A DNA stretch of 64,000 bases from NCBI GenBank assembly GCA_963693285.1, contig OY848917.1:32561245-32625244 (forward strand), written 5' to 3'. The notes below the pieces were generated by a model. It was not told the DNA's origin and searched no databases. It saw only the letters and a list, made by a program, of their open reading frames with translations. Made by a program: the position numbers and the translations under genes. This DNA comes from Xestospongia muta. Lineage: Eukaryota; Porifera; Demospongiae; Haplosclerida; Petrosiidae. Shown one piece after another: positions 1-64,000 of the stretch; the first letter of the stretch is position 1; every line of letters starts with the position of its first letter.

Positions 1-1180
1 TATCACATCATATCACGCAAACATTAATACTGGCAACATGTTAGCACAATATTTTCACATGGTGGCTCACGCTACAATACACTACACTTTGTGTGATTCA
101 CATGCAAATTGTGCCATTATTGTAACACAAAAGTAACACAGAAATAACACAGAATAACAAAGAGGTTTTTACCCAGGAGGTACTATTGGAACTGTTCAGT
201 CTGAGAATTGAATTGATGTTATGATTCCTTGACCCTGAAGTCAGTGGAGCTGTTTGTCCACTTTGTCTTTTAGAAAATAGGAAGAATAGACAGTGTCTAC
301 TTCCACATTATGTTGTTAAGATAAACTCTGCCACTATAGGTTAGGTCTTTCGATGTATGGTATGAGGTGGTATATGTCTGCATTCCAGTTGCTGTCAGAA
401 GTGGTTTCAGGAGGAGGGGTAATCTTTAACACTGTCAGTTATTTCCTTTGCAAGGTTTCTGCCACCAACGAGCACGAGAGTCCATTGGCTTAGTCTTGTA
501 CACACACTACACTTTTGCGATGTGGTCAGTCGTGCCACACAAAGGACAGTCCACCAGACAATATACTACAGTATATTGTGTAAGCTTCGACTTTTGAGAA
601 TACAAAGTAACTGTTGTATTGTATGATCGGCAGACGGGTTAGTCAGTAGATCTTGCACAACTTTGGCTACAGTCTCCATGTCCTAAGCTAGCTATTTCGA
701 AAGCTCTTTTACATGTGAGTTCAGTTTCTTGCAATAGACGTGTCTCTGATAATGAATTCGGTCATTACTAACTCCGCAGACAAGCCTCTCTCAAATTAAA
801 CTTTCTTCAAAGCTTTGAGTGCTGCTACACATGCAGTCACTGACTCTCCCTAACGATGTTCTCAGATATGAAATTTACAATTGTATCTCTGTACGATATG
901 CGAAGGCTTCGAGTTGTAGTACGTTTTCAGTAGATGCATGTGTTCAACTGGTCAAAGTCAGTTCTGTTCGACTTGTAGGGTGAATTAAACTTTTAAGAGT
1001 TAGTGTGTGGTCGGGCCACAAACAGTAGTAGAATTGATCTTTTCTTTTCAGTGTTTATGTCGTTCCCTGAAAAGTCGTTACCTAAACGCTCTGTCTACGA
1101 GACCATGTCTCCAATGTAGAGTTGAATGACGAACGTATCCCAGGAGTTGCCATCTGATGGATCAGTTTCATCTCGTCGCC
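1..1180 (-). pseudogene. Ty3/gypsy-type retrotransposon gag remnant (minus strand)
   Basis: Read on the minus strand, about 1170 down to 600 gives fragments in several frames that follow the order of a Ty3/gypsy-type gag: a capsid-like stretch, then ACVAALKALKKV (around 810-840), then ETVAKVVQDLLTNPSADH (around 630-680). Below that, 548-507 holds a CCHC zinc-knuckle skeleton: CPLC, GTTD, H, IAKV, with a TAG stop exactly where the last Cys should be. Frameshifts and stops are frequent, so this is a dead copy. GC content is visibly higher than in the neighbouring DNA, as expected for an insertion. No LTR could be assigned; the element may continue left of the window, and 1-480 holds nothing else I recognise. 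The family call is by pattern memory, not by search. Confidence 0.6.
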
Positions 1181-1317
1181 AAATATTCAATAAATTAACT
1201 GAGTTAACATATTTGTATACTAAGTCAACAACAATTAACACAACTTACTAAACTTACACGTAAGACTAAAACTGTATAAACAGACTCAAACAAATATTAA
1301 ATACACAAAATGCTCTA

Positions 1318-2230
1318 TGGATTCACACCACAATATAGATATTAATAAGTCCAAAGTTCACTACGTCTTAACCTGTCCATTTCATCTGCTGACATTCCCT
1401 GATCACTGGAAGCTCTCTCTAGTAATAACTCCTATTCTTAAAATCCTTCACCATCTTCCTCAACTGACTACCATCAAATTTTACTTCTCTCTCTTGTGTA
1501 TAAAATTCTTGATCTATCATGAACATCACATCTTAAACTGGTTATGCAATTTTTGCTCAGCACATAATACTCTTTCTGATTGCCAACATGGATTGAGGCC
1601 AGGTTACTCTGTGTAAACAGCTCTAATATCAATGACCAACTCATGGCTATCTTCTCTTAATTAAGAATATCTATCTCCATTGTTTTCTTTGATCTCACAA
1701 AAATCATCCTTCAACAACCACTTCTGAATTCATTCTCCTATTACAATATTCCTCATCATATCATAGCTAGGCTAAATAGCTACTGAAGTTGCTGATGGCA
1801 ACAAGAACTAATCTGATTTTCAAGTAACATTAAGTAATATTAACAAATTATCACCTTGGCTGTAATATTACCACTTATCCATTTTTAAGATATAAAACTA
1901 AATATCTGATCATCGTTCTAAATTTGATTCTTTTGTTACTTCCTTACCATCTTTATATCTCAATGGTTGTAACCTTGAACATGTCTGATCATACAAATAC
2001 CTTGGAATCATCTAACTTAAAAACTTTCAGTGTCTCCACACACCCGATGTATCTGCTCTAGCAAGGAAACCCTTTGTTTGAATTTTCTGTCACTTTTATC
2101 ATCTGCCCTCATGCTCTGTCATTATTAAACACTATAAATTCCAGGTTCTTCCAATCGTATGTTACTACTCATACCTATTAACTAGGTACTTATATCTATT
2201 CAGAATAAGAGCTGGGGATCATCTAGCTAT
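1318..2230 (+). pseudogene. Decayed LINE-type reverse transcriptase
   Basis: Fragments appear in the order expected for a non-LTR reverse transcriptase. PDHWKLSLV lies at about 1398-1425. LSDCQHGLRPGYS lies at about 1573-1612 and matches the conserved 'QxGFRxxxS' region. A segment reading IVFFDLTK followed by LLNSF and NIPHHI lies at about 1680-1760 and matches the 'vflDlsKAFDtV..LL..L' region, although the catalytic-Asp neighbourhood is altered. YKYLGI lies at about 1997-2015 and matches the conserved post-palm 'YLG' motif. The frame changes several times and stops interrupt it. No catalytic FADD-type motif could be found. No endonuclease domain or 3' tail could be delimited. The subfamily is undetermined; a jockey or CR1-like clade is possible. 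Confidence 0.65.
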
Positions 2231-2904
2231 ACAAGTGAACTCCATAGCTACAAGTACTAGTAGACAACTGAATGATGCTTTATAAACACAACAGTTTATT
2301 AAGTTGTTTGAGATAATCTATTACTTTATGATACTTAGTGTTCTTAACAGTTAAATGTACATAAACATAAGCAAACTCATATTCAGTTGTTAATTGCAAA
2401 GACAATTTTAAATGATACCTTATAGGCAAAATGAGAGTGAGTGAAATAAGATGTAGACAAAGTGAGAAGGACCCTTATTAAATACTTTATACAGTTTGAT
2501 CTGGTATGTATTTTACACTCTGTTTCAAGTTCTAAATGAACGCTAACTCAATGAGCTAGAGAGAAATAGTTTGTACCATTCAAATCAATAATAACAATAG
2601 TTAGCTCTGACATCAACACCATCAAGACTATCTTATGATATATTTCTATTTATGATTTATTCTCTCTCTCTCTTTGTTCCATTAGAGACTATATTAATCT
2701 ATATTGTATCAATGAGGAAGGTTTACAATTACTATAACTAAATATTATATCATGATAGGATGAAGAGGTAAGAAATGTTAAAGTAACAAATTATAAACTC
2801 AGGAATATAAGTACTAATACTTTTTATTGACAAGTTACACCTTTGATTTGTACAAAAGGAGGAGCAAGAGACAGGCCCCTAACACATTTTGTCAAATGGG
2901 TGGT
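2231..2904. other. Unassigned AT-rich spacer
   Basis: No reading frame of substance, no RNA gene and no convincing repeat is seen here. A short (TC)n run lies at about 2660-2673. Confidence 0.5.
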
Positions 2905-2907
2905 ACC

Positions 2908-3140
2908 AGACTGATGAAATTAATTTAATTTTATTCATGTACTGTGAATTACCCCTCACCTCTGTAGAAGAGATTAAGGCTGGAGATACTATCTTGAGAG
3001 TATAGTAAAGTACCAAATTATTTGTACTTTCTTATACTCTAGATCTCAATCTACTTAGTATCTGCATTCTAAAACATTTATACAGAGGTGAGGAGTAATT
3101 CACAATACAAGTATTAAATTAAATTAATTTCATCAGTCTA
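2908..3140. repeat. Long inverted repeat 1 (hairpin / MITE-like)
   Basis: A left arm of about 63 bases (about 2908-2970), running from CAGACTGATGAAATTAATTT to CCTCACCTCTGTA, is matched in reverse complement by about 3080-3140, running from TACAGAGGTGAGGAGTAATT to AATTTCATCAGTCT. A few mismatches and one small indel separate them. The loop of about 110 bases has no coding content. Long terminal inverted repeats around a short non-coding core are typical of MITEs or foldback elements. No target-site duplication could be fixed. Confidence 0.75.
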
Positions 3141-3263
3141 AAATAGCTTAATAGGTCATAGCTTTCTAAAATATTATGAAATCTTTATATATAATTTAAT
3201 TATATATATGTAAAGATTGTCATAATATTTTAGCAAGGTATGACCTTATTAAGCTATTTCAAA
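3141..3263. repeat. Long inverted repeat 2, nearly loopless palindrome
   Basis: The sequence starting AAAATAGCTTAATAGGTCAT and ending ATGACCTTATTAAGCTATTT folds on itself around about 3195-3205. Arms are about 55-58 bases with few mismatches (for example CTTTCT against AGCAAG). It directly abuts the preceding inverted repeat, so the two form a double hairpin. It has no coding potential. Confidence 0.75.
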
Positions 3264-3874
3264 ATATAAGTGACTTCTCTTGGTTGTCCCCTCTATTATA
3301 ACATAATAAGTTACATAATATGTTTAGTTATTGTACTGATCAGTTATGACCATCCCACTATGTTCTACTGATTTAGCAGGTAGTATCATCCATATCAATA
3401 TTCAATAGGTCTAATATGAGAATTCATTAATAGTCCTCCTAATTACTACAGTAGTACTGTTATGTATATCAATGTCTTTGTAGTGTTTATATAACATTGA
3501 ACTTGTATTCTAAACTAATTAACACATACTTTACAATGTATTATTATTCATATTAAAATGATACTATCATATCAATATGAGACATAAGGTAGTAATGTCT
3601 AATATAATGATATGTCCATTATAATGTATTGATAGAATACACTAATATATCATTATCAGTTCCTCTCTATTATATTAATATAATAAACTAGTCTAGTATT
3701 ATATTACTAGTAACTATATACTTTATTATCTATAATGGAAATGTTTTTACTTGTAGATATTGACAGTATATGATCTTAGACATCAAATGATAGAATCCCA
3801 GTGCTGAGATGAGTGCAACTCTGAATCATGGCCTGTGAAAATCATTGACTATAATGAAAGGCACTAAAGTGCCA

Positions 3875-4756
3875 AACCTCGCTGCAGTTTCTAAGTTATT
3901 TATAAATCCTATGCCAGCTTAGGCCCAGCTTATGATGTTGTTATTGCAAGAAAATTTATTAACATTCCAGAAGGTGTGGTTATAAAATGGTAAGCTTTGT
4001 CATTCTGTATATGCTCATTAACATTCCAGAAGGTGTGGTTATAAAATGGTAAGTTTTGTCATTCTGTATATGCTCATTAATTGTTGCTTGATTTCTAGCT
4101 TTGCCATGTCTGTGAAGCAGTAACTGAGTAAGTGATAGTATCATTCAATTGCCAAGCAAGATTAAGTGCTAATTTCGTGATGAAAAGTTTCTCTGAGTCT
4201 TTACAGGACCCTTTAAAATGTATCAATATTTCATATACAAAATTTATTGTAACTTGAAGATGAAACGTTCTTTGGAAACGTCCCGTAGTACAAATATAAA
4301 TCAATATATTATCTATTAGTAGCAGTCTTTTCAGTGCTTGGAGACGTTTCCTGAATGCGTTACTTCGCTCCAAGTCCACAAAACATTTTTCAGAACTTTT
4401 CTAACGATTACTTCGACCAACGGCCTTCTGTCTTGCTGATCCGTATTCCTCTGAGATTGTTTACAACATACTAAAAAATCTCCACGTTAAGTTTTTTACT
4501 TTTCGAGAAACGGCACTTGACCTCTGCAGCCTAAAAATTCTTTTGCGAGTTTTAAGCTTCTGTTTTTCTTGACGATGTTCTTGACACTACTGTTGTAAAG
4601 TCCACATGTTTTTCTATTCGTTGCTAAACGTTGGTAGCTGCTAACGCTTCGGTTGCCAAGTTATAGTAGTTCAAAGGTAACAGGCAGTGCAGACACACAC
4701 ACACACACACAAACAGACTACAGTACCCTCGCTTTGCGTCCACGCACAGCGAGGTT
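3875..4756. mobile_element. Possible TIR-flanked DNA element
   Basis: AACCTCGCTG at 3875-3884 is matched by its exact reverse complement CAGCGAGGTT at 4747-4756, giving an element of about 880 bp. Inside are a 59-bp tandem duplication (3958-4075), a short CA run at about 4695-4712, and an internal CCTCGCT/AGCGAGG pair near the right end. The 4095-4379 minus-strand frame inside it has no recognisable domain. GC content is higher than in the flanks. A 10-base inverted repeat is short, so this call is tentative. Confidence 0.35.
3958..4075. repeat. 59-bp direct tandem duplication
   Basis: Two nearly perfect copies of a unit beginning ATTAACATTCCAGAAGGTGT lie head to tail at 3958-4016 and 4017-4075. 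The one clear difference is TAAGCTTTG against TAAGTTTTG. A partial third start (ATTAA) follows at 4076. Confidence 0.9.
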
Positions 4757-6127
4757 AATAATCAATTCATAACTATTATTATTACACCTTGTACTGATGT
4801 TGAGCTTGACTTGTAAATAAAGACCTGATGTCTTTAGTACCATTGCTGCTTTTCTTTTTCCACTTTCCCATGACACAATGACATGAACTGAGGACACTTA
4901 GTCACAGCTGCACAAACACATGTAGTAACCTGAAGTATACTGAAGTCCTCCAACAATCAAGCAGTCATGCATGCAGTTAAATTTTCACAAGTCATTGTCA
5001 ACTCAAGTGTAAATACATGATCATGTTTGAAGTTAGCAGTAAACTTGACTGCTGCAGTGCATGATCAAACGTGTAGTGCTACATGTAATTTTTTTCTCAT
5101 GGATTTTCAGAGTTTTACTTTAATTCCAACCCCCCCCCCCCCTTGGGAATTTCTGGATCAGCCACTGTTAGTACTTGATATTGAGAAGATATTGGACATA
5201 CTAACTATGAGAATAAGTACATATTGTAATAATTAATAAATTGTTTTTTATGATCAATTTATTTTTGATACCTTTTTAAAAATCAGTTCTTGAACTTTTA
5301 TTAATGAACAAATTTGGGTGGCGTGGTTTGTTCTCATGTACTAAGAAAGAACGCAAGTATTAAAGATAATGACTGTGCCATCTATAAAACTGGTAGGTGA
5401 CTGTAGTATATATATGTGCTGTGTTAATACCATTAACCACTAATTGATCATAGTAGTATGTAGTTTATTGTACCATAACACACACACACATATGCATATT
5501 ATAAAACTGTGAACTCAATCATATTAACATTGAAGTATATGCTATCACTAAATAAGAGTATGTGTCTATTTACTAAGTCAATGAAGTTTGTTATTGTAGT
5601 AATAGATCAGTCTATAATCTTATAGTCATATATGTGATAATAAACACATTATGATGTTAGGTCTATTAGTGTAGAGGTAGAGTCAATGATTACTACATGT
5701 AGTATTAGATAACCTTAATAGCTAAATAGAACAATAGAATAAAAATATATAGAAATGATCAGTTAATACATAGTCTAAGATATCGTCTGAAAGGTCATTG
5801 ACACACCTTTGAATGTCACCCAAAGTGTTAACAATATTCATAATGTACAAAGTAGTCTTAACTAAAATTCTCAGTAAGAAAAATTAATATCATAATGATG
5901 TTATTAACTCTATAGTCTTATTACCTAATTTGTGACACTATATGACTGTCTACATGATGTTACATGATGTTCAAGTACACTTGTATTATGTTAGTACATG
6001 TTATACATGGATACATGTATTTATTACATATCATCTATGTTGTCTAGTAATATATATCTCTGATATATTTCTAAAATATACTACTATCAGTTATTTCATG
6101 TATAATGTGTCTCTCTTTTTATATTAG
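4757..6127. other. Region upstream of first recognised ankyrin exon
   Basis: No start codon, signal peptide or first exon can be fixed for the large gene that follows. A 13-base poly-C run sits at 5130-5142 and a short (CA)n at about 5480-5489. The rest is AT-rich with only short open frames. The promoter and first exon may lie here, or left of the transposon cluster. Confidence 0.4.
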
Positions 6128-6226
6128 GAGGAGTCTCTTTATGATGCAGCTGGTAATGGTGATCTTGATGTAATAAAGAGTGCCATAAAATATGGCTCTG
6201 TTCATGTTAATGCTATAAAGTATCAT
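6128..6226 (+). CDS. Ankyrin exon 1 (first recognised)
   Basis: A 99-bp phase-0 exon lies between TATTAG and GTGAGT. It reads EESLYDAAGNGDLDVIKSAI and continues to a 33-residue repeat. The opening lacks the TPLH core (ESLYDAA instead), as is usual for an N-terminal capping repeat. That suggests few ankyrin repeats precede it, although a start exon must still lie upstream. Confidence 0.75.
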
Positions 6227-9200
6227 GTGAGTACATGTCATATAATAACTAGAGACCTTATAGACATGAATTATAGCAAATAAATACCCAATTTACAACA
6301 ACTTACTTGGTAGTATAGTATACATAGAAATATCGTGGAACCTCCAATAATAAACATTCCCAATAGTAGATACCAATGGATAATTACTTTAGAATGGATT
6401 GATCTTCCATTGACTTTAATTGAATTACATCTTCTTAAATGTAGACACCTCCATTTTCAAACAACAGACCTTTCTACTATTCTAGAAATTTCTAGCACAT
6501 TCAATTTTACCTTTAAAATGATAGTGGGTGTGTCTAATGTAGTCCATGTGAACTTATTTATACAGTCTATGGCACACCAAAAGATATTTGACAATTTCTT
6601 TTTCTTTATATACTTTGTTTAAACTAGATCAGATGTTTATTTGAAATGAAAGATATCAGTAACATGTAATACACATGTACTTATATGTGTTTGGCTTTAA
6701 CCTTTGAACTAAAGGCACTTCATTCTATAAGGGACACTTGTCCTTATGGTATCCACTATTTGGAGATTCCACTGTAGAGAAAATCTAATACTATTTGAAA
6801 GACAATTATAAATGATGTTCATAGTAATAGTAATACCAGGTTTATAGTACAGGTTTAACATTCCTATTCAAAATAATACTACATTGAAGTAAAGTATAAA
6901 TGATCTGATAAACAAATCTACATTTTACATGTGACTGTTTTATATGAACCTGATATATACAAATTGTATTATGTAAAAGATACATGTCACATATATAGGT
7001 TTAATACATTGTGATTGTGATTATATTGTATGATGTTTCTTTTGTCTTGTATTTAGTGTTGTAGCACCATGTTACATAATGCTGCATCTAATGGTCATAA
7101 TCATGTAGTCAGTTATTTACTTAGTATTGGTGCAGACCCCAATATACAAAATAAGGTGAATATTTATAAGATAATGTTATATATTAAAGTATGGACATTA
7201 GGACACATATATATTAAAATGCAATATACAAGGTCAAAGTTAATATGTACAGACATTAGTTATAGTCATGTGACTTATAGCCAATCAAATATCTTAATTT
7301 TAATCAGATGACTGTGAATTGTTAGGTTATATTTTCTTAATAAAGCACTATTATCAATAATTAATAGTTGTTTTATTTAAATTAAAGAAAACAAAATGAA
7401 ATTATTAAATTACAAACTATTAGTTACCTTTCTTTGAATTTTTTATAATTATAAAAGACATCTATGTTATAATTGTCCATCATTATATCACATTAAATAA
7501 ATAATTAAACTGGTTAATAGTTGTAAGTCACATGACTATAGCTAAGTCATTATAAACTACACAGGTGATGTCATTATGTGTAGTAATAAATGTACAATAA
7601 TAAAGTGTTGAAATTTTCAAGTTTTTGAAAATTCATTGTTATTAAAATTTTTTATGTGCAATTTTAGGTCAGGTTGGTTAATGTAATTACCCTACAAACT
7701 AACCAATAGGTATAAATGTAGATTTAACATTAATATACAATTGAATATATAAACAGAAATCAGTTAATACATTTCTATAAACATTAATTTTTCAAATGAG
7801 AAATCACACATTATTCACAGACTGGTACTGAGACTGACAATTTTCTTTGATTTTGATGAATAGCAACTTAGAGACTTGGATATAAAGATCTACAGATTAT
7901 TCTCTTGTTATATCACTATCACAAATCTCAAGAATTGCTAGAATTGAAATATTAGTGACACTAAAGTTTACTTAAATGGATGTGTTTAACATGGTAGTAT
8001 ATTTTCATTTTGTAGTTGAGCAGCTATCCACAAATAACATGGAAATAAATATGTCATAAATATTTATATCATTACATACATTTACCTTTGGTTTGTGCAG
8101 TAATTTATATGTCCTAATCACTATGTTTACTTTATAATAACATAATACACATATAACTGCTTTATGACTAATTTTAGCATTTTTATTAATTTTAACGATT
8201 ACCAGTTTCCTTTTTTATTACATGTTTAATCTTCACTATCAATTAGTGTATGTAGATAGGACAGTACTATGTGTTCTTAAGAAAACATTTAATTATCTTT
8301 CTTCCTTTCATGGATTTTTTGTTATTGTAACCTCAACCTCAATGATAATTGTAATGGTTTAGTAGCATCAAAGTTTGACACACCTATTTCAATGAAAGCT
8401 ATTTCTTTCAGTGAAGATTTAAAGTATATTATTATAAAGGATCTGTTAAGGGAGATATCCTCTGTTTAAGACATACACTTGTATGCTTTAGTTATTTAAA
8501 AGAATATCCTTGATGTATAGCTATTATCATTTAACAAGTCTAAAAAATTAATGGGAGAATCCATCCAAGTTTGTTGTGAACTTTGCATTGATGTAAAAAT
8601 GTAATTAAGTACATAATTAGTTTATTATATACATTGTAGTTTGTACTAATATATGACATTAATATTATATTTTATTCAGCGTGGCCAGACTCCATTGTAC
8701 ATAGCATGCTCCAATGGTCATGATAAAGTAGTACAAGTATTACTAGACCATGGTGCTCAAGTGGTTGTTCAAGATGAGGTCAGTGACATATCATGTATTC
8801 ATGTTAAGTTATGTAACAAAACAGAAGTTGATGAAGCTACTTTAGTAACACAGGAAATTAACAAAAATGATGTGCATGTATTGTCATGTTGTTAAGCTAT
8901 GACCTCAATTGTGGAATATCAATATAACATATAACCTTGTAATGAATTATATTCATTTTTGTCAGTTCAGTATTAACATCTATCTTGAGCCTTCCTTGAT
9001 TAAAAGATTCTCTGAGTCAAATAAAATAATGTCAGGCATTAGATAACTCTAAACCCTTACTTATTAAGCCTTATCTGACAAGAAATATGAACTTTAACTG
9101 TTGTTTTTTCTGTCACATTTCAGCCTTTCTGAGTTACTTTATAACAAGATTACCTATGAATAATTTCTTTAGCTTTTTAAAGCTTTAATGATTATGAATG

Positions 9201-12200
9201 GTTTAGTAGCATCACAGTTTGACACACCTATTAATAATAACTCAATGGAAGCTATTTCTTTGAGTGAAGATTTAAAGTATATATTATAAAGGATCTGTTA
9301 AGGGAGATATCCTCTGTTTAAGACATACACTTGTATGCTTTAGTTATTTAAAAGAGTATCCTTGATGTATAGCTATTATCATTTAACAAGTCTAAAAAAT
9401 TAATGGCAGAATCCATCCAAGTTTGTTGTGAACTTTGCATTGATCTAAAAATGTAATTAAGTACATAATTAGTTTATTATATACATTGTAGTTTGTACTA
9501 ATATATGACATTAATATTATATTTTATTCAGAGTGGCCGGACTCCATTGTACATAGCATGCGCCAATGGTCATGATAAAGTTGTACAAGCATTACTAGAC
9601 CATGGTGTTCAAGTAGATGTTCAAGATGAGGTCAGTGACATATCATGTATTCATGTTAAGTTATGTAACAAAACAGAAGTTGATGAAGCTACTTTAGTAA
9701 CACAGGAAATTAACAAAAATGATGTGCATGTATTTTCATGTTGTTCAGCTATGACCTCAATTGTGGAATATCAATATAACATATAACCTTGTAATGAATT
9801 ATATTCATTTTTGTCAGTTCAGTATTAACATCTATCTTGAGCCTTCCTTGATTAAAAGATTCTCTGAGTCAAATAAAATAATGTCAGGCATTAGGATAAC
9901 TCTAAACCCTTACTTATTAAGCCTTATCTGACAAGAAATATGAACTTTAACTGTTGTTTTTTCTGTCACATTTCAGCCTTTCAGAGTTACTTTATAACAA
10001 GATTACCTATGAATAATTTCTTTAGCTTTTTAAAGCTTTAATGATTATGAATGGTTTAGTAGCATCAAAGTTTGACACACCTATTTCAATGGAAGCTATT
10101 TTTTGAGTGAAGATTTAAAGTATATATTATAAAGGATCTGTTAAGGGAGATATCCTCTGTTTAAGACATACACTTGTATGCTTTAGTTATTTAAAAGAAT
10201 ATGCTCGATGTATAGCTATTATCATTTAACAAGTCTAAAAAATTAATGGCAGAATCCATCCAAGTTTGTTGTGAACTTTGCATTGATCTAAAAATGTAAT
10301 TAAGTACATAATTAGTTTATTGTATACATTTTAGCTTGTACTAGTATATGACATTAATATTATATTTTATTCAGAGGGGCCAGACTCCATTGTACATAGC
10401 ATGCGCCAATGGTCATGATAAAGTTGTACAAGCATTACTAGACCATGGTGTTCAAGTGGATATTGCAGACATGGTCAGTGACATATCATGTATTCATGTT
10501 TAGTTATGTAACAAAACAGAAATTGATGAAGCTACTTTAGTAACACAGGAAATTAACAAAAATATGTGCATGTATTGTCATGTTGTTAAGCTATGACCTT
10601 AATTGTGGAATATCAATATAACATATAAATTTGTAATGAATTATATTCATTTTTGTCAGTTCAGTATTAACATCTTTTTTGAGCCTTCCTTGATTTAAAG
10701 ATTATCTGAGTGAAATAGATATCAGGCATTAGGATAACTCTAAACCCTTACTTATTAACCCTTATCTGACAACAAATATGAAATTTAACTGTTGTTTTTT
10801 CTGTCACATTTCAGCCTTTCTGAGTTACTTTATAACAAGATTACCTATGAATAATTTCTTTAGCTTTTCAAAGCTTTAATGATTATGAATGGTTTAGTAG
10901 CATCAAAGTTTGACACACCTATTTCAATGGAAGCTATTTTTTGAGTGAAGATTTAAAGTATATATTATAAAGGATCTGTTAAGGGAGATATCCTCTGTTT
11001 AAGACATACACTTGTATGCTTTAGTTATTTAAAAGAATATGCTCGATGTATAGCTATTATCATTTAACAAGTCTAAAAAATTAATGGCAGAATCCATCCA
11101 AGTTTGTTGTGAACTTTGCATTGATCTAAAAATGTAATTAAGTACATAATTAGTTTATTGTATACATTTTAGCTTGTACTAGTATATGACATTAATATTA
11201 TATTTTATTCAGAGGGGCCAGACTCCATTGTACATAGCATGCGCCAATGGTCATGATAAAGTTGTACAAGCATTACTAGACCATGGTGTTCAAGTGGATA
11301 TTGCAGACATGGTCAGTGACATATCATGTATTCATGTTTAGTTATGTAACAAAACAGAAATTGATGAAGCTACTTTAGTAACACAGGAAATTAACAAAAA
11401 TATGTGCATGTATTGTCATGTTGTTAAGCTATGACCTTAATTGTGGAATATCAATATAACATATAAATTTGTAATGAATTATATTCATTTTTGTCAGTTC
11501 AGTATTAACATCTTTTTTGAGCCTTCCTTGATTTAAAGATTATCTGAGTGAAATAGATATCAGGCATTAGGATAACTCTAAACCCTTACTTATTAACCCT
11601 TATCTGACAACAAATATGAAATTTAACTGTTGTTTTTTCTGTCACATTTCAGCCTTTCTGAGTTACTTTATAACAAGATTACCTATGAATAATTTCTTTA
11701 GCTTTTCAAAGCTTTAATGATTATGAATGGTTTAGTAGCATCAAAGTTTGACACACCTATTTCAATGGAAGCTATTTTTTGAGTGAAGATTTAAAGTATA
11801 TATTATAAAGGATCTGTTAAGGGAGATATCCTCTGTTTAAGACATATACTTGTATGCTTTAGTTATTTAAAAGAATATGCTCGATGTATAGCTATTATCA
11901 TTTAACAGGTCTAAAAAATTAATGGCAGAATCCATCCATGTTTGTTGTGAACTTTGTATTGATCTAAAAATGTAATTAAGTACATAATTAGTTTATTATT
12001 ATACATTCTAGCTTGTACTAGTATATGACATTAATATTATATTTTATTCAGTGGGCCCAGACTCCATTGTACATAGCATGTGTCAATGGTCATGATAAAG
12101 TTGTACAATCATTACTAGACCATGGTGTTCAAGTGGATATTCCAGACGTGGTCAGTGACATATCATGTATTCATGTTTAGTTATGTAACAAAACAGAAAT

Positions 12201-15200
12201 TGATGAAGGTACTTTAGTAACACAGGAAATTAACAAAAATATGTGCATGTATTGTCATGTTGTTAAGCTATGACCTTAATTGTGGAATATCAATATAACA
12301 TATAAATTTGCAATGAATTATATTCATTTTTGTCAGTTCAGTATTAACATCTTTTTTGAGCCTTCCTTGATTTAAAGATTCTCTGAGTGAAATAGATATC
12401 AGGCATTAGGATAACTCTAAACCCCTACTTATTAACCCTTATCTGACAAGAAATATGAAATTTAACTATTGTTTTTTCTGTCACATTTCAGCCTTTCTGA
12501 GTTACTTTATAACAAGATTACCTATGAATAATTTCTTTAGCTTTTCAAAGCTTTAATGATTATGAATGGTTTAGTAGCATCAAAGTTTGACACACCTATT
12601 TCAATGGAAGCTATTTTTTGAGTGAAGATTTAAAGTATATATTATAAAGGATCTGTTAAGGGAGATATCCTCTGTTTAAGACATACACTTGTATGCTTTA
12701 GTTATTTAAAAGAATATGCTCGATGTATAGCTATTATCATTTAACAAGTCTAAAAAATTAATGGCAGAATCCATCCAAGTTTGTTGTGAACTTTGCATTG
12801 ATCTAAAAATGTAATTAAGTACATAATTAGTTTATTGTATACATTTTAGCTTGTACTAGTATATGACATTAATATTATATTTTATTCAGAGGGGCCAGAC
12901 TCCATTGTACATAGCATGCGCCAATGGTCATGATAAAGTTGTACAAGCATTACTAGACCATGGTGTTCAAGTGGATATTGCAGACATGGTCAGTGACATA
13001 TCATGTATTCATGTTTAGTTATGTAACAAAACAGAAATTGATGAAGCTACTTTAGTAACACAGGAAATTAACAAAAATATGTGCATGTATTGTCATGTTG
13101 TTAAGCTATGACCTTAATTGTGGAATATCAATATAACATATAAATTTGTAATGAATTATATTCATTTTTGTCAGTTCAGTATTAACATCTTTTTTGAGCC
13201 TTCCTTGATTTAAAGATTATCTGAGTGAAATAGATATCAGGCATTAGGATAACTCTAAACCCTTACTTATTAACCCTTATCTGACAACAAATATGAAATT
13301 TAACTGTTGTTTTTTCTGTCACATTTCAGCCTTTCTGAGTTACTTTATAACAAGATTACCTATGAATAATTTCTTTAGCTTTTCAAAGCTTTAATGATTA
13401 TGAATGGTTTAGTAGCATCAAAGTTTGACACACCTATTTCAATGGAAGCTATTTTTTGAGTGAAGATTTAAAGTATATATTGTAAAGGATCTGTTAAGGG
13501 AGATATCCTCTGTTTAAGACATATACTTGTATGCTTTAGTTATTTAAAAGAATATGCTCGATGTATAGCTATTATCATTTAACAGGTCTAAAAAATTAAT
13601 GGCAGAATCCATCCATGTTTGTTGTGAACTTTGTATTGATCTAAAAATGTAATTAAGTACATAATTAGTTTATTATATACATTCTAGCTTGTACTAGTAT
13701 ATGACATTAATATTATATTTTATTCAGTGGGCCCAGACTCCATTGTACATAGCATGTGTCAATGGTCATGATAAAGTTGTACAATCATTACTAGACCATG
13801 GTGTTCAAGTGGATATTCCAGACGTGGTCAGTGACATATCATGTATTCATGTTTAGTTATGTAACAAAACAGAAATTGATGAAGGTACTTTAGTAACACA
13901 GGAAATTAACAAAAATATGTGCATGTATTGTCATGTTGTTAAGCTATGACCTTAATTGTGGAATATCAATATAACATATAAATTTGCAATGAATTATATT
14001 CATTTTTGTCAGTTCAGTATTAACATCTTTTTTGAGCCTTCCTTTTTTTAAAGATTCTCTGAGTGAAATAGATATCAGGCATTAGGATAACTCTAAACCC
14101 TTACTTATTAACCCTTATCTGACAACAAATATGAAATTTAACTGTTGTTTTTTCTGTCACATTTCAGCCTTTCTGAGTTACTTTATAACAAGATTACCTA
14201 TGAATAATTTCTTTAGCTTTTCAAAGCTTTAATGATTATGAATGGTTTAGTAGCATCAAAGTTTGACACACCTATTTCAATGGAAGCTATTTTTTGAGTG
14301 AAGATTTAAAGTATATATTATAAAGGATCTGTTAAGGGAGATATCCTCTGTTTAAGACATACACTTGTATGCTTTAGTTATTTAAAAGAATATGCTCGAT
14401 GTATAGCTATTATCATTTAACAAGTCTAAAAAATTAATGGCAGAATCCATCCAAGTTTGTTGTGAACTTTGCATTGATCTAAAAATGTAATTAAGTACAT
14501 AATTAGTTTATTGTATACATTTTAGCTTGTACTAGTATATGACATTAATATTATATTTTATTCAGAGGGGCCAGACTCCATTGTACATAGCATGCGCCAA
14601 TGGTCATGATAAAGTTGTACAAGCATTACTAGACCATGGTGTTCAAGTGGATATTGCAGACATGGTCAGTGACATATCATGTATTCATGTTTAGTTATGT
14701 AACAAAACAGAAATTGATGAAGCTACTTTAGTAACACAGGAAATTAACAAAAATATGTGCATGTATTGTCATGTTGTTAAGCTATGACCTTAATTGTGGA
14801 ATATCAATATAACATATAAATTTGTAATGAATTATATTCATTTTTGTCAGTTCAGTATTAACATCTTTTTTGAGCCTTCCTTGATTTAAAGATTATCTGA
14901 GTGAAATAGATATCAGGCATTAGGATAACTCTAAACCCTTACTTATTAACCCTTATCTGACAAGAAATATGAAATTTAACTGTTGTTTTTTCTGTCACAT
15001 TTCAGCCTTTCTGAGTTACTTTATAACAAGATTACCTATGAATAATTTCTTTAGCTTTTCAAAGCTTTAATGATTATGAATGGTTTAGTAGCATCAAAGT
15101 TTGACACACCTATTTCAATGGAAGCTATTTTTTGAGTGAAGATTTAAAGTATATATTATAAAGGATCTGTTAAGGGAGATATCCTCTGTTTAAGACATAC

Positions 15201-18200
15201 ACTTATATGCTTTAGTTATTTAAAGGAATATCCTTGATAAATAGCTATTATCATTTAACAAGTCTAACAAGTTAATGGCTTAATCCATCCAAGTTTGTTG
15301 TGAACTTTGCATTGATCTAAAAATGTGATTAATTACACAATTAGTTTATTGTATACATTTTAGCTTGTACTAGTATATGACATTAATATTATATTTTATT
15401 CAGAGGGGCCAGACTCCATTGTACATAGCATGCGCCAATGGTCATGATAAAGTTGTACAAGCATTACTAGACCATGGTGTTCAAGTGGATATTCTAGACG
15501 AGGTCAGTGACATATCATGTATTCATGTTTAGTTATGTAACAAAACAGAAATTAATGAAGCTACTTTAGTAACACAGGAAATCAACAAAAATGATGTGCA
15601 TGTATTGTCATGTTGTTCAGCTATGACTTCAATTGTGGAATATCAATATAACATATAACTTTGTAATGAATTATATTCATTTTTGTCAGTTCAGTAATAG
15701 CATCTTTCTTGAGCCTTCCTTGATTTAAAGATTCTCTGAGTCAAATAGATGTCAGGCATTAGGATAATTATAAACCCCTACTTATTAACCCTTATCTGAC
15801 AACAAATATGAAATTTAACTGTTGTTTATTCTGTCACATTTCAGCCTTTCAGAGTTACTTTATAACAAGATTACCTATGAATAATTTCTTTAGCTTTTTA
15901 AAGGTTTAATGATTATGAATGGTTTAGTAGCATCAAAGTTTGACACACCTATTAATCATGATTCAATGGAAGCTATTTCTTTGAGTGAAGATTTAAAGTA
16001 TATATTATGAAGGATCTGTTAAGGGAGATATCCTCTGTTTAAGACATACACTTGTATGCTTTAGTTATTTAAAAGAATATCCTTGATGTATAGCTATTAT
16101 CATTTAACAAGTCTAAAAAATTAATGGCAGAATCCATCCAAGTTTGTTGTGAACTTTGCATTGATCTAAAAATGTAATTAAGTACATAAATAGTTTATTA
16201 TATACATTGTAGTTTGTACTAGTATATGACATTAATATTATATTTTATTCAGAGGGGCCAGACTCCATTGTACATAGCATGCGCCAATGGTCATGATAAA
16301 GTTGTACAAGCATTGCTAGACCATGGTGTTCAAGTAGATATTCCAGACAAGGTCAGTGACATATCATGTATTCATGTTTAGTTATGTAACAAAACAGAAA
16401 TTAATGAAGCTACTTTAGTAACACAGGAAATTAACAAATATGATGTACATGTATTGTCATGTTGTTCAGCTATGACCTTAATTGTGGAATATCAATATAA
16501 CATATAACCTTGTAATGAATTATATTCATTAATGTCAGTTCAGTATTAACATCTATCTTGAGCCTTCCTTGATTTAAAATTCTCTGAGTGAAATAGATGT
16601 CAGGCATTAGGATAACTCTAAACCTTTACTTGTTGAGCGTTATCTGGGAACAAATACAAAACGTTAACTTTTTTCTGTCAATTTTCAGCCTTTCTGAGTC
16701 ACTTTATAACAAGATTACCTACGAATATTTTCATTAGCATTTTAAAGCTTTAATGATTGTAAATGGATTTACTAGCATCAAAGTTTGACACACCTATTAA
16801 TCACGATCCAATGGGAGCTAGTATTTCTTTGAATGAAAAATTGAAGGAAATATTGTAAAAGATCTCTTCAAGGAGATATCCTCTGTTTAAGATATACACT
16901 GTATGCTTTAGTTGTTTGAAAGAAAACCTTTGATATATAGCTATTATCATTTAAAATATGTAGACACTAATGCCAGAATCCATTCAAGTTTCTTTTGAAC
17001 TTTGCATTTGATCTAAATATGTAATTAAATACTTAATTGCTTTTATTTTATACATTGTAGTTTGTACTAGTATATGATATTAATATTATATCTTGTTCAG
17101 TTTGGCGAGACTCCATTGTACATAGCATGTTCCAATGGTCATGATAAAGTAGTACAAGCATTACTAGACCATGGTGTTCAAGTGGATGTTCCAGACAAGG
17201 TCAGTGAGATATCATGCATTCATGTAAAGTTATGTAATACAACAAAGTTTAATGAAGCTACTTTAGTCATACAGGAATTTAACAAAAATAATGTCTATAC
17301 TGTGTCATTGTTCAGCTCTGACTTCAATTACCGAATACCAATACAACATATAACCTTGTAATAAATTATATTCATTTTTGACAGTTCTATATTAACATGT
17401 AATTTGAACCTCCCTTGATTTTAAAATTATCTGAGTCAAATAAATGCCACTATTAGGTTATATAAGCTATTGTAATAGTGAAAGTTGATAAACTAATGGC
17501 AGAATACATCTATTAATCATAATTTACAAATTACTTTCCTTTGACATAAATCACATAATTTATATTACATTATTTCCTTTATTGTTAATGTAGTTTAGAT
17601 GTAACATACACATTATTATACTCACTAGTTTATTTGATGTTCCTCACGTGTTTATATCTTTATATGTATGTGTGTGTATTATATATATATATATATATGT
17701 ATGTATAGAAAGGTCAGTGACATAACATGTATTAATTTTAAGTTATGTAACACAACAGAATTTAAAGAAGCTACTTTAGTCACACAGAAAATAAACAAAA
17801 GATGATCTCTATGTATTGTCATTACTCAGTAATTATTGTAATCATAGATCAATAGAGTTTCTAAATGTCTTTTATAATTCCTACAATAAGTAAAATTTAT
17901 GAGCTAGCAGTCAATATGTAAATATTAAAAGATCTTTTATTTCAATGTACCTTTTTGTTTTCTAAAATGCACAGAAATTTATATTGAGAATTTAACAATT
18001 TTGTCAAATTACAAACTGTGATCTCTAAACAAACAGCAAATATTCAACTTTGAAAAGGGCTTCATGAACTATAATTTTATTGTTTGAATTGACAAGTATA
18101 CTACATAAACAAATAAAAGTTATTGTATTCAATAATGTCTGGTAAAACAGGTCCTACAACCTTACAGAAACTTTGAATACTTACGTGAAGTTTTGAATTA

Positions 18201-21200
18201 TCCAGTAAACAGGACAATATAGTATATGAGAAGACAATAGTGTGTGACATTTGTACAGTCTCACTTAATATGTCATAATTAACACAGTGTATTTTATATT
18301 TAGTATGGCAGAACACCTCTACATATTGCCTACTTGAGAGGTAAAGATGACATTGTCAAATTATTAATTGAATCAGGAGCTAGTAATTTGGAGGCAGTGA
18401 AAGTTGTAAGTGAAATGTGATATTTAATTAGAAAAAAAGGTCAAATAAAGTAACATTATTGCTAGAAGACAAAGCTAACAATATCAACATAAGTCAATCA
18501 GAGTAATATTAAATACTAATAACACTATTGTTTAGGTATACATCATAACTCATTAATCAGTTACATATAATGTATAATGTAATATAATGATTAGTGAATT
18601 ATATTGTATCAGTACGTGTTATATTATGTGGCCATAAATCATGTACTGTGATCTCTTCTATAGGACACTCTTCTTCTCAAATATGCAAAGGAAGGCAATA
18701 TAAATTGTGTTAGACAATCACTTACCAAACAAGCCAATATTAACATTGTTAATGAGGTATATACTATTAGTGTATCTATAACTTATAATATCTATAATCT
18801 TTGCATTGAACTAAAATTGTATTAAGACTTAATTTATCTATTATATACATTGTAGTTTGTACTAGTATATGACATTAATATTATGTCTTGTTCAGATTGG
18901 CGAGACTCCATTGTACACAGCATGTTCCAATGGTCATGATAAAGTAGTACAAGTATTACTAGACCATGGTGCTCAAGTGGATGTTCCAGACAAGGTCAAT
19001 AACATATCATATAGTCTTGTTAAGTTATGTAATACAACAAAAGTTAGTGAAGGTATTTTAGTCACACAGGAAATTAACAAAAATGATGTTTATATATTGT
19101 CATTGTTCAGGTATTATTTCAATTATGAAATATCAACATAATAAATAACCTTGTAATAAATCATATTCATTATTAAGGAGAGTCATTATCAGTTCTATAT
19201 TAACACCTACATTGAACCTCAGTTGATATAAAATACTCTGAGTCAAATAAATGGAGGCATTAGGGTAACCCCAAACCCTTACTTATTAGCCCTTATGTGA
19301 AAAGAAATGCAAAATTAAACTGTTGTTTTTTCTGTCACATTTCAGCCTTTCTGAGTTACTTTATAATAAGCTTACCTATGAATAATTTCTTTAGCTTTTT
19401 AAAGCTTTAATGATTATGAATGGTTTAGTAGCATCAAAGTTTGACACACCTATTAATCATGATTCAATGGAAGCTATTTCTTTGAGTGAAGTTTTAAAGT
19501 ATATATTATAAAGGATCTGTTAAGGGAGATATCCTCTGTTTAAGACATACACTTGTATGCTTTAGTTATTTAAAAGAATATCCTTGATGTATAGCTATTA
19601 TAAATTAACAAGTCTAAAAATAAATGGCAGAATCCATCCAAGTTTGTTGTGAACTTTGCATTGATCTAAAAATGTAATTAAGTACATAATTAGTTTATTA
19701 TATATATTTTAGCTTGTACTAGTATATGACATTAATATTATATTTTATTCAGAGGGGCCAGAATCCATTGTACATAGCATGTGCCAATGGTCATGATAAA
19801 GTTGTACAAGCATTACTAGACCATGGTGTTCAAGTTGATATTCTAGACAAGGTCAGTGACATATCATGTATTCATGTTAAGTTATGTAACAAAACAGAAA
19901 TTGATGAAGCTACTTTAGTAACACAGGAAATTAACAAAAATGATGTGTATGTATTGTCATGTTGTTCAGCTATGACCTCAATTGTGGAATATCAATATAA
20001 CATATAACCTTGTAATGAATTATAATATTATTCATTTTTGTCAGTTCAGTATTAGCATCTATATAAGCCTTCCTTGATTTAAAGATTCTCTGAATCAAAT
20101 GGATGTCAGGCATTAGGATAACTCTAAACCCTTACTTTTTAACCCTTATCTGACAACAAATATGAACTTTAACTGTTGTTATTTCTGTCACATTTCAGCT
20201 TTTCTGAGTTACTTTATAACAAGATTACCTATGAAAAATTTCTTTAGCTTTTTAAAGCTTTAATGATTATGAATGGTTTAGTAGCATCAAAGTTTGACAC
20301 ACCTATTAATCATGATTCAATGGAAGCTATTTCTTTCAGTGAAGATTTAACTTATATGTTATAAAGGATCTGTTAAGGGAGATATCCTCTGTTTAAGACA
20401 TACACTTGTATGCTTTAGTTATTTAAAAGAATATCCTTGATGTATAGCTATTATAAATTAACAAGTCTAAAAATTAATGGCAGAATCCATCCAATTTTGT
20501 TGTGAACTTTGCATTGATCTAAAAATGTAATTAAGTACATAATTAGTTTATTATATACATTGTAGTTTGTACTAGTATATGACATTAATATTATATTTTA
20601 TTCAGTTTGGCCAGACTCCATTGTACATAGCATGCGCCAATGGTCATGATAAAATTGTACAAGCATTACTAGACCATGGTGTTCAAGTGGATATTCCAGA
20701 CATGGTCAGTGACATATCATGTATTCATGTTAAGTTATGTAACAAAACAGAAATTGATGAAGCTACTTTAGTAACACAGGAAATTAACAAATATGATGTC
20801 CATGCATTGTCATGTTGTTAAGCTATGACCTTAATTGTGGAATATCAATATAACATATAACTTTGTAATGAATTATATTCATTTTTGTCATTTCAGTATT
20901 AACATCTATCTTGAGCCTTCCTTGATTTAAAGATTCTCTGAGTGAAATAGATGTCAGGCATTGAGATAACTCTAAACCCTTACTTATTAACCCTTATCTG
21001 ACAACAAATATGAAATTTAACTGTTGTTTTTTCTGTCACATTTCAGCCTTTTAGAGTTACTTTATAACAAGCTTACCTATGAATAATTTCTTTAGCTTTT
21101 TAAAGCTTTAATGATTATGAATGGTTTAGTAGCATCAAAGTTTGACACACCTATTAATCATGATTCAATGGAAGCTATTTCTTTGAGTGAAGATTTAAAG

Positions 21201-24200
21201 TATATATTATAAAGGATCTGTTAAGGGAGATATATTCTGTTTAAGACATACACTTGTATGCTTTAGTTATTTAAAAGAATATCCTTAATGTATAGCTATT
21301 ATAAATTAACAAGTCTAAAAATTAATGGCAGAATCCATCCAATTTTGTTGTGAACTTTGCATTGATCTAAAAATGTAATTAAGTACATAATTAGTTTATT
21401 ATATACATTATAGTTTGTACTAGTATATGACATTAATATTATATCTTGCTCAGTTTGGCCAGACTCCATTGTACATAGCATGCACCAATGGTCATGATAA
21501 AGTTGTACAAGCATTACTAGACCATGGTGTTCAAATGGATATTCCAGATGAGGTCAGTGACACATCATGTATTCATGTTTAGTTATGTAACAAAACAGAA
21601 ATTGATGAAGCTACTTTAGTAACACAGGAAATTAACAAAGATGATGTCCATATATTGTCATGTTGTTAAGCCATGACCTCAATTGTGGAATATCAATATA
21701 ACATATAACCTTGTAATGAATTATATTCATTTTTGTCAGTTCAGTATTAATATCTATGTTAAGCCTTCCTTGATTTAAAGATTTTCTGAATCAAAATAGA
21801 TGTCAGGCATTAGGATAACTCTAAACCCTTACTTATTAACCCTTATCTGACAACAAATATGAACTTTAACTGTTGTTTTTTCTGTCACATTTCAGCCTTT
21901 CAGAGTTACTTTATAACAAGATTACCTATGATTAATTTCTTTAGCTTTTTATAGCTTTAATGGTTATGAATGGTTTAGTAGCATCAAAGTTTGACACACC
22001 TATTTCAATGGAAGCTATTTCTTTGAATGAAGATTTATATATATATTATAATGGATCTGTTAAGGGATATATCCTCTGTTTAAGACAAACACTTGTATGC
22101 TTTAGTTATTTAAAAAAATATCCTTGATGTATAGCTATTATCATTTAACAAGTCAAAAAAATTAATGGCAGAATTCATCCAAGTTTGTTGTGAACTTTGC
22201 ATTGATCTAAAAATGTAATTAAGTACATAATTAGTTTATTATATATATTTTAGCTTGTACTAGTATATGACATTAATATTATATTTTATTCAGAGGGGCC
22301 AGAATCCATTGTACATAGCATGTGCCAATGGTCATGATAAAGTTGTACAAGCATTACTAGACCATGGTGTTCAAGTTGATATTCTAGACAAGGTCAGTGA
22401 CATATCATGTATTCATGTTAAGTTATGTAACAAAACAGAAATTGATGAAGCTACTTTAGTAACACAGGAAATTAACAAAAATGATGTGTATGTATTGTCA
22501 TGTTGTTCAGCTATGACCTCAATTGTGGAATATCAATATAACATATAACCTTGTAATGAATTATAATATTATTCATTTTTGTCAGTTCAGTATTAGCATC
22601 TATATAAGCCTTCCTTGATTTAAAGATTCTCTGAATCAAATGGATGTCAGGCATTAGGATAACTCTAAACCCTTACTTTTTAACCCTTATCTGACAACAA
22701 ATATGAACTTTAACTGTTGTTATTTCTGTCACATTTCAGCTTTTCTGAGTTACTTTATAACAAGATTACCTATGAAAAATTTCTTTAGCTTTTTAAAGCT
22801 TTAATGATTATGAATGGTTTAGAAGCATCAAAGTTTGACACACCTATTAATCATGATTCAATGGAAGCTATTTCTTTCAGTGAAGATTTAACTTATATGT
22901 TATAAAGGATCTGTTAAGGGAGATATCCTCTGTTTAAGACATACACTTGTATGCTTTAGTTATTTAAAAGAATATCCTTGATGTATAGCTATTATCATTT
23001 AACAAGTCTAAAAAAATTAATGGCAGAATTCATCCAAGTTTGTTGTGAACTTTGCATTGATCTAAAAATGTAATTAAGTACATAATTAGTTTATTATATA
23101 CATTGTAGTTTGTACTAGTATATGACATTAATATTATATTTTATTCAGAAGGGCCAGAATCCATTGTACATAGCATGTGCCAATGGTCATGATAAAGTTG
23201 TACAAGCATTACTAGACCATGGTGTTCAAGTTGATATTCTAGACATGGTCAGTGACATATCATGTATTCATGTTAAGTTATGTAACAAAACAGAAATTGA
23301 TGAAGCTACTTTAGTAACACAGGAAATTAACAAAAATGATGTGTATGTATTGTCATGTTGTTCAGCTATGACCTCAATTGTGGAATATCAATATAACATA
23401 TAACCTTGTAATGAATTATAATATTATTCATTTTTGTCAGTTCAGTATTAGCATCTATATAAGCCTTCCTTGATTTAAAGATTCTCTGAATCAAATGGAT
23501 GTCAGGCATTAGGATAACTCTAAACCCTTACTTTTTAACCCTTATCTGACAACAAATATGAACTTTAACTGTTGTTATTTCTGTCACATTTCAGCTTTTC
23601 TGAGTTACTTTATAACAAGATTACCTATGAAAAATTTCTTTAGCTTTTTAAAGCTTTAATGATTATGAATGGTTTAGTAGCATCAAAGTTTGACACACCT
23701 ATTAATCATGATTCAATGGAAGCTATTTCTTTGAGTGAAGATTTAACTTATATGTTATAAAGGATCTGTTAAGGGAGATATCCTCTGTTTAAGACATAAA
23801 CTTGTATGCTTTAGTTATTTAAAAGAATATCCTTGATGTATAGCTATTATCTTTTAACAAGTCTAAAAAATTAATGGCAGAATCCATCCAAGTTTGTTGT
23901 GAACTTTGCATTGATCTAAAAATGTAATTAAGTACATAAATAGTTTATTATATACATTGTAGTTTGTACTAGTATATGACATTAATATTATATTTTATTC
24001 AGAAGGGCCAGAATCCATTGTACATAGCATGCGCCAATGGTCATGATAAAGTTGTACAATCATTACTAGACCATGGTGTTCAAGTAGATATTCCAGACAA
24101 GGTCAGTGACATATCATGTATTCATGTTTAGTTATGTAACAAAACAGAAATTGATGAAGCTACTTTAGTAACACAGGAAATTAACAAATATGATGTGCAT

Positions 24201-27200
24201 GTATTGTCATGTTGTTCAGCTATTACCTCAATTGTGGAATATCAATATAACATATAACCTTGTAATGAATTATATTCATTATTGTCAGTTCAGTATTAAC
24301 ATCTATCTCGAGCCTTTCTTGATTTAAAATTCTCTGAGTGAAATAGATGTCAGGCATTAGGATAACTCTAAACCCTTACTTATTGAGCGTTATCTGGGAA
24401 CAAATACAAAACTTTAACTTTTTTCTGTCAATTTTCAGCCTTTCTGAGTCACTTTATAACAAGATTACCTATGAATATTTTCTTTAGCATTTTAAAGCGT
24501 TTAATGATTGTAAATGGATTTACTAGCATCAAAGTTTGACACACCTATTAATCATGATCCAATGGGAGCTAGTATTTCTTTGAATGAAAAATTGAAGGAA
24601 ATATTGTAAAAGATCTCTTCAGGGAGATATCCTCTGTTTAAGACATACACTGTATGCTTTAGTTATTTGAAAGAAAACCTTTGATATATAGCTATTATCA
24701 TTTAAAATATGTAGACACTAATGCCAGAATCCATTCAAGTTTCTTTTGAACTTTGCATTTGATCTAAATATGTAATTAAATACTTAATTACTTTTATTTT
24801 ATACATTGTAGTTTGTACTAGTATATGATATTAATATTATATCTTGTTCAGTTTGGCGAGACTCCATTGTACATAGCATGTTCCAATGGTCATGATAAAG
24901 TAGTACAAGCATTACTAGACCATGGTGTTCAAGTGGATGTTCCAGACAAGGTCAGTGAGATATCATGCATTCATGTAAAGTTATGTAATACAACAAAGTT
25001 TAATGAAGCTACTTTAGTCATACAGGAATTTAACAAAAATAATGTCTATACAGTGTCATTGTTCAGCTCTGACTTCAATTACCGAATACCAATACAACAT
25101 ATAACCTTGTAATAAATTATATTCATTTTTGACAGTTCTATATTAACATGTAATTTGAACCTCCCTTGATTTAAAAATTATCTGAGTCAAATAAATGCCA
25201 CTATTAGGTTATATAAGCTATGGTAATAGTGAAAGTTGATAAACTAATGGCAGAATACATCTATTAATCATAATTTACAAATTACTTTCCTTTGACATAA
25301 ATCACATAATTTATATTACATTATTTTCTTTATTGTTAATGTAGTTTAGATGTAACATTCACATACACGTTAACTTTTTTCTGTCAATTTTCAGCCTTTC
25401 TGAGTCAGTTTATAACAAGATTATCTACGAATATTTTCTTTAGCATTTTAAAGCGTTTAATGATTGTAAATGGATTTACTAGCATCAAAGTTTGACACAC
25501 TTATTAATCACGATCCAATGGGAGCTAGTATTTCTTTGAATGAAAAATTGAAGGAAATATTGTAAAAGATCTCTTCAGGGAGATATCCTCTGTTTTAGAC
25601 ATACACTGTATGCTTTAGTTGTTTAAAAGAATATGCTCGATGTATAGCTATTATCATTTAACAAGTCTAAAAAATTAATTGCAGAATTTATCTAAGTTTG
25701 TTGTGAACTTTGCATTGATCTAAAAATGTAATAAGTACATAATTAGTTTATTGGATACATTTTAGCTTGTACTAGTATATGACATTAATATTATATTTTA
25801 TTCAGAGGGGCCAGACTCCATTGTACATAGCATGCGCCAATGGCGATGATAAAGTTGTACAAGCATTACTAGACCATGGTGTTCTAGTTGATATGGTCAG
25901 TGACATATCATGTATTTATGTTTAGTTATGTAACAAAACAGAAATTGATGAAGTTATTTTAGTAACACAGGAAATTAACAAATATGATGTGCATGTATTG
26001 TCATGTTGTTCAGCTATTACCTCAATTGTGGAATATCAATATAACATATAACCTTGTAATGAATTATAATATTATTCATTTTTGTCAGTTCAGTATTAGC
26101 ATCCTTTTTGAGCCTTCCTTGATTTAAAGATTCTCTGAATCAAATAGATGTCAGGCATTAGGATAACTCTAAACCCTTACTTATTAACCCATATCTGACA
26201 ACAAATATGAACTTTAACTGTTGTTTTTTCTGTCACATTTCAGCTTTTCTGAGTTACTTTATAACAAGCTTACCTATGAATAATTTCTTTAGATTTTTAA
26301 AGCTTTAATGATTATGAATGGTTTAGTAGCATCAAAGTTTGACACACCTATTAATCATGATTCAATGGAAGCTATTTCTTTGAGTGAAGATTTAAAGTAT
26401 ATATTATAAAGGATCTGTTAAAGGAGATATCTACTGTTTAAGACATACACTTGTATGCTTTAGTTATTTAAAAGAATATGCTCGATGTATAGCTATTATC
26501 CTTTAACAAGTCAAAAAAATTAATGGCAGAATTTATCCAGGTTTGTTGTGAACTTTGCATTGATCTAAAAATGTATTTAAGTACATAATTAGTTTTTTAT
26601 ATATATTTTAGCTTGTACTAGTATATGACATTAATATTATATTTTATTCAGAGGGGCCAGAATCCATTGTACATAGCATGCACCAATGGTCATGATAAAG
26701 TTGTACAAGCATTACTAGACCATGGTGTTCAAGTAGATATTCCAGACAAGGTCAGTGACATATCATGTATTCATGTTTATTTATGTAACAAAACAGAAAT
26801 TGATGAAGCTACTTTAGTAACACAGGAAATTAACAAAAATGATGTGCTTGTATTGTCATGTTGTTCAGCTATGACTTCAATTGTGGAATATCAATATAAC
26901 ATATAACCTTGTAATGAATTATATTCATTTTGTCAATTCAGTATTAACATGTTTTTGAACCTTCCTTGATTTAAAGATTATCTGAGTCAAATAGATGTCA
27001 GGCATTAGGATTACTTATTAACCCTTATCTGACAACAAATATGAACTTTAACTGTTGTTATTTCTGTCACATTTCAGCCTTTCTGAGTTACTTTATAACA
27101 AGATTACCTATGAATAATTTCTTTAGCTTTTTAAAGCTTTAATGATTATGAATGGTTTAGTAGCATCAAAGTTTGACACACCTATTAATCATGATTCAAT

Positions 27201-30200
27201 GGAAGCTATTTCTTTAAGTAAATTAGTACATTGTAGCTTGTACATTGTACTAATATATACATTGTAGCTTGTACTAATATATGATATTAATATTATGTCT
27301 TTGTCAGTTTGGCCGGACTCCATTGTACATAGCAATCACCAATGGTCATGATAAAGTAGTACAGGTATTACTAGACCATGGTGTTCATGTGGATGTTGAA
27401 AATGAGGTCAGTGACATATCATGTATTCATGTTTAGTTATGTAACAAAACAGAAATTGATGAAGCTACTTTAGTCACACAGGAAATGTACATTTACATTT
27501 ACAAACTAGTTTCCTTTGACATAAATTACACAATATATAATACATTTTCTTCCTTTATTGTTAATGTATTTAGATGTAACATACACATTATTAGAATCAC
27601 TAGTTAATTTGATGTTCCTCAAATGATATTTATATCTGTATATATATAGAAAGGCAGGACCCCTCTCTCTATTGCATCATATAAAGGGTACATTGAAATT
27701 GTGCAACTATTACTAAAGGCTAATGCTTGTACTGATATAGCAAAGAATGTAAAATAGTTATTATATTTCCTTAATTAATGTCAGACCACTTTGTCCTGAC
27801 ATTAAAAGATGGAAGGTGTTGTTTAATGTAGTTATTAACCCTTGTCTTCCAAAAAATGCAATCTTTCATCGATGATTTTGATTTTTTATAATTTGCTATA
27901 GTTTTAATTTGTCCTTATTGTGTTAAGCTTTGAGATATGTCAAACTTAATTTAACTGTCTTGAAATAAGTAAACAAGATACAGTACATGTCAATATGAGA
28001 ACTGTTGTACTCTACTAGTACACAAATATGTATTGAGTTTGAATAAACCAAATGAAACAAACTGACCCCATGATATAGCCACTAGTCTAGTTTACTACTG
28101 GTCACACTATAGTTACTACCTGCCTGAACATAACATACTTAACAAAACACTACAATATTCCACTAGTTCAACTATACTTTAATAATAGTTACTGATCCTT
28201 TAAATCAGTCTGTATATACCATTTATCTCTGACATATTTGTCTATAACTTTAAAGATAATAGAATTTTGTGCATTTTCAAATGACATTTTGTCTCATTAC
28301 ATATACTTATGTGGGGTTCATCTAATTATTTGCTCAGTTTTGACACAATGTCTGTACTTGACTAGAAAGCTGAGATAATGTTTATTGTTATGAGACCATC
28401 CACACTTACAGTGAATTCCACCTCATATGTTCACTGTTTAGATAAACATTACTATCTACTTTGATCTGTATTAATTACTATATCAATAAGAAAGAAAAAC
28501 AGCTGGTATTGAATATGTCCACACAAATCCATACAAAATTCTCATGATTAGTAGCTAGGTCTTTCAATCTATATTGTTTATAACTGAGACTTTACAATAA
28601 TTTTATTTCTTTTTCCTGCTTACACAACAATAATAAAAAATATAAACTGGTCATCTACTTATGTAGGGACTTTTATATGATTTTGGAGTATGCATAATTA
28701 TTCATTACTATTTTTTCTCTTTCCTTTAACATTGTGATATGTACATCATTGACATTTTTCTGTCAAAGTGTTTTTGATTAGTTGTACATTTGTCAATGAT
28801 AATTAGTGAATATTCATTTATTATAAATGTTGGATACTGTGGACTGAATTGTTGCTTATTATCTCTGGGAATACAAAGAGATCAATCTAAGTATTAATTT
28901 CTGGTAGATTACAACGTAACAACAGTAGCATTTTGTCATACTATTAGTACATACCTACATTTTCATTACATCTATCATGTTGATAACATCAAGTAAAACT
29001 TTCCCTAACAGCTAGAGGATGAATGTTCTCTAGTATCACTTAGTAATGGTTTTTCAATATAGTTTGTGTTAGTGTGTGACAATAATATTTTACATTGTTT
29101 AGGATGACAAGTCTCTATTGTACATAGCATGTTACAATGGTCATGATAAAGTAGTACAAGTACTTCTAGACCATGGTGTTCATGTGGATGTTCCAGACAA
29201 AGTCAGTGACATATCATGTATTAATTTTAAGTTATGTGATACAACAGATGTTATTGGTGCTACTTTGATCAAATAGGAAATAAACAAAAGATGATCTCTA
29301 TGTAGTGTCATTACTCAGCAAGTATTATAATCATTGATCAATAGAGCTTTTAAATATCTTTTATAATTACTACAAAAAGTAAAATATATGAGCTAGAAGT
29401 CAATATGTCAATATTAAAGGATCTTTTATTTCAATGTACTTTTTGTTTTCTAAAGTGCACAGAAATTTATATTGAGAATTCAGCAATTTTGTCAGATTAC
29501 AAACTGTGATCTCTAAACAAACAGCAAATATTCAACTTTAGATAGAGCTTTATGAGATATAATTTATTGTTTGATTTGACAAGTATACTATATAACCATA
29601 TAATAATAATGCAATCATTAATCTCTGGTAAAATAGCTCCTACAACCTGGTAGAAACTTTAAATACTTACATTTTTTTTTAATTATCCAGTAAGCAGGAC
29701 AATATAGTATATGACAGGACAATAGTATGTGACATTTGTACAGTTTCACTTAATGTGTCTTAATTAACACAGTGTATTTTATATTTAGTATGGCAGAACA
29801 CCTCTACATAATGCCTACTTGAGAGGTAATGATGACATTGTCAAATTATTAATTGAATCAGGAGCTAGTAATTTGGAGGCAGTGAAAGTTGTAAGTGAAA
29901 TGTGATATTTAATTAGAAATAAAGGTCGAATGAAGTAACATTATTGCTAGAAGACAAAGCTAACAATATCTACATAAGTCAATCAGAGTAATATTAAATA
30001 CTAATAACACTATTGTTTAGGTATACATCATAACTCATTAATCAGTTACATATAATATGTGATGTAATATAATGATTAGTGAATTATATTGTATCAGTAC
30101 GTGTTATATTATGTGGCCATAAATCATGTACTGTGATCTCTTCTATAGGACACTCTTCTTCTCAAATCTGCAAAGGAAGGCAATATAAATTGTGTTAGAC

Positions 30201-33200
30201 AATCACTTACCAAACAAGCCAATATTAACATTGCTAATGAGGTATGTACTATTAGTGTATCTATAATTTCTGTAAACTTCAAAAAATTCAGCAATTTAGA
30301 TTGTTGTATTTTAATTTTAGTGTGGTTTCTAAAATTATCATAATTTTCTAATGCATTAACAAAATTAATGATCCACACCACCTCTGTACATAGACAGTGC
30401 TCAGTTAAAATGTTTCCCAGGACTATAGGCTGTTTGGAGAATTGACACTCTAGATCTGAGACACTACTCAGTAAACATGTTCTCGTATAATGTACTCATA
30501 GACTTAATTATTTTTTGAAATCAAAATAATTTGATTTGAATAGAGTGTTGTTATGAAATATTGTATTAAAATAAAGAAACATTTGATGTACTAATTGTTA
30601 AATGGTTTATATTTACAGCTGATAACTATATAAATATAACTTATACTTACAGTAATGCTATTGCTAACAGAATGTGTTACAAAGTACCTCATACTTCAAA
30701 TTGTCATAATGTACAGACTGAAATATACTTGTTGATGTAGTTGTCATTTTAATGCAAATTATTTGTTACGTGTGTAGTAATTCAATAGTTCAGGCTCAAC
30801 ATTAAGGGGTGCGGTTTAGTATTAACCACATTAATTTGATAGACATCACATATGATGATGTAACACTTATTCCATTATAAGTTGTAGTTGTGTCAGCAAT
30901 TATACTGAATGCCCTGATCATTTAACAATCCACACTTAGTTATCTTAGAAACTAGCTTGATAGTTTAGATTTCAATGAGTCATATTCCTATTTATCATTA
31001 TATGACATATAGATAATAAAATAATACACAAACTGGTGGTTAGATAAATTGACACAAAAATAGTTTTAAGTATATCAAGTAGTGATGCAATAGTTACCAT
31101 GGTTATCTGTATACCCAATTATATAATATACTATAACTACATTTATATTCCAATTATAAATATATTCATCTGCTCTATTTAAATATTTGAATTTACAAAT
31201 GTTGTCATTACAGAGAGTATATAGATATAAAGGATATTGATATTATTATAAATTTGTCAATTGATTTGTTGACAAGGTCATAATTAAAATGAACAGATTG
31301 GACTACAGTACTATAGATGCTAGTAATAGAGATAATAGAGATAATTACACTATGTTATCAGTTCAGTTATCATTTCTTGAACTATGACACAGTAGCCTTT
31401 CTACAATTTTTTATTAATATATACCTCAAATTATTAAGATATGATCATATCCATTCAATATTTAGTGGTTTACTTTTTGTAAATTATGTTCTGAGACTGT
31501 ATGTTACACATTCTTGTTAAGATTTGATGTAAACAAAAGGAGCATTGACAAAACTCTATTACATGTGCATCTCTTTATTCTCATTTTATTTTACATTATA
31601 TTAGGAAGGAGAGACAGCACTGATTGTAGCTGCTAGGTGTAACCATGCAGATGTTGCATCTTTTCTTATTGAGAATGGTTGTTCTGTTGACATTAAGGAT
31701 AAAGTAAGTTAATATAGTACTGTTTAGCAAAGAAACGTATTTTAACAAACATACGTTTAGTTTGACAAGCTAGTCGTTCCTCCTAATTGACAAACTGTTG
31801 AGAATAGCATTATCTAGATGTGAACTAGGCCTACTGCCCTATTGGTTGTGGAATTTAGGACAACAGTCTTGTCCCTGGACTACCACAGTTAACCTGGTAT
31901 GATTGCCTTGGTTCCTTGAGATAGGAAATGCTGCAATATTGACATTTATCCACACGTGTCTTGTTTCCTGTCTAGTCTAAAAATAGTAATTGTAGCTTTA
32001 GACCTCATATGATAATAAAGATATTTGTTTACCAAGATTTGAATTAAGCAATTTTATTTGACACCATGATTCCTGGCATGGTAGTCTGTGATTGAAACTA
32101 GTAAGACAATATCACAATGATTATAACTTGTTATTACAATTGACACATCAGTGGAATCATACATGACCTCTTTTCTTTACGTTTGTTATTCTTTAAATTA
32201 GATGCTAAATTCTTTATCTATACAAAAGCAAATAACAGCAGAATTTTTTTATTAATCTAGAATACTACAGGTAGAATGTGAGCAAACATTCGTGCTAGCA
32301 TTAAATTGTGAAGGTTTTGTTCAAGTTAATATTTCTATAAATCATTGTAACAATTGTAAAAACGATTAATAACCACTATGTCAACATTATGTGGTACACT
32401 CAAACATTTGGACATTATATTTTTAATAGCAATTCCATCTAGACTCTGTCCTCAGACTACCACAGCTGATAGCAAAAGTCATCAAAATCAACATTACTTA
32501 GTCAAATGTTAACAAAATATAAATGTTAACAATATGTACTTTGAATATGTATTTTGTAACAACTATATAGATGTTAGCTGTTATATTGTAAGAGAGTGGT
32601 AGTCTGGGGATGAGGCTAGTTTCTTGATGTCACAATGCCAGTATTAAGTTGTTGGGCAGATGAGTGTTTTGTTTTCAATTATATAACAACAAATCTGGTT
32701 AAATTTAACTTTCCTAATATATACTAAATTTTCAAATGTCTAATACTTGCCTTAGTTATCTCTACTCAACATTCTGGTTTGTTAACTTCTTTGTTCATTA
32801 TATTTTATTATGTTTGACATAGTGATTGACATTTCTAGCAACATTAGTGATTACCATAGTATTTTGTTAACACTAGATATCTAAACAAAAAGTCAGAAAT
32901 ATCACTGTAACTTTAGAATGAAATGTTATCATGGAAATCCTCACATATGTTTTACTTATTATTCTATCTTGTATTGACTAGTAGAGTAGTTTTGATGGAA
33001 CACTTTACATACTGTCTGTAATTTTTGTTTATAATTTGTTAATATTGCAATCTTTCTCTCTAGACTTAATTCTTGGAAATACAACTGTAAAATAGAAAAG
33101 ATTCTTTGTCATATGTTTGATGTTTCATTATTGTATAATGAATAATTTTAAATTTATAGCAATTTAAAGTGCTTTGCCAGAGTAACATACAAATAATCAA

Positions 33201-36200
33201 ACTAAATTCTTTAATCCTCACAATGTAGAGGTGGCAAGGGTTAATTATAATCTGTTGCTTATTCCATGTTTGTCTTTTTATTCTCAGAATGGTTACACTG
33301 TTTTACTTGTTTGCTAAACATAGTCTTTCACAGCAATACTATGGACAGTATCATCAAAGTAATTTAAGGACTGTTTTTACATTTATAATGTTGTCTTTAA
33401 AGTGTCATTGGAGATCTAGTAGGTAGAAAATAGTAAGGCAATAACCTAACTTTTCTTTATCTGTTTAATTGATAAAATGGGATATAGTACTGTGACATTA
33501 TGTGACAAAGTTGTTACTGATAATTTCTAATATAAGCAACTATCTTGGAATATTTCAAATATACATGCTCCTCTGGTCAATTTTCATTTTTACTTGCTCT
33601 AGCATATGCTCCCACCAGTACACTTGGCATTTGAATTATTTTTGCAAGTGTCATATTATTTAAAACTGAACTAGCCAAAATTTTAATGCATTTTCTTTGT
33701 AAAACATGATGGTACTGTCATTTAGTCTGTCTGTATCTAATATTTGTTTTGCTTAGCTTCTACCTGGTATCAGATGACATCTATACTCACACATATTATG
33801 ATGTATTTGTAGAGATAGTTATGCATCATGGAAATGTCTTTTTGCACATTTGAATGAGCTGTTCTTTTGGTTGATATGCCATGATTCTAGTTGACATCGT
33901 TTCTAGAGGATGGTCAAGGATTGACAATCTTGTTAAGATTTGGTCCTAACAAGCAAACAATGACAAATTTCTAAATACATAAATATATGTTCAGTGTACA
34001 TCTGTTTATTCTTTTTATATCATACATTTATTAGGATGGAAAGACTGCACTCTATGTGGCTGCTAACAATAACCATACTGATATTGCACTTCTTTTGATT
34101 GAAAAAGGCTGTTCTGTTGATATTAAGAATAATGTAAGTTAATATAGGGTTGTAGTACTGATTAACAAAACCACTTACATAGTAGTTCATATGTTTATAT
34201 ATTGATAGTTTATAGTCTAGCAAGCTATAATGTCCTCTTAGCTGACAGCCAAATCTCTCCACCTTATTAACAAATCTAAATACATGTACAGTGTAGATCT
34301 CTTTATATCATACATTTATTAGGATGGAAAGACTGCACTCCATGTGGCTGCTGAGAAAAACCACACTGATATTGCACTTCTCCTGATTGAGAGTGGCTGT
34401 TCTGTTAATATTAAGAATAATGTGAGTTAATATAGATTGCACACTTCCTAACAAAGCTACTTATGATATTAGTTCATATGTTTACATATCACAAGCTAGC
34501 ATCATAGCTAACAGTCAAATCTCTCCACCTCATTAAAAATTTCTAAAAACATGTACATAAATACATCTATACTTTACATGTACATGTTAGTTAATTTGTG
34601 TTGTCTGTATCACACTTAGTTATAAAACAGTTTAAAAATAAAGAGCTCAGACATTGAATACCTGCAATGAGCTATGACTACATGAAGCCACTTTGTCTTC
34701 ATTCTAATCATATAAGTAGTGCTGCTATAATAAAGGGATCCTCTGGCCCTTAAATTATTCTTCCTACTCCATTAATATGACTTTGAAGCTTTAAAACTAT
34801 TGTTAGATGTAATATAAATTACACATTATATCCTGTATTGATATCTATATTAAGTGCAAATAGCCTTGAACAGAAAAATAAAACAAACAGTAAAAATATA
34901 TCAATTGTTCTTGAAACTTCCACACTGTTACAACATATGTCATTCTTGAAACTGCATATTGAAATGAACAAAATGGATTATGTTATTATAAACACTGTTT
35001 AACTTCTTTAAAAGATGATCATTTTATTATTTGTACATATAATTAATGTAATATAAAAATGGCTTACTGGCTTATCATTTTCTACCTTTATCCAACTAGG
35101 CCATGCATTTTGAAGTCAATAGATGTAATTGTAATATAGTAGTTCGTTTGTTTACATATCTGTACTTAAACAAGCTAGCCTCTCCTCAGCTAAAGGGCAA
35201 ATGTTTTCACTTTATCAATAAACTGATGGGTATAGTAGGGTCTAAAAGCAAAGTAGGTCTATTGGCCTATTGAAATATGTGAAATGTAGAACAGTAGTTT
35301 TGTCTCCAGACTATCACAGTAAGTTAAAGTCTTGTATCTTGCCTCGATTATCTTAGGACGAGAAATATTGGAATTACACACAAGTCTTATTTCTTGTCAC
35401 GTCTAACAATAGTAACTAGTGCCAGATGTCATGTAATGATAATAACATTCATATGATGAAATTGTATTTAGTCATTGCCACAATACTGGTGTACATATCA
35501 TTTACTGTTCCAAGAAAATTAATCAAAGATATCATACTACATTTCGTTATGAGGCACAGTTGTTTGGGACAAGACTAACTAACCTCAGCCAATCATTTTG
35601 ACAACAGTAGGAGTGGCTAGCTTATTAAACATCTATCACTTTATATAATGATACATAATTGGTGATAAACTATTACATGTGGTCAAAATCTATATGTAGT
35701 TGTCTTCTTTCTATATATTTTTGATTATCTAAATATTGAGAGGAAAACATCAGAAAAAATCACATCTTTTAGTCTATATAGTTTATAGGATATAATTAAA
35801 CAACATATTGTATTTACATGTATACTATATTCTATGTATTAAATATTTACATCACATACATATTTATCTTATCAATATGTAAAATGATATACATTAATCT
35901 ACTAAAGTAGCTTTAAATGAGGTGAACCAAATAAATAGCAAATGATTGTCTTTGTATTCTTAGGATGATGACACTGCCTTACACTATGCAGCCTACAATA
36001 ACAATGTTGACATTATGAAGGCAATTATGAACCATACTGTTCAGATTGATGCTACCAATGATGTGAGTAGAAATTTAAAAATACAACTATGTTAAGAACC
36101 TTCCCTTATACAAGATAGACAGTGTGTGACATTGTCCTAACATGGTTTGTTATACATATACATATATACATATATGTTCACTTTCATCATTTTGTGGTAT

Positions 36201-39200
36201 TGTTGTAAATGTCTTTTTTAATAAAATAAAACTCACATGTATTAACTGCTGATGCACATGGCAACTAATGAATTTAAATAGCTATTGCTGTGAACATTTC
36301 ATATATAGTGTGACTGATCAAGGCTCAAAATTATATAAATGTTTCTGAAAGCAGAGAATCATCTTTGAGCTGAACCAAAATTTCCTCTATTGCCCAGTGT
36401 TCTAACATGTTAAATATGTATACTATTATTCTTCCATTATATGCTTCAGTATTTTTATTTAATCAGAACATCCTTGACCAGGTGTTTATTTAAAGTAGGT
36501 TTGTATTTATCTTCAAATTTCTCAACAGTTAACTAATACATCACTAACACTCACAACTGAATAGTAAAATATTATAACATGTTAGAAAATGCTAACATGT
36601 GATCCAAAGCACACTACTAACTGTATCCATAATAGGCATTTCTTCCTATTAGGTGTTTTTATACAACCATAATACTAATGCCTTGATATTTATCTAATGC
36701 AGACATTTATTCAAAGTAGGCAGATAGAAAAGTAGTAACTTAATTTATCTGTATATTTGTGGAATTTAATAAAATGGGATATAGTATTGTGCCACAAACC
36801 TGTTACTCTTTATTTTTAATATAAGCAGCTTTCCTATATAGGTACACATCTAGTCAATTTCCATTTTTATATGCTCTAAAAGCAGGCTTTCTTTGGCTCT
36901 GTAGCTTTTTGTTATAAATTAGAACTAAATAGACTGGAATATTAGTGCATGTTTGTATTATGAATATTGAATTTAGTTCATTCATAGTTTGTTTAAACTT
37001 ATAATAGAGAGTAATTGCTGTTTCAAAGTTTATAAAGATACATGGCTACTATAATGAAAAACATAGAGCTTAGGTTAAAGATAACAAAAAAACAGATTGG
37101 AATCAACAGTTCACACAACATACACAGTTGTATATGTTAGTTAATTTGTGTTGTCTGTATCACACTTTGTTATAAAACAGTTTAAAAATAAAGAGCTCAG
37201 ACATTGTTATAGCTAATACCACATGAAGCCACTTTGTCTTCATTCTAATCATATAATTAGTGTTGCTATAATAAAGGGATCCTCTGGCCCTTAAATTATT
37301 CTTCCTACTCCATTAATATAACTTTGTAGCTTTGAAATTATTGTTAGAAGTAATGTAAATTACAAATTATATCCTGTATTGATATCTATATTAAGTGTAA
37401 TTAGCCTTGAACAGTAGAAATTAAACAAACAGTAGACAAATATCAATTGTTCTTGAAACCTACACATTTTTACAACACATGGAAATGTCATTCTTGAGAT
37501 ATCATATTGAAATGAACAAAATGAATCATATTATCATAAAAAATGTGGTGTTTTAACTGCTTTAAAAGATGATTATTTTATTATTTGTACATATAATTAA
37601 TGTAATGCTATTCTTTCTCTCTTAGCTTGGAAACACACCACTTCATGATGCTTGTTCTGAAGGTTCAGTTGATGCTATCAAGTTTCTCATATCATCTGGA
37701 CGAGTGGATCCGATGTCCAGAAATAATGATGAAGAAGCACCTATGGAACTTGTTCCTCAAGATCACGAGAGTCGTTTTGAAATTTTAAAAATGTTTGAGC
37801 CATTTCAGCAAAGTCAAGCTGACTTCCCTGTGGAATCCTATGGTAAAGTCTTTATGTGTGGCAACACTACTTCAGGGAAAAGTTCTCTTACTGCTGTCAT
37901 CATGGAACGAGCTAAGAAACCAGCTGATCACAAGTTCGATACATCAGAATGTGTGACAGTAGAACCACTAACAGCTGGTATTAAACCACATACCTTTATA
38001 AGCCACGAAATTGGGAATGTTGTCCTCTACGACCTTGCTGGTCATAGGGAATATTACAGTAGTCATGCTGCTGTCCTAGAAAATCTCATGTTAAGCTCGC
38101 CTGCTGTTTTTTTGATCCTTTTCAAGCTTATTAATGCCATTGAGACAATGAGAAAAGAGTTATACTACTGGTTTAACTTCATTGAAAACATCAGCAAAGG
38201 AATGAAAAGTTTAAAGCGATCACAAATTGTTCTCATTGGAAGTCGACTTGATGAGCTGACTACTAGCTTGGATCCAATATCTGAAGTGGTGGATGAAGTT
38301 GTTGAGAAAGCAGCCTATTCACAAGAATTCTGTGGGTTTATACCAATGGAATGTCATCGTCCTGGAGGTAAAGGAGTCAAAGAGTTTATCGTTACATTGT
38401 CAAAGAGCTGTAAAGCTGTTCTCGATCGATCTGACAAAATCAGTTTTTATTGCCACGTCCAATACTCTTTTCTGCAGCTTCTTAAAAGAGTAGCTATTAG
38501 TTTGGAAGAGCTATGTGCTTTGTTAAGAGAACGTAATGATCCTTCTCTTCCATCTGAAATGTCAGTGTTACTTGAATTCCTGACCACTTTAAGTGATAAG
38601 GGTCTTATCTTATTCCTTAGAAATGAAAATGGTCAAAGTTGGATAGTTATAAACAGGGGTGCTCTACTATCAGAAATCAATGGTGTTCTCTTTGCCCCAG
38701 CAGCAATCAAACGTGTTTATCGAGATATGGCTAGTAATACTGGCATTGTACCTCTATCTGCTCTCAAAGAAGCATTTGCTCATCACAATATTGATATGTT
38801 AGTTGGATTTCTTCAAAGTCTTCAATTTTGCCACATGATTGAATCAAGTGCACTCAATGATCTTGAAACTAACATATCAACATCAGTACCTCTGCCGTTA
38901 GATGAGATCCTATTTTTTCCAGCACTCATTAGTGCTGAACCACCCACTGATATCAAAATAGAGAATGGATTAGGATGGTGTCTGTGGTGTCCTAATCCCA
39001 ATGAATTTCTGTCTACAAGATTTCTTCACATCCTCCTACTTTGCCTCGCCTATTTTTATTGCCTTCCTACTCGAATAACACCTGGTAAAGTTAACGTAAC
39101 TAATCCTGTTGTACAGAAGTTAGCTCGTCGTTGTATAGTATGGACTAATGGTATATATTGGAAGAACAAATTTAAGGTTGTAGTTGAAGTATCTGAACAC

Positions 39201-41013
39201 GATCGTTGTGTTACAGTACTTACATCAAACAAGGAAATGGATGAAAGTCGCCAAGTTTTTAACTCAGTCATTAAGAAAGTCCTGAGTCTTAAGAAGCAGT
39301 TTTGTTCATGTACAAGTCATGAATATATGATTGCACCAGATCAGGTATCTACTGCTCATACTCTTGAGGTCTGTAAACGTACGCTTTATTCAATGGAAGA
39401 TGTTGCTGTTGCTGTTCTTACTAAATCTGACATAATGGACACAAAAGACACCACTTCACTTGATGTCAAACAGATTGTAGGAACTAAAGATCCATTTCTT
39501 CACATTGCTCCTTTGGTAACAAAAGCACTGTTCAATACAAATAATGCCGATTTACCAGTTCAAGATGACTTTCTTCAACACATTCAAGATGTCTGTAGTG
39601 ACATATTTTTCACATCTGTTGAATGTACTCACATCACTATAAAAGAGCACTGTAGCCGTTTGAGTGTCTTTGCTGGACGTAATCCTTTGGTAAGTAAATG
39701 CACTATTATTTATTTACTGTATATGTAACAATGTACACGTAGTTTTATTTTTGAACATTATCTTATTGTACTGCTCTATCTACATCATGGACAGGATCTT
39801 GCCAACCTTGCCTTACCTCCATTAACTGAAGATGACATTGAACGTGCCTCCAAATCACTTGTTAAGAAGATATGCCAAGGTTTGTCAAGTTTGTTTGCTT
39901 ATGTTTTACTTCTGTGTCTTTTTACTAGACTCCCCTAAAGCAGGTGAAGCTGTTAATTCAAGTACTCCATTATCAATTAATCAATTATAAATAGTTAATT
40001 GTTATTAGTCACATTCTCATTTCTCATATAATATAGGGACATCAAATGATACTACTGATTCATCTTGTTTTAATACAGCAGTAGAAAGTATATTAGGTAA
40101 GACTACAAATATTTATTGTATAGTATTTCACATAGTTCAAGTATATACAGAATTGTATGATACAATTTCAGACAGCCATTTATTGCAATATATCCTATTG
40201 TTATAGGCACACACTCTAACGCTAAAGTAGCTAATACAATATATCTCTTAGTATATTACTGTATCTTTCTATTGAGGTCATGTTTTTGTTGACAACATTA
40301 CATTATATTAATGAAGTATTTTTATCTTCAGACAAAAAACCTAAAAAAAATCATCTTCAACAAGTCCTTGGTCCTATTCAATATAAATGGAAAGAGATTG
40401 GAGAAGCCTTGGAAATACCATATGGAACAATCAAATCTATTGACTATGATCGTGGCTATAATGTCACTGACAAGCTTTCTAAAGTCTTGCAAACCTGGAT
40501 TGATACACAGCAATCTGATGTGACCTGGAAGAACCTTATCAATGTCATCAGAGAACATCCTGTCAATGAACCAGTTCAAGCCAATGCTATAATAGACTTC
40601 TTAGCAAAAACAGAGATATCTGAACGTTACATTGAACATGCCTCTAAATCACTTGTTGAGAAGACATGCCAAGGTTAGTCTTTTTTTGTTTAGTAATGTA
40701 TTGCTTTATTACATGTTATCTATATGTATGTATCTGTATACATCCACATGTAATTTTAATGTGTGTGAATGTGTGGTATATTGCTTATATTAACTATCTA
40801 CCAGAAAATATTCAGGCTCTATTAGCTGCCATGACAACATGTATAGTATATGATTACTTATCATATGATAATGTATTTAGTGTGTGTGTAACTTTTATTT
40901 CTGTTGTCTTTTCTGTAGAAAAGAATTGCAGTTCAAGAATCAAGTGTAATTTTATTCTGATCTTAGGAGCTATGTGTGTTGTAGTGCTGGCTTATTTTAT
41001 GTATACTTCATAA
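6128..41013 (+). CDS. Giant ankyrin-Roc-COR-Death-TM protein, at least 39 exons (5' end not found)
   Basis: This is a composite plus-strand gene model built from GT/AG-bounded exons that all keep one frame. Thirty-four ankyrin exons (6128-36062) lead into the Roc-COR exon 37626-39689, then 39795-39879, 40037-40096, 40332-40673 (Death) and 40919-41013 (membrane tail, stop TAA). The summed length from the first exon is about 1,998 residues. Ankyrin repeats bind partners, Roc-COR is a GTP-dependent switch and dimer module, and Death domains mediate homotypic signalling. The order recalls DAPK1 without its kinase, or sponge/cnidarian ANK-Death expansions. The C-terminal hydrophobic exon suggests anchoring in a membrane with the rest cytosolic. 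No kinase, signal peptide or start codon was identified, so the N terminus is missing from this model. No canonical AATAAA follows the stop closely. All introns between ankyrin exons are phase 0; those after exon 36 are phase 1. Treating it as one gene rests on frame and strand continuity, not on a transcript. Confidence 0.75.
7057..7155 (+). CDS. Ankyrin exon 2
   Basis: A 99-bp phase-0 exon with acceptor ATTTAG and donor GTGAAT. The protein begins CCSTMLHNAASNGHNHVVSY and ends in LLSIGADPNIQNK, a canonical ankyrin helix pair with a GAD-type turn. It differs from the later array, so it belongs to the non-amplified part. The 1.5-kb intron that follows (7156-8679) shows no other gene. Confidence 0.85.
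8600..17460. repeat. Tandem array A of about 838-853 bp exon-intron units
   Basis: Spacing between successive exon starts is 852, 843, 838, 839, 838, 838, 838, 838, 849 and 848 bp. Conserved intron landmarks in every unit include AGGATCTGTTAAGGGAGATA (or a close variant), GTAGCATCAAAGTTTGACAC and CTGAGTTACTTTATAACAAG. Within 10375-14664 the units alternate as IADM and IPDV types, giving a higher-order dimer of about 1,676 bp. Confidence 0.9.
8680..17199 (+). CDS. Ankyrin superblock A: eleven near-identical one-repeat exons
   Basis: Eleven 99-bp phase-0 exons lie at 8680-8778, 9532-9630, 10375-10473, 11213-11311, 12052-12150, 12890-12988, 13728-13826, 14566-14664, 15404-15502, 16253-16351 and 17101-17199. 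Each encodes 33 residues of the form xGxTPLYIACxNGHDKVVQx followed by LLDHGxQVxxxDx. All are preceded by a conserved TGACATTAATATTA...TTCAG acceptor region and followed by GTCAGT. Variation is concentrated at residues 1, 3, 11 and 20 and in the last five positions: VQDE, IADM, IPDV, ILDE, IPDK, VPDK. Exons at 12052 and 13728 start with Trp (TGGGCC), where others start AGGGGC or TTTGGC. Introns are as conserved as exons, showing recent amplification of whole genomic units. No exon has a stop or frameshift. Confidence 0.85.
18304..18405 (+). CDS. Ankyrin exon 14 (YGRTPLH type)
   Basis: A 102-bp phase-0 exon between ATTTAG and GTAAGT. It begins YGRTPLHIAYLRGKDDIVKL and ends IESGASNLEAVKV, so it encodes 34 residues, one more than the standard repeat. 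A close paralogue lies at 29789-29890, where HIAY is replaced by HNAY. Helix and turn consensus residues are intact. Confidence 0.85.
18664..18756 (+). CDS. Ankyrin-like exon 15 (DTLLLKYAKEGN type)
   Basis: A 93-bp phase-0 exon between TATAG and GTATAT. Its 31-residue product begins DTLLLKYAKEGNINCVRQSL and ends in TKQANINIVNE. It is a degenerate ankyrin repeat lacking TPLH and shortened by two residues. It always follows the YGRTPLH exon; the second copy is at 30149-30241. The pair is a co-duplicated unit. Confidence 0.75.
18780..27300. repeat. Tandem array B of about 840-957 bp exon-intron units
   Basis: Successive exon starts are spaced 857, 853, 848, 840, 855, 854, 849, 954, 846 and 656 bp. 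The units around 22294 and 23149 are almost identical to the one at 19753 over exon and downstream intron. The long interval before 25806 contains an inserted piece, and the short interval before 27308 has lost much of the usual intron. Both show local rearrangement. Confidence 0.9.
18896..27406 (+). CDS. Ankyrin superblock B: eleven more near-identical one-repeat exons
   Basis: Exons lie at 18896-18994, 19753-19851, 20606-20704, 21454-21552, 22294-22392, 23149-23247, 24003-24101, 24852-24950, 25806-25895, 26652-26750 and 27308-27406. They are the same GHDKVVQ-type repeat as superblock A, all phase 0 with GTCAGT or GTCAAT donors. Several carry GQNPLY instead of GQTPLY (19753, 22294, 23149, 24003, 26652), losing the conserved Thr of the TPLH motif. 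The exon at 25806 is 90 bp: three codons near its 3' end are missing in frame and His of GHD is Asp, giving a 30-residue repeat. No stops or frameshifts occur inside any exon. The local spacing of 840-857 bp breaks down at both ends of the block and after 25.3 kb. Confidence 0.85.
27650..27748 (+). CDS. Ankyrin exon 27 (KGRTPLS type)
   Basis: A 99-bp phase-0 exon with acceptor TATATAG and donor GTAAAA. It begins KGRTPLSIASYKGYIEIVQL, followed by LLKANACTDIAKN, a complete ankyrin repeat. Its counterpart is absent from superblock A, where only AAAG followed by GTCAGTGAC is left (17710-17713). Confidence 0.8.
27749..29102. other. Intron without other recognisable features
   Basis: About 1.35 kb between ankyrin exons 27 and 28, AT-rich and single-copy in appearance. 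I see no open frame, RNA gene or array unit in it. Confidence 0.5.
29103..29201 (+). CDS. Ankyrin exon 28 (DDKSLLY, GHDKVVQ type)
   Basis: A 99-bp phase-0 exon between TTTAG and GTCAGT. It begins DDKSLLYIACYNGHDKVVQV and ends VHVDVPDK. It belongs to the GHDKVVQ family but is separated from the arrays by more than 1 kb of unrelated intron. It has lost the GxTP start (DDKSLL). It is the 23rd member of the family. Confidence 0.85.
29789..29890 (+). CDS. Ankyrin exon 29 (second YGRTPLH copy)
   Basis: A 102-bp phase-0 exon, a near copy of 18304-18405, with the same GTAAGT donor and closely matching introns on both sides. HNAY replaces HIAY and GND replaces GKD. Confidence 0.85.
30149..30241 (+). 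CDS. Ankyrin-like exon 30 (second DTLLL copy)
   Basis: A 93-bp phase-0 exon, a near copy of 18664-18756. It reads DTLLLKSAKEGN where the first copy has DTLLLKYAKEGN, and ends IANE where the first ends IVNE. The donor is GTATGT. The following 1.36-kb intron (30242-31604) is unlike the one after exon 15, marking the end of the duplicated block. Confidence 0.75.
31605..31703 (+). CDS. Ankyrin exon 31
   Basis: A 99-bp phase-0 exon between TATTAG and GTAAGT. It begins EGETALIVAARCNHADVASF and ends in GCSVDIKDK. With exons 32 and 33 it forms a subfamily ending GCSV(D/N)IK. The 2.3-kb intron that follows (31704-34034) contains a stretch around 31740-32000 that recurs, diverged, at 35140-35440. Confidence 0.85.
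34035..34133 (+). CDS. Ankyrin exon 32
   Basis: A 99-bp phase-0 exon between TTATTAG and GTAAGT. It begins DGKTALYVAANNNHTDIALL and ends GCSVDIKNN. It is a close tandem paralogue of exon 33, only 288 bp downstream; the intervening intron resembles the flanking ones, so this is a recent local duplication. Confidence 0.85.
34323..34421 (+). CDS. Ankyrin exon 33
   Basis: A 99-bp phase-0 exon with donor GTGAGT. It begins DGKTALHVAAEKNHTDIALL and ends GCSVNIKNN. Substitutions against exon 32 cluster at the repeat surface (Y/H, NN/EK, EK/ES), the positions that usually contact ligands in ankyrin repeats. Confidence 0.85.
35964..36062 (+). CDS. Ankyrin exon 34
   Basis: A 99-bp phase-0 exon between CTTAG and GTGAGT. 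It begins DDDTALHYAAYNNNVDIMKA and ends VQIDATND. It is a divergent single-copy repeat immediately before the GTPase exon. The following intron (36063-37625) contains a block that repeats intron DNA of 34560-35100. Confidence 0.85.
37626..39689 (+). CDS. Roc GTPase - COR exon with last ankyrin repeat
   Basis: A 2,064-bp phase-0 exon (688 codons) with acceptor CTCTTAG and donor GTAAGT. Residues 1-33 are a final ankyrin repeat (LGNTPLHDACSEGSVDAIKF). After an acidic linker comes a Roc domain. Its P-loop GNTTSGKSS lies at about residues 79-87 (37860-37886), switch II DLAGHREY at about 136-143, and a G4-like element GSRLDEL at about 205-211 (around 38238-38258). SRLD replaces the canonical (N/T)KxD. 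Residues from about 270 match COR: a winged-helix-like stretch with VLLEFLTTLSDKGLILFL, then WIVINRGALL and a later LFFPALI strand. Ankyrin-Roc-COR order is known in DAPK1-type proteins. The predicted role is a GTP-controlled cytosolic switch coupled to the Death domain downstream. The first Met-like codon in this exon is a GTG inside the repeat, so translation does not start here. Confidence 0.88.
39795..39879 (+). CDS. Linker exon, partial Death-exon-like tail
   Basis: An 85-bp exon between GGACAG and GTTTGT that ends in phase 1. It begins DLANLALPPLTEDDIERASK and ends SLVKKICQ. The second half closely matches the end of the Death exon (HASKSLVEKTCQ at about 40637-40672). It therefore looks like the 3' piece of an earlier Death exon that lost its domain core, and now serves as a linker. 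Confidence 0.7.
40037..40096 (+). CDS. Short Ser/Thr-rich linker exon
   Basis: A 60-bp exon, phase 1 to phase 1, between ATATAG and GTAAGA. It encodes GTSNDTTDSSCFNTAVESIL, with no domain. It was chosen because it joins the flanking exons in frame with consensus borders; its small size makes it the least certain exon of the model. It could be skipped without changing frame. Confidence 0.55.
40332..40673 (+). CDS. Death-domain exon
   Basis: A 342-bp exon (114 codons), phase 1 to phase 1, between ATCTTCAG and GTTAGT. Helical Death-fold pattern: a W followed by IGEALEIPYGTIKSID, then KLSKVLQTWID, then DVTWKNLINVIREHPVNE. These match the Death consensus of Trp in helix 2, 'I..id', a 'WL' helix and 'TWknLi.vL'. 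Death domains recruit adaptors by homotypic contact. Its position after Roc-COR parallels DAPK1. Two other copies exist in the window: 42880-43181 (intact but early stop) and 55410-55733 (broken). Confidence 0.85.
40919..41013 (+). CDS. C-terminal transmembrane-tail exon
   Basis: A 95-bp last exon entered in phase 1 from TTCTGTAG and ending at TAA (41011-41013). It reads EKNCSSRIKCNFILILGAMC and then VVVLAYFMYTS. A basic, Cys-containing start is followed by about 20 hydrophobic residues and a very short tail, the layout of a tail-anchored protein. No signal peptide was seen, so post-translational membrane insertion with all other domains in the cytosol is the simplest reading. The same exon recurs at 55967-56061 with its hydrophobicity kept. 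Confidence 0.75.
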
Positions 41014-41450
41014 CATTATACTATAGAAAACTTGAGAACATTTAATTTTTTTCTTAATGAAAATAGTTTCTTAATGAATTTTCATTTATGACTGTAAAGT
41101 TCGCAACTCGATAACAACTCTTTCTAAAACAAATTGTACCAATATATATACTAATGAAAATGAATATTATAATTTAAAGTCCAAAGTCCAAGGGATACTA
41201 CATCTCCCCCAGTCCAAGGGATACTACATCTCCCCCTAGTCAAAAGATGATTATTTTATTACTTGTACATATAATTAATGTAATATAAGAATGACTTATT
41301 GGCTTATCATTTTCTACTTTTATCTATCTAGGCTATCCACTTTGAAGTCAGTAGATGTAATTGTAATAATATTGTCTCATTTATTATCGTCTGTCAATTA
41401 AGTGTAAAACCAACAGTACTGTAGAACTTAATGAATTCTTTTTCTCTTAG
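41014..41450. other. Intergenic/intron stretch between gene and second copy
   Basis: It contains a 26-bp direct duplication (AGTCCAAGGGATACTACATC plus CTCCCC, at 41185-41210 and 41211-41236). From 41245 it matches intron DNA at 35010-35140. No gene is seen. Confidence 0.6.
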
Positions 41451-42838
41451 AGTGGAAACACACCACTTCATGATGCTTGTTCTCATGGTTCAGTCGATGC
41501 TATCAAGTTACTCATATCATCTGGGCGAGTGGATCCAATGTCCAAAAATAACGATGAACAAGCACCTATGGAACTTGTTCCTCAAGATCACGAGAATCAT
41601 TTTGAATTTTTAAAAATTTTTGAGCCATTTCAGCAAAGTCAAGCTGACTTCCCTGTGGAATCCTATGGTAAAGTCTTTATGTGTGGTAACACTACTGCAG
41701 GGAAAAGTTCTCTTACTGCTGTCATCATGGAACGAGCTAAGAAACCCGCTAATCACAAGTTTGATACAACCGAATGTGTCACAGTAGAACCACTAACTGC
41801 TGGTATTAATGCACATACCTTCACAAGCCACGAAATTGGGAATGTCGTCCTCTACGACCTCGCTGGTCATAGGGAATATTACAGTAGTCATGCTGCTGTC
41901 CTAGAAAATCTCATGTTAAGCTCGCCTGCTGTGTTTTTGATCCTTTTCAAGCTTATTAATGCCATTGAGACGATGAGAAAAGAGTTATACTACTGGTTTA
42001 ACTTCATTGAAAATGTCAGCAAAGGAATGAAAAGTTCAAAGCGATCACAAATTGTTCTCATTGGAAGTCGACTTGATGAACTGACTACTAGCTTGGATCC
42101 AATATCTGAATTGGTGGATGAAGTTGTTGAGAAGGCCGCCTATTCACAAGAATTCCGTGGGTTTATACCAATGGAATGTCATCTCCTGGAGGTAAAGGAG
42201 TCAAAGAGTTTATCGTTACATTGTCAAAGAGCTGTAAAGCTGTTCTCGATCGATCTGACAAAATCAGTTTTTATTGCCACGTCCAATACTCTTTTTTGCA
42301 GCTTCTTAAAAGAGTAGCTATTAGTTTGGAAGAGCTATGTGCTTTGTTAAGAGAGCGTAATGATCCTTCTCTTCCATCTGAAATGTCTGTGTTACTTGAA
42401 TTCCTGACCACTTTAAGTGATAAGGGTCTTATCTTATTCCTTAGAAATGAAAATGGTCAAAGTTGGATAGTTATAAACAGGGGTGCTCTACTATCAGAAA
42501 TCAATGGTGTTCTCTTTGCCCCAGCAGCAATCAAACGTGTTTATCGAGATATGGCTAGTAATACTGGCATTGTACCTCTATCAGCTCTCAAGGAAGCATT
42601 TCCTCATCACAATACTGATATGTTAGTTGGATTTCTTCAAAGTCTTCAATTTTGCCACATGATTGAATCAAGTGCACTCAATGATCTTGAAACTAACATA
42701 TCAACATCAGTACCTCTGCCATCAGATGAGGTCCTATTTTTTCCAGCACTTGTTAGTGCTGAACCACCCACTGATATCAAAATAGAGAATGGGTTAGGAT
42801 GGTTTCTGTGGTGTCCTAATCCCAATGAATTTCTGTGA
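41451..42838 (+). pseudogene. Second ankyrin-Roc-COR exon, frameshifted and truncated
   Basis: A close copy of 37626-39010. Acceptor CTCTTAG leads to SGNTPLHDACSHGSVDAIKL, the P-loop GNTTAGKSS, DLAGHREY and GSRLDEL, all intact. One base missing at about 42183/42184, relative to the first copy, shifts the frame: the original frame stops at 42315-42317, while the COR frame resumes as 42176-42838. The copy ends at NEFL followed by TGA (42836-42838), because about 1.29 kb corresponding to 39012-40296 is deleted and the sequence jumps straight to the intron before the Death exon. As it stands it could yield an isolated Roc-like protein, but more likely it is a young pseudogene. Confidence 0.85.
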
Positions 42839-42879
42839 GAGCATTACATTATAGTAATGGTGTATTTTTTTATCTTCAG

Positions 42880-43181
42880 ACAAAGAACCTAAAAAAGTTC
42901 ATGTTCAACGTGTCCTTGGTCCTATTCAACATAAATGGAGAGTGATTGGAGAAGCCTTGGAAATACCAAATGGAACAATCAAATCTATTGATCATGATGC
43001 ACGTTACGATGATAGTAATAAGCTTTCTGAAGTCTTGCAGACTTGGATTGATACACAACCATCTGACGTGACCTGGAGGAACCTTATTGATGTCATTACA
43101 GAATATCCTGTCAATGAACCAGTTCTAGCCAAGACTATACCAGACTTCTTAGCAAATCCAAAGATATCTTCTAAGTATTGA
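42880..43181 (+). pseudogene. Second Death-domain exon with early stop
   Basis: The acceptor ATCTTCAG and the whole Death pattern are kept: IGEALEIPNGTIKSID, then LQTWIDTQPSDVTW, then NLIDVITEYPVNEP. Reading ends ISSKY plus TGA at 43179-43181, where the first copy continues ERYIEHAS. AATAAA polyadenylation signals follow at about 43253 and 43263. The domain is intact, but the upstream exon is frameshifted and truncated, so this is either a pseudogene fragment or the core of a small Death-only transcript. Confidence 0.75.
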
Positions 43182-43252
43182 ACATTTTGTATTTTTTGAT
43201 TTGTTTTTCCTTTGATTTATTACTTGTGAGTAGTTTGTTGTCATTGTTTTGA

Positions 43253-43269
43253 AATAAAAGTGAATAAAA
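43253..43269 (+). terminator. Candidate polyadenylation signals after second copy
   Basis: Two AATAAA hexamers lie within 17 bases, about 75 bp after the stop of the second Death exon. The intact gene at 41013 has no such close signal. Confidence 0.4.
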
Positions 43270-44712
43270 AGACAACATATTCATGTAACTATTGTTGCAC
43301 ATGTATATTAATGGCATACGTTGTATCATACCATGTCCTTTTTAGACACTTTTATCTCATTCTGCATTTTAAAATCATATACTCTCACAGTCATAACTGG
43401 AAATACAATGTTTTCAGTTGGATTAACAGTTAAATGTCAGGCAAAAGTTAATATCATCATCTGTTAGTAGTTCTTCTGATGTCGGACAAGACCAGTGAAT
43501 TATAGGGTTTATTTGACCTAATAAGTTAGATAGAAAGATTTGACATTACCAACAATACATGCACTCCATATGCATTGAGCCTCCATAATCTCAATATTTT
43601 CCAGTTGCCATCATTTCATAGGTCCAAGATGCAACATACACTAAACAATTGATGTCATAAAATAGAAAGTAGAGTATAAGTTTTTACATAGAGATGCAAT
43701 TGTCTCCATTGATTTTGCTATGTCCATAACTTTCTTTCTTGACCAAAAAGTATTCCAGCACTGATAGCTTCAAAATCCAGATTGTGTTTTGAGAAGATGG
43801 CTGTGTTTTGAAATAGTCTCTTTCTATCTGTCCTTTTTCTCAAGAGGATAATAATTCATGTGTTCTATCTTGAATGGTAGTCTCAAACTGATAGACCACA
43901 ATTGATTCAACAAAATGTTCAACAGTTACTGATGTACTTGTAGTTGAAATTGTTACCTTTATAGACTATGACATGATAAATAGAAATGTTAAACTGGTGT
44001 ATGTCACTTGTCTTCTACACACCAGTTCTTAACTATATACAACAATCTTCATTGCACATTCTTCTGTGTATGTGGTGCTAGCAAACAAAATGTTGTGCTT
44101 TTTGGACCTTCATCTGAAATGGGTGTAAAATGCTTGACTGTCCTGTAATATACTATCTCAACTTGATATTTGGTCTATAGTTTGAAAACAAGAATTCCAA
44201 CTCAAATTGTACTTGCTTGAAAACATATTGAACTGTTCCATGTTCACAGCTAACTTTATGTTCTTCTGAATTCATCATAGAAATGTTTGTATGAGCTTCC
44301 AAGTCTTATGCTGCCTGAATTCTAATAATGAGTACACAAGTAACATTAAAAACCTAGACAATGTCATATCTACTCATATAAAGTATGAGTCAAATCACTC
44401 TCAACAATTGGCAAAACATTACAAACATAAATTTGATAATTCACAATAGTCTGTCACCATAACAACTTAAATATATTATTATAACCACATTAAGACCAAG
44501 CAAAAGAAGTTTGTACTGTACTATTGTATGGATATATCTATTATATACATAAGTACACTAGTAATATTATAAATATACTCAACATTATATCTAGTCAAAC
44601 AAAGTATCAGTCACATCAATGGCTCTTATGAAAAATACTCCCAATAACTCTTATAATAATGCCATCAATACAAATAAAACTGTTAAGTGCATAAATAATG
44701 TAGTCATTATAA
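43270..44712. other. No recognisable gene
   Basis: AT-rich DNA with only short frames on both strands. Nothing I can assign. Confidence 0.5.
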
Positions 44713-47080
44713 ATTTACATTACAATATGTCACATTTACATCCTATTATATTGTTAAGGACACATTCAGATGACAAGTATTGACAACACCATCTGTGTTG
44801 AAATAAAAACAATAGAGTGAACAAAATGACAAAATTACATTCAACACACAAAGAATTTACATTACATTATATCACACTTACTGACTATTATATTGTAAAG
44901 GACACATTCAGATGACAAGTAATGACAACACCAAAAATGTGGAAACCAAAAAACAATAGAGAGTCCAAAAAAGGATAAAATAATATTCAATACAAACAGA
45001 ATTTACATTACAATATATCACACTTACCTGCTATTACATTATAAAGGACACATTTAGATGACAAGTAACGACAACACCAAAAATATGGAAACAAAAAACA
45101 ATAGAGACTGCACAAAATGACAAAATTGCATTAGATACACTTAAAGTTTACAATACATTATATATCACTTACTTCCTATTATATTGTAAATGATGCATTC
45201 AGATCACAAGTAATGACAACACCATAATTGTGGTAACAAAAAACAGTAAAGTGAACAAAATGACAAAATTGCATTCAACACACATAGAATTTACATTACA
45301 TTATATATCACTTACTTCCTATTATATTGTAAAGGACATATTCAGATCATGAGTAACAACAGCATAATGAATGTAGAAACAAAAAACAATAGAGCAAATA
45401 AAATGACAAAATTGCAATTAATACACTTAAAATTTATAATACATTATATATTGCTTACTTCCTATTATATTGTAAAGGACACATTCAGATCACAAGTAAT
45501 GACAACAACATAATTGTGGTAACAAAAAACAGTAGAGTGAACATGACAAAATTGCAATTTAATACACTTAAACTTTACAATAAATTATATATCACTTACT
45601 TCCTATTATACTGTAAAGGACACATTCAGATCATGAGTAATAACAGCACAATGAATGTGGAAATAGAAAACAATAGAGCGAATAAAATGACAAAATTGCA
45701 ATTAATACACTTAAAATTTATAATACATTATATATTGCTTACTTCCTATTATATTGTAAAGGACACATTCAGATCACAAGTAATGACAACACAACAAATG
45801 TGGAAACAAAAACAATAGAGTGAACAAAATGACAAAATTATATTCAATACACTTGAATTTTACAATACATTATATATCACTTACTTCTTATTATATTGTA
45901 AAGGACACATTCAGATGACAAGTAACGACAACACCATAAATGTGGAAACAAAAGCAATAGAATGAACAAAATCGGAAAATTGCATTCAACACACATAAAG
46001 TTTACATTACAATATATCACACTTAAATGCTATTATATTGTGAAGGACACATTCAGATGACAAGTAATGATAACACCACAAACGTGGAAACAAACCCAAT
46101 AGAGTGCACAAAATGACAAAATTGCATTCAACACACATAAAATTTACATTACAATACATCACACTTACATGCTATTATATTGTAAAGAACACATTCAGAT
46201 GAGAACTAATGACAGCACCATAAAAGTGGTAACAAAAAACAATAAAGAGTGCACAAAATGACAAAATTACATTCAATACACTTAAAATTTACAATACATT
46301 ATATATCACTTACTTCCTATTATATTGTAAATGACACATTCAGATCACGAGTAATGACAACACCACAAATGTGGTAACAAAAAAAATTGTAGAGTGACCA
46401 TAATGACAAAATTACATTTAATACAAACAGAATTTACATTACAATATATCACACTTACCTGCTATTATATTGTAAAGGACACATTCAGATGACAAGTAAT
46501 GACAGGACCAGAAATGTGGAAATAACAATGGAGTGAACAAAATCACAAAATTGCATTCAACACATTAAAATTTACATTACAATACATCACACTTACAACC
46601 TATTATATTGTAAAGGACACATTTAGATGATGATGATGAGTAATGACAGGACCAAAAATGTGGTAACAAAAAACAGTAGAAAGTGCACAAAATGACAAAA
46701 TTGCATTGGATACATTTAAAGTTTACAATACATTATATATCACTTACTTCCTATTATATTGTGAATGACACATTCAGATCATAAGTAATGATAACACCAT
46801 AATGTAAAGGACACATTCAGATGACAAATAACAACAGCACCATAAAAATGGTAACAAAAAACAATAAAGTGAACAAAAGGAAAAATCACGTTCAAAACAC
46901 TTAGAATTTACATTATAATGTATCACACTTACTTCCTATCATATTGTAAATGACACATTCAAATCACAAGTTATGACAACACCATAAATGTGGAAACAAA
47001 AGCAATAGAGTGAACAAAATCACTAAATTACATTCAATACACATAAAATTTACATTACAATATATCACACTTACATTGTC
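44713..47080. repeat. Minisatellite, about 16.5 units of 140-149 bp
   Basis: The landmark AAGGACACATTCAGATGACA (or variant) recurs at about 44755, 44895, 45044, 45189, 45333, 45474, 45614, 45760, 45900, 46044, 46187, 46328, 46474, 46614, 46766, 46806 (short unit) and 46950. Each unit also contains GACAAAATTGCATTCAACAC-like and ACAATATATCACACTTAC-like segments. Units differ by substitutions and small indels. No open frame spans it. On the minus strand each unit carries a GTAAG motif, which resembles a splice donor. Confidence 0.92.
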
Positions 47081-47975
47081 TTATGAGTGGTGAGCCTGAG
47101 GTCATGAAACTATACTAGTAGAATTTGTCACTATTTATATGGATAGCTACATGCATGTTATTAATCTATATCTTGCTTTATTTGTATTGAGTATAGACTA
47201 ATCATTGTATTTAACAGTCCATACTGACATAGTAGTACAGAATGTGAAGTTTGAATCTATATATAGGGCAATAGATAAAATAGTTTCATTCATATCTTTA
47301 TATGACATGGACTAAGATATGACAAATTGTTGAATGTACTTGTGGTTGTTTAGCTCACTCCTGATAGTGGCTTTAGATACAAAATCTATTGATTATAGCA
47401 AAAGCATATTTTACACCTTTCTTGCATGGTACTTGGTATGTACTAAGGTCTTCTTTTCTTACTTTGCATTTTTTCCCACCAATAGATGACATATGTCATT
47501 TTGCTGGAAGATCATTTTTAACTACATTAGTTTTAAAAGTTCATTCAGGACCTTGGCTACATAGTCATTAATGTACACAAATCCATTGCATTCTTCATTA
47601 CTTTGGAAGAACAAGTATTTGTAACATTTGCTATAGCCTGTCATTATACTAGTATTTTAATGATATTATATACTGTCTTATATTACACTAGCTACTTACC
47701 ATAGCTGAACTTGATGGTGCCTCATAGTGTACAAATTATAAATGTTATAAATATCTTTACATTTGTGTACTTCAATGTACTCACTCCATTTGTTATCATA
47801 TTTTTAATTTGCAACAAAAGTACATTTAATAGCTTGGGTTTACTTTTAGGCGAGTTTTCCACATGCAGATTTGAGAATATTGTGAATAATGTACACTTCC
47901 ATTGAGACATAGCTTTGCCTATCTTTTATTAACTTAATCAAATTTGTCTCTCTCTCTCTCTCTCTCTCTCATTCT

Positions 47976-48015
<40 letters not shown>

Positions 48016-48734
48016 TAACCATTGAAGTCATCTATCTATTGTTCATGCATCCATCTATACATTATCATAGCATCCATTAACTTATTATTATTTTTTTATC
48101 CATCCATTTAGCACGGCACTTATATCATCTGTAATTAATCAATTTATCCGTTTGTATTATTTTGTCTTTTAACAAGAAATTTGGGCACCATTTGTATCAA
48201 AATACAAAACTTTTATATATTATAGAATAATGTGCTGAGGAGAATGTACTTGATAGTTTTCATTATTTGTATAGTGTCATTATCACTGCACCATTGAAAA
48301 GTGTATTACATCATTTTAATGATTTAAAACTATTATAATTGTTAGTTATCCATTTGCTTGAATCATTACAACTTTTATCACCATCTATGTCAATAAATAT
48401 GATGTTATAGTCAGTAAGGATACGTTACCAATACTTATACAGTAGATACTTAGTTCTATACATTCACGTGTAGTATCCCACATTTACTAATGAGCCTTAC
48501 AACACAATAAATGCGGAAGTTGTCGTAATACTAATAGTTAATAGTTGTAAATTTTAACCCTTACTTATTCAATTTATGATTGACTGCTCAGAGAATGTAT
48601 GTCAGGTTTTGTGAAAGGAGATCATCATGATAAGTTTGAATCAACTATTTGGTAAGTTTAAATGTTGTGTATGTAAACATTTGATTAATATTTCGTGTAT
48701 TAGTTAATTTAAGGTGATTATTAAATAGTGAGGG
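47081..48734. other. Spacer with microsatellites
   Basis: No gene is recognised. A (TC)n tract at about 47948-47970 is followed by a (TA)n tract at about 47979-48012. Confidence 0.6.
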
Positions 48735-49165
48735 TGGGTTAGTCTGCCATTGCTGTCCCTTAGTGAAGAAGTGTCTAGGGACAAGCAGATATAGGATTCA
48801 TACAAACTGCAAAATCTTGCAGGCCACAGAAATGCCTCGTACACTTACAAGGTCCTCCTTTTCACCTAGCATCTAATCCACATGGGTTGATGATGGTTAA
48901 TAAAGGGCTTGAAGTGTTACTTGAAACTCTGTTCTAAAACAGTACATGACAGAGCCAGCACTAGTTAGTGTGAGATGGACTATGCTTTTATTTGACCACA
49001 ACCAGTACATATCACAACTGTCATTTTGCATTTTTCTGTCTCTTAACACATGGTCAGGTCCAAGAATGCTCTACCCATATCCCCATTCTTGCTGTACGAC
49101 TCCTATATGCACTTGTCCCTAGACTGTTACTCCCTAAGTGAAGGAGTGGCATACTAGACTAAGGG
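48735..49165. mobile_element. MITE-like element with imperfect terminal inverted repeats
   Basis: The left end, starting TTAGTCT and running to GTCTAGGGACAAG (about 48737-48785), matches in reverse complement the right end, which runs from CTTGTCCCTAGAC (about 49112) to AGACTAA (about 49160). Both inner edges continue as ATATAGG/CCTATAT. The core of about 320 bp shows no coding frame. It sits in AT-rich DNA and is richer in GC. Confidence 0.55.
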
Positions 49166-50040
49166 TGGGTGGGGTCAGTGTTGTGGTTATATAGTGTCTG
49201 GTTCTATTTCTAAAGATTGTGATACAATGTGTGCTTCTATGATTCCATCAAGGCTTTCTATGATGTCTCCCTTTACATTATCATTGACATGTCTGGAATG
49301 TAACTTACTTCAAATTATTTTTCTCTTAAATCTTGCCTTTTTTCAAATCAAAGTTGTGTCTTATCCTTTTTACTTGGAGCAGTGTTGTTTGAATTGATCT
49401 ACATTATGTATTTATATAAAGAACAAGTAACATTGATATATAAGATTTGATGATGATATGATTCAATTTGATGATGATATGATGGGATTCAATTCAGAAT
49501 TAATGGAGAAACATGAAAATGTAGAGTCACTTTTTCACTTGTATCTGTCGATAATCCTACCAGTCTAGCTAATGGAGGTTTTAAAAATGGCAATTAGAAG
49601 ATGTCATCTTTATCTTGTTACTGATGCTAACATTCAAACAAAAGTGAGGTAACATGTAGCAAACATTTAAGTGCTGTCTATGTTATTATTGTCTGTTATT
49701 TGATAGTTTAATGAACAGTGCTTTAAATTAAGACCCTTGAAGGTTATAGACATCACTGTGTCTCTGTGACATGATTGAATCCGTTCCTGAGCTTTCCAGT
49801 CATTTCTCATTAGTTTTTGGAATAAACTAAAACATTGTTATTATAAATGTAACTACTTCAATGTTACATCCATACTATTCCTGATCTGATGCATGATCTA
49901 TTAGAGTGAATTAGAAATGAAATTTATGTTGAATGTAAGCTTGTTTATTTGTATAAAGTATTTAATTTTCAATGTTAAAGTAATTGTAAAATTACTTTAC
50001 TGTAGCACTTTATGAATGAAAAATAATTATTTTCTCTTGA

Positions 50041-51531
<1,491 letters not shown>

Positions 51532-51989
51532 CCCTTTCATTCACATCATAATGGATTTAAGAACAGTTTCATGTTGTCCTTGAAACAACACTTCAGGTTT
51601 TGGTTGATAATAAAGATTTAGTTCATTTTTATAACAATTAATCATTAAATAAAATTGATTTTCCTTCATTGCATTATGTAATAATGATCATATGGTGAAC
51701 AATGGACTGTACAGTCATCTTTGTTGATCACTTGATGTGAGTGGTATGAGGCAACTTGTCCAAGGCAATGAGATAATGTCTTCACTATACTAACTGGAAT
51801 CTATTCACTGTGATGCATTCTACTTGAACTTTTATGTGATATAACTTCCAGTTAAAACCACAGGATTGACTGCAGAAGCTCTTTTAACTCATAGAAGATT
51901 ACTGTGAGGTTACTTTATGCATGATTTGAAGTGGCTAATCTAATCACAACTCATCCATGCAGACCAGATTTGATCTGTGTCATAGACAA

Positions 51990-53606
51990 CTTATCAACTG
52001 ATGGGAGTTGGGTTTACAACAGTAGACATGGCAGCCATTCTAGATGTGTCACAAAGTACCATCCACAGAAGATTCAAGAATTTGGAATGAGCATGGGCAA
52101 TAAGTATTGTGTAATACTGAACAAGCATTTGGACAATATTGCGTAAAGCATTACACATCTGTATCTTGACTGTGGTCAGAAGATATGTGAGACTACCTAA
52201 AGGAATATGGTATTGTTGTACATTAAACAAGGCTAAAGAATCGATTTGGCAAGTTTACTTTTGTGGCAAAGAGATGTGTTTCTGACTGAATCTTTATAGA
52301 CATCAATACAATATGGCATTTCCTATGAAGCATTGACATTTGGATAGAAACCATAAGTTGGTTATTGCTATTATTTTATAGTCAACTATTGTTTAAACAA
52401 TATAATATTGGTAGAGATTGGAGGGAGAGTAGCATTGGACATACAGAACTGGGTGGAGTGTAAGGTAGGCTTTACACTAGCCACTCCTCCCTGCTTAGAG
52501 TGTGTTTCCTATATGTATTCTAATATATTATGTACGTGGTGTTTTGTAATTCATAGTGGAATTAATGGCTATTCAAGGGCAATCAAGGCTATCAGTATAT
52601 TTCAAGTGCTTTACGTAATCCTACAGACACTATACTTTGCTACTATGTTGAAGTTGTTCAAACCTGTGGTCTACCACTTAGAATTCACACCGATCTTGGA
52701 GGAGAAAATAAGGTGTCATATGTGTATATGTGGTCCAAAACTGACAGAGGATGGGCAGAAATACTTTTGTTATGGAATGAAGCATACACAATCAGCAGAT
52801 TGGATGTCTCTGGAATGATGTCTTTCAGAAGTGCACAGACATTTTATTACCTTGAAGATGTAGAAGTTCTTGATCCTTGCAATGAGCTTCATCTATTTAA
52901 TCTTCATTTCATATGTACTTACACAGTATTCAGAGGAGTTTGGATCACTTTGCAATGCTTACATAAATCATCCTATAAATTATTGTCACAATCAATCACC
53001 AGCATAGTTGTATTATGTTGACTTTGATAATACCATTGAGCACAATCAAAGCATTGCATATTGAGTTTACCAGGTATTTATTCCTATGAATCATGCTCAA
53101 TTTGCATGGTAAAACAGTCAACACATGTGTGCATTGATCTTATAGCTATGTTAGTGAATTGCACTGTATATTAGTTCTCAATCACAAAAGTTCCATCATT
53201 CAAATGTCACTGGACTTTCACAATGGCTAACTCAGTAGTAGTTGGTGATGACTTGGCTCATGATTATTGATTTGAATGTTTTCACATTTATCACACATGC
53301 ACTAATCTGGCAATGTTAATTGTAAATGATCTTAGGTATACATCATATTATAATTATAGGATTTAGTACAGTTTACGTAGGAGATTACTATACATATATA
53401 TAATCTGCATGCAGTTACAAATCTTTTCTTCTTCTACTAGTATGTATGATATAGATGTACCACTTTCAATTACACCTGATTCAGCTGTCACTGTTCCCAA
53501 TGTACAGGTGGATAATGAAAAATATGCTCTTCAACATATTTGATCAACTCTCTCCTGACCATGATGATGACTATGACATTAATTGTTATATGACAAAATG
53601 TAATAA
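51990..53606 (+). pseudogene. Decayed DDE integrase of a eukaryotic transposon
   Basis: Pieces in several frames follow the order of eukaryotic 'integrase core' transposon proteins. A helix-turn-helix-like piece, TTVDMAAILDVSQSTIHRRF, lies at about 52016-52075. EFGMSMG follows in another frame. HTDLGGEN lies at about 52686-52709 and resembles the second-Asp region. NELHLFNLHFICT lies at about 52881-52920. A piece with CNAYINHPI and HNQSPAQLYYVDF lies at about 52955-53030. A C-terminal acidic piece, STLSPDHDDDYDINCY, lies at about 53545-53592. Frameshifts and stops are numerous, so no active enzyme is possible. The third catalytic residue region is not recognisable. It lies between the arms of the large inverted repeat. 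Confidence 0.6.
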
Positions 53607-53753
53607 ACCATGACCATTAATTATTTTAGTAGTTCTGTGCTTAATAATATCAAAGAAATACTACATATACTGTACTGATATGGAAATGTCTATATTTTAT
53701 ACAATTTGGCAGCCAACTATAAAGTTGAATTCAATGAAGATCAGTTGATTTCA

Positions 53754-53756
<3 letters not shown>

Positions 53757-53836
<80 letters not shown>

Positions 53837-53839
53837 AGA

Positions 53840-53874
<35 letters not shown>
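53757..53874. repeat. (GA)n microsatellite, about 118 bp
   Basis: GA dinucleotide run with two TGGA interruptions. It is shorter than the two other tracts at 51.2 and 59.1 kb. Confidence 0.97.
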
Positions 53875-53875
<1 letters not shown>

Positions 53876-53879
53876 CAGA

Positions 53880-54975
53880 TTTTAAAATACACATCAGAAA
53901 TGAATGATATAATTATTATATGGATCAAATCAATTTGATTAAGTACAGATAGCTTCCAGGAAGACAAGTTATCATTAAATAAATATTCATTTTGTACATA
54001 CACTGCTTACATTTACACACGTTATGTCTCTTAGTTTCATACCAATAACATGTTATTATGTAAGTAGGCATAATGGTTATGCTCATTTTAATATTGAACT
54101 TAACAATTTGATTCAGATCACAACCACATTCATCTACCCATCAATTCATTTACAATATACATGTACTATAGATCTGTTATAAATATTATAACAACCAGTT
54201 AGTTTTACAATGAATTAAGTGTTTGTCATTGTCTTTATATTAATTAATTTTTTAAAATTGTGAAATGGTTTTTTTCAAAACTACAGTCTCTCATACAAAA
54301 TGATCACCTACCATTATATTAATGTTAGGACTCTACATTAGGCACAGTTGGTTCAGCAGGAGATTAAGAAGCTGGTTTGGACAAAACAAAAGTTGCAGTA
54401 CTAAAATGCGTACAACATATTCTATAATGATAGTCATGGCTACTCAGCACTTTGTTAGAAATGTTGGGATAAGGTGGATCAGTATTCAAAGCTACTTTTC
54501 ATTGTGTACGTAATGAAACTAAACAATGGTGAGGATATTAGAAGTATTGTTGCTAATATAGTTATACTGTTTCTTTTGATTCTCTAACAAGTTCAAAGTT
54601 AGGACTCACTTCAATGTTGATCCTGTATCCAACTAAACCAGCAATTAATTTTGCATATAGTTGCTGTATATTTCACTGGAAAATTAAATACATTTCCACT
54701 ATGATGTCCTTAAAGAAACATAAAGGAAAAATATATAATAGATTTCTCCTTGTGTTTCTGTTTTGGAAATTTGTAATTTCTATTATGTTTTAAATATTAA
54801 AATACACCACTATTACAAAGATTAGAAACAAATGTTTTCATTGATATATAATTATACATGTAATCTTCAAAATTTATTATCAAGCAATATCATAAATTTT
54901 TAAGAAAGAAAGTAAATCAATTATTTGTAACCTTCAAGAAATTAACAGAATGACAAGTAATACTGTCTCATTGAT
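53880..54975. other. No recognisable gene
   Basis: AT-rich spacer between the GA tract and the 114-bp tandem repeat. Only short frames without domain signals. Confidence 0.5.
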
Positions 54976-55375
54976 ACTTGACTGTAGTTGCCATTTTAGA
55001 CTAAGAACATGTCCGAGACTGAGTACTAGAGGCTAGATTATTATACCAATGATTAATATAAAAGATAACAGACAAACTGACCTTTTGGAGACTTGACTGT
55101 AGTTGCCCTTTGAGACTGAGAACATGTCCAAGACTGAGTACTAGAGGCTAGATTATTATACCAATGATTAATATAAAAGATAACAGACAAACTGACTAAT
55201 TAGAGACTTGACTGTGGTTGTCTTTCCAGACTAAGAACGTGTCTGAGACTAAATACTAGAGGCTAGATTATTATACTAATATTAATATAAAAGACAACAG
55301 ACAAAATGACCTATTGGAGACTTGACTGTAGTTGCCTTTTGAGACTAAGAACATGTTTTGAGACTAAGAACAGCA
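54976..55375. repeat. Tandem repeat, about 3.5 units of 114-115 bp
   Basis: ACTTGACTGTAGTTGCC-like starts lie at about 54977, 55091, 55206 and 55320. Each is followed by GAGACT(A/G)A...ACTAGAGGCTAGATTATTAT and then ATATAAAAGA(T/C)AACAGACAAA. It directly precedes the third Death-exon copy. Confidence 0.9.
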
Positions 55376-55409
55376 TTACATTATAGTAGTAATGTATTTT
55401 TATCTTCAG

Positions 55410-55733
55410 ACAAACAACCTAAAAAAATTCATCTTCAACAATATAAATGGAGAGAGATTGGAGAAGCGTTGGAAATACTTGATGGAATAATTTAATCTAT
55501 TGACAACAATCCTTGCTATAACAATGCTCGCAAGCTTTCTGGAGTCTTGCAGACCTGGATTGGTACACAACCATCTGATGTAACCTGGAGTAACCTTATT
55601 AATGTCATCAGAGAAAATTCTGTGAATGAACCAGTTCTAGCCAAGACTATACCAGACGTCTTAGCAAATCCAAAGATATCTGAACATTACACTGAACGTG
55701 CCTCTAAATCACTCGCTGAGAAGATATGCCAAG
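55410..55733 (+). pseudogene. Third Death-domain exon, broken
   Basis: The acceptor ATCTTCAG is kept, as is the GTTAGT donor. Relative to the intact exon there is an 18-bp in-frame deletion after the sixth codon of HLQQ (the VLGPIQ segment is lost). A TAA stop lies at 55493-55495, within the helix-2/3 region where the intact copy has IKSID. The rest continues in frame (LQTWIGTQPSDVTWSNLINV and onward), ending SLAEKICQ. No Roc-COR exon precedes it. Confidence 0.85.
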
Positions 55734-55966
55734 GTTAGTCTTCTTTGTTTAGTAATGTATTGCTTTGTTACATGTTACATGTTATTTGTTACATGTAATT
55801 TTAATGTGTGTGAATATGTGTTACATTGCTTATATTAACTATCTACCAGAAAATATTCAGGCTATATTAGTTGCTATGACAACATGTACAATATGTGATA
55901 ATTTAACAATGCAATAATATATTTAGTGTGTGTGTGTGTAATTCATTTCTGTTGTATTTTCTGTAG

Positions 55967-56061
55967 AAAAGATTTGCAGTTCAAGATTGAAGTATAATTT
56001 TATTTTGATCTTAGGAGCTCTATGTGTTGTAGTCCTGGCTTATTTTTTGTATAGTTCATAA
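55967..56061 (+). pseudogene. Third-copy transmembrane-tail exon
   Basis: After TTCTGTAG it reads EKICSSRLKYNFILILGALC and then VVVLAYFLYSS with TAA. It is a near copy of 40919-41013, and the differences keep its hydrophobic character. The intron between it and the broken Death exon (55734-55966) also matches 40674-40918. By itself it has no start; it is the tail end of a partial gene duplicate. Confidence 0.8.
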
Positions 56062-57355
56062 CATTCCACTATAGAAGACATGGAAATGATTAATTTTTCT
56101 TAAAAGAGGTACACATTCTCTTTAGCCATGGACATTAATGCTGGAAATGACCAGCTTCTCCAGGTGTCTGTAGGACCACTTGATGAATGATACTATTATC
56201 AATACTATTGAATAGCAACTAGTACTGGATAAAGTTTGGGGGACTTTAAGTTATGTTGAGTTGATGAGCAGATTGGTTTGCAGGTTGTTTATTTGAAGTG
56301 TGTCTATTACTGTGTATGCTGTAGATAATTCTGAATGAATAATGCTACCTCTGTCTTGATTGATAAAAAGTGATGTAACTGCCCTTGTTTTCATTTCCAT
56401 CATTAGCTCAGCAAAGGCTTTCAAACGTTTTGGGTCATCAAATTGTTGAAAACTGGTTCAGGGAGTCATTCTTGAATGCTTCTCCTTCCAAATAGAATAT
56501 CCTGTATCTTTTCTTCTTGCCAAAGGTGTAGTTTTCTTTCTAGTCATCATACAGAGTCTTTAAAATTTAGTGTTCTAAATTTAGTTATCTGTAAGAGTAG
56601 TGGCATAACTGTTGTTAGTTTGAGTGTAATTGATTCCAATGCTGACCCTTCAGCATGTGCTTGAATACTTGGTTTTACCAAATATCCCCAATAGATTCAG
56701 GAAGATGTTAGGTCTCTTGGATACATATTCTAAACAAGTTTTCCCTATAATTTCTAGCATCTCTGTGGGTTACAGTTTGATGAGCAGCAATTTATGTACT
56801 CTCTTTCAGACTTAACATATGTACATCTAACACAAAAGTAATAGCATATGCATTGGCAGTATGTAGCATACTTGATAATATAGGGTCTTCTGAATTGTTA
56901 AGTTGATGTTTGAGTAAAGAGTTAGAAGAGACACAAGTGTAAAAGTGAAAATAAGTATCAGAGAGAGGTAAGAGAATAGACATGTAGTTACTTGGTTTGA
57001 GAGAGCTAGTGAATACAGTGGACTTTTTATATTTTTGTCTTAATCTTGTGTGTATTATTAGGTAGACTCTAATAATCATTATGTAACTTAAGTTAAAGTG
57101 ATAAAGATAGACAACACTATACTATATTGTAGATACTTGCTGTAGTTCTATATACAACTACATATGGCCAACAAACAACATTATAAATATAATATAGTTG
57201 TGACATCACATGTTATTTGGGCTTTAAAACTTTAAGCAGTCAAAACTGTAAATACCAGTTACTCCTGTATTCACAAATGGAGAATATTTCGCAACTACAA
57301 ATGGAAACTGTATTAATCATGTAGTCTGTAAATCTACTACTGTTAATGCTATATA
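56062..57355. other. No recognisable gene
   Basis: Short open frames at 56476-56815 (plus) and 56792-57079 (minus) have no recognisable motifs and lack exon-like borders. Nothing is assigned. Confidence 0.45.
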
Positions 57356-57790
57356 AATTGATCAGCGAGGATGGCTCTACAATCCATTGTTCACCATACA
57401 ATCATTATTACATAACATAATGAAGTGTGATCAATTTTGTTCATGATTAATTGTTATATAAATGAATCAAATCTTAAAATCAACTCAAAGGTGATGTGTC
57501 CCCTATTAGAGCCTGTGAAGAATACCAGCACATTCACCAAAGTTACTAGAACAGAGCCTTCTAAATAAGAAGATGGTCATTGATGAAGATTATATACATA
57601 ATACTGTGTTTAGTATTTATTTACCTTGACATTCATTGAGAAATATTAAAAAGAATATGTACATGACCTCTTGTCAGCCATGCCTCTCTTAGTGCCAACT
57701 GTGAGAAAAGTCTAGTTTGAACAACATCTTGATGTAGTCTACAAAAGTAGAATAACAGATATTTAGACAATTCAGTGTACCAATAAAATA
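57356..57790 (-). pseudogene. Third, short copy of the inverted-repeat / HECT-like segment
   Basis: Minus-strand DNA here matches both large arms. A piece reading VLVFFTGSNR lies at about 57490-57545. Then, moving left to right on the plus strand, come the FLNECQ-type exon (about 57620-57650) and the DYIKMLFK piece (about 57715-57750). 57359-57415 matches 59043-59098 (AAGGATGGCTCTA and GTTCACCATACAATCATT). It has no GA tract. Stops and indels show decay. Confidence 0.5.
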
Positions 57791-58985
57791 AATTATTAAT
57801 ATACAGTCCAATTTACAAGGGATGTCCTCAATAATAAGGTTTTATTGGGAGATATAATTACTGATAGTCTCAGATCTTGGTGGTATAATACAGTCATCAT
57901 AATACTGGTCTAGAATTGTACAAAGCATCACCGACTATCAATATATGAACTACAGTAGTAGACACTTTGGGAGCTTGGAACATAGAGATGTCCTCAATAT
58001 AGAGGTTATATAATATACTAAAATATTAACATGGGACTAGAATAAGTGTACTCAATATAGAGGTAAATAACACACTAAAGTATTAACATGGGACTAGAAC
58101 AAGTGTCCTCAATATAAAGGTAAATAACACACTAAAATATTAACATGATACTAGAACAAGTGTCCTCAATATAGGATGGGACTAGAACTAATGCCATAAT
58201 TACAAGTATCACTTACTCTGTGTGGTATATCTGCTCTCTTGTTTTTTCTTTGTTCAGCTTCAATGCAATCATCTCTTAATCACCTACACAGACTAACATA
58301 ACCATATATGGTAATACTAATATAATATCATAATACCTGTATTCTTCCAGTTTATCTAGTAACTGATCTTGTAAGATTTTCTGATGAGTACTTCATTCTT
58401 CTCTCTCTCTTCTCTCAGTTGAAGTTGATTTGAGAGTACTTGGGGGTGTGGTTTGAGGTGTCATTGAGTCTGACTTCTTAATTCAACCCTCTATACTGTG
58501 AATCTCATGATGAGGATAATAACACTGACCCCTATGATTAAAATAATTAACTAAATATCTTGGCATTATCTAATTTGAAGTGAGATCAATTTTACAGTTG
58601 ATGTGAAGTGCTTTCAAGTTCAGAGACATAAGGCTGTCATTGTGATTCCAACTTTGTGTTATCTTTTCTCAAACTTGTCATCTTATCCTGTACTATGCTA
58701 CGGGAGGGAATAAAGGTCACATGATAATGACATCACCACTCACAAATTAGCTAGCAGTTCGTGGACTAGACTATCTTGGGACAACACTTCTAGCAACATG
58801 ACCTACTGGAGGTGAGAGGTATATCAGACAGAGGTGACATGGTCTTGTCCCTGAGTAGTGGATAAAACTGGAGCTTTATAAGCTAGAAAAGGATAAATAG
58901 ATTTTATAGAATAGATTTGTATACAGTTCAGTATTAGAATTTATTAATACTTTATTAAATATATTACCAATATAGAATTGAAAGA
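57791..58985. other. Spacer with short tandem similarity
   Basis: Around 57960-58180 a phrase like GTCCTCAATATAGAGGT...TATTAACATGGGACTAGAA recurs about three to four times at roughly 60-bp spacing. No gene is recognised. Confidence 0.5.
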
Positions 58986-58989
58986 ATAA

Positions 58990-60960
<1,971 letters not shown>

Positions 60961-61640
60961 ACCTTCTTCTTGTTCCATTACAATAGTCACACAAACTTCA
61001 GGAACAGTATTTACATGTCCATGAAGTATCTAATGAAAATATCAAATTTACTAACATTCCTTCTAGACCAGTATAGACATTATAATATAATGACTATTTG
61101 CCTCTTACAAATACTGTGAATCTTTTAGTATCCTCTCAACAGTAAGTAGTAGTGGTACATATATGAGTTCTTCTTTTTCACAAACAACTTTCATTTTCTT
61201 CCACTATGTCTTTGAACTTGATGCTGTCAAGGACTATCTTTCTAGGTTCATAAGATAAAATCTTTTTTAATTTATATATAATTAAATGTATGTATTATGA
61301 CTACACACAATTAATTCAAATGAAAGTCAAATGAAAGGAGAGCTCTTTATTATGAAACCTCAGGAGTTCTCTATTGTCAGTAGCCTAACTCTGACTTTAC
61401 AACACAGAGACTATGTGAACATTTAACCAGTGTACACAGAATAGAGGTGAAATTAAAACAATGACATTTACAAGCAATGAAGGTACAATGCTATCAATGT
61501 ATTTTTTAAGAGGCCAATGTTACAATCTACTGTAGAATTTAAAACTTTGAAGACATCCTTTGAAGATGTCATCATCTTTTGTCAAAGCAACAGGAAATAA
61601 AAGGTATGATGATGACAATACTATATGATATTACTATTGT
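60961..61640. other. No recognisable gene
   Basis: It lies beyond the outer end of the inverted-repeat arm. The minus strand may carry more of the HECT-like element, but no motif could be fixed. Confidence 0.4.
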
Positions 61641-61689
61641 AACAGAAGTGGATTCTATAATATGAAGGAGACTGGGAAATAACAGTTGA

Positions 61690-62245
61690 AAAGACAACCA
61701 CTGAACAAACAACAGGTACAATACAGGCTGATGTATATGATACACATTATGGTCACACAACAGATCTAAAACATTTACATTTACCTGATAATATTAGAGT
61801 CTCCATTGCTAGACAGTTGCCTCAAGGAGTCTCATTTCAACACATCTTAGACTATGTAGATGACAATATTGGCACAAATCTGAAATGAATTCATCTAATA
61901 AGTAGAAAAGATGTAAGAAATATTGACAATGAACTAAATGATTTACTTGAAGCAATAATGTAAGATGATGGTGACTTGGATGTTATTGAAACAAGACAAC
62001 ATAATTTTGACAAAGTTCAGATTATTACAACATTACAAACCATTAACACACAACTCAGTACCACAATATGACTGATATAATGTCATTTAAAACAGATGAA
62101 AACAGCACCTCCACCAACACAATATAAACCAGTAAACAAAACTATAACTCCACAACAATCATTCTTCAGCACTTGTAAAAGATGAAAGACACCATCAGTT
62201 AGACTAGCAAAGACTAAAAATAAGGAAAAAGCAAATAAATAAATT
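61690..62245 (+). pseudogene. Decayed MULE/FAR1-like transposase fragment
   Basis: A frame from about 61696 reads TTEQTTGTIQADVYDTHYGH, then DLKHLHLPDNIRVSIARQL, then PQGVSFQHILDYVDDNIG. A TGA follows at about 61885-61887, and beyond it the same frame continues IHLISRKDVRNIDNELNDLL. This order ('H.lpl....IA..L..GvS...IL..' then 'LitrkDl.NI') is typical of the N-terminal part of MULE/FAR1-like transposon proteins. A further piece around 62095-62240, with ITPQQSFFSTCKR and SVRLAKT, looks like a C terminus, so the catalytic core is missing. Function is lost. Confidence 0.5.
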
Positions 62246-63039
62246 TTTTTAAACAATTACACTAAATTGTATATGATGAAGAAAGTAGTATATGGTAGGA
62301 CTAATCTAATATCAATGAATAATTAATAATATTTATCTTCTTCACTTTATAGATACTCTAATAATGTTATGTACAAAAGATAGAGCAAATAAGGTCATTG
62401 ATGGAACAAAAAACAAATTGACACTAGAACAAACGAAAAAGATATTGAACAACTTATCAGATGAAATAATTGACTTAAAAATACTAACATACAGTATTAC
62501 ATGACAAAAGAAACATGACAACTATTACAACAACTAGGTAAGATGGTATTACAGTGAATTACGATCACTAACACAAAACTACAGTAAGTATTAATTATCT
62601 TGAATGGATGTGCTCTCATTATCAACTATCTACAACACATAGAATATGATAAAATGTGATGACTCTGTAGATGGTTTTACTGATAAGTATATTAAATGTA
62701 TATATACTACAATAGATATCAATATATATAGATCATGAATTAACACATAATATGTCAATAGTTTACCTTCTACTTTGTAGGACATGTCTAAATATGGACA
62801 TTCCACCAACTGCTGTATGGATTTGAAGTCAATCAAAATAGAGAAATTTTTATCATAGTTAACAATGATTATAAATAATTGAGTATTACACGTGTGAATT
62901 ATTGTTACTCCACCCATTAATTGATTAAAGTTGTCATGAATATACTATTCCTGTTAAAAAGAGTAATTAGATCTTTACGGTCTAATTACATGTATTTAAA
63001 CTATATATAATACGATAATGTATTTTTATTTACGTATAG
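62246..63039. other. No recognisable gene
   Basis: AT-rich spacer. A short inverted repeat (TAATTAGATC/GTCTAATTA) lies near 62965-62990, just upstream of the next transposon exon. Confidence 0.45.
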
Positions 63040-64000
63040 GAGGATGATCTCCATATTCATTTAACAGTAGAGGCTATATATTCTTTTGATCAATTTTGGA
63101 AAGTTCACCTAGAGGTTTACGTTTTATATCCAGACTCTAATAATCTAATAATCAGTAAATGTTGTGAGATAGTTAGCAGTCAAATAGTACGTTTGTCAGC
63201 TCCCCCATCATCACTGCTAGAATTAGATTTGGAGAAAGGTTTATTGATTCCAGTCATTGGACAGGTATAATAAATTATTGATACATTACATTATAGTACA
63301 TCCTAGTCTACTATAAGTATCAAAAATCCCCTAACTAGTGGTATATCAACTTCCATTTTTTTGTATTTTCTATTTATAGAAATATACAAACTATGGACAA
63401 CATCATCCTCTGAAGTATTGTGGAACTCCTGTTGTTTTAGCTCCTCTTCTTATATATTCTGATGACACTAGCGGGAATAAATCCAAGAAATGGAATAAAT
63501 TCAATGTTTGGTGTTTGACTCTTGCTTGTCTTCCTAAACATGAGGCACGACAATTTCAGAACATGCACTTTATCTCCTGCTCCAATCATCTCTCAGCTAT
63601 TGAAATGAGCAGACCCATAGTGGATGACATGTTAGCTCTTGAAAAGGGTGTCCACATGTTCGATGCATTTTCAAATTAATAAGTGCTAGTAATTATCCCA
63701 ATAATCTGCGCTTTGTGTAATAATGTCAGAGCATCAGAGATTGTAAACCATCTTGGTAGTAAGGCAACAAGACTTTGTCAGATATGCATGGTTAGTTAAT
63801 TGTGTGTGGTTAGAGCATTTTAATTTCTTGTGTTACATAGACCAGTGATCCCACAACACTGGGTGAAATACGCTCGAAGGAGCTAGCAATGTGCCATATT
63901 CACAAGATAGAAAGAAAACAACTGTTACTGCAAGACATGAAGAGAGGACAAAATATGGAATGAGAGAGTCTGCCAATCCATGGTTTGATTTGTCAACTGA
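63040..64000 (+). pseudogene. Plavaka/CACTA-like transposon protein with DDTSGN motif, broken, runs off window
   Basis: Three exon-like parts share one frame: 63040-63264 (acceptor TATAG, donor GTATAA, begins EDDLHIHLTVEAIYSFDQFW), 63380-63790 and 63841 onward. The second has PVVLAPLLIYSDDTSGNKSK, then KWNKFNVWCLTLACLP, a signature I associate with Plavaka-type (CACTA-related) transposon proteins. Two consecutive TAA stops at 63677-63682 interrupt it; beyond them the same frame continues to a double CxxC region (ICALCNN at about 63704-63724, LCQICM at 63773-63790). The last exon begins TSDPTTLGEIRSKELAMCHI and shifts frame near 63955-63962. The copy is inactive as written; the remainder lies to the right. 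Confidence 0.6.

What the first reader, a model, noticed from the sequence alone, without database searches (positions are those of the whole stretch)
6128..41013. Predicted ANK(n)-Roc-COR-Death-TM receptor-like switch with one ankyrin repeat per exon
Thirty-four successive exons each encode one ankyrin repeat, nearly all 99 bp and phase 0-0, feeding into a Roc-COR GTPase, a Death domain and a C-terminal membrane helix. ANK-Roc-COR-Death is known from DAPK1; the absence of a visible kinase plus a membrane tail and an amplified, recently homogenised repeat block is unusual. A sensor with a variable ankyrin ligand-binding array and a Death-domain output is a reasonable hypothesis, possibly in innate immunity or self-recognition.
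Basis: partly seen in the sequence, partly recalled or inferred. Interest (0 to 1): 0.85.

Follow-up and report, generated by a model that had tools for sequence, protein, structure and literature searches.

The report
Huge sponge ankyrin-switch gene family
This stretch of what is very probably a giant barrel sponge chromosome carries one apparently intact member of a very large gene family that joins dozens of one-exon-each ankyrin repeats to a GTPase switch and a death domain, a layout that looks like an inherited repertoire of intracellular recognition proteins.

Summary
Window 6128-41013 (+) reads as one gene: 32 ankyrin exons (31 of 99 bp, one of 90, all phase 0-0), then an exon with a 33rd repeat plus Roc-COR, a Death exon and a C-terminal hydrophobic tail; 1934 codons, no stop. 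An AlphaFold model matched to PDB (LRRK1/2, bacterial and archaeal Roco) supports Roc-COR; Pfam supports Death. The start exon was not found. The genome is very probably Xestospongia muta.
"Receptor-like" is not supported: the only strong hydrophobic segment is a C-terminal tail anchor, so the rest should be cytosolic. Nor is the gene unique: a Roc-COR motif pattern has 175 hits, 99 on this chromosome; the largest ROCO count I read is 47. Repeat number and C-terminus differ between paralogues. Roc-COR is conserved (pN/pS 0.30); ankyrin replacements concentrate on the ligand-facing side, though positive selection is only partly supported. A 242-bp non-coding element precedes many copies.
Best reading: a lineage-expanded ANK-ROCO-Death recognition repertoire, parallel to brown-algal LRR-ROCO. 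Expression, ligand and function are untested.

The parts
3551..3792 (+). 242-bp non-coding element shared by family members upstream of the first ankyrin exon (candidate promoter)
   Evidence: 32 copies on C1 at 82-100% identity (this one included), 4 weak matches elsewhere; 19 of 32 are followed on the same strand by a first- or second-exon match, 0 of 32 with strand flipped; all six frames hold stops
6128..6226 (+). first ankyrin exon found (EESLYDAAGNGDLDVIK...), 99 bp, phase 0-0; acceptor side conserved in 4 paralogues
7057..7155 (+). second ankyrin exon, 99 bp
8680..17199 (+). 11 A-type ankyrin exons (starts 8680, 9532, 10375, 11213, 12052, 12890, 13728, 14566, 15404, 16253, 17101), 99 bp each, 838-852 bp apart
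18304..18402 (+). C-type ankyrin exon, 99 bp
18896..27406 (+). 10 A-type ankyrin exons (starts 18896, 19753, 20606, 21454, 22294, 23149, 24003, 24852, 26652, 27308; 99 bp each) plus a 90-bp A-type exon at 25806-25895
27650..29887 (+). ankyrin exons B-type 27650-27748, A-type 29103-29201, C-type 29789-29887
31605..36062 (+). ankyrin exons D-type 31605-31703, 34035-34133, 34323-34421 and E-type 35964-36062
37626..39689 (+). one 2064-bp exon: last ankyrin repeat, Roc GTPase (P-loop G79, G84, K85 and D136xxG139 invariant in the 101-sequence alignment A2) and COR
39795..39879 (+). linker exon (phase 0-1), ...EDDIERASKSLVKKICQ
40037..40096 (+). linker exon (phase 1-1); predicted only from splice sites and frame
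40332..40673 (+). Death-domain exon (phase 1-1)
   Evidence: Pfam PF00531 26.7 bits, cut-off 22.6
40919..41013 (+). last exon: hydrophobic tail (tail anchor) and stop
   Evidence: maximum Kyte-Doolittle 19-residue mean 2.41; tail conserved in g3, L007 and a copy at 55.97 kb
41435..43181 (+). degenerate tandem copy: Roc-COR 96% alike in DNA but frame-shifted, joined by a deletion to a Death exon that ends in a stop
55370..56103 (+). relic copy of the Death and tail exons (stop inside the Death part)

Best explanation
It is one apparently intact gene of a lineage-expanded ANK-ROCO-Death family in a demosponge. The protein is a long cytosolic ankyrin superhelix (at least 33 repeats) with a Roc-COR GTPase and a Death domain, held to an intracellular membrane by a C-terminal tail anchor. 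The ankyrin concave face binds a peptide or protein ligand. Repeat number and face residues diversify by duplication, conversion and selection of single 99-bp phase-0 exons, which never break the frame. Binding (or loss of an inhibitory fold) changes the dimer or nucleotide state of Roc-COR, which exposes or clusters the Death domain and recruits Death adaptors for a cell-death or immune output. Shown from sequence: exon architecture, domains, tail, family size, conserved switch against variable face. Inferred: translation of the full array, ligand binding, GTP switching, Death-driven output, and a role in microbe or self recognition.
Confidence: 0.48

Rival explanations
1. It is a real, expressed gene family, but the expansion and variability are the by-product of unequal crossing-over in a repeat-rich chromosome. 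The protein is a scaffold or a DAPK1-like stress and cell-death regulator; ankyrin faces vary because constraint is relaxed, not because recognition is diversified.
For: Units amplified recently; nearest neighbours mostly within a gene, 31 of 44 against a shuffle mean of 15.4; overall A-type pN/pS about 1; D and E contact ratios not clearly above 1; the convex A-type ratio (1.56) is no lower than the concave (1.22); broken copies present.
Against: Positions outside the contact set constrained (0.69 in A, 0.47 in D) and Roc-COR strongly so (0.30); replacements concentrate on the ligand face in two exon types; splice signals more conserved than introns.
Confidence: 0.25
2. Dscam-like somatic diversity: tandem near-identical phase-0 exons are spliced in different subsets in different cells, and the shared 242-bp element mediates promoter choice between paralogues, so each cell makes its own protein.
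For: All ankyrin exons have length divisible by three and phase 0-0, so any subset stays in frame; similar exon flanks; the upstream element is 98-99% identical between the window and nine other copies. Brown-algal ROCO genes of like design show alternative LRR-exon splicing (PMC11378527, abstract and section 11 read).
Against: No RNA data; no docking or selector structures were sought; a constant full-length transcript explains the same sequence.
Confidence: 0.14
3. The array and the Roc-COR-Death part belong to different genes, or the array is a dead or assembly-made tandem repeat.
For: Start exon not found; only six ankyrin exons between 27.75 and 37.6 kb; no transcript seen.
Against: Each of 32 exons is open with AG/GT borders; conserved splice flanks and constrained positions; four neighbouring genes with different arrays but the same order; single-ORF relatives; 22 of 32 element copies have a listed Roc exon within 65 kb downstream on the same strand.
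Confidence: 0.06

Closest known systems
[quoted passage not shown]
   Same: Ankyrin repeats - Roc - COR - Death in that order (ankyrin part recalled); the review places DAPK1 as the metazoan ROCO group with a Death domain and no LRR (PMC6337361, passages read).
   Different: No kinase found here; at least 33 repeats instead of a short block (recalled); one repeat per exon; C-terminal tail anchor; very many copies.
Brown-algal LRR-ROCO candidate immune receptors
   Same: Repeat domain in front of Roc-COR, each repeat on its own small exon of one phase, repeat number varies between genes, four positively selected sites on the concave face (PMC11378527, abstract and sections 10, 11, 14 read).
   Different: LRR exons of 72 bp in phase 2 there, ankyrin exons of 99 bp in phase 0 here; LRR-ROC-COR the main architecture reported there, Death and tail here; 9-47 genes per species against 175 motif hits here; mostly dispersed there, clustered here.
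LRRK1 and LRRK2
   Same: Roc-COR fold; LRRK2 Roc is the best PDB match of profile A1 (E 0.0075).
   Different: No LRR, kinase or WD40 match in the parts scanned; Death domain and tail instead.
Trichoplax ROCO genes
   Same: Early-branching animal with many ROCO genes, some with Death or CARD (at least 17, as reported in PMC11378527 section 14).
   Different: That section does not mention ankyrin exon arrays or a family this large; nothing else on it was read.
Amphimedon TRADD-N expansion
   Same: A sponge expansion of 357 proteins, most architectures joining Death-like domains and TRADD-N to ankyrin or other domains, discussed as immunity proteins (PMC8195603, passages read).
   Different: TRADD-N is a different domain; Roc-COR is not part of that description in the passages read.

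Membership tests
ROCO proteins | Roc GTPase domain with P-loop and DxxG | tested here: met
   Pfam Roc in 40 of 40 A1 members at E<=1, though the window's copy is at 24.5 bits, below the cut-off 27; G79, G84, K85, D136, G139 invariant in 101 sequences
ROCO proteins | COR domain directly after Roc | tested here: met
   Structure matches to C. tepidum RocCOR and COR alone, M. barkeri Roco2, LRRK1/2; sequence alone weak: COR-B in 2 of 40, P0132 22.6 bits under cut-off 27
DAPK family | N-terminal calmodulin-regulated kinase before the ankyrin repeats | tested here: inconclusive
   None in the 1934-aa model; no Pfam match in 13 upstream + strand ORFs and 1 - strand ORF; but the start exon was not found and short exons could be missed
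DAPK family | ankyrin - Roc - COR - Death order | tested here: met
Death-domain proteins | Pfam Death above its cut-off | tested here: met
   26.7 bits against 22.6
Tail-anchored membrane proteins | single hydrophobic segment within the last ~30 residues, none stronger before it | tested here: met
   2.41 at residue 1913 of 1934; next 1.96 inside Roc; start exon missing
Tail-anchored membrane proteins | membrane insertion in cells | not testable with these tools
   needs localisation
Cell-surface receptors | signal peptide and extracellular binding domain | tested here: inconclusive
   no second strong hydrophobic segment in the model, but the start exon is missing
Exon-shuffled ROCO immune-receptor repertoires (brown-algal kind) | one repeat per exon of fixed length and phase | tested here: met
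   31 of 32 exons 99 bp in the window; 83 of 87 found in four neighbours
Exon-shuffled ROCO immune-receptor repertoires (brown-algal kind) | LRR as the repeat | tested here: not met
   ankyrin repeats
Exon-shuffled ROCO immune-receptor repertoires (brown-algal kind) | diversifying selection on the concave face | tested here: inconclusive
   Ratio above 1 for DARPin positions in A-type exons and for the window's exons with the published set; not for the full A set with the published set (convex ratio no lower), nor for D or E
Exon-shuffled ROCO immune-receptor repertoires (brown-algal kind) | alternative splicing of repeat exons | not tested
   no RNA data here

The most novel reading that the evidence does not exclude
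An animal immune or self-recognition repertoire built on ankyrin-ROCO-Death proteins, with some 175 or more Roc-COR copies, in which frame-neutral single-repeat exons are shuffled within and between genes, combined with soluble or membrane-tailed Death exons, expressed under one shared 242-bp promoter element, and spliced differently in different cells, so that individual sponges or cells carry distinct recognition proteins.
Probability: 0.13. Interest if true: 0.95.

Novelty: new variant of a known kind. Interest (0 to 1): 0.74.

Why it matters
How sponges tell self, symbiont and pathogen apart is open. This is a ROCO family larger than any count I read (47, PMC11378527), with a conserved switch and a variable ankyrin face, on a design that brown algae reached with LRR. 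If it is a recognition repertoire, repeat-per-exon ROCO receptors arose twice in distant multicellular lineages, and the question becomes directly testable with RNA and haplotype data of one sponge.

Tried and rejected
Tried without result: finding the start exon by aligning the upstream region of five genes; an Rfam scan of the window, no match; tRNAs, none; phage records, no match. A first AlphaFold job on the 40 sequences of A1 (60-93% identical) was poor (pLDDT 55.7) and was replaced by one on 101 more diverse sequences. The first 60 matches of profile A2 against PDB are ankyrin-repeat proteins by name or by the stretch matched and say nothing on COR.

Considered and rejected: an in-frame TAG in part of the 61%-identity subfamily (9 of 64). 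Three of the nine were read and have no stop inside the exon, so the flag most likely comes from the acceptor TAG; the other six were not read. A surface receptor: not favoured because the tail is C-terminal. Separate genes for array and Roc: unlikely, see rivals. The 242-bp element as a coding exon: all frames hold stops and an indel breaks phase.

Against my reading: the element is not clearly more conserved than its flanks in gene g4 (94% against about 86-96%) and was not found in g3; 13 of 32 copies have no listed first- or second-exon match close by, 4 of them partial copies at 30.87-31.31 Mb, partly perhaps because one search lists only 103 matches. Searches scored only part of their candidates (64 of 641, 150 of 1989, 150 of 1434). 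Selection tests: exon sequences identical to another were dropped (A-type 44 to 34); the 90-bp exon, the two N-terminal exons and types B and C were left out, E also; one search used 12 (11 distinct) of the 16 exons labelled E; one search used 20 of the 22 A-type exons of 99 bp. The convex A-type pN/pS (1.56) is no lower than the concave (1.22). Within the Roc-COR exon the ratio is 0.52-0.67 in the first and last 100 codons or so and 0.07-0.37 between. Exon types are my labels from regular expressions, where one D-like exon stayed '?'. The tail-exon query was read in the wrong frame and found its relatives through conserved DNA, so a diverged tail exon could be missed; one search read the right frame. 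DARPin contact positions are recalled; the papers opened for them (PMC8683736, PMC6590788, PMC8347146: passages) gave no position numbers in the passages seen, so the published concave and convex sets of PMC8781854 (passages) served as a second test. PMC9334734 (passages) was opened for other ROCO immune genes and not used.

Prior work: no paper on such a sponge family was seen in the listings (open-licence PMC papers; listings capped at 20 of 28, 15 of 67, 15 of 16, 12 of 869, 0 of 0, 12 of 53, 5 of 5). That vertebrate ankyrin genes also have 99-bp one-repeat exons is recalled; one search found no paper holding all its terms.

Full report
WHERE IT IS. The window is C1:32561245-32625244 of a 158.0-Mb eukaryotic assembly in 28 contigs. 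C1, C3, C4 and C9 are 35.350, 13.574, 10.602 and 7.156 Mb; chromosomes 1, 3, 4 and 9 of Xestospongia muta odXesMuta1.1 are listed as 35.36, 13.58, 10.61 and 7.16 Mb, total 158.52 Mb (PMC12398682, passages and section 7 read). I infer this species (Porifera, Demospongiae, Haplosclerida).

THE GENE. Ankyrin-scoring AG|99|GT open segments: 31 on the + strand, 0 on the - strand, 0 in each of 10 shuffles; the six other lengths tried from 90 to 108 bp give 0-4. With a 90-bp exon and five C-terminal exons the spliced frame has 1934 codons and no internal stop. The first exon found begins at 6128 directly after an in-frame TAG of the acceptor, so a start exon lies upstream; aligning the upstream region of five genes did not show it. 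In the array from 8.3 to 27.2 kb exons stand mostly 838-857 bp apart; listed self-matches over 650 bp are 82-95% alike, introns included, and 22 A-type exons of 99 bp hold 16 distinct sequences.

ONE GENE OR TWO. Relatives found with a 42%-identical family member from C4 include single ORFs with 14 ankyrin matches followed by Roc: P0132, where Roc scores 24.0 and COR-B 22.6 bits, and P0165, whose Roc is above cut-off at 42.7 bits. Four neighbouring paralogues read from first ankyrin exons through Roc show the same order with different arrays: 11, 17, 35 and 24 ankyrin exons found (lower bounds), 83 of 87 of them 99 bp long.

FAMILY. Pattern TGGTGYYTNTGGTGYCCN (the WCLWCP motif, in COR by position) has 175 hits in the genome, reversed control 0; the listing, in contig order, shows 99 on C1, which leaves 76 elsewhere. 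A second motif pattern has 134 hits, control 0. Of 64 Roc-COR places scored out of 641 candidates, 52 are free of stops; three of the nine with a flagged TAG were read and are open too. The Death exon has 1434 candidates, 150 scored, 150 matching. Some copies are broken, such as the second copy at 41.4-43.2 kb of the window. [quoted passage not shown] My count is of motif copies, pseudogenes included, not of annotated genes.

C-TERMINI. Of 10 family members examined, 3 have Death plus tail (window, g3, L007), 5 have a Death exon that ends in a stop codon (L002, L003, g1, g2, g4), 2 are undetermined (L005, L008). Only for g1 and g2 is the downstream sequence complete enough to say that no similar tail exon follows. 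The Death exons themselves fall into different types (25-70% identity to the window's).

SELECTION. Roc-COR exon of 8 paralogues: pN/pS 0.30. A-type ankyrin exons (34 distinct): 1.80 at five recalled DARPin contact positions (bootstrap 1.12-4.13), 0.69 elsewhere. The window's 16 distinct exons alone: 4.57 (1.97-21.5) and 0.58. D-type: 1.29 (0.65-2.90) and 0.47. E-type: 0.98 and 0.67. Replacements per codon are enriched at these positions, permutation P 0.0003 for A and for D. With nine concave positions from PMC8781854 (passages read): P 0.0037 (A) and 0.0014 (D); pN/pS 1.22 (0.82-1.84), window 1.72 (1.15-4.00), D 1.08 (0.68-1.50). Convex positions are not enriched for replacements (P 0.91 and 0.21), but their A-type pN/pS is 1.56 (0.77-6.64), no lower than the concave one, because synonymous changes are few there; in D it is 0.50. 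So replacement is concentrated on the binding face; positive selection is suggested by the DARPin set and by the window's exons, and is not proven for the family. Splice flanks diverge less (0.0445 and 0.0389) than introns (0.10-0.11). A-type exons with flanks have their nearest neighbour in the same gene in 31 of 44 cases (shuffle mean 15.4, maximum 28 in 2000 shuffles), which fits local amplification or conversion.

UPSTREAM ELEMENT. A 242-bp stretch at 3551-3792 has 32 copies on C1 at 82-100% identity (itself included) and 4 weak matches elsewhere. In genes g1 and g2 it is 99% identical to the window's while the other aligned upstream blocks are 73-94%; in g4 there is no clear contrast and in g3 no match. 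19 of 32 copies are followed on the same strand by a first-exon match within 3.5 kb or a second-exon match within 5 kb; with strands flipped, 0 of 32. All six frames hold stops. I take it as a candidate shared promoter; nothing tests that here.

MECHANISM. Shown: architecture, conserved switch, variable face, tail. From the literature (PMC6337361, passages read): Roc-COR proteins dimerise largely through COR, and in DAPK1 the nucleotide on Roc was reported to control the kinase. Inferred: ligand binding by the array alters the Roc-COR state and frees or clusters the Death domain at an intracellular membrane, giving a death or immune signal. What is sensed (microbes, symbionts, other sponges) is unknown.

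VERDICT. A new variant of a known kind: a ROCO protein by Roc and COR, DAPK1-like in order but without a kinase found, and brown-algal LRR-ROCO-like in gene design. Interest lies in family size, exon design and the contrast of conserved switch and variable face.

Noticed in passing
window 3551-3792: 242-bp AT-rich non-coding element almost identical upstream of several family genes, with only weak matches outside C1.
   Followed up: partly
window 41435-43181: Degenerate tandem copy of Roc-COR fused by a deletion to a Death exon ending in a stop codon.
   Followed up: partly
window 55370-56103: Isolated relic of the Death and tail exons about 14 kb downstream of the gene.
   Followed up: partly
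L029 1642-1758 and C1:31982786-31982902: Fragments resembling the Death exon, each with a stop inside: further relics between genes.
   Followed up: no
window 44711-47084: Minisatellite of 142-bp units, about 15 copies.
   Followed up: no
window 49591-50754 and 59771-60953: Inverted repeat of about 1.2 kb, 81% alike, not far from long CT/GA runs at 51230-51528 and 59101-59419.
   Followed up: no
window 52566-53018: Open frame with a Pfam integrase core match (PF24764, 37.5 bits against a cut-off of 26): probably a mobile-element remnant.
   Followed up: partly
window 3793-5167: Insertion absent from paralogues g1, g2 and g4; it includes a repeat (4101-4739) found in several other places of the fetched 200 kb.
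   Followed up: no
C1:20998900-21001050, C3:7730280-7732430, C9:3658970-3661110 (L032-L034): Flagged with one in-frame TAG by the genome search, but the exons are open when read.
   Followed up: yes
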